The notes under the pieces: generated by a model | What the model was told of the DNA's origin: nothing | Database searches by the model: none | Seen by the model: only the letters and a program-made list of their open reading frames with translations | Shown: piece by piece, positions 1-64,000 of the stretch | How the letters are laid out: each line of letters opens with the position of its first letter | Numbering within the stretch: position 1 is the first letter of the stretch | Position numbers and translations under genes: made by a program | Source of the DNA: Lantana camara | Lineage: Eukaryota > Streptophyta > Magnoliopsida > Lamiales > Verbenaceae | Reading direction: 5' to 3' | Assembly (NCBI GenBank): GCA_037501455.1 | Contig: CM074856.1 | Location: forward strand, 88,920,001-88,984,000 | Length of the DNA stretch: 64,000 nucleotides

Positions 1-1136
1 CCTTTATCCAAGAACAACTCCTATAGCATAATCGCTTGCATCACACATCAATTCAAATGGATGATTCCAATCAGGTGCTTGAATCATTAGGGCAGAAGTT
101 AGCTTCAAATTAAGCAAATCAAATGCTTTCTTGCAAGCTTCGTCAAACTTGAATTCCACATCCTTTTGCAGTAATTTGCATAAAGGCTGTGCTATCTTTG
201 AAAAGTCTTTTATGAACCTCCTGTAGAAGCCTGCATGTCCAAGAAAAGAACGATTCTCCCGCGCACTTGTGGGGTAAGGGAAATACTATATAACATCAAT
301 CTATGATTTATCAACCTCAATGCCTCAAATTCAAGCTATATGTCCTAAAATCAACTCTTGATCAACCATAAAATGACATTTTTCATAGTTCAAAAAAGTT
401 TACTTTCAAGACATTTTTCTAAGACCTTAGCCAAATTATTCAAGCATGTATCAAAGGAATTTCCATAAACACTAAAATCATCCATAAAAAGTTCAATTAT
501 ATCCTCAACATAATATAAAAATATGCTCATACATCTTTGAAATGTGGCAGGGGCGTTGCAAAGTCCAAATGGCATACGCCGGATTGCAAATGTTCCAAAT
601 GGACAAGTGTAACAGGGATTTGGTAAAATCCTGAGTATCCATGAAGGCAACAATAATGTGTCTTTCCCGCAGGCCTTTCAAGCTTTGATCAATGAATGGC
701 AAGGGAAAATGGTCCTTCTTGGTGGCTGCATTTAACCTTCTATAATCCATGCACATACGCCAACCTTTTGCACTCTCGTTCGTACCATTTCTCCAACTGC
801 ATTTTCAACCACCGTTATCCCTGTTTTCTTAGGGATAACTTGTATGGGGCTTACCCACCTACTGTCCGAAATGGGGTATATGATGTCGGCATCTAAGAGT
901 TTGAGGATTTCCTTCTTCACAACCTCCATCATTGGAGGATTTATTCTTCTTTGAGCTTCTCTACTTGGTTTGCAGTCTTCTTCCAAGATAATTTTGTGCA
1001 TATATGTAGATGGACTCAAGCCCTTATGTCTGCAATGGTCCATCCCAAGGCTACCTTGAATTCTTTAAGAACTCGTATCAATTTCTCTTCCTCCAAACTT
1101 GAGAGTTTATTTGAAATAATCACTGGACAAGTTTCT
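1..1136 (-). pseudogene. Athila pol remnant: reverse transcriptase and start of RNase H
   Basis: Translating the minus strand in patches gives an RT N-terminal region (motif KPSREAQRRINPPMMEVVKK, about 985-925), the finger motif DYRRLNAATKKDHFPLPFID (about 750-690), MPFGLCNAPATFQRCM (about 575-525) and the catalytic box FMDDFSVYG (about 490-465). Below 250 come GFYRRFIKDFSKIAQPL and MCDASDYAIGVVLG, the RT thumb/connection and the first catalytic Asp of RNase H. The pieces sit in different frames, so several indels and stops separate them, and the reading stops near base 10. RT copies element RNA into DNA and RNase H removes the template. Nothing here could act in cis. Confidence 0.85.
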
Positions 1137-2186
1137 TTATCGGCCTAAATATGCATGTTTAAGGTGTGATGACAGCGGTTTAAGCTCTAAATTAGGGGCC
1201 TGCACAATAGAGGGAAGTAATTTAGTATGAGAAACAGTCAATTTGTTACAAGAAATATTTTGCTTAACAAGTTTAAGAGATTCTAATGCATAAACAACAT
1301 CATAAACATCCTCTCTTATTTCATACTTAGCTTCCAATTCCTTAAGATTATCAACATAAAGGCTGTCACCCAATGCTAAGTAAAGTTCATCATAATAATC
1401 CAATTCAAGGTGGTTTCTATCAGATTATCAATAATATCAATGGAAGAAGTATTTGAAACATATTCAGTAGGATATTTCATGGCATTATAAACATTGAATT
1501 TAATGAGATCCCCATCAAACTCCGTCGTTAATGTTCTATCATGGACATCAATCTTTGCTTTTGTAGTGCTCAAGAATGGTCTCCCAAGCAGCAAATCTGA
1601 AGACTTTGATGTCTTATCATCCTCCATATCAAGCACAAAGAAATATGCAGGAAATACCAAATCATTGACTTGTATAAGAACATCTTCCAACACACCTTCC
1701 GGATGTACAATGGTCTATCAACAAGTTATAAAATAACTCCTGTTCCCTTCAAAGGACCAATGTTAAGTGAAGAATAGATAGACAGAGGCATAACATTTAT
1801 CGAAGCACCTAAATCACACATAACATGCTTTATGCCTAGATTACCTATCTTGCATGGAATTGCAAACATACCTTGATCCTTACATTTATGTGGGAGTTTT
1901 CTTTGAAGTACAACTGAAACATTTTCTCCCATGCTCACTTTTTCATGTCCTAGCAGTTTCTTTTTATTTGTACAAAGATCTTTAAGAAATTTTGCATACC
2001 TTGGAATTTGTTTTATAGCATCAAGGAGGGGAATATTCAACTCAACCTTTCGTAATGTGTCCAGAATTTCTTTCTCTTCCTTGGCTTTCTTAGACTGTCC
2101 AAACCTTTGAGGAAAAAGTCGTGGAATGATTAAAGGTTTGGGCTGCACAGAAAGTTCTGCCTCCTGCTCTTTCTCTAAGTTATGAT
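1137..2186 (-). pseudogene. Athila gag-protease linker and aspartic protease remnant
   Basis: The minus strand from about 2186 encodes EQEAELSVQPKPLIIPRLFP, then YAKFLKDLCTNKKKL, a signature just upstream of the Athila protease, then CDLGASINVMPLSIYSSLNI, where DLGA is the aspartic protease active-site tripeptide region. A frameshift near 1726 breaks it. The next frame gives LLLGRPFLSTTKAKIDVHD, the conserved C-terminal protease motif. A third frame (1403-1137) carries an acidic linker ending LELKPLSSHLKHAYLGR, which leads into RT. The three frames are order-preserving, so they are one decayed coding region and not separate genes. Confidence 0.85.
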
Positions 2187-2192
2187 CATAGC

Positions 2193-3749
2193 TTACGCTC
2201 CATCACGATTAAGCTTCTTAGCTTCCATCAAACAAACAAACGGACTCCCTTGAACACTAGAACCCGTAATCACACCGGTACCCAACACAACCTTCTTCCC
2301 GACATAGTCCATCTTCGCCCGATGCACATACAACCAATCCATACCGAGTATCACGTCGTACTTCTTGATCGGAATAGCAATCAAGTTCACCGGGTGAACG
2401 TGTCCCTCAATACTCACCGGATAATTACGGTACAAGCAATCAGTTCAAATCATACCACCCAAAGGAGAACGCACAATATAAAGCATAGAATCACTCGCAA
2501 GAGGCAAATTTAACATAGTAGCCATAGTAGGTGTAACAAACGAATGAGATGCACCCGGATCATATAATGCATGTATGGGAATATCATATATGTGGAGTGT
2601 ACCTTCCACCACGGTGGTAGGGTCGATCTCGGCATTCTCTTGCTCCCCATCCAAAGCATAAGCACGAGCATGAGCCACAGGCCTTGTTCCATCACCCAGT
2701 CCTTTAGTCTTCGGTTTATCACAATTCTTCGCCAAGTGCTCGGTGCTACCACAATTGAAACATCTACCTTGTTTCCACCAACAATTATCCCCGGAGTGTG
2801 AAATGCCCCCACAATGAGTACATGGCTCCTTCCTCTTAGTAGTTGGAGGAGTTTGCTTCCCCTTTCCTTTGTTGCCCATAAAACGTCCCCTAGAAGATGG
2901 TTGTGGTGACTTAGAGAACGATTGTGGAGTTATCCTCTTAAATCCCGAACCGGAACACATAACACCCTTCTTAGTTCCAAGTCTTTGTTCTTCCGCTTCC
3001 ACTTTCAAAGTTAACTTGGTAGCATCGGCCAAATTATCAATGTGCACCGAAGCTAATGATCTTGTAATCTCCCCACGAAGCCCTTCTACAAACTTCTCAC
3101 ACTTGCGATCTTCCTCATCGGTGATATGAGATGCATATGGGGATAATCGGTTGAACTCGGCAATGTACTCGGTCACGGACATATTCCCTTGCTCCAAATT
3201 CATAATCTCCCTTTCACGGTGCTTCCTTGCTTGTTTCGGTATGTAGTGTGCCCGAAACTCTCTTGCAAACATCTCCCAAGTAACATTCTCTTCACCAATC
3301 CCAAGATGGGATACGGTGCTACGCTACCAATTATAAGCCTCATTGCGTAGGAGATCAATAGCACATAAAGCCTTCTCCGCTTCGGTACAAGTAACAACCC
3401 AGAAAATCCTCTCAATAGTAGTGATCCAATACTCCACTTTCAAATCATCCGTATTGCCTAGAAATATAGGTGGACGGCGCCTACTAAATCGGTCATAAAC
3501 ACTCTCAACCGGAGGAGGTACCGGAGGAGATGCTTGCACGGCTTGTTGAGCGGCTTGTTGTGCATTCACGGCTTGCATAAACTGTGTCATAAGAGCCATA
3601 AGATCCGCTGCGTTAGGTAGAGGTGGCGGTGGAGGTGGATTTTGATCATTCCCAGGAGGATCTTGCTCATTTCCACGAGCTGGAGAACAGTCACGACGAC
3701 GTGAAGGTATCCTACACAATTCAATCATGTATGCATGTTGGTTAGTCAT
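2193..3749 (-). pseudogene. Chromovirus A gag-protease, two nonsense codons and a lost start
   Basis: One frame runs from 3749 to 2193, broken by a stop at 3326-3324 (second W of a WW pair lost) and another at 2447-2445. In order it holds a basic N-terminus, a proline-rich stretch (about residue 40), the gag core with FLGNTDDLKVEYWI and EFRAHYIPKQARKHREREIM, zinc knuckles CTHCGGISHSGDNCW and CFNCGSTEHLAKNC, and protease motifs LYDPGASHSFV (catalytic Asp kept) and [19 protein letters not shown]. By comparison with D and I, whose gag begins MPPRR, the true start is the codon at 3710-3708, now ATA. The ATG at 3749 is probably leader. Gag packages element RNA; the protease would cut the polyprotein. 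Confidence 0.82.
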
Positions 3750-3933
3750 ATGCTCATGTCACGTAATATCAAGTAAGAAGTGCAATTACATAAATTAAAA
3801 GCAAGAATCAATAAGATATAAGTAACATAGAGTCATATGCAAAAGCAAAATAAATAAACATGAAAGTACATTATCCCTATGTCGTACGACTTAGATGACT
3901 CGGGACGACTCAAGAGCCCGATTTTGAACCTTC

Positions 3934-3946
3934 GGCTTTGATACCA
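3934..3946 (-). promoter_or_regulatory. Primer-binding site of chromovirus A
   Basis: The minus strand reads TGGTATCAAAGCC, one base off the usual plant initiator-Met tRNA PBS TGGTATCAGAGCC. It lies 12 bases inside the LTR end at 3959, where minus-strand DNA synthesis would be primed. Confidence 0.8.
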
Positions 3947-3958
3947 ACCAAATAGGGG

Positions 3959-5960
3959 TGTAACTCCCCGACGAGGTCATCCACGCCTATCCCGCGCTAC
4001 GGACCTAGCTTGTATATAGAATCGCTATCCATATAACCCACCCGAACCGAAGCAAGCGGTGACAAACGGACAACCTAGGTAGGCGGTACTAAACCCACAA
4101 AGCGAGTAAACAAAACACAGGTATGCGGAAGCTTAAATCAAAACATAACACGTACATAGGGTTCATTCATTCGAGACAATTAAGTGACTATCACGGTCCA
4201 ACACAAAATACCCAAAGTATGGAATGTAAAATTGGAATGTAAAATCATCCTAATGACCAAAACGGTCCAAACTAGCATAACAAAACATCATATATACTAA
4301 ATCCATAAATCCGAAACATAACATAAGCTACAAATAACAAAGTACGCTACAAGCGTAAACGAGTACAAACTAGACGACTACACAAGACTCCAAAAGACCC
4401 CGCCTAGCTCGACTCCAAAACGGAACCTGCGGACACGAAGGGTAAAGGAAGTCAGCTCAAAAGGAACCGGTGAGGAGAGGTTTTCATAAATAAATAGCAT
4501 AAGGTTCAATACGTGCTCAAAACACGACGTCCATGATCCAACTCATTTTCAAAGTAAATACAAGTTTTAGAAAATATGGATCACAAACCACATAAAACCC
4601 ACTCGGCGAGAACGAGCACTCCAACCGATCTTCCCAAACCAAGAAATCAAATCAAGCCAACCATGACACCGTTGATGATGAGGGTGTACGGCCCCCAATC
4701 ATCCATAACATAGAGAATTCGGTCCATGAAACCTAGCTCTCTACAAGAAGACTTCAACCGTGAAACCTCCTCGGAGTCTTAGTAAACTAGTCCACAGTGG
4801 GAACTTTGTATGAGGACATCCGTCGGCCGTTGCCTTCCCGGAATATCACTCACCTCCATCCCCGAGCTCACATAAGAATTCCCCAAGCAAGCGTCCTTGC
4901 AAGGTACATCATAACCTCGCTACACAACTCACACATACATAATATTCAAATGAAAGTTCTGAAATCGTTTTGGGTATCTATCCCATATACCTAACTCAAG
5001 TTTTACTTGTAAACAGTTTTCTATAAGCAAATATCCATAATACGAGCAAAGCTCACAAAACTTGGCTTATAAGCCTACATATACGTTTTGAAAACGGGAG
5101 TTAAAATCATCAAATATGATAGGCCATATGTGCCCACAGTTTTGAAAACGTTTATATATTATATAACTCCTCACCTTTACCAAGAACTTCGAAGGCCAAC
5201 CACGAGCAACAAGCTACTCGACCGCAGACTCACCACCTAATAATACAAATGTACTAACAAAGGTAAGACTCGACTCAACACCAAATAAGACGACGCACGG
5301 CTTAAAAGAATGCAAATGTACTCATTATGTGCGATGAATGTCCAAGGATAGCATAACTTAGCAATTATAATCAAATGAAGTCATACGAGTCATATAATAA
5401 GCTTTCAAGTCATAAGACATGCAAAGTTCAACATACAATTCATACTTAGCATATTCTCACACATAATCGAGGTATACAAGACATTAAAATGCACATAAAC
5501 ATGATTCCAAGTCATATATATCATACTAGTGTGTAAGAAGTGCAAAGGAAGTTAAAACGAAGCAAAACGATCAAGATCACGAAAACTCAAAATTTGGACC
5601 CGAGACCCATAGTTCATTTTGTAAACGGGCGTTTCGGCCCTGAAAATCATGACAGTAGGTTTTCACACGGGGGTTTGGTGTTTCAAAGCAATTTTCACAT
5701 GGGTGTTTGGATAGCTACTGTTGCAAATACGAATTACGAAAATATGCTTGTAAATGATGAATTTTAGGCTCTAAACACTCCTAAATCATGCTCTAAAGCT
5801 CATACCATATGAATAAATGAATTTGGACATCAAGTATCATGATATGAACATTTAAGATTGAATATGCATCAAGAAATTCAACAATTAACACATATGAACA
5901 TCATCTTCTTCAAGTATTCAAGCTCCAAGCTCATCAATGGTGAAATCTTCAATCATGCAA
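3959..5960 (-). repeat. 5' LTR of chromovirus A, upstream end truncated
   Basis: In plus coordinates the repeat begins TGTAACTCCCCG at 3959, the reverse complement of an LTR end. It holds the CTCGGCGAGAACGAGC box shared with other LTRs here (about 4612-4627) and a worn palindrome cluster (5623-5708). The outer end expected to read TGTGAC is missing. No coding signal is seen. The boundary at 5960 is approximate because it rests only on where the plus-strand integrase tail starts. Confidence 0.65.
5623..5708. repeat. Degenerate palindrome cluster in LTR A
   Basis: AAACGGGCGTTT at 5623-5634, ACACGGGGGTTT at 5665-5676 and ACATGGGTGTTT at 5697-5708. Start-to-start spacings are 42 and 32 bp, the same rhythm seen in better-kept clusters of other LTRs in this window. 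Two of the three have lost perfect symmetry. Confidence 0.5.
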
Positions 5961-5965
5961 TGTCG

Positions 5966-6432
5966 ATAATAGGAGAAGGGATCTTAAGTTTGAAGTTGGG
6001 GACCCAGTGTTCTTGAAGGCGTCTCCTCGCAAGTGATTTGCTCGGATTGGTAAAGGAGGGAAGCTTAACCCTCGATATCTAGGTCCATTTGTGATTCTTG
6101 AGAAGATCGGCGAAGTGGCTTACCTATGGGACCTACCACCGAGCCTAACCGGGATTCACAATGTCTTCCACATTTCTCAATTAAGGAAGTATTATCCCGA
6201 TGAGTCCGAGATTCTTTCCGTCAAAAATGTTGAGGAAGCTGAGTTGCAACTGGATTTAACTTTTGTCCAAAATCCGGTAAAGATTTTGGATTGCAAGTTT
6301 CAAGTGTTGAGAAACCGGCAAATCCCATTGGTAAAGGTTTTGTGGAGGAGTGATACAAGTGAGGAAGCCTTGTAGGAAACCGAGGAAAAGATGAAGAAGA
6401 TTCATCCAAAGTTATTCCCGACGGAGCAGTGA
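5966..6432 (+). pseudogene. Chromovirus B integrase C-terminus with chromodomain-like tail
   Basis: Only the last part of pol survives. It opens with NRRRDLKFEVGDPVFLKASP, the conserved integrase C-terminal region (GDxVxLKxSPxKG), reaches a stop at 6033-6035, then continues GKLNPRYLGPFVILEKIGEV and HNVFHISQLRKYYPDESEIL, and ends in a chromodomain-like segment (RQIPLVKVLWRS, then ETEEKMKKIHPKLFP after a stop at 6373-6375) with the final stop at 6430-6432. The same residues occur in element D at 16450-16905. Chromodomain tails of this group are thought to steer integration to heterochromatin. Two internal stops and a missing 5' part make it dead. Confidence 0.85.
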
Positions 6433-6450
6433 ATCTGGGGACCAGATTCT

Positions 6451-6465
6451 TTTAAGGGGGAGAGG
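6451..6465 (+). promoter_or_regulatory. Polypurine tract of chromovirus B
   Basis: TTTAAGGGGGAGAGG lies directly before the LTR start TGTGACGCCCCG at 6467. In this group the equivalent tract primes plus-strand DNA synthesis. Element D has a matching tract at 16918-16932. Confidence 0.85.
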
Positions 6466-7040
6466 TTGTGACGCCCCGTGTTTTCATCTTACAGGTACGC
6501 ACGCCACACGTGTGAGTTTTGAGAGTTAGAATTTCTTTGCATGTTTATTTGATTAATTGCTTATGTGAATTATGTGAATATGTGACTTAATTACCTATAT
6601 GAGTAACTTAATTTAATTTCTTTCATTTCATTCCATAACATATATTTCATAATTCATTCACTCATAAGCATATTATATTTTCTAATATATACTACATACT
6701 AGTATACTAATACATTCACAATATATATTTATATAATCGTATGTAACATATACATTTATATCTATTATATACGTAATATCTACCTTTCTACTTTAGACAT
6801 ATAATCTATGTATCTATATGTACATTGCATATATTACATTATATCATATATACACACTCCCACAAGAACACACACAAAATCTCTAACATACACACAACCC
6901 TTGCTCTCATTTTTTTTTCTTCATAAATACACATATTTTGATTCAAGCAAGAAGAGGAAGAAGAAATCAAGGAGTCACCGTCATCATCTTCATCACATCA
7001 TCATTTTTATTTCATTCCTCCCTTTTCCTTTAAGGTTGGC

Positions 7041-7110
<70 letters not shown>
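7041..7110. repeat. (AT)n(GT)n compound microsatellite
   Basis: About 26 bases of alternating AT followed by about 44 bases of GT with a single GC interruption, inside LTR B. Alternating GT of this length can adopt Z-DNA in vitro. No evidence of function here. Confidence 0.95.
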
Positions 7111-7441
7111 TTGAGGGCTTGATAGAAATCTTAGAATTTTGGACTTGATTCTTGTTGCTAGGCATGATTTTATATGCAAACACATGTGAATCCTTGAATT
7201 CAAACTTGTTTCCTTAGTGGTTAGGTGATATGTAAATATGGGTGTTTTTTGAGGGTTTGTATGATTGTTTTGATTAATCTAAGTGTTCAAACATGTGTTT
7301 TATGTGGTGTAATTGAAGTACGCAATGTGTTGAAGTGTTAAAACTTGATTCTTGACACTTTAGTTGTTGCTTTGTGGTGTTTGGTTTGAATCCCCAGTCC
7401 CTCCACTGTTTTTGCCCTGTTTTTGTGCCTAGGAGTGTCCC

Positions 7442-7638
7442 AAACGGCCGTTTGCGGTCCCAGTTGATTCTAGAAACGGCCGTTTGGAAGGCTACTGACT
7501 TGCTCTTCAGCGAGACTCGAAACGGCCGTTCCGGCTTCCAGTTCAAACTGGAAACCACCTTTCCGAGTGCTTTAGCTTGTTACAGCGAAGGTCCAAACGG
7601 CCGTTTGGAAACCCTTTTGAAAATTAAAACGGCCGTTT
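7442..7638. repeat. Palindrome cluster of LTR B (AAACGGCCGTTT, six positions)
   Basis: Perfect or near-perfect AAACGGCCGTTT at 7442, 7474, 7519 (imperfect), 7595 and 7627, plus a decayed member AAACCACCTTTC at 7552. Start-to-start spacings are 32, 45, 33, 43 and 32 bp, so the six form three doublets. Each palindrome carries the CGGCCG core with two CpG sites. Sequences between palindromes are not repeated. Confidence 0.8.
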
Positions 7639-8095
7639 CGGATGCTTCTGTCCTGTAATGCCCCGACTCTTCGACCGTACAAGTATAACTTATATGTTTA
7701 CGTATTTGCGCATTCTAAATATCTAACAATTTTATTATATGTTTATTTTATATGTTATTTTGTTTATTATTTGAATTAAATGAATAATTGTTATGAATTA
7801 TTTGAATTGTTGAACGAATGAACTTATATGATCTTGAATACGTGTCGTTTGCATTCGATTTGAATTCCGATTTTTGTGAAATTTTGGTATGATTGAGATG
7901 TGTGAGTTATGATCATGTTCTTATGCTTGTTACGTGATTTCGGACTTGTTTGAGTTGGTTTTGAATTTAATTTGTGTAATGGAACCAAAAAGGGGCTAAA
8001 TAGCATTTAGCGCACCTTGGGTTCCGGGTGTTATAACATGAGCTCGGAAATTAGGGGTTCTAATTAATGAGATCAGACGCACCAGGTACTAAAGG

Positions 8096-8216
8096 TAACG
8101 GGCGTTACTCCTCATCAGTTATTTTTGGTAATGCCCGTTAATGGACACAGGCGTCTTGGCCGACAGGGGTTAACGCCCGTTACCCCTTTTCTTAGGAAGA
8201 CCGGTAACGCCCGTTA
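8096..8216. repeat. Palindrome cluster of LTR C (TAACGSSCGTTA, four positions)
   Basis: TAACGGGCGTTA at 8096, TAATGCCCGTTA at 8129, TAACGCCCGTTA at 8171 and 8205. Start-to-start spacings 33, 42 and 34 bp, two doublets. The cluster sits about 100-220 bp upstream of the TATA box. Confidence 0.8.
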
Positions 8217-8310
8217 CTGGTCCGACTGGCATAAATTGGATTTTAGGTACACGTTTTTACGGTTAATCTAAGTCTTGTCCTACCCAATTTCGGTTTTCTT
8301 TCCCCCAAAC

Positions 8311-8446
8311 CTATAAATACACTTGCACCCACTTATCCCACCTTACTAGAAATTCAATTGTTCCCTTGGGTCAATCATCTTCAATTAACAAGCAAGAAGC
8401 TTCCCCTCCGAGTTACATTCTTACTCTCTTGTGAATCAAAGTAAGT
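8311..8446 (+). promoter_or_regulatory. LTR C promoter: TATA box, leader and 5' splice-site-like sequence
   Basis: CTATAAATACAC at 8311-8322 is a textbook plant TATA box. About 100 bp of C-rich leader follows, then CAAAGTAAGTCACC with GTAAGT at 8441-8446, a perfect match to the plant 5' splice consensus. The nearest acceptor-like sequence is TTGTTTGGTTTAG at 8853-8865, just before the ATG at 8871. Transcription and splicing are inferred. Confidence 0.5.
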
Positions 8447-8870
8447 CACCATTCCTTTGTCTTAGAGTAATTATTGGAGCCAAAATTTTCCAATCTAATG
8501 GATGATAATTAGGATTGATTTGCATGCTAGAGATCACTATGAGATTAAATTGATGAATTTTGAGCGATTAACTATGCTAGAATTAGGATTGATGCTTTAA
8601 ATTGAAGTTAACTTGAATTGGGTTAAATTTTTGAAGAATCCTAAAGTTCTAGATAACCTTGTTTTTTAATTTAGGAGTTGAAGGTAGAGAATTGTGATCT
8701 TAAATTTTAGTAATTAAGCTAGTGTGAATTTGAGATTGGATGGAGTGAAGAACTTGAGTTAGGACTCACTCACTAGGCTTAAGCACACAGGGTGTTTGAT
8801 GAGGTGTCCATGTGAATTGTGATTGATTTCTTTGTGTTTTAGTTTGCTATCATTGTTTGGTTTAGGTACA
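8447..8870 (+). other. AT-rich noncoding stretch between LTR C and the Athila ORF
   Basis: No open frame of interest. The phrase AATTAGGATTGAT occurs twice (about 8509 and 8581). The stretch ends in a T-rich tract and TTTAG before the ATG at 8871, so it could be the intron of a spliced leader or simply Athila DNA upstream of its 3' ORF. Confidence 0.4.
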
Positions 8871-9310
8871 ATGGGTCGCACTAAGTGCTCTAGAGTCCCG
8901 GAACCTTTCACTACCTCGTCCAGACTAGACCACCAACCTTTTAGGTCGGATAACGTAACAGTTAATGTCTTTGGGAACCCTTTCCAAAGGAATCCAACAA
9001 GGAATATTATGGGTGCTAAGTTCTTCGAACGGATGGATAGATTGGAGGTTTGGGATGAAGTGAAGAGGCTATTCGATAACATAGGTTGGCTACCTTTCCT
9101 TGAGAGGAGGGATATGACCTATGGAGATATGACCGCTGCTTTCCTCCATACAATGAATTTTGATCCGGTGGAGAACACTTTGACCTTCACTCTTGATGAT
9201 ATGGAAACTCGGACTTGGAGTGTTAGCAGGATAGAGATATTATACCGTTTCCGGCAAATGCCACCACTTCTTTACCTAGATGGAGCGAGACTAAGGGAGA
9301 GGAGGTGTGG
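8871..9310 (+). pseudogene. Athila 3' ORF, unit U1, N-terminal part (split by element D)
   Basis: Starts MGRTKCSRVPEPFTTSSRLD at 8871 and runs without stops to the insertion point at 9310, reading through KFFERMDRLEVWDEVKRLFD, DMTYGDMTAAFLHTMNFDP and LTFTLDDMETRTWSVSRIEI. This pattern, with a GW..F segment, a FYANF-like helix and a closing TWSVSRIEIFFGF-like motif, resembles the extra ORF that Athila-group elements carry between pol and the 3' LTR. Its function is unknown; an envelope-like role has been proposed for some Athila ORFs, but I see no signal peptide or membrane segment. It resumes after D at 18914, in a frame shifted from this one. This is the only copy with the original N-terminus. 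Confidence 0.7.
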
Positions 9311-12237
9311 TGTGACACCCCGAGTTTCAGACCGTACAGGTATGACGTATGTGCGCGATTTACATTATTTAAATTCATATTCTTTATTCTTTTAATTCTT
9401 ATCTTATATATTTCTTATGAATTCGATTGATTCTTATTTGAATATGTATGGAATTTGCTATGGATTGATTCGTTGATGCTTAATTTGATTTCGGAATTTT
9501 TCGTTGTTTGAATATGTTGGAGAATTACGTGTTATGAACTTTCATTATGCTCGTTATATGTTTTCGAATTTATTTGTTGAGCTTTTGAATTAATTGTTAC
9601 GTTTGGAACCTAAAGGAGGTTAAAACGTTTTTAGCGCACCTTGGGTTCCAATGTGTGTATTTTGAGCTCGGGAATTCGGATTCGAATTCCGTCACCACCG
9701 TTGAACTCGTTTCGATGATTCGGGTTCGATGGACTAAGCCTCATAAACTTTTAAGCTCATTTGGTAACCCGAAATCCGACCGGAAACTTCCCTCGCTCTT
9801 ATACGACTACCTTTCACCTAATTGCACTTTGACCCCTCAATTCTTGGCATATTACCCTCAAGCTTGGCCCCACACTCCACCAAAACTCAGCATATTCATC
9901 CCTCTCCCTCTCAATATCGGTACAAGCAAGGAAAAAGGAGAAAAGGTGCAGTAACTTTGGAGCTTAACCCTTCAACCCGTCACTATTCACACCAAGGAGA
10001 ATTTGAGCTCTAAACTCCATTTTCTTCCACATTCTTCAAGGGGTAAGTTAGTATATGATATGTACATGATATTATGAGCATTTTGAGATATTTAATCCAT
10101 ACTTTGGGCTAGGTTTGGGGTATTTATGGAGCTTGGCATGTATTTTGAGGGTTTGATGATCACCTTGGTTTCATTGAGTTAAGCTTTGATTTGAAGTTAT
10201 ATATGTGATCCCTTAAGCCCTTAACATGAAAATATGGTCTTGCTTCTTAATATGGTTGAGCATGGTGGAAGTTTCCATTGATGAAATTTAAATTCTTGCA
10301 TGAGAATTCTTGAAATATATGATGATCCTTGAGCTTTTGTGATAGTTGGGAGATTATAGGATGATTATGAAGTGAATTGCTTTAGTTTGCTTGAGTTTTG
10401 GGGCTTGAGGTTGTTGCTTGTTGTTGCTGCGTGCTTGCTCTGCTTCCTTGCTCTGTTTTTGGCTCTGAAACACTGTTGCTGCTGTTATTTTTTTTCGAAG
10501 ACGAAGGGCCCACACGGCCGTGTCAGCTTTGTGCATGTTTTGGACACGGCCGTGTCAGCATCTCGACTTGGAGCAAATTATTTTTATAAAATCGGACACG
10601 GCCGTGTCCATTTTGAACTAAAACTCAACACGGCCGTGTCAGCCTCTCGAATTAAGCTCCTGAATTAATTTTAATCGGACACGGCCGTGTCCATTTTGAA
10701 CCAAAACCCAACACGGCCATGTCATTTGGAAATATGGCGGCGGCAATTGCTCGTTTGATAGCTTCGGTGTTTTTATTTGTATTTTCTTTCTTCATTTATG
10801 ACTCGTATGCAATGTTACCTTGTTATATTACGCGTTATGTGCTTTGTTTTGAACTTATGACCTTATTTTCTATGAATGGTGTGAATAAGAATTGGTAGGA
10901 TTATTGGACACGCAATTTCATTTTAATTGCATTCATAAGCATTGCCGAGCGGCTATTTGGTTCATATTTGAGTCTAAATCTCGGGTCTTGCTTTCTTTGG
11001 TGTTTCAGAGCCTCTTCCAGTCGCGCAACAACCCGAAGCTTAGGTGGTTGGTCGTCGTTTCGATCCTACCTTTTGTCTCCTTTTTGTTAAGGTGAGGTTA
11101 GGAATTAGTAGCTAATTACCCTATGACCTATAATATGATGAATTTTTCCCTTGAATGCGGATATGGTACATATATCTAGATACAAGTACTTAAATTATGT
11201 TTATGATCTTATGGAATAACTTTGGTCTCTTTGAAACGATATATGTACGAGTATATATAAGCTTGATTTTAAATCTCTTTTAGTATGTTTTGCTATGTTG
11301 AGCGAGTTTGCCCGGAAAGATGGGATTTTGGTTTGAATTTGGTTCGTGGGCCCTGGAGACGTGGGTAAGGAAGGCCCGGGGCGATCACGGGGTCGCCGGG
11401 TTTAACCCCCGTGCACGTTCTCATTTGAGATATTCACGTACGACCTAGGGAGGTTGGGAAGGCGTGATATCTTGAGCCTTCGGTGGGTAACCGGGGAAGG
11501 CATAACGTGGGTTAGCTACCCAGTATGTTTTTGGTAATGTAGGTGCTAGGGTTTGATTCCCGACATACCATGGTTGCAAGGGTGGATTTGTGATTTGATA
11601 TTTATGTTTAGAGGAGTAAGGGATAGTCCGTTCTCGTCGGGCTTTTAATTATGTTCTGACTGATGGATTATGAATCGAGATAGATGCTTTTATTATTAAA
11701 TATTAATTTCGTGAAATGGTTTTGGTGTGCAAAACTCTAGCCTCGATTCATGACTATCACTTTTGATTTGTACTATGATCTATACATATTTAAGGTGTGG
11801 GTGTGTTAAGCCCCTCACTCAGTCGAGTTGTGAGACTGACCCTCTCCTTTCCCTTTCAGGTGTGCCGAGCTAGGCGGGGAAGTGCATCGAGTCGAGTCGT
11901 ACTTAGCCGTTTAGGTCGAGTAGCATTGCATCTCTTTTGTTTTTAGCATCTTGTATGAAGTATAACCTTGGCACTTGAATTCTTATATCTATTTTGGGTT
12001 GATAAGCCATGGTATATATATTGTTACTTTTGCATGAGCTCGTTTGGATACTGTTTATTGCTTCCGCATATATGATTAGTGTTTGCGCACTCTGGTGTTG
12101 TTTAGCCCCGCTTAGCCTAGTGTGCGGGTGTAGGTCACCGTTCGCTTAGACTTGGGCTCATGTATGGAAACCCATTTCATATGTGGGTTCGGGTTTAAGT
12201 GCGGGGGGTGTGGTGGCCCACCGCTCCGGGCGTCACA
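9311..12237 (+). repeat. 5' LTR of chromovirus D (2927 bp)
   Basis: Runs from TGTGACACCCCGAG to GGGCGTCACA. In order it has the shared phrase TTTAGCGCACCTTGGGTTCC (about 9630), a C-rich presumed leader near 9890-9950, GTAAGT at 10043, a six-member palindrome cluster at 10512-10722, the GCCC-rich block at 11350-11400 and the LTR end. Such long LTRs with short U3 and long R/U5 are usual for Tekay-type elements. Transcription start not determinable by eye. Confidence 0.93.
10512..10722. repeat. Palindrome cluster of 5' LTR D (GACACGGCCGTGTC, six copies)
   Basis: ACACGGCCGTGT cores start at 10512, 10544, 10596, 10628, 10679 and 10711 (the last has CCATGT). Spacings are 32, 52, 32, 51 and 32 bp, three doublets of equal internal spacing. 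The interval between doublets is itself partly repeated, giving a period near 83 bp. The homologous cluster in the 3' LTR is at 18136-18346. Confidence 0.9.
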
Positions 12238-12246
12238 TCCTTAAAG

Positions 12247-12259
12247 TGGTATCAGAACG
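12247..12259 (+). promoter_or_regulatory. Primer-binding site of chromovirus D
   Basis: TGGTATCAGAACG, matching the first 11 bases of the initiator-Met tRNA PBS TGGTATCAGAGC except one, placed nine bases after the LTR end at 12237. Confidence 0.9.
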
Positions 12260-12434
12260 CTCGGTTGCAAAACCGGAGCTCTTGGGTCAAGTCTGGTGAG
12301 TCTAGGTCGTTCGGCTTAGGACAACGTGGTTATATGCATTTATATGATTATTTGTTTACTTTCTTGTTGATAGTGCACATGAACATGTATTAACCCCCAC
12401 GCATATGAATTGGAATCTTTAGTTTTGTAGAAAT

Positions 12435-13766
12435 ATGCCTCCCCGAAGACACCATCGCCGAGATAGATCTCCAGAACATCATCATCACCGAGATCATTCT
12501 CCGCACTTGGAAAACAACAATCCACCACCACCTCAAATGGATCCCGGGAATTTTATGGAAAGATTAGTGGTGTATTTGGATCAAAGAGCTCAGGAAAGGA
12601 ATAATGCACCTCCGTCCGGGAATCATGGAGGGAATGCTATCGCTGCTCTACTTCGGGAATTTAAAAATCAGAATCCACCGGTTTTCATTGGTGGGAATGA
12701 TGTGCAAGCCGAGGAGTGGCTAATCCAGACAAATCGGGTATGGCGCCTCATTCCTTGTGACCCGATGGACAAGCTACAGTGCACTCTTAGCATGATACAG
12801 GGACAGGCCTACAGTTGGTGGACTAGTACTCAGATTAAGTTGGAAGCTTCCGGGGAAGAGATTATATGGAATATCTTCGAGCAGGAATTTAAGAACAAAT
12901 ATATCCCTAAGGCTACGAGAAGCCGAAGGTTGAGGGAATTTATGGATTTGAAACAAGGGAGTATGTCTGTTACTGATTATATCAACGAGTTTGAGAGACT
13001 CTCCTGCTATGCCCCTAATATCGCTAATGACGATGAAGCGAGGGCCTCTCAGTTTCTCCAAGGACTACGGGAGGATATGAAAGATGCTTTGGAAGCAGCC
13101 AACACGAGCACGTGGGCGAAAGTAGTTGATAAGGCTCTCAGGGTCGAAGAGAGAGTGGTTTTGAGGAGGAGGACTTCACATTTAGGGTAAGGGTCCAGCT
13201 CAGGGACTTTGAATAAATTTGGAAAGAGGCCAGCCTTTCAAACTTTTCAACAGGCTAAGCCTCAGAACAAATCATTCAGACCAGCGGGACCAACTCAAGC
13301 CAAGCAACCATTAGCCCTTCCGGCTCCACCTAAAGTGCAATGTACCTATTGCAACGGCTCTCACCACGTGGATAACTACTTCAGACTCTATAAAAGGAAT
13401 TTCCTTTGTGGAGCACCGGATCATATGATGAACACGTGCCCTAAAAAGAAAGATAACCCGAGGCCTGCAATTCCAGCTAGGGCTTATGCGTTGGGAGCTG
13501 AGGAGGAGCAAGCTATAGATGTCGACCCAAACGCGGTGATCGAAGGTACTATAAGCATCCATGGCACTACATTACATGCATTATTCTATCCCGGGGCTAC
13601 TCATTCATTTATTTCCCGGGATATTGTTGCTTCCATGTGCTTGCCTGTTTCTCTATGTGCGCATAACTACGTGGTTAGTTCCCCTCTTGGTGGTAGCTTA
13701 GTATCTTGCAGGGTTTTTGGGGTTGTCCAATTAGCTTTGAAGGCCGAGTCTTTCTGGCAGATTTGA
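12435..13766 (+). pseudogene. Chromovirus D gag and protease N-terminus (stop at 13188, frameshift near 13710)
   Basis: Starts MPPRRHHRRDRSPEHHHHRD; the ATG at 12435 is chosen because I has the same MPPRR start. The His/Arg-rich head is followed by the gag core (VFIGGNDVQAEEWLIQTNRV, AYSWWTSTQIKLEASGEE, EFKNKYIPKATRSRRLREFM, SMSVTDYINEFERLSCYAPN) up to an in-frame TAA at 13188-13190. The same frame resumes with two zinc knuckles, CTYCNGSHHVDNYF and FLCGAPDHMMNTC, each missing one of its four metal ligands. The protease site reads LFYPGATHSFIS where family members have LFDPG, so the catalytic Asp is lost. The frame ends at 13766, past the point where pol continues in another frame. Confidence 0.9.
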
Positions 13767-15979
13767 TTGAGATGCCTCTGCAGAGGTATGATGTTATTTT
13801 GGGGATGGATTGGTTGTATGAGTATGGGGCTCAGATGGATTGTCGGGAGAAGAAAGTTTCCTTCGGTTCAGTGGTGTTTAAGGGCGAGAAGGTTAAGTCA
13901 AGCCCGTTTATTTCTTTCATGGAGGCTAGTAAACTGGTCCGGGACGGAGCAACAGGTTTTGTGGCCTATCTTTTGAATAGACCGATGGATCAAGCCAAAC
14001 TTGAAGAGACGGAGGTCGTGCGAGAGTATATCGATGTTTTTCCTGAGACTTTGGGTTCTCTTCTGCCTGATAGGGACATCGAGTTCGTAATTGACCTTTA
14101 TCCCGGAGCAGAGCCTTTCTCGAAGACTCTCTATAGAATGGCTCCTGCAGAGTTAAAGGAGTTAAAGTCGCAGCTTGATGAACTGTTAGCTTGCGGGTAC
14201 ATCCGTCCGAGCACTTCTCCGTGGGGTGCTCCCGTGCTATTTGTAAAGAAGAAGAATGGAACGTTACGGATGTATATAGATTACCGTGAGCTGAATCGGA
14301 TGACCGTGAAGAATAAGTATCCATTGCCTCACATCGAGGAGTTGTTTGATATTTTGCAAGGGTCTAAGGTTTATTCCAAGTTAGATTTGAGACAGGGTTA
14401 CTATCAGCTGCGGATTAGGGAGGAGGATATACCTAAGACTGGATTCAATACTCGCTATGGTCATTTTGAGTTCGTTGTGATGCCTTTTGGGTTAACTAAT
14501 GCTCCAGCCGTATTTATGGATATGGTGCACCGAGTGTTCAGGCAGTTCCTTGACAAGTTTGTGGTAATTTTCATAGATGACATTCTGGTGTATTCTAAGT
14601 CGGTTGAAGAGCACGCACAGCATCTTCGGATTGTTTTGGAAACCTTAAGGGAGCATAAGTTATATGCCAAGTTTAGCAAATGCGAGTTTTGGATCGACAG
14701 GGTCGTATTTTTGGGTCATATCATCTGGGGTAATGGAATTGAAGTGGATCCGTCTAAGATCGAATCCGTGCTTCGTTGGGAGAGACCGAGGAATGTATCA
14801 GAAATTCGGAGTTTTCTTGGATTGGCTGGTTATTATAGAAGGTTTGTTAAAGATTTTTCTAAGATTGCTGCTCCGTTGACTCAGCTGACTAAGAAAGAAG
14901 TGAAGTTTGAGTGGGATGATAAGTGTAAAGCAGGTTTTCAGAGTTTGAAAGTGAAATTGACTTCAGCACCAGTTCTCACCCTACCCGAGGGCACCGAGGG
15001 TTATGCAGTTTACACGGATGCTTCTAAGGAAGGTTTGGGTTGCGTTTTAATGCAACATGGTAGAGTGGTAGCTTATGCTTCGAGAAAATTGAAGGAGCAT
15101 GAGAAGAATTACCCTACCCATGACTTGGAATTAGCTGCCGTTGTGTTCGCTTTGATGAAGTGGCGACACTATCCCTATGGTACTACATTCGAGGTGTTCA
15201 CAGACCATCAGAGTCTCAAGTACCTCTTTTCTCAGAAGGATTTGAATGTCAGGCAGAGGCGTTGGATGGAATTACTAGAGGATTATGATTGCAAGATTCA
15301 GTACCATCCGGGCAAAGCAAACGTGGTAGCCGATGCCCTGAGTAGAAAAGGGAGTGTGGCTAATCTGGAAGTAGGTTCTTCAAGTTCGGGTTCAGAGATT
15401 TTGGCTTCAGGGACTTGGTTGGCTAACCTCACAATTATACCAGATTTGAAACAACAGTTGTTAGAAGCTCAGGCTATAGATGTTGAGATTCAGAGGTTGT
15501 TAGCTCGTTCTGGAGATGATCCGAATTCTAAGTTTGGATTGGATGACTCAGGTTTGTTAAGGTTTGGATCGAGAGTTTATGTTCCAACCGAGCTCAGGAG
15601 GTTGATTTTGGAAGAAGCACATCGCTCAGGGTACTCGATTCATCCGGGAGGTACTAAGATGTATCGAGACCTGAAAGAGAAGTTCTGGTGGAATGGCATG
15701 AAAAGGGACGTCGCGAACTTCGTGAAGCGATGTCTGACGTGTCAAAAGGTGAAGGCAGAGCACCAGAAACCGGGAGGAACTCTCCAACCACTTCCTATTC
15801 ACGAATGGAAGTGGGAGCAAGTGACAATGGACTTTGTGTCCGGCTTGCCTAGAGTCAAAGGAGGGTTTGATGGAATTTGGGTGATTATCGACAGGTTGAC
15901 TAAGTCTGCCCACTTTCTTAAGGTTCGGATGTCTGATAAGGTACCGAAACTAGCAGAGTTATATATGTGGAAATTGTAA
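13706..15979 (+). pseudogene. Chromovirus D pol: protease tail, reverse transcriptase, RNase H, integrase N-half
   Basis: A 757-residue open stretch. From the N-terminus: protease tail [14 protein letters not shown] (residues 28-41), RT from [12 protein letters not shown] (about 143), [12 protein letters not shown] with the first catalytic Asp, [26 protein letters not shown] with the catalytic pair at 14570-14581, [20 protein letters not shown], RNase H with [25 protein letters not shown] and ADALSR (all four acidic residues kept), integrase zinc finger (AHRSGYSIH to CLTC) and the first DDE Asp in [19 protein letters not shown] has Tyr where I has Cys. There is no real start codon: the stretch opens inside the protease after a frameshift from gag. 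It ends at TAA 15977 after a second frameshift near 15970. Confidence 0.93.
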
Positions 15980-16905
15980 GATTACACGGAATTCCAGTCA
16001 GTATAGTTTCGGATCGAGATCCGAGGTTCACTTCGATCTTTTGGCAGAATCTTCAGAGATGTTTGGGTACCAAGCTCAAGTTCAGCACCGCTTCGCATCC
16101 TCAGATAGACGGTCAGTCGGAGAGGTTAATCCAGTATTTGGAGGATATGCTTAGGGCTTGTGTTTTGGATTTTCAAGGTAAATGGGACGAGCATCTGGCT
16201 TTGGTTGAGTTTGCGTATAATAATAGCTATCAGGGTTCAATTGGAATCGCTCCTTATGAGGCACTCTATGGAAGGAAGTGCAAATCCACTTTATTCTGGG
16301 ATATAGAGGATTGGAGATAGACTGAGGAGCATAAACTCGAGAGAGCCGAACCTAAGGAAAATATTACTGCTACTATTGAGAAGGTTCATCAGATTAGACA
16401 GAGAATGAAAGCGGCTCAGTCTCGTCAGAAGAGTTACGCTGACAGAAGAAGAAGACCTTTACAGTTTGAGGTAGGAGATAAGGTCTTTCTAAAAGCATCT
16501 CCTAGAAAGGGTTTCACTCGGATTGGTAAAGGTGGGAAACCCAGTCCCCGATATCTTGGACCGTTTGAGATTTTGGAAAGGATTGGAAAAGCGGCGTACA
16601 GGTTGGATTTACCGCAGAATTTGACCGGGATACACAACGTGTTTCACGTTTCTCAGCTTCGTAAATATTATCCCGATGAGACCACAATTCTCCCAGTCGA
16701 AGAAGTTCAGTTAAAGCCGGATGTGACGATTGAGAAACATCCATTTGCAATTCAGGATCGAAAAATGCAAGAATTAAGAAACCGACAGATTCCTTTGGAC
16801 AGGGTACTTTGGAGAGATCAGAAATCAGAGGAATCCACCTGGGAAACTGAGGAGAAGATGAGAACTTTATATCCGGATTTGTTCGAGAACTCGGTTCGGA
16901 CTTGA
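15967..16905 (+). pseudogene. Chromovirus D pol: integrase core C-half and chromodomain-like tail
   Basis: Continues integrase in the next frame: [20 protein letters not shown] (second DDE Asp, about 16012), [13 protein letters not shown] (the Glu, about 16117), [20 protein letters not shown], a stop TAG at 16318-16320, then SRQKSYADRRRRPLQFEVGD, KVFLKASPRKGFTRIGKGGK, NVFHVSQLRKYYPDETTI and the chromodomain-like RQIPLDRVLWRDQKSEESTW ending LYPDLF near 16890 and a stop at 16903. One frame throughout, so the TAG is the only nonsense codon. Integrase would insert the cDNA; the tail would bind modified histone. All three DDE residues are readable but lie in two frames. Confidence 0.92.
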
Positions 16906-16917
16906 GGACAAGTCCTT

Positions 16918-16932
16918 TTTAAGGGGGAAGGA
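16918..16932 (+). promoter_or_regulatory. Polypurine tract of chromovirus D
   Basis: TTTAAGGGGGAAGGA directly before the 3' LTR start at 16934. Confidence 0.88.
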
Positions 16933-16933
16933 T

Positions 16934-18908
16934 TGTGACACCCCGACTTTCAGACCGTACAGGTATGACGTATGTGCGCGATTTACATTATTTAAATTCA
17001 TATTCTTTATTCTTTTAATTCTTATCTTATATATTTCTTATGAATTCGACTGATTCTTATTTGAATATGTATGGAATTTGCTATGGATTGATTCGTTGAT
17101 GCTTGATTTGATTTCGGAATTTTTCGTTGTTTGAATATGTTGGAGAATTATGTGTTATGAACTTTGATTATGCTCGTTATATGTTTTCGAATTTATTTGT
17201 TGAGCTTTTGAATTAATTGTTACGTTTGGAACCTAAAAGGAGGTTAAAACGTTTTTAGCGCACCTTGGGTTCCAATGTGTGTATTTTGAGCTCGGGAATT
17301 GGAATTCGAATTCCGTCACCACCGTTGAACTCATTTCGATGATTCGGGTTCGATGGACTAAGCCTCATAACCTTTTAAGCTCATTTGGTAACCCGAAATC
17401 CGCCTGGAAACTTCCCTCGCTCTTATACGACTACCTTTCACCCAATTGCACTTTGACCCCTCAATTCTTGACATATTACCCTCAAGCTTGGCCCCACACT
17501 CCACAAAAACTCAGCATATTCATCCCTCTACCTCTCAATATCGGTACAAGCAAGGAAAAAGGAGAAAAGGTGCAGCAACTTTGGAGCTTAACCCTTCAAC
17601 CCGTCACTATTCACACCAAGGATAATTTGAGCTCTAAACTCCATATTCTTCCACCTTCTTCAAGGGGTAAGTTAGTATATGATATGTACATGATATTATG
17701 AGCATTTTGAGCTATTTAATCCATACTTTGGGCTAGGTTTGGGGTATTTATGGAGCTTGGCATGTATTTTGAGGGTTTGATGATCACCTTGGTTTCATTG
17801 AGTTAAGCTTTGATTTGAAGTTATATATGTGATCCCTTAAGCCCTTAACATGAAAATATGGCCTTGCTTCTGAATATGGTTGAGCATGGTGGAAGTTGCC
17901 ATTGATGAAATTTAAATTCTTGCATGAGAATTCTTGAAATATATGATGATTCTTGAGCTTTTGTGATAGTTAGGAGATTATAGGATGATTACGAAGTGAA
18001 TTGCTTTGGTTTGCTTGAGTTTTGGGGCTTGAGGTTGTTGCTTGTTGTTGCTGCGTGCTTGCTCTGCTTCCTTGCTCTGTTTTTGGAGCTGAAACACTGT
18101 TGCTGCTGTTACTTTTTTTCGAAGACGAAGGGCCAACATGGCCGTGTCAGCTTTGTGCATGTTTTGGACACGGCCGTGTCAGCCTCTCGACTTGGAGCAA
18201 ATTATTTTTATAAAATCGGACATGGCCGTGTCCATTTTGAACTAAAACTCAACACGGCCGTGTCAGCCTCTCGAATTAAGCTCCTGAATTAATTTTAATC
18301 GGACACGGCCGTGTCCATTTTGAACTAAAACCCAACACGGCCGTGTCATTTGGAAATATGGCGGAGGCAATTTCTCGTTTGATTGCTTCGGTGTTTTTAT
18401 TTGTATTTTCTTTCTTCATTTATGACTCGTATGCAATGTTAGCTTGTTATATTACGCGTTATGTGCTTAGTTTTGAACTTATGACCTTATTTTCTATGAA
18501 TGGTGTGAATAAGAATTTGTAGGATTATTGGACACGCAATTTCATTTTAATTGCATTCATAAGCATTGCCGAGCGTCTATTTGGTTCATATTTGAGTCTA
18601 AGTCTCGGGTCTTGCTTTCTTTGATGTTTCAGAGCCTCTTCCAGTCGCACAAGAACCCGAAGCTTAGGTGGTTGGTCGCCGTTTCGATCCTACCTTTTGT
18701 CTCATTTTTGTTAAGGTGATGATAGGAATTAGTAGCTAATTACCCTATGACCTATAATATGATGAATTTTTCCCTTGAATGCGGATATGGTACATAAATC
18801 TAGATACGAGTGCTTAAATTATGTTTATGATCTTATGGAATAACTTTGGTCTCTTGGAAACGATATATGTACGAGTATGTGTGGTGGCCCACCCCTCCGA
18901 GCGTCAAA
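16934..18908 (+). repeat. 3' LTR of chromovirus D (1975 bp, internal deletion)
   Basis: Starts TGTGACACCCCGAC and ends GAGCGTCAAA, the last bases being a worn TCACA. It follows the 5' LTR closely until ACGAGTAT at about 18879, then jumps to GTGTGGTGGCCC, which corresponds to 12208 in the 5' LTR. The 953 bp between are missing. The TSD TGTGG follows at 18909. Confidence 0.93.
18136..18346. repeat. Palindrome cluster of 3' LTR D (six copies)
   Basis: Same six positions and spacing as the 5' LTR cluster. Members 1 and 3 carry ATGG for ACGG (18136 and about 18220), while the 5' LTR has the change in member 6, in its right arm (CCATGT). All three are C-to-T or G-to-A changes at CpG, as expected from deamination of methylated cytosine. 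Confidence 0.85.
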
Positions 18909-18913
18909 TGTGG

Positions 18914-19705
18914 AGATCCTTTCCCTTGAGAGAGGGTGTCCCTAGTTATTCCTCCCGGCGCACGCATGACAGCTATTTTCATTCGTTGACATGGGTACTA
19001 GTCCATAGGATTTTAGCCCTGGGATTTTGTTCCAGATACGGGAGAGATAGCCATATTATAGAAACTGAGTTGGGCATCATGTACTTGATGAAGGAAGGTA
19101 TTAAGTTCAATGGTACGATCAAGTTTCTTTGGAAGCTGCAGGAGAGTGTTGGGAGTGTGACGGGCATGATTGTTCATGCAGGCTTTGTGACGATGTTTGC
19201 TAGAGAGATGAACTGGAGACCGAGAGGGGATTTGCCTATTAGTTTTGGACATATTAGTCCGGAGTACTTGGAGACAGTAGGCTTAGCTATACCTCGGGAG
19301 AGTAGAGAGTTGAAGAATAAGATTTTGCCATGGTGGCCTATCCGTGAGAGAGATCGTTTCTGGCAGATGTACAGCTGGGGGATAGCCCAGTCCGATGAGC
19401 TTTCTGTGAGGTTGAAGGAGCTCTTGGCTCGGATTCCTGACCGGCCTGATGATGAGTTTGCGGTTCTTCGCAATGCCGCACCTGTTGTTGCCGAGGCTAG
19501 TGATGACACTCCCGTGACTTTGAGAGGCGTACGTGCAAAACTAGCAGGATTGAGGGCTGATTTTACCACTGTTATCGCTAGAGTTGAAGATTTGGCACAT
19601 TATGTAGATGCGTGATTCGACGCTCGGGAGGCCAAGTTGGAGGCTAAGTTTGACGGGTTCAGTGCTCGCTTGGATCAGTATTTTGGAGTATCCCCATCGC
19701 CCTGA
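18914..19705 (+). pseudogene. Athila 3' ORF, unit U1, C-terminal part
   Basis: After the TSD the ORF resumes as RSFPLREGVPSYSSRRTHDS in a frame different from the N-terminal part; the same shift exists in every unit, so it predates the array. Conserved segments are FHSLTWVLVHRILALGFCSR, MTGMIVHAGFVTMFAREMNW-like sequence, PWWPIRERDRFWQMYSWGIA and a charged C-terminus ending GVSPSP (TGA 19703). An extra stop TGA at 19613 (Arg codon CGA changed) is shared with U2. The last 60 residues (LAGLRADFTTVIARVEDLAH and on) have heptad-like hydrophobic spacing, a likely coiled coil. No catalytic motif recognised. Confidence 0.75.
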
Positions 19706-21227
19706 TTTTGTTATCTTGATATTTTTCCCCCAGAGTCTAGACATTTGTTTCGTTTATGCTTCACTATGTTTGGATATTTGGTTACACTTGAATTTTTGCT
19801 ATGTCCGGTTTTCTGATTTGGTTTATTCAATGGTGCTTTTATTTTCGTGAATTTGTGCCTATTATTATACTTGTTGGATGCATGTTGATTATCAATTGCC
19901 CGTGCACTTGATCCGTGTTTTCTCGTCACTTGTTCAGGTTTCGAAAGTATTGCAATCACATTGCCAGTTCGTCAGTAATCAGGAAGTTTTCTAATCCTTT
20001 AATTCTTTCAAATTACAAGAGGACATTGCAAAGTTTAAGTGTGGGGGAGGAATGTGCATGCTTGCTGCATGATTAGATGTAGTTTCACTTGCAAATTGCT
20101 CAAGTTCGAGTAATTTTGAACATTTTTTAAAATTTTCCCTCATTTTGAACTTTTTCTTGGAAGTTTGATTGTTGAACTTTTGCTAGAATGAGTTAGGCTT
20201 GTTGAATTGAGGAAAGTTGCATGAGATTTGATGGTTTAGTGTGTTAGCAAGCCCTTTTATTTTGAGCACCTTTAAATGAAATAATGAACTTAATTTAGAG
20301 AAATGAGTTGATAATTTCCGAACGAGTCTACGATTTTATTAGGCTGCACTTTAGTCCTATCGAGGTGAAATTTTGGGTTAATGAAAGACTAAGGAAGTGA
20401 AGTAGGCATTCGTTGTCGGAGGATTTTAAGCTTTTCCTATTTAGTCGTTTTTCATTAAATAACGTAATCTTATTGACCCCACTGAGCCTAATTGTTGTGC
20501 AAAGATTATTGTAGCCACATTATAAGCCCATGCACAACATAGAAATACCTACCTTGATAATGTAGTTCACCAAGGCTTGCTCATTTGAATTTGTGTTACG
20601 ATTATCTATTCTTAGACCCATTTTTATTTATTCTTGTGATTGAGAATGAGGAGTTATTGTGCGAAAAAAAAAAAAAGGGAAAGAACAAAGAAAAGAGAGG
20701 AAAAAGAGTGAAAAGAAAAGATATGAAAAGAGCAAGAGCAAAGAAGAGAAAAATAAGATTATGCAAAGTGTGAATTTGAAAGTGTGGGATTCAATTGAAG
20801 AATTGATTTTGATTAGATTAAATGATGTAAGCTTGGTGAGTAGTCACTTGATCCAAATTTCCATAACCTTACCCTAAGCCTACATTACATGCCCGAAAGA
20901 CCTACCGATCCGAAGTTTTGATTTAATTCCATTAGTGGAGATAGGTGCGAAGAGTGTGTTCCGAAGTTGATGGTTAGAGCTTAGGAGGAAATTGTGAAGA
21001 TGTAACTCTAATTTTTGTACATTGTATCGTTTGACTCACACACTACACAAGGGTTTACTTTTCATACTAAAGTTTGAGGATTTCTTGTCGATGAGTATTT
21101 GATTTGATTGGCTAGACTTGTTTAGGCGAATGTTTGATGATTGCTTAGAGAAGAGGGTTTGATGAGGATGTGTTTTCTTAATTTCTGTAATACTCGGGGA
21201 CGAGTAATGTTCAAGTGTGGGAGATTT
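19706..21227 (+). other. Athila 3' noncoding region, unit U1
   Basis: No gene. A PPT-like AAGTGTGGGGGAGGAATG lies at about 20037, and a second, CAAGTGTGGGAGATTTTG, lies directly before the LTR start at 21228. Between them is a long purine run (A13 followed by about 90 bases of G/A, 20664-20755), whose A-tract length differs between units. The short ORFs read across this run are low-complexity Lys/Glu and not genes. Equivalent stretches are 24464-25986 (U2), 29223-30750 (U3), 33987-35506 (U4), and in U5 40681-41467 plus the inverted 47895-47169. Confidence 0.8.
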
Positions 21228-21391
21228 TGTTGTGCGTAAAAATTCCATGATTTTAAGCCTGAAATAGATTATATTCTGGTGTCGTTTGATGCGTTTATGT
21301 GTTTATTTGACTATGTTCAGGTGCTAATAGAGTTGGAGTTACGAAACGGCAAAGCAGAGCGGTTTCACGCATTTTTTTTGAGAAAAAGTGG

Positions 21392-21600
21392 TAACTCCCT
21401 TTACCATTTAGCAGTACACAAGGAGTAAATCCCGTTACTGGCCACAGAAGGATAGGTTTTGGGGAGAACGGAGGGGTAACGCCCGTTACCCCTATATAGA
21501 AGAAAATTGGTAACGTCCGTTACCAGTAAAAGCGTTATGGCGATTTCTGGTCATTAACGGGCGTTAACCGGAGCAAGGCAAATATAGGTAATGCCCGTTA
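21392..21600. repeat. Palindrome cluster of Athila LTR U1 (TAACGSSCGTTA, six positions)
   Basis: Starts at 21392, 21426, 21477, 21511, 21555 and 21589; spacings 34, 51, 34, 44 and 34 bp. The two leftmost members are imperfect (TAACTCCCTTTA, TAAATCCCGTTA). The cluster ends about 30 bp before the TATA box. The same cluster lies at 26151-26359 (U2) and 30915-31123 (U3), where member 3 reads TCACGCCCGTTA. Confidence 0.85.
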
Positions 21601-21630
21601 CCTAGGGCGGTGAGAAATCTCCTAGGGCTG

Positions 21631-21720
21631 CTATATATGTGCGTTTTGGAGACTTTAGAGAGAGAACAATAGGAGGAGGAGGAGGTTCGCAGAGAGAGAA
21701 AAAGAGAGAGTTAGACAGAG
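21631..21720 (+). promoter_or_regulatory. Athila LTR promoter: TATA box and GA-rich leader
   Basis: CTATATATGTGCG at 21631 is followed about 30 bp later by GAGAGAGAACAATAGGAGG and further GAGA repeats. Position and composition fit a plant TATA promoter with a GA-rich 5' leader. Kept in all five units (26390, 31154, 35900, and inverted near 46688). Confidence 0.65.
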
Positions 21721-22740
21721 AAGAAGAGTTTCTTTTCCAAGTCAAGACGTAGGGTTTGGAAGAAGACTCTGAAGTTCAGAAGATTTTCAGAGAATTGGAG
21801 AAGATGACAGGATTGAATTCCGAGAACAATCTTTGGTTTTATTGTTGCTTTAATTTCCAAACTAATTCCTTTGATTTTAGTTTTAGTTTCATATGCTAGT
21901 TTCGTTTTTGAGTATTGCTGAATGTTTATGAGTTTAATTGTTAGACTTTGTTTAGATTCCTTGACGATGCTTTACTTTAATGCAATTTCCTTTGGTTTTA
22001 TGATTTTTGCTTCAATTATGAGTAGCTAAGTATCTAGGGCTAGGGGGAAGTGATGATGAGTGCATGATGGATGTTTGATGAGATGCTTGAATGACTTGTG
22101 TTAATTCTTAGTTTGAAACTGGTTTGAACTGACTTGCGATGGCTTGATCACCCGTAGCATGTGTCGCAATTACCTATAGATCGAAAGACTGGTGGTAATT
22201 TAGAGGGTTTTCAATACTTGTAAGTTTTAGGGTACAAAGAGATTTGGTCTTAGCTTATACAACAGTAATCTTATTCCCTGCTGAGCCGCTAGAATACTGA
22301 ATTACACTAGTCTTGTTCCTATGGTTTAATTAACTATTGGTGATTGCGAGAGCAACATTGAACACTAATTTAGCACTTGGTTATACCTCGAGAGAGGGTA
22401 ATTCAAATATAAGTGACTAGGTTGTAGAATTACACTTGTCAAACGAGTATCACGTTAGCTCTTGATTGTATGATTCAAAGCTTTTTCCCCTGCCTGTTTA
22501 GTTTATTGAGTTAATTCGTGTGTTAAGTTGTTAATTGCAATTTTAATTTAGTTATTTGTTAATTTCTGCATCAGTAGATTAATAGAAATAATCATTACTT
22601 CCGTGAAGTCTTTAGATTAGAGAGAAATAGAGAGTAGTGATTGATTTCCCTTCCCTGTGGGTTCAATCCTATTGTGCTACGCGTATGTTAGTGTACACCT
22701 GCACGATTGGTTTTTAACTGTAGGAAAATCCGTTACAACA

Positions 22741-23423
22741 ATGTTCTCAAAAGTATAACATATACTAAGTAAAGAAATCCTAACTCGATTCACAATCCAT
22801 CGAACAATACATAAACATATGTCCGGTGAGAACGAACCTCCCCCTTACTCCTTAAAACATAACATAAAACTGAAATCATAAATCAAGTCCAACCCCAACA
22901 ACCATGGTGTTCGGGAATCAAACCCTCTTTATCTACTTACTTATGTACAAGGGGTAGCTAACCCACAATATACTCGGAACATCACGTCTGATCAACCTCC
23001 AAGAATCGCGCGTAATACTTCGAATGGGAATCATGCACAGGCTTAACCCGACGGCCCTTTCCGTCCCGGGCGTCCTTACCCATAATTCCTGGGGCCCAAG
23101 ATACCTTACCAATACCAAATCCCATCTTTCGAGGTGTACTCGCGCATACATAACATAACATAAACGAATTCAAATGTAAACTTACATATACTTATACTTG
23201 TACCAATTTCATAAACTTTAAACTTATTCACTAGATCATAACATATCTTAAACACACATATTTAACTATATATGATATATAGTTGCATACGGGGTGAGAA
23301 ATCAACACCGTAGGTCACTTAACTGGAATAAAAGATTCCTAAACCTCACCTTGTAACAAAAGGGCAGAAACCGGGGCCAAAACCGAGCAAGAACACCTAG
23401 ACCTCGGGCTCGTGGACGTCCGA
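22741..23423 (-). repeat. Inverted chromovirus LTR piece H in unit U1
   Basis: Reverse complement of a chromovirus LTR. Diagnostic boxes are TCCGGTGAGAACGAACC (about 22820) and GACGGCCCTTTCCGTC (about 23050). It abuts the Athila LTR end exactly at 22740 and stops at the array junction 23424. Copies: 27500-28182 (U2) and 32264-32946 (U3); the U4 copy is split by the copia solo LTR and the U5 copy runs on to 51103. Confidence 0.8.
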
Positions 23424-24463
23424 AAGAGGCTTTTCGATAACATAGGTTGGCTACCTTTCCTTGAGAGGAGGGATATGACCTATGGACATATGACTGCTGC
23501 TTTCTTTCATACAATGAATTTTGATCCTTTGGAGAACACTTTGACCTTCACTCTTGATGATATGGAAACTTGGACTTAGAGTGTGAGAATGATAGAGATA
23601 TTCTTCGGTTTTCGGCTAATCCCACCACTTCTTTACCCAAATGGAGTGAGACTCAGCGAGAGGAGGTGTGGAGATCCTTTCCCTTGAGAGAGGGTGTCCC
23701 TAGTTATTCCTCCCGGTGCACGCATGATAGCTATTTTCATTCGTTGACATGGGTACTAGTCCATGGGATTTTAGCCCTGGGATTCTGTTCCAGATACGGG
23801 AGAGATAGCCATGTTACAGAAACTGAGTTGGGCATCATGTACTTGATGACGGAAGGTATTAAGTTCAATGGTACGATCAAGTTTCTTTGGAAGCTGCAGG
23901 AGAGTGTTGGGAGTGTGACGGGCATGATTGTTCATGCAGGCTTTGTGACGATGTTTGCTAGAGAGATGAACTGGAGACCGAGAGGGGATTTGCCTATTAG
24001 TTTTGGACATATTGGTCCGGAGTACTTGGAGACCGTAGGCTTAGCTATACCTCGGGAGAGTGGAGAGTTGAAGAATAAGAATTTGCCATGGTGGCCTATC
24101 CGTGAGAGAGATCGTTTCTGGCAGATGTACAGCTGGGGGATAGCCCAGTCCGATGAGCTTTCTGTGAGGTTGAAGGAGCTCTTGGCTCGGATTCCTGACC
24201 GGCCTGATGATGAGTTTGCGGTTCTTCGCAATGCCGCACCTGTTGTTGCCGAGGCTAGTGATGACACTCCCGTGACTTTGAGAGGCGTACGTGCAGAACT
24301 AGCAGGATTGAGGGCTGATTTTACCACTGTTATCGCTAGAGTTGAAGATTTGGCACATTATGTAGATGCGTGATTCGACGCTCGGGAGGCCAAGTTGGAG
24401 GCTAAGTTTGACGGGTTCAGTGCTCGCTTGGATCAGTATTTTGGAGTATCCCCATCGCCCTGA
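23424..24463 (+). pseudogene. Athila 3' ORF fragment, unit U2
   Basis: Begins inside the ORF at the junction (RLFDNIGWLPFLERRDMTYG without a start codon). Broken by TAG 23577 (Trp codon of TWSV), by the ancient frameshift near 23667 and by TGA 24371. The longest open part (from 23658) reads WRSFPLREGVPSYSSRCTHD to LAHYVDA. It differs from U1 at about a dozen positions over the shared 790 bases. Cannot be expressed as the original protein. Confidence 0.8.
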
Positions 24464-25986
24464 TTTTGTTATCTTGATATTTTTCCCCCAGAGTCTAGAC
24501 ATTTGTTTCGTTTATGCTTCACTATGTTTGGATATTTGGTTACACTTGAATTTTTGCTATGTCCGGTTTTCTGATTTGGTTTATTCAATGGTGCTTTTAT
24601 TTTCGTGAATTTGTGCCTATTATTATACTTGTTGGATGCATGTTGATTATCAATTGCCCGTGCACTTGATCCGTGTTTTCTCGTCACTTGTTCAGGTTTC
24701 GAAAGTATTGCAAGCACATTGCCAGTTCGTCAGTAATCAGGAAGTTTTCTAATCCTTTAATTCTTTCAAATTACATGAGGACATTGCAAAGTTTAAGTGT
24801 GGGGGAGGAATGTGCATGCTTGTGGCATGATTAGATGTAGTTTCACTTGCAAATTGCTCAAGTTCGAGTAATTTTGAACATTTTTTAAAATTTTCCCTCA
24901 TTTTGAACTTTTTCTTGGAAGTTTGATTGTTGAGCTTTTGCTAGAATGAGTTAGGCTTGTTGAATTGAGGAAAGTTGCATGAGATTTGATGGTTTAGTGT
25001 GTTAGTAAGCCCTTATATTTTGAGCACCTTTAAATGAAATAATGAACTTAACTTAGAGAAATGAGTTGATAATTTCCGAATGAGTCTACGCATTTATTAG
25101 GATGCACTTTAGTCCTATCGAGGTGAAATTTTGAGTTAATGAAAGACTAAGGAAGTGAAGTAGGCATTCGTTGTCGGAGGATTTTAAGCTTTTCCTATTT
25201 AGTCGTTTTTCATTAAATAACGTAATCTTATTGACCCCGCTGAGCCTAATTGTTGTGCAAAGATTATTGTAGCCACATTATAAGCCCATGCACAACATAG
25301 AAATACCTACCTTGATAATGTAGTTCACCAAGGCTTGCTCATTTGAATTTGTGTGACGATTATCTATTCTTAGACCCATTTTTATTTATTCTTGTGATTG
25401 AGAATGAGGAGTTATTGTGCGAAAAAAAAAAAAAAGGGAAAGAACAAAGAAAAGAGAGGAAAAAGAGTGAAAAGAAAAGATATGAAAAGAGCAAGAGCAA
25501 AGAAGAGAAAAATAAGATTATGCAAAGTGTGAATTTGAAAGTGTGGGATTCAATTGAAGAATTGATTTTGATTAGATTAAATGATGTAAGCTTGGTGAGT
25601 AGTCACTTGATCCAAATTTCCATAACCTTACCCTAAGCCTACATTACATGCCCGAAAGACCTACCGATCCGAAGTTTTGATTTAATTCCATTAGTGGAGA
25701 TAGGTGCGAAGAGTGTGTTCCGAAGTTGATGGTTAGAGCTTAGGAGGAAATTGTGAAGATGTAACTCTAATTTTTGTACATTGTATCGTTTGACTCACAC
25801 ACTACACAAGGGTTTACTTTTCATACTAAAGTTTGAGGATTTCTTGTCGATGAGTATTTGATTTGATTGGCTAGACTTGTTTAGGCGAATGTTTGATGAT
25901 TGCTTAGAGAAGAGGGTTTGATGAGGATGTGTTTTCTTAATTTCTGTATTACTCGGGGACGAGTAATGTTCAAGTGTGGGAGATTT

Positions 25987-27499
25987 TGTTGTGCGTAAAA
26001 ATTCCATGATTTTAAGCCTGAAATAGATTATATTCTGGTGTCGTTTGATGCGTTTATGTGTTTATTTGACTATGTTCAGGTGCTAATAGAGTTGGAGTTA
26101 CGAAACGGCAAAGCAGAGCGGTTTCACGCATTTTTTTTGAGAAAAAGTGGTAACTCCCTTTACCATTTAGCAGTACACAAGGAGTAAATCCCGTTACTGG
26201 CCACAGAAGGATAGGTTTTGGGGAGAACGGAGGGGTCACGCCCGTTACCCCTATATAGAAAAAAATTGGTAACGTCCGTTACCAGTAAAAGCGTTATGGC
26301 GATTTCTGGTCATTAACGGGCGTTAACCGGAGCAAGGCAAATATAGGTAATGCCCGTTACCTACGGCGGTGAGAAATCTCCTAGGGCTGCTATATATGTG
26401 CGTTTTGGAGAATTTAGAGAGAGAACAATCGGAGGAGGAGGAGGTTCACAGAGAGAGAAAAAGAGAGAGTTAGACAGAGAAGAAGAGTTTCTTTTCCAAG
26501 TCAAGACGTAGGGTTTGGAAGAAGACTCTGAAGTTCAGAAGATTTTCAGAGAATTGGAGAAGATGACAGGATTGAATTCCGAGAACAATCTTTGGTTTTA
26601 TTGTTGCTTTAATTTCCAAACTAATTCCTTTGATTTTAGTTTTAGTTTCATATGCTAGTTTCGTTTTTGAGTATTGCTGAATGTTTATGAGTTTAATTGT
26701 TAGACTTTGTTTAGATTCCTTGACGATGCTTTATTTTAATGCAATTGCCTTTGGTTTTACGATTTTTGCTTCAATTATGAGTAGCTAAGTATCTAGGGCT
26801 AGGGGGAAGTGATGATGAGTGCATGATGGATGTTTGATGAGATGCTTGAATGACTTGTGTTAATTCTTAGTTTGAAACTGGTTTGAACTTACTTGCGATG
26901 GCTTGATCACCCGTAGCATGTGTCGCAATTACCTATAGATCGAAAGACTGGTGGTAATTTAGAGGGTTTTCAATACTTGTAAGTTTTAGGGTACAAAGAG
27001 ATTTGGTCTTAGCTTATACAACAATAATCTTATTCCCTGCCGAGCCGCTAGAATACTAAATTACACTAGTCTTGTTCCTTTGGTTTAATTAACTATTGGT
27101 GATTGCGAGAGCAACATTGAACACTAATTAAGCACTTGGTTATACCTCGAGAGAGGGTAATTCAAATATAAGTGACTAGGTTGTAGAATTACACTTGTCA
27201 AACGAGTATCACGTTAGCTCTTGATTGTATGATTCAAAGCTTTTTCCCCTGCCTGTTTAGTTTATTGAGTTAATTCGTGTGTTAAGTTGTTAATTGCAAT
27301 TTTAATTTAGTTATTTGTTAATTTATGCATCAGTAGATTAATAGAAATAATCATTACTTCCGTTAAGTCTTTAGATTAGAGAGAAATAGAGAGTAGTGAT
27401 TGATTTCCCTTCCCTGTGGGTTCAATCCTATTGTGCTACGCGTATGTTAGTGTACACCTGCACGATTGGTTTTTAACTGTAGGAAAATCCGTTACAACA
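25987..27499 (+). repeat. Athila LTR, unit U2 (1513 bp)
   Basis: Same ends, palindrome cluster (26151-26359) and TATA box as U1, and identical length. Differences from U1 are scattered single bases. Confidence 0.88.
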
Positions 27500-28182
27500 A
27501 TGTTCTCAAAAGTATAACATATACTAAGTAAAGAAATCCTAACTCGATTCACAATCCATCGAACAATACATAAACATATGTCCGGTGAGAACGAACCTCC
27601 CCCTTACTCCTTAAAACATAACATAAAACTGAAATCATAAATCAAGTCCAACCCCAACAACCATGGTGTTCGGGAATCAAACCCTCTTTATCTACTTACT
27701 TATGTACAAGGTGTAGCTAACCCACAATATACTCGGACCATCACGTCTGATCAACCTCCAAGAATCGCACGTAATACTTCGAATGGGAATCATGCACAGG
27801 CTTAACCCGACGGCCCTTTCCGTCCCGGGCGTCCTTACCCATAATTCCTGGGGCCCAAGATACCTTACCAATACCAAATCCCATCTTTCGAGGTGTACTC
27901 GCGCATACATAACATAACATAAACGAATTCAAATGTAAACTTACATATACTTATACTTGTACCAATTTCATAAACTTTAAACTTATTCACTAGATCATAA
28001 CATATCTTAAACACACATATTTAACTATATATGATATATAGTCGCATACGGGGTGAGAAATCAACACCGTAGGTCACTTAACTGGAATAAAAGAATCCTA
28101 AACCTCACCTTGTAACAAAAGGGCAGAAACCGGGGCTAAAACCGAGTAAGAACACCTAGACCTCGGGCTCGTGGACATCCGA

Positions 28183-29222
28183 AAGAGGCTCTTCGATAAC
28201 ATAGGTTGGCTACCTTTCCGTGAGAGGAGCGATATGACCTATGGACATATGACCGCTGCTTTCTTTCATACAATGAATTTTGATCCTGTGGAGAACACTT
28301 TGACCTTCACTCTTGATGATATGGAAACTTGGACTTAGAGTGTGAGAATGATAGAGATGTTCTTCGGTTTCCGGCTAATCCCACCACTTCTTTACCCAAA
28401 TGGAGTGAGACTCAGCGAGAGGAGGTGTGGAGATCCTTTCCCTTGACAGAGGGTGTCCCTAGTTATTCCTCCCGGTGCACGTATGACAGCTATTTTCATT
28501 CGTTGACATGGGTACTAGTCCATGGGATTTTAGCCCTGGGATTCTGTTCCAGATACGGGAGAGATAGCCATGTTACAGAAACTGAGTTGGGCATCGTGTA
28601 CTTGATGAAGGAAGGTATTAAGTTCATTGGTACGATCAAGTTTCTTTGGAAGCTGCAGGAGAGTGTTGGGAGTGTGACGGGCATGATTGTTCATGCAGGC
28701 TTTGTGACGATGTTTGCTAGAGAGATGAACTGGAGACCGAGAGGGGATTTGCCTATTAGTTTTGGACATATTGGTCCGGAGTACTTGGAGACCGTAGGCT
28801 TAGCTATACCTCGGGAGAGTGGAGAGTTGAAGAATAAGATTTTGCCATGGTGGCCTATCCGTGAGAGAGATCGTTTCTGGCAGATGTACAGCTGGGGGAT
28901 AGCCCAGTCCGATGAGCTTTCTGTGAGGTAGAAGGAGCTCTTGGCTCGGATTCCTGACCGGCCTGATGATGAGTTTGCGGTTCTTCGCAATGCCGCACCT
29001 GTTGTTGCCGAGGCTAGTGATGACACTCCCGTGACTTTGAGAGGCGTACGTGCAGAACTAGCAGGATTGAGGGCTGATTTTACCACTGTTATCGCTAGAG
29101 TTGAAGATTTGGCACATTATGTAGATGCGCGATTCGACGCTCGGGAGGCCAAGTTGGAGGCTAAGTTTGACGGGTTCAGTGCTCGCTTGGATCAGTATTT
29201 TGGAGTATCCCCATCGCCCTGA
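28183..29222 (+). pseudogene. Athila 3' ORF fragment, unit U3
   Basis: No start codon. Stops at TAG 28336 (shared with U2 and U4) and TAG 28928 (GAGGTAGAAG, a change also found in U5). It keeps the Arg codon (CGA) where U1 and U2 have TGA, so the C-terminus from 28941 is open to the natural TGA at 29220. This copy shows the intact coiled-coil-like tail: ELAGLRADFTTVIARVEDLA, then EAKLEAKFDGFSARLDQYF. Confidence 0.8.
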
Positions 29223-30750
29223 TTTTGTTATCTTGATATTTTTCCCCCAGAGTCTAGACATTTGTTTCGTTTATGCTTCACTATGTTTGGATATTTGGTT
29301 ACACTTGAATTTTTGCTATGTCCGGTTTTCTGATTTGGTTTATGCAATGGTGCTTTTATTTTCGTGAATTTGTGCCTATTATTATACTTGTTGGATGCAT
29401 GTTGATTATCAATTGCCCGTGCACTTGATCCGTGTTTTCCCATCACTTGTTCAGGTTTCGAAAGTATTGCAAGCACATTGCCAGTTCGTCAGTAATCAGG
29501 AAGTTTTCTAATCCTTTAATTCTTTCAAATTACATGAGGACATTGCAAAGTTTAAGTGTGGGGGAGGAATGTGCATGCTTGCTGCATGATTAGATGTAGT
29601 TTCACTTGCAAATTGCTCAAGTTCGAATAATTTTGAACATTTTTTAAAATTTTCCCTCATTTTGAACTTTTTCTTGGAAGTTTGATTGTTGAGCTTTTGC
29701 TAGAATGAGTTAGGCTTGTTGAATTGAGGAAAGTTGCATGAGATTTGATGGTTTAGTGTGTTAGTAAGCCCTTATATTTTGAGCACCTTTAAATGAAATA
29801 ATGAACTTAACTTAGAGAAATGAGTTGATAATTTCCGAATGAGTCTACGATTTTATTAGGATGCACTTTAGTCCTATCGAGGTGAAATTTTGAGTTAATG
29901 AAAGACTAAGGAAGTGAAGTAGGCATTCGTTGTCGGAGGATTTTAAGCTTTTCCTATTTAGTCGTTTTTCATTAAATAACGTAATCTTATTGACCCCGCT
30001 GAGCCTAATTGTTGTGCAAAGATTATTGTAGCCACATTATAAGCCCATGCACAACATAGAAATACCTACCTTGATAATGTAGTTCACCAAGGCTTGCTCA
30101 TTTGAATTTGTGTGACGATTATCTATTCTTAGACCCATTTTTATTTATTCTTGTGATTGAGAATGAGGAGTTATTGTGCGAAAAAAAAAAAAAAAAAAAG
30201 GGAAAGAAAAAAGAAAAGAGAGGAAAAAGAGTGAAAAGAAAAGATATGAAAAGAGCAAGAGCAAAGAAGAGAAAAATAAGATTATGCAAAGTGTGAATTT
30301 GAAAGTGTGGGATTCAATTGAAGAATTGATTTTGATTAGATTAAATGATGTAAGCTTGGTGAGTAGTCACTTGATCCAAATTTCCATAACCTTACCCTAA
30401 GCCTACATTACATGCCCGAAAGACCTACCGATCCGAAGTTTTGATTTAATTCCATTAGTGGAGATAGGTGCGAAGAGTGTGTTCCGAAGTTGATGGTTAG
30501 AGCTTAGGAGGAAATTGTGAAGATGTAACTCTAATTTTTGTACATTGTATCGTTTGACTCACACACTACACAAGGGTTTACTTTTCATACTAAAGTTTGA
30601 GGATTTCTTGTCGATGAGTATTTGATTTGATTGGCTAGACTTGTTTAGGCGAATGTTTGATGATTGCTTAGAGAAGAGGGTTTGATGAGGATGTGTTTTC
30701 TTAATTTCTGTATTACTCGGGGACGAGTAATGTTCAAGTGTGGGAGATTT

Positions 30751-32263
30751 TGTTGTGCGTAAAAATTCCATGATTTTAAGCCTGAAATAGATTATATTCT
30801 GGTGTCGTTTGATGCGTTTATGTGTTTATTTGACTATGTTCAGGTGCTAATAGAGTTGGAGTTACGAAACGGCAAAGCAGAGCGGTTTCACGCATTTTTT
30901 TTGAGAAAAAGTGGTAACTCCCTTTACCATTTAGCAGTACACAAGGAGTAAATCCCGTTACTGGCCACAGAAGGATAGGTTTTGGGGAGAACGGAGGGGT
31001 CACGCCCGTTACCCCTATATAGAAAAAAATTGGTAACGTCCGTTACCAGTAAAAGCGTTATGGCGATTTCTGGTCATTAACGGGCGTTAACCGGAGCAAG
31101 GCAAATATAGGTAATGCCCGTTACCTACGGCGGTGAGAAATCTCCTAGGGCTGCTATATATGTGCGTTTTGGAGAATTTAGAGAGAGAACAATCGGAGGA
31201 GGAGGAGGTTCACAGAGAGAGAAAAAGAGAGAGTTAGACAGAGAAGAAGAGTTTCTTTTCCAAGTCAAGACGTAGGGTTTGGAAGAAGACTCTGAAGTTC
31301 AGAAGATTTTCAGAGAATTGGAGAAGATGACAGGATTGAATTCCGAGAACAATCTTTGGTTTTATTGTTGCTTTAATTTCCAAACTAATTCCTTTGATTT
31401 TAGTTTTAGTTTCATATGCTAGTTTCGTTTTTGAGTATTGCTGAATGTTTATGAGTTTAATTGTTAGACTTTGTTTAGATTCCTTGACGATGCTTTATTT
31501 TAATGCAATTTCCTTTGGTTTTATGATTTTTGCTTCAATTATGAGTAGCTAAGTATCTAGGGCTAGGGGGAAGTGATGATGAGTGCATGATGGATGTTTG
31601 ATGAGATGCTTGAATGACTTGTGCTAATTCTTAGTTTGAAACTGGTTTGAACTGACTTGCGATGGCTTGATCACCCGTAGCATGTGTCGCAATTACCTAT
31701 AGATCGAAAGACTGGTGGTAATTTAGAGGGTTTTCAATACTTGTAAGTTTTAGGGTACAAAGAGATTTGGTCTTAGCTTATACAACAGTAATCTTATTCC
31801 CTGCTGAGCCGCTAGAATACTGAATTACACTAGTCTTGTTCCTATGGTTTAATTAACTATTGGTGATTGCGAGAGCAACATTGAACACTAATTTAGCACT
31901 TGGTTATACCTCGAGAGAGGGTAATTCAAATATAAGTGACTAGGTTGTAGAATTACACTTGTCAAACGAGTATCACGTTAGCTCTTGATTGTATGATTCA
32001 AAGCTTTTTCCCCTGCCTGTTTAGTTTATTGAGTTAATTCGTGTGTTAAGTTGTTAATTGCAATTTTAATTTAGTTATTTGTTAATTTCTGCATCAGTAG
32101 ATTAATAGAAATAATCATTACTTCCGTGAAGTCTTTAGATTAGAGAGAAATAGAGAGTAGTGATTGATTTCCCTTCCCTGTGGGTTCAATCCTATTGTGC
32201 TACGCGTATGTTAGTGTACACCTGCACGATTGGTTTTTAACTGTAGGAAAATCCGTTACAACA
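30751..32263 (+). repeat. Athila LTR, unit U3 (1513 bp)
   Basis: Same termini and cluster (30915-31123) as U1 and U2. The A-tract upstream (30180-30199) is the longest of the five units. Confidence 0.88.
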
Positions 32264-32946
32264 ATGTTCTCAAAAGTATAACATATACTAAGTAAAGAAA
32301 TCCTAACTCGATTCACAATCCATCGAACAATACACAAACATATGTCCGGTGAGAACGCACCTCCCCCTTACTCCTTAAAACATAACATAAAACTGAAATC
32401 ATAAATCAAGTCCAACCCCAACAACCATGGTGTTCGGGAATCAAACCCTCTTTATCTACTTACTTATGTACAAGGGGTAGCTAACCCACAATATACTCGG
32501 GACATCACGTCTGATCAACCTCCAAGAATCGCGCGTAATACTTCGAATGGGAATCATGCACAGGCTTAACCCGACGGCCCTTTCCGTCCCGGTCGTCCTT
32601 ACCCATAATTCCTGCGACCCAAGATACCTTACCAATACCAAATCCCATCTTTCGAGGTGTACTCGCGCATACATAACATAACATAAACGAATTCAAATGT
32701 AAACTTACATATACTTATACTTGTACCAATTTCATAAACTTTAAACTTATTCACTAGATCATAACATATCTTAAACACACATATTTAACTATATATGATA
32801 TATAGTCGCATACGGGGTGAGAAATCAACACCGTAGGTCACTTAACTGGAATAAAAGAATCCTAAACCTCACCTTGTAACAAAAGGGCAGAAACCGGGGC
32901 CAAAACCGAGCAAGAACACCTAGACCTCGGGCTCGTGGACGTCCAA

Positions 32947-33986
32947 AAGAGGCTCTTCGATAACATAGGTTGGCTACCTTTCCTTGAGAGGAGGGATATG
33001 ACCTATGGACATATGACCGCTGCTTTCTTTCATACAATGAATTTTGATCCTGTGGAGAACACTTTGACCTTCACTCTTGATGATATGGAAACTTGGACGT
33101 AGAGTGTGAGAATGATAGAGATATTCTTCGGTTTCCGGCTAATCCCACCACTTCTTTACCCAAATGGAGCGAGACTCACCGAGACGAGGTGTGGAGATCT
33201 TTTCCCTTGAGATAGGGTGTCCCTAGTTATTCCTCCCGGTGCACGCATGACAACTATTTTCATTCGTTGACATGGGTACTAGTCCATAGGATTTTAGCCC
33301 TGGGATTCTGTGCCAGATACGGGAGAGATAGCCATGTTACAGAAACTGAGTTGGGTATCATGTATTTAATGAAGGAAGGTATTAAGTTCAATGGTACGAT
33401 CGAGTTCCTTTAGAAGCTGCAGGAGAGTGTTGGGAGTGTGATGGGCACGATTGCTCATGGAGGCTTTGTGACGATGTTTGCTAGAGAGATGAACTGGAGA
33501 CCGAGAGGGGCTTTGCCTATTTGTTTTGGACATATTGGTCCGGAGTACTTGGAGACCGTAGGCTTAGCTATACCTCGGGAGAGTGGAGAGTTGAAGAATA
33601 GGATTTTGCCATGGTGGCCTATCCGTCAGAGAGATCGTTTCAAGCAGATGTACAGGTGGGGGATAGCCCGGTCCGATAACCTTTCTGCGAGGCAGAAGGA
33701 GCTCTTGGCTCAGATTCCTGACCGGCCTGATGATGAGTTTGCGGTTCTTCTCAATGCCGCACCTGTTGTTGCCGAGGCTAGTGATGACACTCCCGTGACG
33801 TTGAGAGGCGTACGTGCAGAACTAGCAGGATTGAGGGCTGATTTTACCACTGTTATCGCTAGAGCTGAAGATTTGGCACATTATGTAGATGCGCGATTCG
33901 ACGCTTGGGAGGCCAAGTTGGAGGCTAAGTTTGACGGGTTCAGTGCTCGCTTGGATCAGTATTTTGGAGTACCCCCATCGCCCTGA
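32947..33986 (+). pseudogene. Athila 3' ORF fragment, unit U4
   Basis: No start codon. Stops at TAG 33100 and at about 33412 (Trp codon TGG changed to TAG before KLQESVGS-like sequence), a TGA near 33208 in the downstream frame, and the ancient frameshift. From 33438 the frame is open to TGA 33984 and holds both the Arg at the U1/U2 stop site and an uninterrupted RQKELLAQIPDRPDDE segment, so this is the least broken C-terminal half. It is more diverged from U1-U3 than they are from each other. Confidence 0.8.
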
Positions 33987-35506
33987 TTTTGTTATCTTGA
34001 TATTTTTCCCCCAGAGTCTAGACATTTGTTTCGTTTATGCTTTACTATGTTTGGATATTTGGTTACACTTGAATTTTTGCTATGTCCGGTTTTCTGATTT
34101 GGTTTATGCAATGGTGCTTTTATTTTCGTGAATTTGTGCCTATTATTATACTTGTTGGATGCATGTTGATTATCAATTGCCCGTGCACTTGATCCGTGTT
34201 TTCTCGTCACTTGTTCAGGTTTCGAAAGTATTACAAGCACATTGCCAGTTCGTCAGTAATCAGGAAGTTTTCTAATCCTTTAATTCTTTCAAATTACATG
34301 AGGACATTGCAAAGTTTAAGTGTGGGGGAGGAATGTGCATGCTTGCTGCATGATTAGATGTAGTTTCACTTGCAAATTGCTCAAGTTCGAGTAATTTTGA
34401 ACATTTTTTAAAATCTTCCCTCATTTTGAACTTTTTCTTGGAAGTTTGATTGTTGAGCTTTTGCTAGAATGAGTTAGGCTTGTTGAATTGAGGAAAGTTG
34501 CATGAGATTTGATGATTTAGTGTGTTAGTAAGCCCTTATATTTTGAGCACCGTTAAATGAAATAATGAACTTAACTTAGAGAAATGAGTTGATAATTTCC
34601 GAATGAGTCTACGATTTTATTAGGATGCACTTTAGTCCTATCGAGGTGAAATTTTGAGTTAATGAAAGACTAAGGAAGTGAAGTAGGCATTCATTGTCGG
34701 AGGATTTTAAGCTTTTCCTATTTAGTCGTTTTTCATTAAATAACGTAATCTTATTGACCCCGCTGAGCCTAATTGTTGTGCAAAGATTATTGTAGCCACA
34801 TTATAAGCCCATGCACAACATAGAAATACCTACCTTGATAATGTAGTTCACCAAGGCTTGCTCATTTGAATTTGTGTGACGATTATCTATTCTTAGACCC
34901 ATTTTTACTTATTCTTGTGATTGAGAATGAGGAGTTATTGTGCGAAAAAAAAAAAAGGGAAAGAACAAAGAAAAGAGAGGAAAAAGAGTGAAAAGAAAAG
35001 ATATGAAAAGAGCAAGAGCAAAAAGAGAAAAATAAGATTATGCAAAGTGTGAATTTGAAAGTGTGGGATTCAGTTGAAGAATTGATTTTGATTGGATTAA
35101 ATGATGTAAGCTTGGTGAGTAGTCACTTGATCCAAATTTCCATAACCTTACCCTAAGCCTATAGTACATGCCCGAAAGACCTACCGATCCGAAGTGTTGA
35201 TTTAATTCTATTAGTGGAGATAGGTGCGAAGAGTGTATTCCGATGTTGATGATTAGAGCTTAGGAGGAAATTGTGAAGATGTAACTCTAATTTTTGTACA
35301 TTGTATCGTTTGACTCACACACTACACAAGGGTTTACTTTTCATATTAAAGTTTGAGGATTTCATGTCGATGAGTATTTGATTTGATTGGCTAGACTTGT
35401 TTAGGCGAAGGTTTGATGATTGCTTAGAGGTGAGGGTTTGATGAGGATGTGTTTTCTTAATTTCTATATTACTCAGGGACGAGCAAAGTTCAAGTGTGGG
35501 AGATTT

Positions 35507-37009
35507 TGTTGTGTGTAAAAATTCCATGAATTTAAGCGTTCAATAGATTATATTCTGGTGCCGTTTGATGCGTTTATGTGTTTATTTGACTCTGTTCAGG
35601 TGCTAATTGAGTTGGAGTTACGAAACGGCAAAGCAGAGCGGTTTCAGGTGCTAATTGACTCCCTTTACCATTTAGCAGTACATATGGAGTAACTCCCGTT
35701 ACTAGCCACAGAAGGAGAGGTTTTGGCGAGAACGGAGGTGTAACGCCCGTTACCCCTATATAGAAGAAAATTGGTAACGCCCGTTACCAGTAAAAGCGTT
35801 AGGGCGATTTCAGGTCATTAACGGGCGTTAACCGGAGCAAGGCAAATATACTATACGTAACGCCCGTTACCTAGGGCGGCGAGAAATCTCATAGGGCTGC
35901 TATATATGTGCGTTTTGGAGTCTTTAGAGAGAGAACAACAGGAGGAGGAGGAGGTTCGGAGAGAGAAAAAGAGAGAGAGTTAGACAGAGAAGAAGAGTTT
36001 CTTTTCCAAGTCAAGACCTAGGGTTAGGAAGAAGACTCAGAAGTTCAGAAGATTTTCAGAGAATTCGAGAAGACGACAGGATTGAATTCCGAGAACAATC
36101 GTTGGTTTTATTGTTGCTTTAATTTCCAAACTAATTCCTTTGATTTTAGTTTTAGTTTCATATGCTAGTTTCGTTTTTGAGTATTGCTGAATGTTTATGA
36201 GTTTAATTGTTAGACTTTGTTTAGATTCCTTGACGATGCTTTATTTTAATGCAATTTCCTTTGGTTTTATGATTTTTGCTTCAATTATGAGTAGCTAAGT
36301 ATCTAGGGCTAGGGGGAAGTGATGATGAGTGCATGATGGATGTTTGATGAGATGCTTGAATGACTTGTGTTAATTCTTAGTTTGAAACTGGTTTGAACTG
36401 ACTTGCGATGGCTTGACCACCCATAGCATGTGTCGCAATTACCTATAGATCGAAAGAGTGATGGTAATTTAGAGCGTTTTCAATACTTGTAAGTTGTAGG
36501 GTACAAAGAGATTTGGTCCTAGCTTATACAACAGTAATCTTATTTCATGCCGAGCTGCTAGAATACTGAATTACACTAGTCTTGTTCCTATGGTTTAATT
36601 AACTATTGGTGATTGCGAGAGCAACATTGAACACTAATTAAGCACTTGGTTATACCTCGAGAGAGGGTAATTCAAATATAAGTGACTAGGTTGTAGAATT
36701 ACACTTGTCAAACGAGTATCACGTTAGCTCTTGATTGTATGATTCAAAGCTTTTTCCCCTGCCTGTTTAGTTTATTGAGTTAATTCGTGTGTTAAGTTGT
36801 TAATTGCAATTTTAATCTAGTTAAAATTGTTAATTTCTACATCAGTAGATTAATAGAAATAATCATTACTTCCATTAAGTCTTAGATTAGAGAGAAATAG
36901 AGAGTAGTGATTGATTTCCATTCCCTGTGGGTCGATCCTATTGTGCTACGCTTATGTTAGTGTACACTTGTAGGATTTGTTTTTAACTGTAGTAAAATCC
37001 GTTACAACA
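35507..37009 (+). repeat. Athila LTR, unit U4 (1503 bp)
   Basis: TGTTGTGTGTAAAA start, GTTACAACA end. The palindrome cluster has starts at 35656, 35690, 35741, 35775, 35819 and 35858; the last spacing is 39 bp through a 5-bp insertion (CTATA). A stretch of the leader side of the cluster has been replaced by a duplicated CAGGTGCTAATTGA. Confidence 0.85.
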
Positions 37010-37361
37010 ATGTTCTCAAAAGTGTAACATATACTAAGTAAAGAAATCCTAACTCGATTTACAATCCATCGAACAATACATAAACAAATGTCCGGTGAGA
37101 ACGAACCTCCCCCTTACTCCTTAAAACATAACATAAAACTGAAATCATAAATCAAGTCCAGCCCCAACAACCTTGGTGTTCGGGAATCAAACCCTCTCTA
37201 TCTACTTACTTATGTATAAGGGGTAGCTAACCCACAATATACTCGGAGCATCAAGCCTCATCAACCTCCAAGAATCGCGCGTAATACCACGAATGGGAAT
37301 CATGCACAGGCTTAACCCGACGGCCCTTACCGTCCCAGGTGGCCTTACCCATAATTCTTGG

Positions 37362-39295
37362 TGTTGGAAAACACGAAACAGAAAGAAGCGGAATTTAAAA
37401 ATTTTTCCAACAAAAGGACCTAGGACTCGCAATCGTGTAACCAAATTCGTAGCGATAAAAAACTTACTTTTCTTTTATTCTTTCTCGAAGCGTTTCAAGC
37501 CACCCAAGAACGCTCTTCTCGCGGCTTGATCCCCTCTCCTTGGTAAAGCTCGAATCTTCAAACTTCTAACTTGAAGCTCTCTAGAGATAGTCCACCAACT
37601 TGATCACAATCTAACTAGTAAGGATGCTAGTTCTCTAGTTAGGGTTTAGGCTTAACCTAGGGTTTATTTGATCTTCGAGAAAGGAAGGTGTTCAACACAT
37701 GAACCAAAAGAATTGCCAATTAGCTCCATAAGGAGATCGAGCTCTTCTATTTATAGAGAGAGGGTGCCGAAATTCCTAGTCCTTTATGGGCTAGGATTTT
37801 GGTCTCTCTCTCTCCTATTACTTGATGATCAAGTAATTTTGACTTTGACTTTGAATTCTAATTCAAATCAACTTTCAAGAGAGCTAAAAATATCCAAACT
37901 ATTTTTGGATAATTTTATACTTTATTTATTTAAAATAAATAACTCATTTTATCTAATTAATTAATTCATAATTAATTAACTCGATTATTTTTCTCCAAAA
38001 TTAGACTTTCTTTTTAATTAAAAATTAAACCAAAGTCTATTAAATAATTAACACATTTAATTATTTAACATATATATACAATATATATTTATACACGTGT
38101 GGGACACGTGTCACAAGGACACGTGTCACTCACGTGACCCACACGTATGGAACCCTCTTGGCCCGATTAACTCGTTTAATCATTTTCAAGCCTCAACTCA
38201 TGTAACCAAGTTGTTGTGTGTGACCCTATAGGTTCTCAATTCAATTAGCAGTGACCCTAATTAATTAATTCACTAATTAATTAATCAGTCTACAGATTAA
38301 ACGACCATAGTCTAGCAACAGGTGTTTAACCCCTAGCTGAATTGGAATGTTCGGATTCGACAGAACCTTTAAGTCATTGATTCATGTGAGATACAATCCT
38401 CCTACTTACTATCTCTCAACCAAGATTTAGGGCAAGAGAATAATCAGAACCCTAATAATCCGGTCTTAAAGCTAAGTGCATTTCATATCCATTTGATCTC
38501 AATCCAAGAAACCCTTTTCTTGATGTCTTGATCTACTGCGTTGGCCAAGGACTCCATATGGCATATGAATGACTTACACAATAAGAGATCACCTTGCAAA
38601 TGCAAGTGTAGGTCTTTTCTTTATTCTCATTCACTTTCATGAATCACTTGTGCAGCCCCAGCATAAGCCTTGAATCAGTTGTCTAAGGCGACACCCTTTA
38701 AAGCTTATACCTAAGACTACAAAGTTAACTCATAAAGTGACAAGGAACCTCAAGTCTAAGGATCAATTAATCACATCAATGACTCGTGAGATATTTCCTA
38801 ACCTGGAAGTTTCCATTTCCAAAAATAGAAACTTCCTTTCCCATTTAGGAATGTTCTCACACGGGGCACCTCAGTGAACTTACTTATTGAAGTAAGCACC
38901 CTCTTGTATCACGCACGTATCAACTATACACTTTGCACCTCCATGAAACAAGGTGGTCCTACTTAAGGGCATGATCCCACAAGCAAGCCTTAGAGGAGTC
39001 AGGTTGACACTCCCACTGTCTGTAGGACTCATCGGCTTGGAGTATTTTACTAATCATGACTTATGTGATATAGGGCTCGTTTCATGAACCATTTCACCTA
39101 AATGGTAGAGTCCTAAAGTCATCAGGATTAGGGGAGTTCTTATACATGCACAGATAAAGTAAACGCATACCAAACAAGAGCATATAAAGAAGTGTTGCCT
39201 CAATTCGTTATATCATTCAAAGATTGTCTGTGATTACAATAAGGAAAAGCACAAAGCGGATATACAATCAGCTTTCTAGGGCATTATTCCTAACA
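37362..39295 (-). mobile_element. Solo LTR of a Ty1/copia-type element (1934 bp)
   Basis: Bounded by TGTTGGAAAACACG and ATTATTCCTAACA, inverted TGTT/AACA ends, flanked by the 5-bp TSD CTTGG at 37357-37361 and 39296-39300. U1-U3 show the empty site. On the minus strand it starts TGTTAGGAATAATGCCCTAG, a start familiar from plant copia LTRs, and has a TATA box CTATAAATAGAAGAGC (about 37755-37740), about 380 bases before the LTR end. No PBS, PPT or coding region, so it is a solo LTR left by LTR-LTR recombination. Orientation is inferred from the TATA box. Confidence 0.85.
38093..38148. promoter_or_regulatory. G-box-like ACACGTGT cluster in copia solo LTR
   Basis: ACACGTGT at 38093, 38104 and 38119, TCACGTGA at 38130 and ACACGTAT at 38141: five ACGT-core sites in 56 bp, four of them perfect palindromes containing CACGTG. 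They lie about 340-390 bp upstream of the minus-strand TATA box. CACGTG is the binding core for plant bZIP and bHLH factors. Confidence 0.7.
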
Positions 39296-39640
39296 CTTGG
39301 GGCCCAAGATACCTTACCAATACCAAATCCCATCTTTCTGGGTATACTCGCGTATACATAACATAACATAAACGAATTAAAATGTAAACTTACATAGACT
39401 TATACTTGTACCAATTTCATAAACTTTAAACTTATTCACAAGATCATAACATATATTAAACACACATCTTTAACTATAGATGATATATAGTCGCATAAGG
39501 GGTGAGAAATCAACACATATTAGGCTATAGGTCACTTAACTGGAATAAAAGAATCCTAAACCTCACCTTGTAACAAAAGGGTAGAAACTGGGGCCAAAAC
39601 CGAGCAAGGACTCCGAGACCTCGGGCTCGTGGACGTCCGG

Positions 39641-40680
39641 AAGAGGCTCTTCGATAACATAGGTTGGCTACCTTTCCCTGAGAGGAGGGATATGACATAT
39701 GGAGATATGACTGCTACTTTCTTCCATACAATGAATTTTGATCCGGTGGAGAACACTTTGACCTTCACTCTTGATGATATGGAAACTCGGACTTGGAGTG
39801 TGAGCAGCATAGAGATATTCTTCGGTTTCCGGCTAATCCCACCACTTCTTTACCTAGATGGAGCGAGACTCAGCGAGAGGAGGTGTGGAGATCCTTTCCC
39901 TTGAGAGAGGGTGTCCCTAGTTATTCCTCACGGTGCACGCATGACAGCTATTTTCATTCGTTGACATGGGTACTAGTCCATAGCATTTTAGCCCTGGGAT
40001 TCTGTGCCAGATACGGGAGAGATAGCCATGTTATAGAAACTGAGTTGGGTATCATGTATTTGATGAAGGAAGGTATTAAGTTCAATGGTACGATCGAGTT
40101 CCTTTGGAAGCTGTAGGAGAGTGCTGGGAGTGTGACGGGCACGATTGCTCATGGAGGTTTTGTGATGATGTTTGCTAGAGAGATGAACTGGAGACCAAGA
40201 GAGGCTTTGCCTATTAGTTTTGGACATATTGGTCCAGAGTACTTGGAGACCGTAGGCTTAGCTATACCTCGGGAGAGTGGAGAGTTGAAGAATAGGATTT
40301 TGCCGTGGTGGCCTATCCGTGAGAGATATCATTTCAAGCAGATGTACAGCCGGGGGATAGCCCGGTTCGATGAGCTTTTTGCGAGGTAGAAGGAGCTCTT
40401 GGCTCGGATTCCTGACCAGCCTGATGATGAGTTGGCGGTTCTTCGCAATGCCGCACCTATTATTGTCGAGGCTAGTGACGACACTCCCGTGACTTTGAGA
40501 GGTGTACGTGCAGAACTTGCAGGATTGAGGGCTGATTTCACCGCTGTTATCGCTGGAGTTGAAGATTTGACACATTATGTAGATGAGCGAGTCGACGCGT
40601 GGGAGGCCAAGTTGGAGGCTAAATTTGACGGGTTCAGTGCTCGCTTGGATCATTATTTTGGAGGACCCCCATCGCCCTAA
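39641..40680 (+). pseudogene. Athila 3' ORF fragment, unit U5
   Basis: No start codon, but it keeps Trp at the TWSV site (TGG 39793), so 39641-39904 reads in frame to GARLSERRCGDPFP and then stops through the ancient frameshift. Further stops occur at TAG 40114 and TAG 40387. The C-terminal part from 40399 is open to TAA 40678. It is the most diverged copy and, with the left part of U1, keeps the pre-array state at the Trp codon. Confidence 0.8.
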
Positions 40681-41467
40681 TTTTGTTATCTTGATATTTT
40701 TCCCCCAGAGTCTAGACATTTGTTTCGTTTATACTTTTCTATGTTTGGATATTTGGTTGCACTTGAATTTTTGCTATGTTCGGTTTTCTGATTTGGGTTA
40801 TGCAATGGTGTTTTTATTTTTGTGAATTTGTGCCTATTATTATACTTGTTGGATGCATGTTGATTCTCAATTGCCCGTGCACTTGATCCGTGTTTTCTAG
40901 TCACTTGTTCAGGTTTCGGAAGTATTGCAAGCACATTGTCGGTTCGTCAGTAATCAGGAAGTTTTCTAATCCTTTAATTCTTTCAAATTGTATGAGGACA
41001 TTGCAAAGTTTAAGTGTGGGGGAGGAATGTGCATGCTTGTTGCATGGTTAGATGTAGTTTCACTTGCAAATTGTTAAAATTTGAGTAATTTTGAAATTTT
41101 TTTAAAATTTTCCCTCATTTTGAACTTTTTATTGGAAGTTTGATTGTTGAGCTTTTGCTAGAATGAGTTGGGCTTCTTGAATTGAGAAAAGTTGATTGAG
41201 ATTTGATGATTTAGTGTGTTAGTAAGTCCTTATATTTTGAGCACCTTTAAACGAAATAATGTACTTTACTTAGAGAGATGAGTTGATAATTTCCGAACGA
41301 GTCTACGATTTTATTAGGATGCACTTTAGTGCTATCGAGGTGAAATTTTGAGTTAATGACAGACTAAGGAAGTGAAGTAGGCATTCGTTGTCGTAGGATT
41401 TTAAGCTTTTCCTATTTAGCCATTTTTCATTAAATAACATAATCTTATTGACCCCGCTGAGCCTAAT

Positions 41468-41921
41468 TGTAACAGCCCAGAACCACCTTCCTGTGAATAT
41501 TGTCCGCTGTGCACGCCCTTAATCGAAACGGCCTCACGGTTTTGTTCCTGCGCCCACTGGAGAACCCAGCCGTGGCGCAGAACGCGTCCACAGGGTGAGG
41601 TATCCATTTCCCCTTATAAGGGGAGATTTCGTTCTCCTCACTTCCGATGTGGGACATTACATCCACCCCCCCATAAGGGCCCAGCGTCCTCGCTGGCACA
41701 CCGGCGGGCCCCGGCTCTGATACCATATGTAACAGCCCAGAACCACCTTCCTATGAATATTGTCCGCTTTGCACGCCCTTAATCGAAACGGCCTCACGGT
41801 TTTGTTCCTGCGCCCACTGGAGAACCCAACCGTAGCGCAGAATGCGTCCACAGGGTGAGGTATCCATCTCCCCTTATAAGGGGAGATTCCGTTCTTCTCA
41901 CTTCCGATGTGGGACATTACA
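41468..41921 (-). mobile_element. TRIM element 1 (454 bp, two 194-bp LTRs)
   Basis: LTR copies at 41468-41661 and 41728-41921, each reading on the minus strand TGTAATGTCCCACATCGG to GGGCTGTTACA. Between them are only 66 bp: on the minus strand TATGGTATCAGAGCC (PBS at 41725-41713), a GC-rich hairpin and a G-rich PPT before the second LTR. This is the layout of a terminal-repeat retrotransposon in miniature: mobilised in trans, with no coding capacity. The two LTRs are very similar. Flanks are CTAAT on the left and TCCCC on the right, so no TSD; see the inversion finding. Confidence 0.85.
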
Positions 41922-41936
41922 TCCCCCACTTAAGGA

Positions 41937-44900
41937 TGTAACACCCCAACGGAGGATGCCACATCCCCCGCACTAGGACCCCGACCCGGTCATGAAATAG
42001 AAAGTCCATGCCCGAATCCGAATCATAGCGAACGGGAGAACAACTGACACACTAGGCTAGGCGGATCTAACTTGACCAAAACTCAGAGTGCGGAACCAAT
42101 TAAAACCAACCACAATAGATAGCGGAAGCATTTAAATAAAACATGCCATGCAGGTGATGGGTTCAACTAGCATAAATCCCTAGTCCCTGAATATCAACAT
42201 AAAGTAGTAATCATCAAGTGCCACAAGGGGCCGAATGAGAGTGCCACGTAGGGCTACCGATTAGTAAAGTATAATCTCAAGTCTACAAGTCAAAGCATAA
42301 GTAAAGTGCATGAAAAGACAAATACAAATAGAAAGACTAGACCGACGAAGTGCAACTCAAAGGACTCACTTCCGCCTAGCAGACGCCAACAACCTGCAAC
42401 TAAAAGTGTAAATGAGGGGTCAGTCAACTTGACCGAGTGAGGGGGCTAACGCACACCCACAAAATATATATATAAGGAGCATAGCACAGAATAAAAAGGA
42501 TGGACTCATGAATCGGGGATAGGTGTTACATACCAAAACGTTTTGAAAGAACCCGAATAAGATATAGATATAAGTTTAGAAACCATTTTCCAGAAAGACT
42601 CTATCCGGATTCATAATTCCATAACATAACATAATCAACTGCTCGGCGAGTACGAGCTTCCCACCTTTACTCCTCAGAACATAAATCACAATCAATCCAA
42701 CCGCTACACCAATGATGGAGGGGATGTACAGTCCCCAAAACCATCTATAATAATACCGTCTAAAATAGACTCGATCTCAAGAGGGTAGCGAACCCACAAG
42801 AGTCATCCCCGGCCTTAGCCGAGGGCTCAAGATATCACGCCTCCCTCATCACCCTAAGGTCGCACAATGATATCTCAAATGGAAACTACGCACATGGTTG
42901 AAACTCCGACGGCCCTAACCGTCCCGTAGCTCCTCGGATCCACAATATAACAGGACAGAACAGATACCATATAACATGGCTAACTCGCTACAGAATCATA
43001 ACACGACTGAATTTTTCAAAATAGCTTACATATGCCTCAAAAACTTATTTTTATATATTCCCACGCTATGTAATTTAAGCCACGAAGGCTCCCACACACG
43101 TAGGACGCACGCAAAAAGGGCATAAACATATCATATCCAACACGTATGTATTTATAATAAGATATACTCGCATACAAGGGTAGAAATCAGCATATAAGGG
43201 TCATGGGTCGCATAACTATACAAAATCCTAAACCTCACCTCGTGAAAGTAGAGTCTGAGAGTGTGAAGGGCCAAACATTGTAAACCTCGGGCCCACCGGC
43301 ACCACCAAACTCTGTGATAAGACATACAGAAGCCCAGACTTAGACTCTATATGAACCAAACAAGACGCACGGCGTTGCTCAACATGATCGTGGTTATGCA
43401 TAAGTGTTTATGTTGTGCTTGGATAAGGTGTCGTGGTCATTCAAGGCATATCAATGCTCAACAAGATCATATTTACAAGCAACCATCATACAATTCCATA
43501 TCCAAAGATGCAAGATCAATTTAGGAAGTCAATGTATTCACAAAATGCATATTAAATAATCCAATGTCACAGGGTTCAATTATAATATTAGAATTAAGCA
43601 TCAAGTTCATGACGAGTTATAAAGTGCATAAGTAAGAGCAACTTGATAATATAAACATACAAAGTTGTTGTAGGTAGATGGCATGCTTGATACAAATAAA
43701 GAGTGCATTTAATTCACTTAAGATCATACTTTACAACTTCACAACATGTTTGGTATACAAGCTCAAGTCACATTCATAGTTTCATAAATATTACACTTAC
43801 ATCGCCTAAGTTATTTATAAAAGTTTAGAATTATTACACATACAGCTCCTTAGTTGATTACTAAGCATAATTGTTCGTTTAAAGTGTTTATACAATTATT
43901 CAACTAGGAATTAATTACTTACAAACATGACAATTATCAATTTATAGTAATTCATAATATACCATTTTCAAGTAGTAAGAGTAAATCAAGATATTACAAT
44001 TCTAACTCCTATCATGCATCAAGTCTTAAGTTGCTCAAGCATCCTTCATGTATCTAAATTTATATTTGAAACACAATTTACAACAAACATAACTTTGAGA
44101 ACGTCTCAAATCCATATAGAGAAATCACAACATGTTCGTTCTTCTAAAATATCATTCAAGTTCATTTAGTCACATAAGAGATTAGTTTCTAGATATTACA
44201 CTAACACCCCTTCATATCTAAACACATAGCATAAATTCATAACGTCGGGATTCAAATTGTAAATCGAAACATTGATGCATATCACAATTCATTCAATATA
44301 TATTTTTGAATATGATTGGAATGCATTTCGATCAACAAACCAACTATAAACAATTTATTTGCACTTAAAACAATTAATTCAAATAATCACAATTACGCAA
44401 AATAATTCGTAATAAATAGATCGAGTGTCCGATTAACGAACGGAAAGTGGCGTTGAGCTCACCACAACGAGAAGAACATTCTGGCCAGATGCCGCCGGAA
44501 GGCCACCACTGTAGCTGCCGGAATTTGGCAGGACCGCCGCCGAAGGTCGCCGAAAAAAATCCCAAAAAATCAGTCATGAATGAAGTCTTCGTGCCCGTTC
44601 CGAATCCTCGATCAATTTCTGGAAATTCCAAGTCAATCTCCTCCAATTTCAGATCTAAGAACACGAAAACCCTAAAATCTTCAAACTCAAATTACTTCCA
44701 AACCGGTGAACCAAAATACGATCCGAAAGAGGCGTTGTCTTACCCATGACGAGCTTTTCGAAAGCCCTAAGGTAGCTCGCCGGAAAAATCCTCGGAGCTA
44801 GCGCCGCCGTTACACCGCCGCTATGCCAGCGATCCCCCGCCAATCGGCCAAATCTGGAGTCGCGTGATCACAGGCTACTAATTCTTGTCGTTCCGAACAA

Positions 44901-45930
44901 CTATGGTGAAGAGCCCGAGCCCAAAAGATGGCCGGAAAAGGGCCCCGTTGGCCGCCGCCCACATCGCCAGAACCACCACCTACGGCCAAGATCTAGTGAA
45001 ATTGATGCCGGAAATGAACTCAGGGGGTCGAAAAACCTTGGAAACCATCAAGCCCCGTCGAAAACCACCGCAGGAAGCGGCGAAATCGAGCTGGTACAGT
45101 GATGGGCGCCGCCGCAGCGAGCTTCAGGCGGCGCGTACGGCGCCGTCACGGCCCGGATGGCCGCGCCACCGACGTCAAACGGTACGCCGGGGAGATGGCT
45201 GGAAACCGCCGCGCAGGCCGGCGAAGTGGCGGCGGTCTGACACCTCCGCCGCTGCTACTGAAATTCGGTCATAACTCAACCACCGTTCGTCGTTAGGCCG
45301 TGAAATTAGTACTCTTGCATCGGTCTCACCGAGATAATCGAAATGAACTATTCGTTTATTGAATTCCGTCGAGAAAAGATCGAGTTATGGGCTCGTAACC
45401 GAAGCCGCGCATAGTGACCCGCGGGAGATAGAGTGGGAGAGGAGAGAGAGAGAAAGGAGATTGGGAGAAATGTGTCTTGTACAGAAGCTATATACAACCG
45501 GGTATCCTTATCGCGTAACAAAGAGAAATGTCGCGTACGAATAATCATAAATAAAATTGGTAAAGTTACGAATAAACATTCAAGCTCCGAATTAATTTTA
45601 TAAATTAAAATGAAAGAGAGAGATTTACCAATTAGAGTTTAATTCAATTTAATTTTAGAAACCTTTCGTACAATTTAACGACATTTCGTAAACACATGAT
45701 TGACAATTAATCTCAAGGAATTCAAGTAAATCGAAATTAAACAAGTTAAGTAACATGATGGATTTAAAATCATCTTAACCATTAATTTTAGAATAATCCA
45801 AATGATCACATATTAAATTGGATTTATATTAAATCACATAATTCAAAAACTTTTAAATTGAACACACATAAGTGTAGAGACTTACTTGTTGATATCGTCA
45901 GGACGCCCTACGAGAATACGGGGCGTCACA
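41937..45930 (-). repeat. Chromovirus LTR G (3994 bp)
   Basis: On the minus strand it runs from TGTGACGCCCCGTATTC (45930) to GGGGTGTTACA (41937). A further 15 bases (41936-41922) include TCCTTAAGTGG, the start of the usual LTR-to-PBS spacer, so a stub of internal sequence remains before TRIM 1. It holds the CTCGGCGAGTACGAGC box (about 42645), GACGGCCCTAACCGTC (about 42909), a donor-like GTAAGA (44743-44738) and a strongly GC-rich block (44440-45280). The outer flank is CGAGG. Similar to LTR J at 54000-58153. Confidence 0.82.
44440..45280. other. GC-rich, CpG-rich block inside LTR G
   Basis: About 840 bases of GCCGCC/CCGGAA-rich DNA in otherwise AT-rich surroundings, for example GGCGGCGCGTACGGCGCC near 45127. 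LTR J has a recognisably homologous block (56850-57620) with the shared phrase GCTTCAGGCGGC. Open frames across it show no known domain and are not conserved between G and J, so it is treated as noncoding LTR sequence. Confidence 0.6.
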
Positions 45931-47168
45931 CGAGGTATAACCAAGTGCTTAATTAGTGTTCAATGTTGCTCTCGCAATCACCAATAGTTAATTAAACCAT
46001 AGGAACAAGACTAGTGTAATTCAGTATTCTAGCGGCTAGGCATGGAATAAGATTACTGTTGTATAAGCTAGGACCAAATCTCTTTGTACCCTACAACTTA
46101 CAAGTATTGAAAACCCTCTAAATTACCATCACTCTTTCGATCTATAGGTAATTGCTACACATGTTACGGGTGATCAAGCCATCGCAAGTCAGTTCAAACC
46201 AGTTTTCAAACGAAGAATTCACACAAGTCATTCAAGCATCCCATCAAACATCCATCATGCACTCATCATCACTTCCCCCTAGCCCTAGACACTTAGCTAC
46301 TCATAATTGAAGCAAAAATCATAAAACCAAAGGAAATTGCATTAAAATAAAGCATCGTCAAGGAATCTAAACAAAGTCTAACAATTAAACTCATAAACAT
46401 TCAGCAATACTAAAAAACGAAACTAGCATATTAAACTAAAACTAAAATCAAAGGAATTAGTTTGGAAATTAAAGCAACAATAAAACCAAATATTGTTCTC
46501 GGAATTCAATCCTGTCGTCTTCTCGAATTCTCTAAAAATCTTCTGAACTTCTGAGTCTTCTTCCAAACCCTAGGTCTTCACTTGGAAAAGAAACTCTTCT
46601 TCTCTGTCTAACTCTCTCTTTTTTTTTCTCTCTGAACCTCCTCCTCCTCCTGTTGTTCTCTCTCTAAAGACTCCAAAACGCACATATATAGCAGCCCTAG
46701 GAAATTTCTCGCCGCCTTAGGTAACGGGCGTTATCTATATTTTCCTTGCTCCGGTTAACACCCGTTAATGACCTGAAATCGCCATAATGCTTTTACTGGC
46801 AACGGGCGTTACCAATTTTCTTCTATATAGGGGTAACGCCCGTTAATGACCTGAAATCGCCATAACGCTTTTACTGGTAACGGGCCAATTTTCTTCTATA
46901 TAGGGGTAACGGGCGTTACCCCTCCGTTCTCGCCAAAACCTCTCCTTCTGTGGCCAGTAACGGGGAGTTACTCCTTATGTACTACTAAATGGTAACGGGA
47001 GTTACCACTTTTTCTCCAAAAAAATACGTGAAAACGCTCTGCTTTGCCGTTTTGTAACTCCAACTCTATTAGCACCTGAACAGAGTCAAATAAACACATA
47101 AACGCATCAAACGGCACCAGAATATAATCTATTTAACGCTTAAAATCATAGAATTTTTACACAAAACA
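45931..47168 (-). repeat. Athila LTR of unit U5, inverted main part
   Basis: Reverse complement of the first 1.2 kb of the unit LTR. It ends GAATTTTTACACAAAACA (47168), the complement of the LTR start, and at 45931 begins CGAGGTATAACC. The remaining 355 bp are in normal orientation at 48367-48721. Together with 47169-47895 (noncoding region) it forms one inverted block. Confidence 0.88.
46722..47004. repeat. Expanded palindrome cluster of Athila LTR U5 (eight positions)
   Basis: Starts at 46722, 46756, 46800, 46834, 46878, 46907, 46958 and 46993; spacings 34, 44, 34, 44, 29, 51 and 35 bp. Compared with U1 there is one extra doublet, produced by duplicating a 78-bp piece (the phrase ATGACCTGAAATCGCCATAA occurs twice). 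The member at 46878 has lost 5 bp. Confidence 0.8.
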
Positions 47169-47895
47169 AAATCTCCCACACTTGAACATTACTCGTCCCC
47201 GAGTAATACAGAAATTAAGAAAACACATCCTCATCAAACCCTCTCCTCTAAGAAATCATCAAACCTTCGCCTAAACAAGTCTAGCCAATCAAATCAAATA
47301 CTCATCGACATGAAATCCTCAAATATTAGTATGAAAAGTAAACCCTTGTGTAGTGTGTGAGTCAAACGATACAATGTACAAAAATTAGAGTTACATCTTC
47401 ACAATTTCCTCCTAAGCTCTAATCATCAACTTCGGAACACACTCTTCGCACCTATCTCCACTAATGGAATTAAATTAAAACTTCGGATCGGTAGGTCTTT
47501 CGGGCATGTACTATAGGCTTAGGGTATGGATCAAGTGACTACTCACCAAGCTTACATCATTTAATCTAATCAAAATCAATTCTTCAATTGAATCCCACAC
47601 TTTCAAATTCACACTTTGCATAATCTTATTTTTCTCTTCTTTGCTCTTGCTCTTTTCATATCTATTCTTTTCACTCTTTTTCCTCTCTTTTCTTTGTTCT
47701 TTCCCTTTTTTTTTTTTTCCGCACAATAACCCTCATTCTCAATCACAAGAACAAATAAAAAGGGGTCTAAGAATAGATACTCGTCACACAAATTCAAATG
47801 AGTAAGCCTTGGTGAACTACATTATCAAGGTAGGTATTTCTATGTTGTGCCTGGGCTTATAATGTGGCTACAATAATCTTTTGGACAACAATTAG
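47169..47895 (-). other. Athila 3' noncoding region of U5, inverted part
   Basis: Reverse complement of the PPT, purine run and upstream part of the noncoding region, ending at ACAACAATTAG (47895). The left counterpart in normal orientation stops at GCCTAAT (41467). No gene. Confidence 0.85.
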
Positions 47896-48366
47896 TGCAA
47901 CAGCCCGAATACCCGCCTGTCGATATTGTCTGCTTTGGTGGGCTAAGCGACACGACCCTCACGGTTTTGTTCCTCCCAATGGCTAAGATCACCATCCAGG
48001 AAAAGGTCTCAACAAGGGAAAGGTATCCACCCCTTTATGAAGGAGGCTTTGTTCCCCTCTCCAACCGATGTGGGATAAGCACCTTAGGCTATTATAGTCC
48101 ACCCCCCTAAGAGGGCCCAGCGTCCTCGCTGGCACACCGGCCCGGGCCCCGGCTCTGATACCATTTGTAACAACCCGAAAACCCGCCTGTCGATATTGTC
48201 CGCTTTGGTGGGCTAAGCGACACCACCCTCACGGTTTTGTTCCTCCCAATGGCTAAGATCACCATCCGGGAAAAGGCCTCAACAAGGGAAAGGTATCCAC
48301 CCCCTTATAAAGGAGGCTTTGTTCCCCTCTCCAACCAATGTGGGATAAGCACCTTAGGCTATTACA
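47896..48366 (-). mobile_element. TRIM element 2 (471 bp, two 201-bp LTRs)
   Basis: LTR copies at 47896-48096 and 48166-48366, with a 69-bp internal region holding PBS TGGTATCAGAGCC on the minus strand (48163-48151), the CCAGCG-TCCT-CGCTGG hairpin and a G-rich PPT. The LTR sequence is a clearly different subfamily from TRIM 1 (GCCTGTCGATATTGTC versus TCCTGTGAATATTGTC), and the outer terminus reads TGCAACA where the partner has TGTAACA. Flanks are ATTAG and CCTCG, no TSD. Confidence 0.83.
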
Positions 48367-48721
48367 CCTCGAGAGAGGGTAAATCAAATATAAGTGACTA
48401 GGTTGTAGAATTACACTTGTCAAACGAGTATCACCTCAACTCTTGATTGTATGATTCAAAGCTTTTTCCCCTGCCTGTTTAGTTTATTGAGTTAATTCAT
48501 ATGTTAAGTTGTTAATTGCAATTTTAATTTAGTTATTTGTTAATTTCTGCATCAGTAGATTAATAGAAATAATCATTACTTCCGTTAAGTCTTTAGATTA
48601 GAGAGAAATAGAGAGTAGTGATTGATTTCCCTTCCCTGTGGGTTCGATCCTATTGTGCTACGCGTATGTTAGTGTACACCTGCACGATTGGTTTTTAACT
48701 GTAGTAAAATCCGTTACAACA
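48367..48721 (+). repeat. Athila LTR of unit U5, final part in normal orientation
   Basis: CCTCGAGAGAGGG to CCGTTACAACA, continuing the LTR from the point where the inverted block ends. Confidence 0.88.
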
Positions 48722-51103
48722 ATGTTCTCAAAAGTATAACATATACTAAGTAAAGAAATCCTAACTTGATTCACAATCCATCGAACAATACATAAACAAA
48801 TGTCCGGTGAGAACGAACCTCCCCCTTACTCCTTAAAATATAACATAAAACTGAAATCAAAAATCAAGTCCAACCCCAACAACCTTGGTGTTCGGGAATC
48901 AAACCCTCTCTATCTACTTACTTATGTACAAGGGGTAGCTAACCCACAATATACTCGGAGCATCACGTCTCATCAACCTCCAAGAATCGCGCGTAATACT
49001 ACGAATGGGAATCATGCACATGCTTAACCCGGTGGCCCTTTCCGTCCCGGGCGTCCTTACCCATAATTCCTGAGGCCCAAGATACCTTACCAATACAAAA
49101 TCCCATCTTTCGAGGTGTACTCGCGCATACATAACATAACATAAATGAATTAAAATGTAAACTTACATATACTTATACTTGTACCAATTTCATAAACTTT
49201 AAACTTATTCACAAGATTATAACATATCTTAAACACACATATTTAACTATATATGATATATAGTCGCATACGGGGTGAGAAATCAACACATATTAGGCCA
49301 TAGGTCACTTAACTGGAATAAAAGAATCCTAAACCTCACCTTGTAACAAAAGGGTAGAAACCGGGGCCAAAACCGAGCAAGAACACCTAGACCTCGGGCT
49401 CGTGGATGTCCGGAAGAGGCTCTGAAACAAAAGAATACAAGACCCAAGACTTAGACTCAATTATGAAATAAATAGATGCCCGGCAATGCAAATGAATGAA
49501 ATGAATGCATATGAAATGCATATCCTTAGCACTTAAAGCATATCAGATCAAATCTTATTCAAATCATATCAATTGTTTCCAAGAATCGACTACAATCAAG
49601 TTAACACGTATTTTAACATATTAGTTGCAAGTAGGGATCAAATATGAGACAAGAGATCACGAAACAAACTAACGGAAAACAAAAACAAAATAAAACTCAA
49701 GGGAAACAAGGAAGGGTAACGGGGGTTACTCCTTTGCAGAACAAAAGAGGTAACTCCCGTTACCAGAGGCAGAAGCCTCGCCTCCAAAACACCAACATAG
49801 GGTAACGGGCGTTACCCTAGCAAGAACAAACTGGGGTAACGCCCAGTGGCTCAAAACTTCACACAAGAAGAAGGGTAACGGGCGTTACCCTCACCAAGCC
49901 ACCAAGAAGTAACGGGCTTTAACAACCCCAGGCCTCCAAAACCTGTAAATTCCTCCCCTGCTTCAACGAAGCAAACAACCACAACAACAAAGGCAAGCAA
50001 GGAACACCAAAACCAAGCTAGAAATGAAGCAAGCATACATATAACACTCAAGACTTAATCAACCTTCATATATTCATACATATCATCAAGAAATCCATAC
50101 AAGAATCCAACTTTCAAGCTCCGACTCCAAATTCATAAATGAATAGATCAATCTAGCTCAACTACCATGGAACTAATCAAATAAATGCATTAAATGAACT
50201 CCTTAGATCAACATGTAAGCTTTATAATTGCAAGAATTCAATAAATGATCAAGAAGACCGAAATCCCTAAACCCTTCCTACTCAAGTGGTATACCAAATT
50301 CATGAAATTCCTAACTTAGAACATGAATCATATGGAGAATAAGATGTACAAAACCATGGAGAGTCCAAATATATTCTTACCTTGAACAAAAGGAGCAAGA
50401 AAAGCTTGGGACTTGAGCTCAAGGTGATCAACAATGGAGGGATGAACCTGGAGCTTCTCTTCCCTACCTTTTCTCCCTCTGGTTCCAAATGTTCAGCAAA
50501 GAAGAGAGATATGGTTGATTTCTTTGAGGCTTAAAAGTCAAGGATAGGTTCTCATAGCTCACAAGTGGGGTCTTAGGTGCGGTATATGTACGTAGGGTCA
50601 AAATCTACATCGTTGGGGGTCAAAATGGCATCAAAAAAGTACAAGGCTTGTTCCATTGTTTCGGAATCGTTGATTCAAGTACAATGGCAAAGATAGAAAT
50701 TGAATCCGAGTTCTCGAGCTTAAGTTACGAAAAAATGACTCAAGGCTGGCCAAATTGCAAATTGGCCCAAAAGTTTGAAATTAAATCAATTGACTGCAAA
50801 CCAATTCAAACGAGTCCAAAACATACATAAATCGTACAATTAAGTCCAAGAAACATATAATTCACGTTATACACAAATTACGAAGCTCGATTCAAGTTCC
50901 AATTCTCAAATCATAAGAATTCAAGTCAAACGTGTAAGTAGAGCAAACTCGTATCGAAATTCTCACATAATTCGTATAAGAAATGAATAAAGGAATATAA
51001 ATCAAATGAAATGCATCAAATAGTATGAAAAATAAATGTAAATACGAAAATTAAACTCATACGTGGTACCAACCTGTACGTGCGAGCAGAAGGGGGTGTC
51101 ACA
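48722..51103 (-). repeat. Chromovirus LTR H, longest copy
   Basis: On the minus strand it starts TGTGACACCCCCTTCTGC at 51103, has a purine-rich presumed leader followed by donor-like AAGGTAAGAATAT (GT at 50380), a six-member palindrome cluster (49717-49921) and the GGCCC/CGTCC boxes, then is cut by the Athila LTR end at 48721. In U1-U4 only its first 683 bases from the Athila side are kept, which shows that the array was made from this locus. Short ORFs across it have no domain. Confidence 0.8.
49717..49921. repeat. Palindrome cluster of LTR H (TAACGGGCGTTA, six positions)
   Basis: Starts at 49717, 49751, 49803, 49837, 49876 and 49910; spacings 34, 52, 34, 39 and 34 bp. Members 3 and 5 are perfect TAACGGGCGTTA; member 4 has lost its right arm (TAACGCCCAGTG). 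The palindrome is the same as in LTR C and the Athila LTR, although the intervening bases differ. Confidence 0.85.
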
Positions 51104-51152
51104 CATAGTGCGGGGGATGTGGCGTCTCGCGCTCGGGTGCTACATCCTTAGG

Positions 51153-51165
51153 TGGTATCAGAGCC
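51153..51165 (+). promoter_or_regulatory. Primer-binding site of chromovirus I
   Basis: TGGTATCAGAGCC, a perfect iMet-type PBS, eight bases after the LTR end. Confidence 0.93.
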
Positions 51166-51340
51166 TTGGGTTGCAAAACCTAGGCTATTTAAGTCATACG
51201 GCTTTAGGAACAACTTGTCAACGTGTTGCATATACATTTCCTATATGCTTATGTGCCTTAATTGTTGCTACTTAATTGAATTAATTGCATCCTCATGCAT
51301 GGACTAAACATGACACGCATTTTAGTGTTTTATTTACAAG

Positions 51341-52440
51341 ATGCCTCCGAGAAGATATCGTTCTCTAGAACAGCATCATCGTCGTGATCGTTCTCCTACT
51401 CCCTAACCACAATAACAACAACAAACACCACAGGCTGAGGCCTTTGTCAATTCGGTTATAAATATTATTGATCAGAGGCTTCGGGATAATATACCACCGG
51501 CACCTCCACCTGCACCTGCTCCCGCGGGAGTATAAGAAAGAGGAATCTTAGCGGTCTACCGGGAGTTCAGGAACCAGAATCCCCCAAAATTTTATTCAGG
51601 AAATGATATACAAGCCAAGCAGTAGCTCAAAGAAATCGAGCGGACTTGGGAGCTTATTCCTTATGGCTCTCAAGAAAGGGCAAGGTGTACCATTGCTTTG
51701 TTACAAGGACAGGCCTTCTCATGGTGGGAGGCTACCAAGATCCGTTTAGATGCCACCGGAGAAGAGGTAACTTGGGATGTTTTAGTTAGGGAATTCCAGG
51801 GCAAGTATATTCCACCTTCTGCTAGAACTCGGATATTGAAAGAATTTATAGAGTTGAAGCAAGGAAACAAGACTGTCTCGAAATATATATCGGGATTTGA
51901 TCGGTTGGTTCGGTATGCTCTTAATATTACGAGTGATGATACCCACAAAGCTATGCAACTTGTTCAAGGACTTCGGCCAGATATCCAGACAGCAATTGAG
52001 GTCGTTAACATAAGTACTTGGTTGAAGGCAACTTCTAAGGCCTTGAAAGTGGAAGATGGAATCGTGGGCTGGAGGATTACTTATCGTTCCGGGCAAGGGT
52101 CAGGATCGGGGACAGGATTTAATCAGGGCAAGAGGCCTAACCATCAAGCAACTCAACAAAACAAAGGCCCTAGTAAGAAGGCCCGTACTTTAGGACCAGC
52201 TCCACAGGCGCAACCAGCTCATTTTGGGTCCCATCAGGATAAACCGCCATGCACTTACTATGGAGGACCTACACATAACTACCATAATTGTTAAAAAAGG
52301 TTGCGCCTTTACCTTATATGCGGGAAGGGGAGTCACACGGCGAATACTTGTCCCGACAAGAATCCAGCTTTTCAACCTGGAGCTCGTAGGCCTATGATTC
52401 CGGGACGTGCATATGCCCTTGAGGGGGAGAAGCAAAATGT
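51341..52440 (+). pseudogene. Chromovirus I gag (multiple stops)
   Basis: Starts MPPRRYRSLEQHHRRDRSPT at 51341, directly after an acceptor-like TTTTATTTACAAG. One frame carries the whole gag but with stops near 51404, 51413, 51533, 51624 and 52292. Conserved parts: ILAVYREFRNQNPPKFYSGN, AFSWWEATKIRLDATGEEVT, EFQGKYIPPSARTRILKEFI and a Q/K-rich spacer. The first knuckle reads CTYYGGPTHNYHNC, with Tyr in place of the second Cys; the second (LICGKGSHTANTCP) lacks its first Cys. Gag would coat element RNA. Confidence 0.88.
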
Positions 52441-53999
52441 GGAAGCCGATTAACGCAGTTGTGAAAGGTACCATTTGCATACATAACATGAACATACATG
52501 AACTTTTTGATCCGGGTTCCACGCATTCCTTTATTTCTTCTGGACTTGTTGCTACTCTGTGTTTGCCTGTTACTTATTTACATTCCTGTTATGTGGTTAG
52601 TTCCCCTCTTGGGGGAATTCTTGAGACTGATCAGGTTGCCAGAGGTTGTTTGGTGAAGTTGGATGGTAAATAGTACTCTGCGGACTTCATTGTGATGCCG
52701 ATGAGAAAGTATGGAGTTATTCTGGGTATGGATTGGTTATTCAAGCATCGGGCTACAGTCGACTATTTTGCCAAGAAAGTCAAGTTGGGAGAAGAGTTTA
52801 TTGTTGGTATTAGTTCGAAGACCGTACCACTTTTGTCCTTTACCGAGGCTTACAAGTTAATGACAGATGGAGCCATGGGATATATCGCTTATCTTCTCGA
52901 TAAGCCAAAGGATCAAGCTCAGTTTGAGGATACCACAGTTGTGAAAGAATACCCAGTTGTTTTTCCGAAAAATTTGGGTTCGTTACCACCGGATCGGGAG
53001 ATTGAGTTCATGACAGATCTATATCTGGGAGTAGAGCCTTATTCTAAAACCCCCTATCATATGGCTCCGGCCGAGCTGAAAGAGTTAAAGATTCAGCTCG
53101 AGGAACTTCTCAAGATTGGGTATATCCGACCTAGTTCTTCACCATGGGGTGCACCGATTCTCTTTGTTAAGAAGAAAGATAGGACGTTAAGAATGTGCAT
53201 TGATTATAGAGAGTTGAATCGGATGACCATGAAGAACAAGTATCCTTTCCCCCACATTGAGGATTTATTTGACATGTTACAAGGTTCGGGGGTGTATTCA
53301 AAGTTAGATTTGAAAGAAGGATATTATCATCTGAAAATCAGGGAAGAAGACATTCCAAAGACAGGATTCAATACCCGGTATGGACAGTATGAGTTTATAT
53401 GATGCCCTTTGGATTAACGAATGCTCCTGCAGCTTTCATGGATATGATGCATGGGATTTTTTGTCCCTACCTAGATAAGTTTGTTGTGATCTTCATTGAT
53501 GATATATTGGATTATTCGAGAACTCCGAACGATCATGCTCGACATCTCAGCGTGGTGTTGGATACTTTGAGCGAGCATCAGTTGTATGCAAAGTTCAGTA
53601 AGTGTGAGTTCTGGATTAATAGGATGACTTTTCTAGGCCACATTGTCTCGAGAAAGGGTCTTGAAGTGGATCCTTTGAAGATTGAGACGATTTTAGAGTG
53701 GTAAAGTCCAAAGAATACCTCAGAGGTAAGAAGCTTCTTGGGTCTGGCAGGTTATTATCGAAGATTCGGGCAGGACTTTTCGAAGATTGCTGTCCCTTTG
53801 ACCCGATTGACTAAGAAAGAGGCTAAGTTTGAGCGGGATGAGACGTGTGAGGCGAGCTTTAAACTCTAGAAGGAAAAGTAGACCACTGCACCAGTATTAG
53901 CACTTCCTGAAGGTACCGAAGGATACACGTTGTATACAGATACCTCGCGGGAGGGTTCGGGATGTGTTTTAATGCAGAACGGAAAAGTGATTGCCTACG
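52407..53999 (+). pseudogene. Chromovirus I protease, reverse transcriptase and start of RNase H
   Basis: Protease LFDPGSTHSFISSGLV keeps the catalytic Asp (about 52506), followed by a stop at 52671 and [22 protein letters not shown] follows from [12 protein letters not shown] with [20 protein letters not shown] and [13 protein letters not shown] one-base loss at about 53400 shifts frame before [16 protein letters not shown], and the catalytic box reads FIDDILDYS, with Asp where D has Val just after the DD pair. Stops occur at 53702 and twice near 53868. The last readable motif is YTDTSREGSGCVLMQN (RNase H) before the break at 54000. Confidence 0.9.
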
Positions 54000-54734
54000 T
54001 ATAGCACCCTAAGCGGTGGGCACCACATCCCCGCACTATAACCCGGCACGTGTAATGAAACAAAGTCTTCGCACACGTACCGAGCCATAGCGAACGAGAG
54101 ACAAACCAAAATACCAGACTAAGCTAGGCGGTACCTAACCCTGTACAAAAGAAAATATGCGAAACATGACAGGGGAAGCCAGACAAAATACCAACTTTCA
54201 AAAACTTTCATACATTAAACATACAGTGCAATACAAACATCAAAATCAACTACATGGGTTCGACTAATCCAGCAAACCTGTCCTATCCTGTCCCGAACAA
54301 TTATACAACGAAACGAGTTCAACTAGCCCTAGAAACCTATCCCGGATAATCAAAAAATCACAACAGGTTCATCTAATCCGAGCACCTGTCCTAACCTGTC
54401 CCGAATTCCGTACATTCAAATCATAAATGCAAACCTGTACATCACATAACTTTTACAAAATTTACAAATCATGAATCAAAGCAAAACACTCAGCAAAATT
54501 AAACGGATAGATACGGACTCGACAGATACTAACAGCCACCAAGCACGAACTCCAAAGACTTCCAAAGCAAAACCTGCAAACTAAAAACATACAATGAGGA
54601 GGGGTTAATCCAAAGATTGAGCGAGGGGCTACCCACACTCACCTACATATACATAGAGCACAACACGTTCAAAGTTAAAAATGTTCGTGAATCCGGGATT
54701 AGTTTTTGCACGCCGAAACATTTTCTCGTGATAA

Positions 54735-54754
54735 TATATATATATATATATAGG
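54735..54754. repeat. (AT)n microsatellite
   Basis: Ten AT/TA units within LTR J. Confidence 0.85.
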
Positions 54755-55393
54755 TGGACTTATCAAAACAGAACAAATAAATCTTAACTTGACTTAATTT
54801 ACAGGCATATCAAAACGTACATTCAAATTCATGCAGAATCAACACACATACCGAAGCATATTTTTATTAGGTTAAAAGTATACCAAATTTTATCTTAATT
54901 TAAGAATCTACCCCCGTTTCATGAACTTATGACAGATAGACAGAACACTCGGCGGGTACGAGTTCAAATTCCTACCAACTCCTCAGATCATATTTAAATT
55001 CAGAGCCAAACATAAATCAAAGTCAGATATACATACCTCTTCTCCGGGTGATGGAAGGGTTGTACATACCCTAACCATCCACAAACAGTCGAGGGGAGTG
55101 CTCAATGTTGCTCAAACCCTCCGGACTCCATCCTCAACCAATCTCCTGGTGGATTTCGGGTTGATCCTTTCCGACAGATGGAGACCGCACTCGGGAGTAA
55201 CCCGACGGCCCAACATCGTCCCGGGGCTCCTTTGCACAAATCTCTGGGGCCCAGCTAATAGACAGACAAACAGAATCCATAACCCGCTACAGACAGACAG
55301 ACAAAGTTCATGCGTATCGTACTTATCATATCGTACGTACATCACACACACTGACCTCGAAATCATAACAAAACTGAGACTAAACATATATAG

Positions 55394-55590
55394 TGTAATG
55401 TCCCACATCGGAGGAAGAGGAGAACTAAGCCTTCCTTAATAGGGGGTGGATACCTCTTCCCTGTAGAGGCCTTTTCCTGGGTGGGCGCCTTTGGCTTAAA
55501 TTCCATGGGGAAGAGCAAAACCGTAAGGCTATGCCGACTTATGGATAACAAAGCGGACAATATCTACATGCGGGTTTTCGGGCTGTTACA
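55394..55590 (+). mobile_element. TRIM solo LTR (197 bp)
   Basis: TGTAATGTCCCACATCGG to TTTTCGGGCTGTTACA, flanked by the TSD TATAG at 55389-55393 and 55591-55595. No PBS or second LTR, so a solo LTR. It is closer to TRIM 2 than to TRIM 1 (GCGGACAATATC, then CGGGTTTTCGGGCTG). It interrupts LTR J. Confidence 0.92.
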
Positions 55591-56849
55591 TATAGGCTCA
55601 TACATAGCGTTTCGTACTTTTCAAATCAAATCATAAGGCAAAACCAGCAGAATACGTACTTCGCACATATCTACATATACATAAGTCTTATAGACCGCAT
55701 TCATTGAAAAACGAGCACGTTGCAATAGGGTATCACTATATCCTAACCTCATCTGGTACCAAACAGAGCTGCAGACAAAGCAAACGGTCCACCCCGAAAC
55801 CTGCATGACCACTAGTCACCACCCTGGGTGCACTTGTACAAACTAAACACACAAAACAGAACACAGGGTTCAGACTCAGACTCGAACTCAAACAACCACA
55901 CAGAGACGTACGACAAATGCTGAAGCACTTTAGAAATGTAATAGCATAAGCAGGGTTCGAATTCAAATGAATTACATGCAAAAGAAACGTTACGTAGTTC
56001 AATCAAATCATATTAAATATTGAGACATGTTCATATGCACAATTAATGCAGATAAAGGAAATTGAAAGGCAATGTAAATTACATAATTTCATATCAATTC
56101 ATATATTACAAATTCAAATTAATCATATAATAGCATGCTATGAGTTCATTTAAATCCACGAGGTCGAATACAAATTCCAACTAAGTCATATAATCATTCA
56201 AGGTCTCATATAATTTTTCCGATGCATAACAAGTTCATATATATTACATAATAGGTTAAATTCCAATTTACATGATTAAACCTTAATTCAAAGTTTCAAG
56301 GTTAGACATAATAAATTCTTTTAACATAATCGTGATTAGCATATTTATTTACCAAGTGACAAGGTTTAATTAATTCAAATCATGTAAGTTTACATATCAC
56401 ATTTCATATAAAAGCACGTAGTACAAGAACAACCAAATCATATAATTGCATGCTTCGAATTTCAATCTCATGGAGTTACGTATCAAATTCCAACCATACT
56501 AAGCTCATATAATTCATACATTATATACTCAATTCATATCTCACACAACGGATTCAATTGACAAGGTTTATTTAATTTAAATCAAACAAATTCATATCGT
56601 TCCCAAAATTACACAAACACCCCTTCTAGGTTAAACAATTAGCAGAAATTTAACATACCGGGACTCAATTTGCAAATTCCAACGTCCATACTTATCACAT
56701 TTCATGCCATACATGATTTCATACACATTGCAGTACATTTCGATTGGCAAATCTAGCAAATCGCAATTAATTTACATTTGAAACAATTAAATCAAATAAA
56801 TCCCAAATACCAAATAAATTCGTAACAAATAAACCGAGTGTCCGATTGA

Positions 56850-57620
56850 CGAACGGAAAGCGGCATTGGACTCACCACAGAGAGGTGGACAAACTGTCCG
56901 GAGCCCGCCAAAACGCCGCCACCAGAGCTACCGGAACAGTGGCGGGCCGCCGCCGGAGCGTGCCGGGAAAATCCTGAAAAATCACCCGTGCAAGTACTCC
57001 TCGTGCTCATTCCAAATCCTCGATCAATTTCTGAAAATTCTAACTCAATCGTGTCCAATTTCAGATCAAACAATATGAAACCCCAAAATTTTCAAAATCA
57101 AATTATTTCTAAACCGGTCAACGAAAATCGAATCCGTAAAAAGTATTGTCTCACCCGTGAAGAGCTCTTCGAAACCCATAAGCTATTCACCAAAAAAAGT
57201 CGCCGGAACAGATCCCCGCCGCGAACCACCACTTCGGCGATGTCGTTTCGCCACCTACGCCACGAATTGAGCCAAACTGAGAGCGAAAATGGAATCAGAG
57301 GGCTAAAAAACCTTGGGAACCATGAACTTTCGTCAAAAAAAGCCGTCGGAACACGGCGGAGCTCATTGCTACAGTAACACGAGTTGCCGCCGCTAGCTTC
57401 AGGCGGCATGTGCGGCGCCACCGCGGCCCTGATGGTCATCCCGCCAACTTCTAGAGTTGCGCCGGGAAGTCTTCTAATAGGGCCTGGGGCGCGTGTCTCA
57501 AAAAGGTGGCCGAAAACCGCTGTGAGGGGGCGGCGAAGTCACGGTGGTCCGCCTCCCTTTTTGCCACAACTGAAAATGGTGGAAAAAGTCCACCTCCGCT
57601 TGTCATCGGGCCATGATCTT
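56850..57620. other. GC-rich block inside LTR J
   Basis: Homologous in position and partly in sequence to the block in LTR G (for example CCGATTGACGAACGGAAAG against CCGATTAACGAACGGAAAG at its edge). ORFs in it (such as 57384-57737) share no protein sequence with those in G. Confidence 0.6.
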
Positions 57621-57767
57621 TGTACGGTTGTATTCGCGTCGTCGAGCTCTTCGAAATGGACTACTCGTTCATCCAATTCCGTCGAGAAACGGCCAAGTTC
57701 CGTGTTGTGTATGTTTTCACACCTCGAGTGTGTGTGAACAGTGGCGGGGAACGGTTAGAACCGCTGG

Positions 57768-57770
<3 letters not shown>

Positions 57771-57806
<36 letters not shown>
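57771..57806. repeat. (GA)n microsatellite
   Basis: Eighteen AG units at the 5' side of LTR J, on the minus strand (CT)n just downstream of where the leader would lie. LTR G has a shorter GAGA tract at the matching place (45437-45456). Confidence 0.95.
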
Positions 57807-57808
<2 letters not shown>

Positions 57809-58153
57809 GAAGCTGGAGTTATGGGAATTATGAGGATCCGGGTATTATATCTCGGGTCCTCGTACACGAAAAAGGTCTGAAGAAGGGGTAAACGACGTTA
57901 GAATTGGGCAAACTTAGAGTCTACGAACTCGTCTCGAAGCCCCGAACGCGTTAGAGGGGTCCAAGTGGTCAAAAACTCGATCGAACGAGAAACGACCGAA
58001 AAACCCCTAAAAAGAGAAAATTACAAACAGGCCCCTAAACTCTAAAAGAGTTCAAAATCGGGTCGTGCAAAGCACAAAATCACATAATTAAACACATAAA
58101 AAGGTTGAAATGTGGTGTACCTTATACGTCGAACGAACGGGATTTTACAAACA

Positions 58154-58252
58154 CCCCTCCTTCAAAAGGACCTGTCCTCAGGTCCCACTTCTGAGTGGAA
58201 GAGCTTCGTTTTGTAGTACCTCAATCCACCTCCCGAAATCATGTAGAGTCAT
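58154..58252 (-). pseudogene. Chromovirus J pol tail and PPT stub
   Basis: Minus strand: a short stretch of sequence ending TTGAGG..GGACAGGTCC-like, then PPT TTTTGAAGGAGGGG (58169-58154), then the LTR. The phrase GGACCTGAGGACAGGTCC resembles the end of D (ACTTGAGGACAAGTCC) just after its pol stop. Cut at 58252 by the start of LTR K. Confidence 0.6.
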
Positions 58253-58840
58253 TGTAACATCCCGATCGTTCGGATTTCCAGGTACGCCGTATCGAGAGGG
58301 TTATATGCACTTTAAATTATTTACTTACGTAATTGAGTGTTATTTTAATGCTTATTTGATTATTTGAAATTATATGAAATTAATTGTTTATATTATGAAC
58401 TTTGAATTTTAAAGGATTAAGTTTGCATGCTCGTAATATGCTCGTTATGTGCCGGAATTCAATTCCAATTTTCGTGAAATTTTTATATGTATGATATATG
58501 TGAGTTATGAATATGTTTACATTCTCGTTTTAAGTTTTAGTGTTCGTTTGTCGAGGTTTTAAACCTTATGTATTTGACAAGGGACATGAGGGCCTAACTA
58601 GTTTTAGCGCGCCTCGTGTTTCGGAGACCATAACTTGAGCTCGGGAATTCGGATTCGAATTCCGAAAGATGTGTTGGACTCGTAACGAAGAAAGGAAACT
58701 TTTGAACCTGCTTTGGTATTTTTATAAACCCATTTGGACCCCCGTTTTTCACCCGGAACGAGCAGCTTGTGTTAAAGCCACCTTCTTTGACTAGTCTTAC
58801 TTTTGTGGGCCCAAACTAACCATACCTAAGCCTTAACCTT

Positions 58841-59025
58841 GGTTTATATGACCTTGATTCATCCCTCTCTCTCCCTTATCAGCAGCATTTCGAACCACAC
58901 ACCCAAGAGAGAAGGAAAAGCTGCTGCAATGGAGAAAAAGAAGAGAAGAAAGAAGACCCCTTTCTCTTGCTTTATGATTTTTGAAGCAAATCTTCTCCAT
59001 ACTTCTTCATATATTAAAGGTAAGT
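58841..59025 (+). promoter_or_regulatory. LTR K promoter, leader and 5' splice-site-like sequence
   Basis: GGTTTATATGACC TATA-like box at 58841, CCCTCTCTCTCCC leader, then TTAAAGGTAAGTATATT with GTAAGT at 59020-59025. The acceptor candidate is TTTTATTTCAG ending 62599, just upstream of the gag remnant. Confidence 0.5.
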
Positions 59026-59285
59026 ATATTTGTGTATTCCCCTCTCTTTTATGTATCTTTTGATCCATGAAATCCATGTTTTAATTCAGATTTAATAAGG
59101 GTATGGAAGCTTGCATGAATAGTTAGGGTTAGCTCATATTTTGAATCCATGTCTTAGCTTGAGTTTAGGGCTGATTTCATGCATCTTTGGTGATTATATG
59201 AGCTTCTTTGCTTCCATTCTTGATCTATACTTCATGCTAGATGTGTTAGGGTTAATTCTCCATTGATAACATGAATGAAAGCTTG

Positions 59286-60070
59286 AGTTTTTGGGCATGA
59301 AACTGGAAATTCGAACTGCTGCAAAACTGCTCATTTATTACCGAACTGTTGTCACGTTTTTTAGATCAAATGATTGAATTCTTGCCTCCAATTTCGTGTG
59401 ATAATGCTTGGTTATGTAATATACATGTTGTTCTATGAATGTGCTTCGTTTCGCCCTGATTTCATGCTTTATTTTGGCTGCAAACTTGAGTTCTTGGACT
59501 TTAAAAACTGCTGCGAATCTGCTCCTTTCTCACCAAGTTGCTGTCATGTTTTTTAGGTTTGCTTGATGGATTCTTGCATCCAATTTCGTGTATTAATGCA
59601 TGGTTATGTGTCACACACGTTACTCTATGAATATGTTCTGTTTTGCCTTGATTTCATGCTTCATTTCAGCCTCAAACGTGAGAATATGCTCTGCTCTTCC
59701 TGGTTTGAAGTGCTGTCAGAATTTTGGTCCGTTTGATGACTTCTTGAACTGCATTTCATGTGAAATTGCATGTACATGAAGTATATGAGTTGTTCTACAT
59801 GTTATCTAAGTGTTTACAAGCTTTCATCCCCTGTTTTAGCCCCAGACTTGAAGAGTATGACCTGCTGCATTCCTTCCTTCTTTGTGACAGATTTGGTGCA
59901 TGAGTTTTGAGTTGCTTGCTGCTACTTTTTAAGGCATGAATTGCTAATGTTTTCGTGTGTATTTCATGCATGATATGTGTGTGTTTGAGGCCTAAGAAAT
60001 CCCTCCAAGAGCTGATGCAAACTGCCCTGTTTTGCCCTGATTTCATGCCCATTTTCAGCTACGTATGTGA
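59286..60070. repeat. Four-copy diverged tandem repeat of about 193 bp in LTR K
   Basis: The phrases TCCAATTTCGTGT (59384, 59577) and TTTTGCCYTGATTTCATGC (59449, 59641, 60030) recur at 192-194 bp or twice that. The third copy is shortened around 59830, where only GTTTTAGCCCCAGACTTGA is left. Each copy also has a GAACTGCTGC..CTGCTC-like core. Divergence between copies is well above 15 percent. Confidence 0.8.
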
Positions 60071-60426
60071 GCTTGAACGTGACTTAATTTCTTTCCTTCC
60101 TTGCAACGTTTAATGTGGCTGTTTTGATGCTCAAAAGCTGATCATATGAACTTGCTTTGCTTCCTTTTTGATACATGATACTTGGTAGATGGGTTATGGA
60201 TGAATTCTCCTTGAAACCATTTGATGAATTTGTTTGAGCATGAATATATGATGCATCTCTTCCCTCTCCTCACTTTAGCTTCGGTTCTTGCATGAATTAG
60301 AGCATAAACCTTTGAATCTTTGATGCATATATCTCGTATATTGTGTTGGTTTGATGTTAGCATGGTTTGGTTTTGGTTCTTGGTGAGTTTGAGGGCTAAA
60401 AACCGAGTTTTGGTCACTGGAAGCGG

Positions 60427-60556
60427 ATCCACGGGCGTGGATTTTTGGTTTTACCAAATCCATGACCACTGATAGGAGGCCAGCAGCAGGGGACGTTTCT
60501 GTCCCCAGATCCACGGCCGTGGATCTCCTCTTTTGAAAATATCCACGGCCCTAGAT
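60427..60556. repeat. Palindrome cluster of LTR K (ATCCACGGCCGTGGAT, four positions)
   Basis: ATCCACGGGCGTGGAT at 60427, ATCCATGACCACTGAT at 60458 (worn), ATCCACGGCCGTGGAT at 60509 (perfect, 16 bp) and ATCCACGGCCCTAGAT at 60541. Spacings 31, 51 and 32 bp, two doublets. Confidence 0.8.
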
Positions 60557-62393
60557 CTAAAAGACTTGAGCTTTCTTGCCCGAACTTTGTTTCTTTGTCC
60601 GTTTTGTTCGTTTCCCTCCCCTATCTTGTTCCTATGGTGTTGAATGCTTGTTTATATGTATGATATGTGCTATGCTATAACTTGTCATTGCTCGAGTTTT
60701 ACATGTTTCATGATTGTATAATGTGTTGTGAGTGTCGTGTGTGTTGCATAATGTTTATGGATTCGCTTAACGTGAAATGTGTTTTATGTCATCTAAGTGC
60801 TCCCTTACGTTCACGTGTGACTTCCTAACTTGGTATTTGACATGTATATGAAGTTCGTGAGCATGTTTAACGTGGAAAATGTGAGCTATGTTTCGACATG
60901 ATTCAATATGACCTAATGTGACTTAAGTGTTAATTTCATTTCATACTTTATGCATCATTTGCATCCATACGCATATGCCGAGCGTCTAATTGATTCATGT
61001 TAAGTCGAAGCTTGTCCTTTGCCCTTTGTTTTGTTCTTAGGTTTGTCTTGAGGTTGAAGAGGTGGTTCCTTTTGTTTGGTTTGGTCGACAAGGTGTGGTT
61101 TTCTTTTCTTTTAGCTACGATGACCTACAACCTTACGTGTATTTAAGCCCGCATGCGATATATATATATACACACATATAGATAAGTGTTTGATAAGTAT
61201 TTTGTTATGAGATTTTTCAAAAAGGCTTTTATATGTATATGTAAGCTAAGTTTTGATTATTCGTTTTCAAAAGGGTTGGTGTGAGTTTTGTTTTGCGAGC
61301 TTTGGGACATTAAAAGATATATCCATGTGTGCGTGTGTATAAGCTTTGTGATATGTGAAAGTGTGGGCCCCGGAGTTGTATGTAATGGGAGACCTGGGTC
61401 GGCCATGGGGTCGCCGGTTGCAACCCATGTATACTTCCCCACGAAAGTGAGGCTTAGGTCATCCTCGGGAGGTCGAGGGGAAAGTGGGTCTCATATGCCG
61501 ATGGTATAACCCGTCAGGGTCAGGTAGGATCCCCCTTTGCCACCATTATAAGGTAATATATGTGTGGGGTTGAGAGTGGCCGCTGTCTTCCCCAAACGGA
61601 GAAAGATTGGATTGATTTATGCTTTTTGCTTTGTCTTTGCTTTGCTTTGCTATGGACTAAGTGGGTTGGGACTCGAACTCGCCGGGTCAATTAGTTTAAG
61701 TCTTCGTTTCCGTTATGGTTTGTGAATCGGGATTGGACTTCTAATTTCTAAAACTTGGTGATTTTGGCCTTCGGCCCTAAATCTTTCTTTCTATATGTAA
61801 TATCAGGGGTTTAAATGATTTGGAATGCAAAAACCAACCCAGGTTCACGAACACTCTTCGATTTGATTATGTTATGCTCTACTTCTATGTACGTGTGCAT
61901 GTGTTAGCCCCCTCACCAGTCTTTAGGAATGACCCTCGTTATTTCTCTCTTTTCCCCCTTTGATTTGAGTATGCAGGTGCCTGTTTGAAAGTTGGAGCTA
62001 GGCGGTTGTCTTTGAGTCGTAGTTGTGGATAGCTCGAGTCACATGCATTGTATTTTGTTTTCTTTATGCATTTTCCTAATTTTGAAATATGTATAAGTTT
62101 TGTCTTAATTCGATTTGTAAGGATTTTTATAACTTGCCTTGCTAAATTTTGATATATCATGTTTATGTTTCGAGTATGTATGTTGATTTTGGGATTCAGA
62201 GGCTTCCACATTCGTTAATTGTTTTTATTGCGCGCTCTGAGTAGGGTCTAGACCGCCTAGATTAGTTTGGATTTTTGTTTGTCACCCGTTCGCCATGGCT
62301 TGATGCGTGGACGGAGTCCCCATTTCGTTTCATATGTTACGTTATGGTGCGGGGGATGTGGCGCCCTCCGCTCCGGGCTGTTACATCCTTAAG

Positions 62394-62406
62394 TGGTATT
62401 AGAGCT
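62394..62406 (+). promoter_or_regulatory. Primer-binding site of chromovirus K
   Basis: TGGTATTAGAGCT, iMet-type PBS with one C-to-T change, nine bases after the LTR end. Confidence 0.88.
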
Positions 62407-62599
62407 CTTGGTTGCAAAACCGGAGCTCTTGTGTCGTGTCGGGTTTGTCTAGGTCGTTCGGCTTAAGATTACTTGTTGTTGGCATTCAATACATCACTTA
62501 TGTGAATTATTTGATATTAATTATATTAATCGTTCACATGAACATGCACTAAAAACCCCACATGCATCGATATCTTTTTGGAACTGTATTTTATTTCAG

Positions 62600-63700
62600 G
62601 ATACTCTTTCGATAGCAACAAGTATTACCGGGAAAAGAACAAGAGAGACAGGTATATTCGAGCTACAAGGGGCTTAGGGATTTTATCTTTGGAAGCAATT
62701 TGAAATGAGGATATCAAGGTCAAGTTCTAGGTGATCAAGAGAAGGAAGTCGAGATTTGAGGAGTCCGAGAAGAATTCTTAGGAGGGAGTTCTATTCGAGA
62801 ATTTTGTACAAGTACCTCCCTTCCGAGTTTGATGATAGTAAGATTTCAATTAGAAGAAAGAAAGAAGATGGATGATTTCATATAAGGGTTTGAAAGATTG
62901 GGTACCTTCGAGGACTATCCTAGAGTTCGGAATTAGTTGCAAGTAAATAGATATGGAATTCGATCAAACATTCAAATTCCAAGAATGTGTATATGATCCG
63001 AGGATGCAAGACGCGTGGGGCTACGAAGGAATGGGTAATCAATGGACTGGGTCTCACCCATTACTCATGTGAAGAGAAGACCGGCTAGGGATTCGAAGAT
63101 CAAGCAAGGAATCCAAACATCGACGAATTCTCGAGAAGCTTCAAGCTATTAACAATCTCAGAAAAAGAAGATTTCAATGCCGAAGTGGAAAGATCAAATT
63201 AAGAGGAATTAGGAATTTTTTCAAGTGACGTTAGATGGGAAAATATTTCAAGATGAAATATTTGAAGGTAAGACGAGGAATCCACAAGATAAGAGAAATT
63301 CTTAGAAATTCAAGATTTCAATGACTCGGAGTATAAGAAGATTCAAATAGCAAATATGGATTTTATATCTTCTCACCGGAAGCAAGTCAGTGTTTATATT
63401 GTATAGACTCGAATCACATGGAAAGGGAAATTCAAGAATCTTATGAGGTCATCAATATCAAACAAGGAAAGATTTTAATACTAAAGGTGGGAGTATCCGA
63501 GGAACAAGAATCTGAGATCTTCAAAGAATGCCACGACTTCAAGATCCCGGTTCAAGTTCAAGTTGGCACTTTGGGAATCAAGGAATTAACCCCGAACTCA
63601 ATACTACTACTATGGTGAACGGTACATGAAGCATTCATGGCACTACATACATGCATATTTTAATATCGGGTAAACCCACGTGTTTATTGTCTTATTCCTT
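62600..63700 (+). pseudogene. Chromovirus K gag-protease remnant, heavily decayed
   Basis: No continuous frame. Landmarks in gag order: AAGTACCTCCCTTCCGAG (KYLPSE, about 62812), an ISGFERLG-like piece (about 62885), CAGTGTTTATATTGT (QCLYC, a zinc knuckle start, about 63389), and ATTCATGGCACTACATACAT (63634), matching the D protease segment IHGTTLHA at 13557. The 66-residue frame at 63418-63618 lies between knuckle and protease, where the family has an acidic linker; I recognise no domain in it. Confidence 0.6.
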
Positions 63701-64000
63701 ATTTTCAGTGATTCTTGATTTCATTTGTTATGTAATTGCTTTCCTTCTTGCTTTTGTTGAATGGGTGTTTCTTGCCCTTCGTGGCTCTTGCTTGTAGTGT
63801 GCTTCCTTTCTTTCCTACTTCTGTTTGTTGTGTATTTCTTTTCATTTTAGTTCTTGCTCGTTGTGTGCTTTATTTTCTTTTTGTGTTAACTCTCTTTTGG
63901 AGAGAGTTTGTGGTGCGGAGTGTTCGTGAGTGTTTGGTGAGTTGTGAGGGTCGACCTGCTTTCGGTGGTCGGTTTAGAAGGTGTTTTGCTCTCGTTGAGG
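63701..64000. other. Unassigned pyrimidine-rich sequence
   Basis: No gene recognised. T/C/G-rich DNA with loose internal repetition: TTCTTGCTTTTGTTG, CTCTTGCTTGTAGTGTGCTT and TTCTTGCTCGTTGTGTGCTT. The last 100 bases are GT-rich with a mild inverted TCGACCTGC..GGTCGGT. It could be gag-pol debris of K or another element. Confidence 0.4.

Follow-up and report, generated by a model that had tools for sequence, protein, structure and literature searches.

Repeated cis boxes are a familiar feature of long terminal repeats (LTRs), as in the tandem enhancer repeats of retroviral U3 regions and the stress boxes found in plant LTRs, for example that of Tnt1. The closest described counterpart of the arrays reported here comes from Sireviruses (Ty1/copia), whose LTRs carry repeated-motif (RM) boxes that are clustered, CpG-rich and palindromic, with element-specific words around a CGG-CCG core and a position upstream of the TATA box (Bousios et al. 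2010, PMC2829016). In the available text of that paper, which also refers to the symmetry of Tnt1 box I, a common binding factor was not found for the RM boxes and no doublet rhythm is described. A further precedent is the VANC21 and VANC6 motifs of VANDAL DNA transposons, which, in the available part of the source, are short and family-specific, occur in many noncoding copies and form arrays that change via tandem repeats (PMC5735166).

Here we describe clusters of short palindromes in LTRs of Lantana camara, in a 64-kb stretch that we call the window. The preliminary description knew of no named system with such a layout, but the RM boxes are a close one: on their available description they share with our clusters a location in LTRs, dyad symmetry, clustering, CpG-richness and family-specific words, and cluster U, like them, lies upstream of a TATA box. 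Our clusters differ in belonging to Ty3/gypsy elements, in a CG-NN-CG centre (and variants) with three to eight sites per cluster, and in strict doublets of 31-34 bp joined by loose steps of 37-67 bp. The features of the window are as follows (steps in bp, measured between dyad centres).

5620..5712, minus strand: cluster A, three worn palindromes, dyad-centre steps 42, 32, which lie upstream, by about 290 bp, of a Tekay-type LTR fragment on the minus strand (5338-3989)
6466..7653, plus strand: LTR with cluster B, truncated by the start of the next LTR at 7654
7442..7640, plus strand: cluster B, AAACGGCCGTTT, dyad-centre steps 32, 46, 32, 43, 32
8096..8217, plus strand: cluster C, GTAACGSSCGTTAC, steps 33, 42, 34
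9311..12236, plus strand: 5' LTR of element D
10512..10723, plus strand: cluster D in the 5' LTR, ACACGGCCGTGT, steps 32, 52, 32, 51, 32
12423..16905, plus strand: gag-pol region of element D
16934..18908, plus strand: 3' LTR of element D, lacking about 0.95 kb of internal sequence past the cluster
18136..18347, plus strand: cluster D in the 3' LTR
21392..21604, plus strand: cluster U1, GTAACGSSCGTTAC, steps 34, 51, 34, 44, 34
26151..26363, plus strand: cluster U2, in the second unit of a 4.76-kb tandem array
30915..31127, plus strand: cluster U3
35642..35874, plus strand: cluster U4, with a 5-bp insertion that changes the last step from 34 to 39
46717..47010, minus strand: U cluster in inverted copy, one of its doublets tandemly duplicated (78 bp)
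48355..51103, minus strand: LTR with cluster H, lower end approximate
49711..49927, minus strand: cluster H, GTAACGGGCGTTAC, steps 34, 52, 34, 39, 34 in plus coordinates
58254..62378, plus strand: LTR with cluster K, both ends approximate
60427..60559, plus strand: cluster K, ATCCACGGSCGTGGAT, steps 31, 51, 32; four sites, two of them worn; last site at 60544

With small corrections, these rows bear out the words, places and rhythm first reported. The LTR of cluster B was placed by its start after a polypurine stretch and by similarity to the LTR of element D; the fourth site of cluster B is very worn, with 4 of 12 bases off the word. Cluster C, which begins 31 bp after the end of a Tekay-type LTR start fragment (7654-8065), is closer in sequence to cluster U than to D. 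The LTR with H runs on the minus strand; A is close to where a cluster would be expected, a short way upstream of an LTR fragment that is also on the minus strand.

The palindromes are far above chance level. All 36 copies of the exact core MACGSSCGTK in the window fall within clusters, whereas 200 dinucleotide shuffles average 0.26 such copies and never exceed 2. Fourteen neighbouring pairs lie less than 60 bp apart, against none in the shuffles. A word-independent search returned six clusters against none in 60 shuffles, missing A, H and K, where sites are fewer or more worn. The centre is not, as had been claimed, always CGSSCG: exceptions are AACTCCCGTT and AACGGGGGTT in clusters U and H, with CACCCCCGTG and CACCGGGGTG found at other loci of the genome. 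Words with AAAC, GAAC, ACAC and CCAC have a CGGCCG centre, GTAAC sites have CGCCCG or CGGGCG, some families have CCCC or CGGG, the TCGCG and ACCCG words depart from CGTK, and no one motif covers all palindrome words. Dyad symmetry reaches beyond the core with site-specific bases; a single LTR carries AGACAC..GTGTCT next to AGCCAC..GTGGCT, both symmetric, and hybrid sites join halves of two words (CAAAC..GTGTG) within one LTR.

The array is common in this genome. The word-independent search, run on 20 unselected stretches of 10 kb from two contigs of this 1.27-Gb genome, found 18 palindrome clusters against none in ten shuffled sets. Fifteen of the 18 have a CG-NN-CG centre, a density of 15 per 200 kb, and 10 of the 20 stretches hold such a cluster (LTR pairs counted twice, two contigs). 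Palindromes with perfect 6-bp arms gave 14 pairs at 32-34 bp (10 if both LTRs of one element are counted as one), with no pair elsewhere between 11 and 46 bp, and five shuffled sets held no such pair up to 130 bp. The doublet step is thus common to at least seven arm words; among all consecutive steps of up to 70 bp, 37 of 62 measure 31-34 bp. Of 13 LTRs picked without regard to word, because they span or border the homologous position, 11 held a 31-34 doublet where the finder expects 0.68 from shuffles, and the two that it misses, K and L102, have worn doublets at 31-32 and 33 bp respectively. The proposal that geometry is kept while bases change is supported and extends to unselected stretches. 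Fast LTR divergence hides shared regulatory logic; here the geometry outlives its sequence. That all sites face one side of the DNA is supported by the doublet step, which is about three helical turns, but not by the long steps: their helical phasing, marginal within the window (P 0.05-0.11, depending on the range taken), was gone in the larger sample of 21 steps (R=0.22, P about 0.35).

The clusters share a place in one LTR lineage. Element D, flanked by a target duplication TGTGG (9306-9310 and 18909-18913), encodes gag (Ty3_capsid), aspartic protease (RVP_2), reverse transcriptase, RNase H, integrase zinc and SH3_Tf2-1 domains, and this Ty3/gypsy gag-pol order with an SH3-type integrase end matches what is expected of Tekay/Del chromoviruses. 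Pfam gave no chromodomain match at the integrase end, where the stretch after SH3 is one that we take to resemble a chromodomain. Fourteen of the 15 unselected CG-centred clusters are tied by sequence similarity to a single Ty3/gypsy LTR lineage, which, from its domains, we presume to be Tekay/Del-type. Locus L106 has a Ty3_capsid gag, the gag of L096 has weak similarity to that of D (1.5e-7) without a Pfam match, and at further loci pol or gag resembles that of D. Judged by these domains and similarities, the hosts tested are not Ty1/copia Sireviruses. An earlier Athila label for unit U was confirmed by no tool: Pfam at E 10 gave no match, and none of 2127 word-sharing candidates yielded an Athila gag at E 1e-3. 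Clusters D and H both stop 40 bp before the same BLAST block. Two LTR fragments (43531-41943 and 56017-54005) are without a cluster, which is uninformative because they are homologous only beyond the point where one would lie. As 14 of the 15 unselected CG-centred clusters belong to a single similarity web, the regular rhythm is in part a matter of shared ancestry and duplication, not of independent origin.

Duplication is seen in the inverted U copy, where the breakpoints of the duplicated 78-bp doublet unit fall within palindromes. Doublet spacers are equal in length and unlike in sequence, but the sequence between palindromes is not unrelated throughout: in D a tandem duplicate covers sites 2-4 and 4-6 (102 columns, 83%). 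Across nine related LTRs sites change more slowly than spacers (identity 0.776 against 0.669, flanks 0.72-0.73) though they hold CpGs, while in a second alignment of four LTRs sites (0.847) fall below the downstream flank (0.873); in both, a site column is one where at least half of the sequences resemble the word, a choice that favours conserved columns.

We conclude, with a probability of roughly 60%, that the clusters are cis-regulatory arrays in LTRs, read by a dimeric DNA-binding factor and growing by doublet duplication. Each palindrome would be a binding site of a homodimer, with a half-site in most families of SCGTK outward from the dyad and further bases fixed by the element family. 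The working unit would be two sites 31-34 bp apart, so placed that two dimers lie on the same face and may touch, and an array would consist of two to four such units joined by loose spacers. Tandem duplication of a doublet, with breakpoints inside identical palindromes, may extend and renew the array, and selection in transposing copies would maintain dyads and doublet step. Among the roles first suggested, a dimeric or tetrameric host factor best fits the single-site dyads and the fixed three-turn doublet, the reader itself being putative, as is a role in controlling LTR transcription. Such arrays resemble U3 enhancer repeats and Tnt1 boxes as repeated LTR cis boxes grown via tandem duplication, and differ in a fixed palindrome doublet step across families with different words. 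The conserved geometry provides a handle on the putative reader, in the form of 46-50 bp probes for its capture, and a rule for LTR annotation, perhaps also for promoter placement. More speculatively, and with considerable doubt, one ancient plant dimeric factor or family may read CG-centred dyads in three-turn doublets, kept or regained in Sireviruses and Ty3/gypsy elements, with families drifting in the outer bases via hybrid half-sites; if so, the array would be a general switch of plant LTR retrotransposons whose reader has so far been missed.

A promoter setting is clearest for cluster U: TATATATG starts 28 bp downstream of U1 and of U4, and when the five U copies are aligned the motif is there in each. 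TATAWA or TATATAT occurs within 160 bp downstream of 4 of 16 clusters (at 28 bp for U1 and U4, 100 for A and 112 for L100) and of none of the other 12, among them D, H, K and B, and its absence sets D, H, K and B apart from the RM boxes as described in the available text. Because the motif accompanies just 4 of 16 clusters, a promoter position in D, H and K is only putative.

Somewhat less probable than a single ancient factor, and in our view unlikely, are element-family-specific docking arrays in which each word has its own fast-evolving reader, element-encoded or from a diversifying host family, serving anti-silencing or self-recognition as VANC proteins do in VANDAL elements. Words do differ between families while being largely common to the sites of one LTR, and the arrays change by tandem duplication, as described for VANC motifs in the available part of PMC5735166. 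By the same source, VANDAL elements are DNA transposons with an encoded reader and the VANC21 motif (YAGTATTAY) has one orientation, whereas our palindromes are dyads and no plus-strand ORF of at least 150 aa besides gag-pol lies between the LTRs of D; a 154-aa stop-to-stop ORF lies inside its 3' LTR (17237-17701). The hybrid CAAAC..GTGTG sites also fit one tolerant reader better. The arrays offer a test of host control against element control as the driver of word drift.

Improbable, to a greater degree, is a role in the transcript, with palindromes forming hairpins or kissing dimers that would serve packaging, dimerisation or the making of small RNAs by the host. All copies within one LTR can pair, and Sirevirus palindrome regions are small-RNA hotspots in the available text of PMC5311732 and PMC10760457. 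The flanks, however, support dyad symmetry of single sites and not pairing between hairpin partners: complementarity of the flanks past the core exceeds permutation for the first doublet site with itself (P=0.0002; second site P=0.14), while doublet partners lack covariation (outer P=0.21, inner P=0.67), all P values ignoring relatedness and following trials of several offset ranges (offsets 7-8 alone, P=0.069). The hairpins once proposed between neighbouring palindromes are thus not supported, and folding of six clusters on both strands gives inconsistent partners, with doublets paired in K and part of H only. Moreover, a 20-nt loop does not require a strict 31-34 step, and the U cluster lies upstream of the TATA box.

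CpG-methylation sensors or boundary marks, in which symmetric CG sites are kept since their methylation state is read, seem very unlikely. CpG density is 0-3 per 250 bp over the 500 bp that precede clusters D (5' LTR), B and H, against 9-16 inside, but this contrast is weak in K and absent in C and U, and the dyad persists in some families that lack the CG pair (CACCCCCGTG). Three of the five cluster differences between the D LTRs are CpG transitions, so that CpGs there decay in place. Least probable of all is a mutational by-product, in which minisatellite slippage and template switching make or renew palindromes without selection: duplication breakpoints lie within palindromes and D is partly a tandem duplicate, but doublet spacers of the same length are dissimilar, sites vary less than spacers in nine LTRs (subject to the site-column caveat), and divergent LTRs carry the cluster at the same position.

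Relative to the RM boxes, the placement in Ty3/gypsy elements and the strictness of the doublet step are new as far as the available texts go: no description of such palindromes in Ty3/gypsy LTRs was found among the matches listed. A literal search for the palindrome words gave no plant LTR paper by title among the matches listed, the available text of PMC6911290, top paper for Tekay with palindrom, concerns insertion sites, and that of PMC11656987 does not contain the term palindrom. Plant-like pol sequence is present in four bacterial assemblies, three of which (L001-L003) are without CGSSCG. In viral contigs, two palindrome patterns had no match and a pol search gave no relative; 67 stretches there contain CACGGSCGTG pairs, among the matches listed mostly in G+C-rich phage-like DNA, and these pairs we take, as a whole and not stretch by stretch, to be chance.

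A scan of the window for perfect palindromes and for CGSSCG reproduced the cluster positions of the preliminary description, and the families that it separated by their palindromes have more in common than the centre, namely a ten-base core, MACGSSCGTK. Exact copies of this core number 36, all inside the LTR clusters A (one copy only), B, C, D (both LTRs), U1-U4, the inverted U copy, H or K, against a mean of 0.26 per dinucleotide shuffle (200 shuffles). A finder that is independent of the word (12-mers with at least five of six arm pairs, and at least three alike sites within 170 bp) returns six clusters in the window, whereas 60 shuffles yield none.

Element D carries the domains gag, protease, reverse transcriptase, RNase H, integrase zinc and SH3_Tf2-1, and is a Ty3/gypsy element, by these domains probably of Tekay/Del type. 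The 4.76-kb tandem repeat, unit U, had been labelled Athila, for which no confirmation was obtained. The elements concerned are:

9311-12236, 5' LTR of D, an element flanked by a 5-bp target duplication
16934-18908, 3' LTR of D; about 0.95 kb of the 5' LTR is missing here, both ends and the target duplication being intact
18909-37361 (together with 9062-9310, ahead of the D insertion), array of some four tandem units of 4.76 kb, one U cluster in each
22383-23433 and copies, minus strand, Tekay-type LTR fragment adjoining a gag-like ORF in each unit
41468-41927 and 47896-48364, a pair of TRIM-like elements having direct repeats of 200 bp and, on the minus strand, an exact TGGTATCAGAGC, a primer-binding-like site
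45931-47895, inverted copy of an array-unit segment, flanked by the TRIM-like pair

With a profile built from the LTRs of D and H, matches fall on H (minus strand) and K, weakly on B, at the start of C, on a minus-strand fragment next to A, and on truncated LTRs. Sequence both before and after the cluster is common to D and H, and in each 40 bp separate the end of the cluster from one and the same BLAST block, despite unlike arm words (ACAC versus GTAAC).

The 1.27-Gb assembly containing the window holds AAACGGCCGTTT at 936 places, versus 228 for the reversed word. We sampled it with 20 stretches of 3 kb selected by AAACGGCCGTTT, and with 20 unselected stretches of 10 kb (200 kb) placed at round-number coordinates of two contigs. 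In the unselected sample the word-independent finder returned 18 clusters, spread over 12 of the 20 stretches, and none in ten shuffled sets; 15 of the 18, in ten stretches, have a CG-NN-CG centre. Further words appear there (GAACGGCCGTTC, TCGCGSSCGCGA, ACCCGGCCGGGK), and looser finders add ATCCACC..GGTGGAT and one LTR family mixing GACAC..GTGTC with GCCAC..GTGGC, which brings the arm words, AAAC, ACAC and GTAAC included, to at least seven. When the 1.4 kb surrounding each cluster are compared by BLAST, single linkage connects 14 of the 15 CG-centred clusters with the D and H LTRs; L097, the exception, is a U copy. Since the profile covers the cluster itself in only four of the 15 (L100, L101 and two in L115), what is established for the others is related surrounding sequence, not the same place in the LTR.

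The palindrome array is real, geometrically strict and common in the sampled part of the genome. A strict search (perfect 6-bp arms, a G+C-rich four-base centre, words free to differ) found 80 sites in the unselected 200 kb, versus 12.2 per shuffled set. All 14 pairs at 11-46 bp lie at 32-34 bp (ten once the LTR pairs of L096, L106, L109 and L114 are each counted as one), 22 more are scattered over 47-130 bp, and the shuffled sets have no pair at any distance examined. Among 62 consecutive steps of up to 70 bp, 37 fall at 31-34, four at 24-30 and 21 at 37-67 bp; in these step counts, as in the pair counts, identical LTR pairs enter twice. Within any one family the doublet step is nearly constant: mostly 32, with a few 30, 31 and 33, for AAAC, GAAC and ACAC; 33 for TCGC; 34 for GTAAC (once 33, in C) and for GACAC/GCCAC; 31-32 for ATCCAC; and 31 for TACCC. 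The idea of a geometry kept while the bases vary holds for the doublet step. For the long spacing between doublets, the proposed helical phasing was not borne out by the 21 unselected steps (at 10.5 bp R=0.22, P about 0.35).

If one arm mismatch is tolerated, the 31-34 bin holds 35 pairs versus 1.2 expected. The 27-30 bin holds 15, of which 13 come from a separate tandem repeat, AGAGACGGGGTTCTCT, imperfectly palindromic, with steps of 27-32 bp and no relation to the CG-centred words. It lies at:

L096, 5970 and 9550
L101, 9816-9893
L103, 5970
L105, 3490-3563
L106, 6886-7000
L109, 4694

In the window and the unselected stretches, 13 LTRs have homology that spans or borders the place of the cluster, two LTR pairs of single elements (D and L114) being included; the finder places a 31-34 doublet in 11 of them, against 0.68 expected from shuffles. 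Of the two misses, K has worn doublets at 31 and 32, and L102 has CG centres 33 bp apart. All 11 comparable word-selected LTRs have the doublet, these loci having been picked for the word (combined, 22 of 24).

Reading of each palindrome alone predicts mirrored flank changes inside the site, and hairpins between neighbours, as had been suggested, predict them from one neighbour to the next. We permuted arms within families, which yields P values that ignore shared descent. In the window, within-site matching at flank positions 7-10 exceeds permutation (P=0.0012 for all 35 sites, 0.014 for 23 non-redundant ones), and a set of 114 sites in 49 clusters, which includes selected loci and a few chance pairs, gives P=0.011 (offsets 7-10), 0.069 (7-8) and 0.044 (9-12). 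Of 45 doublets, 43 allowed permutation; in these the first site matches itself (P=0.0002; second site P=0.14), and covariation between hairpin arms was not detected (outer arms P=0.21, inner P=0.67). RNA folding gives no consistent pairing of doublet partners: they pair in K and partly in H, but barely in B, C or U. Such mirroring within sites, with no consistent pairing of partners, argues for dyads rather than doublet hairpins.

In U1 and U4, TATATATG begins 28 bp past the last palindrome, and a TATA-type motif is matched at 100 bp in A and 112 bp in L100; of the 16 clusters examined, the remaining 12, which include D, H, K and B, have no match within 160 bp downstream. By eye, a candidate CATAAA(A/T) lies 13-31 bp downstream in C and two GAAC-family LTRs (L096, L101). 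In element orientation, the 500 bp upstream of B, D (5' LTR) and H are almost devoid of CpG, with 0-3 per 250 bp and an excess of TG/CA; the clusters themselves have 9-16, which is near expectation for D and B and lower (0.63) for H. The contrast is weak in K and absent in C and U.

The closest known system is that of the Sireviruses (Ty1/copia). Bousios et al. (2010, PMC2829016) describe palindromic repeated motifs in 13 elements, with a CGG-CCG core in 12, whose words vary by element and whose LTR clusters are CpG-rich and upstream of the TATA box; a common binding factor was not found there, and the comparison covered, per its abstract, Ty1/copia elements. In later papers (PMC5311732, PMC10760457) palindromes of this kind are termed hotspots of small RNAs and cis-regulatory. 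The literature searched, mostly outside subscription papers, yielded no report of the doublet step or of such arrays in Ty3/gypsy LTRs. The arrays described here appear to be the equivalent, in Ty3/gypsy elements, of the Sirevirus boxes without belonging to them, and would work like a cis-regulatory palindrome array with a putative reader and role. Similar ACACGGGCGTGT-rich repeats presumably occur in other plants, for example cotton.

For conservation we compared 22 sequences (21 loci with the AAAC word, plus cluster B), aligned as two similarity groups of nine and four with the other nine excluded, and masked the selecting word. Site columns were those where at least half of the sequences resemble the word, a choice that favours the sites in these identities: 0.776 for sites, 0.669 for spacers and 0.723 and 0.730 for flanks in the group of nine, and 0.847, 0.813, and 0.774 and 0.873 in the group of four, where sites fall below the downstream flank. 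The group of nine has eight sites at steps 32, 45, 32, 43, 32, 43, 32, and includes hybrid sites with one AAAC and one ACAC half, likely a path from one word to another. One doublet of the inverted U copy is duplicated (78 bp, ending within palindromes), sites 2-4 of cluster D are repeated as sites 4-6, and a 5-bp insertion in U4 makes its last step 39; arrays therefore expand doublet by doublet, and the step can be lost in old copies.

Two observations stand apart. L113 carries, at 452-528, a G-box-like palindrome array, TGACACGTGGCA, with different steps (24, 28, 24). Four assemblies labelled as bacteria (L001, L002, L003 and L004) hold plant-like Ty3/gypsy pol sequence, which is probably contamination.
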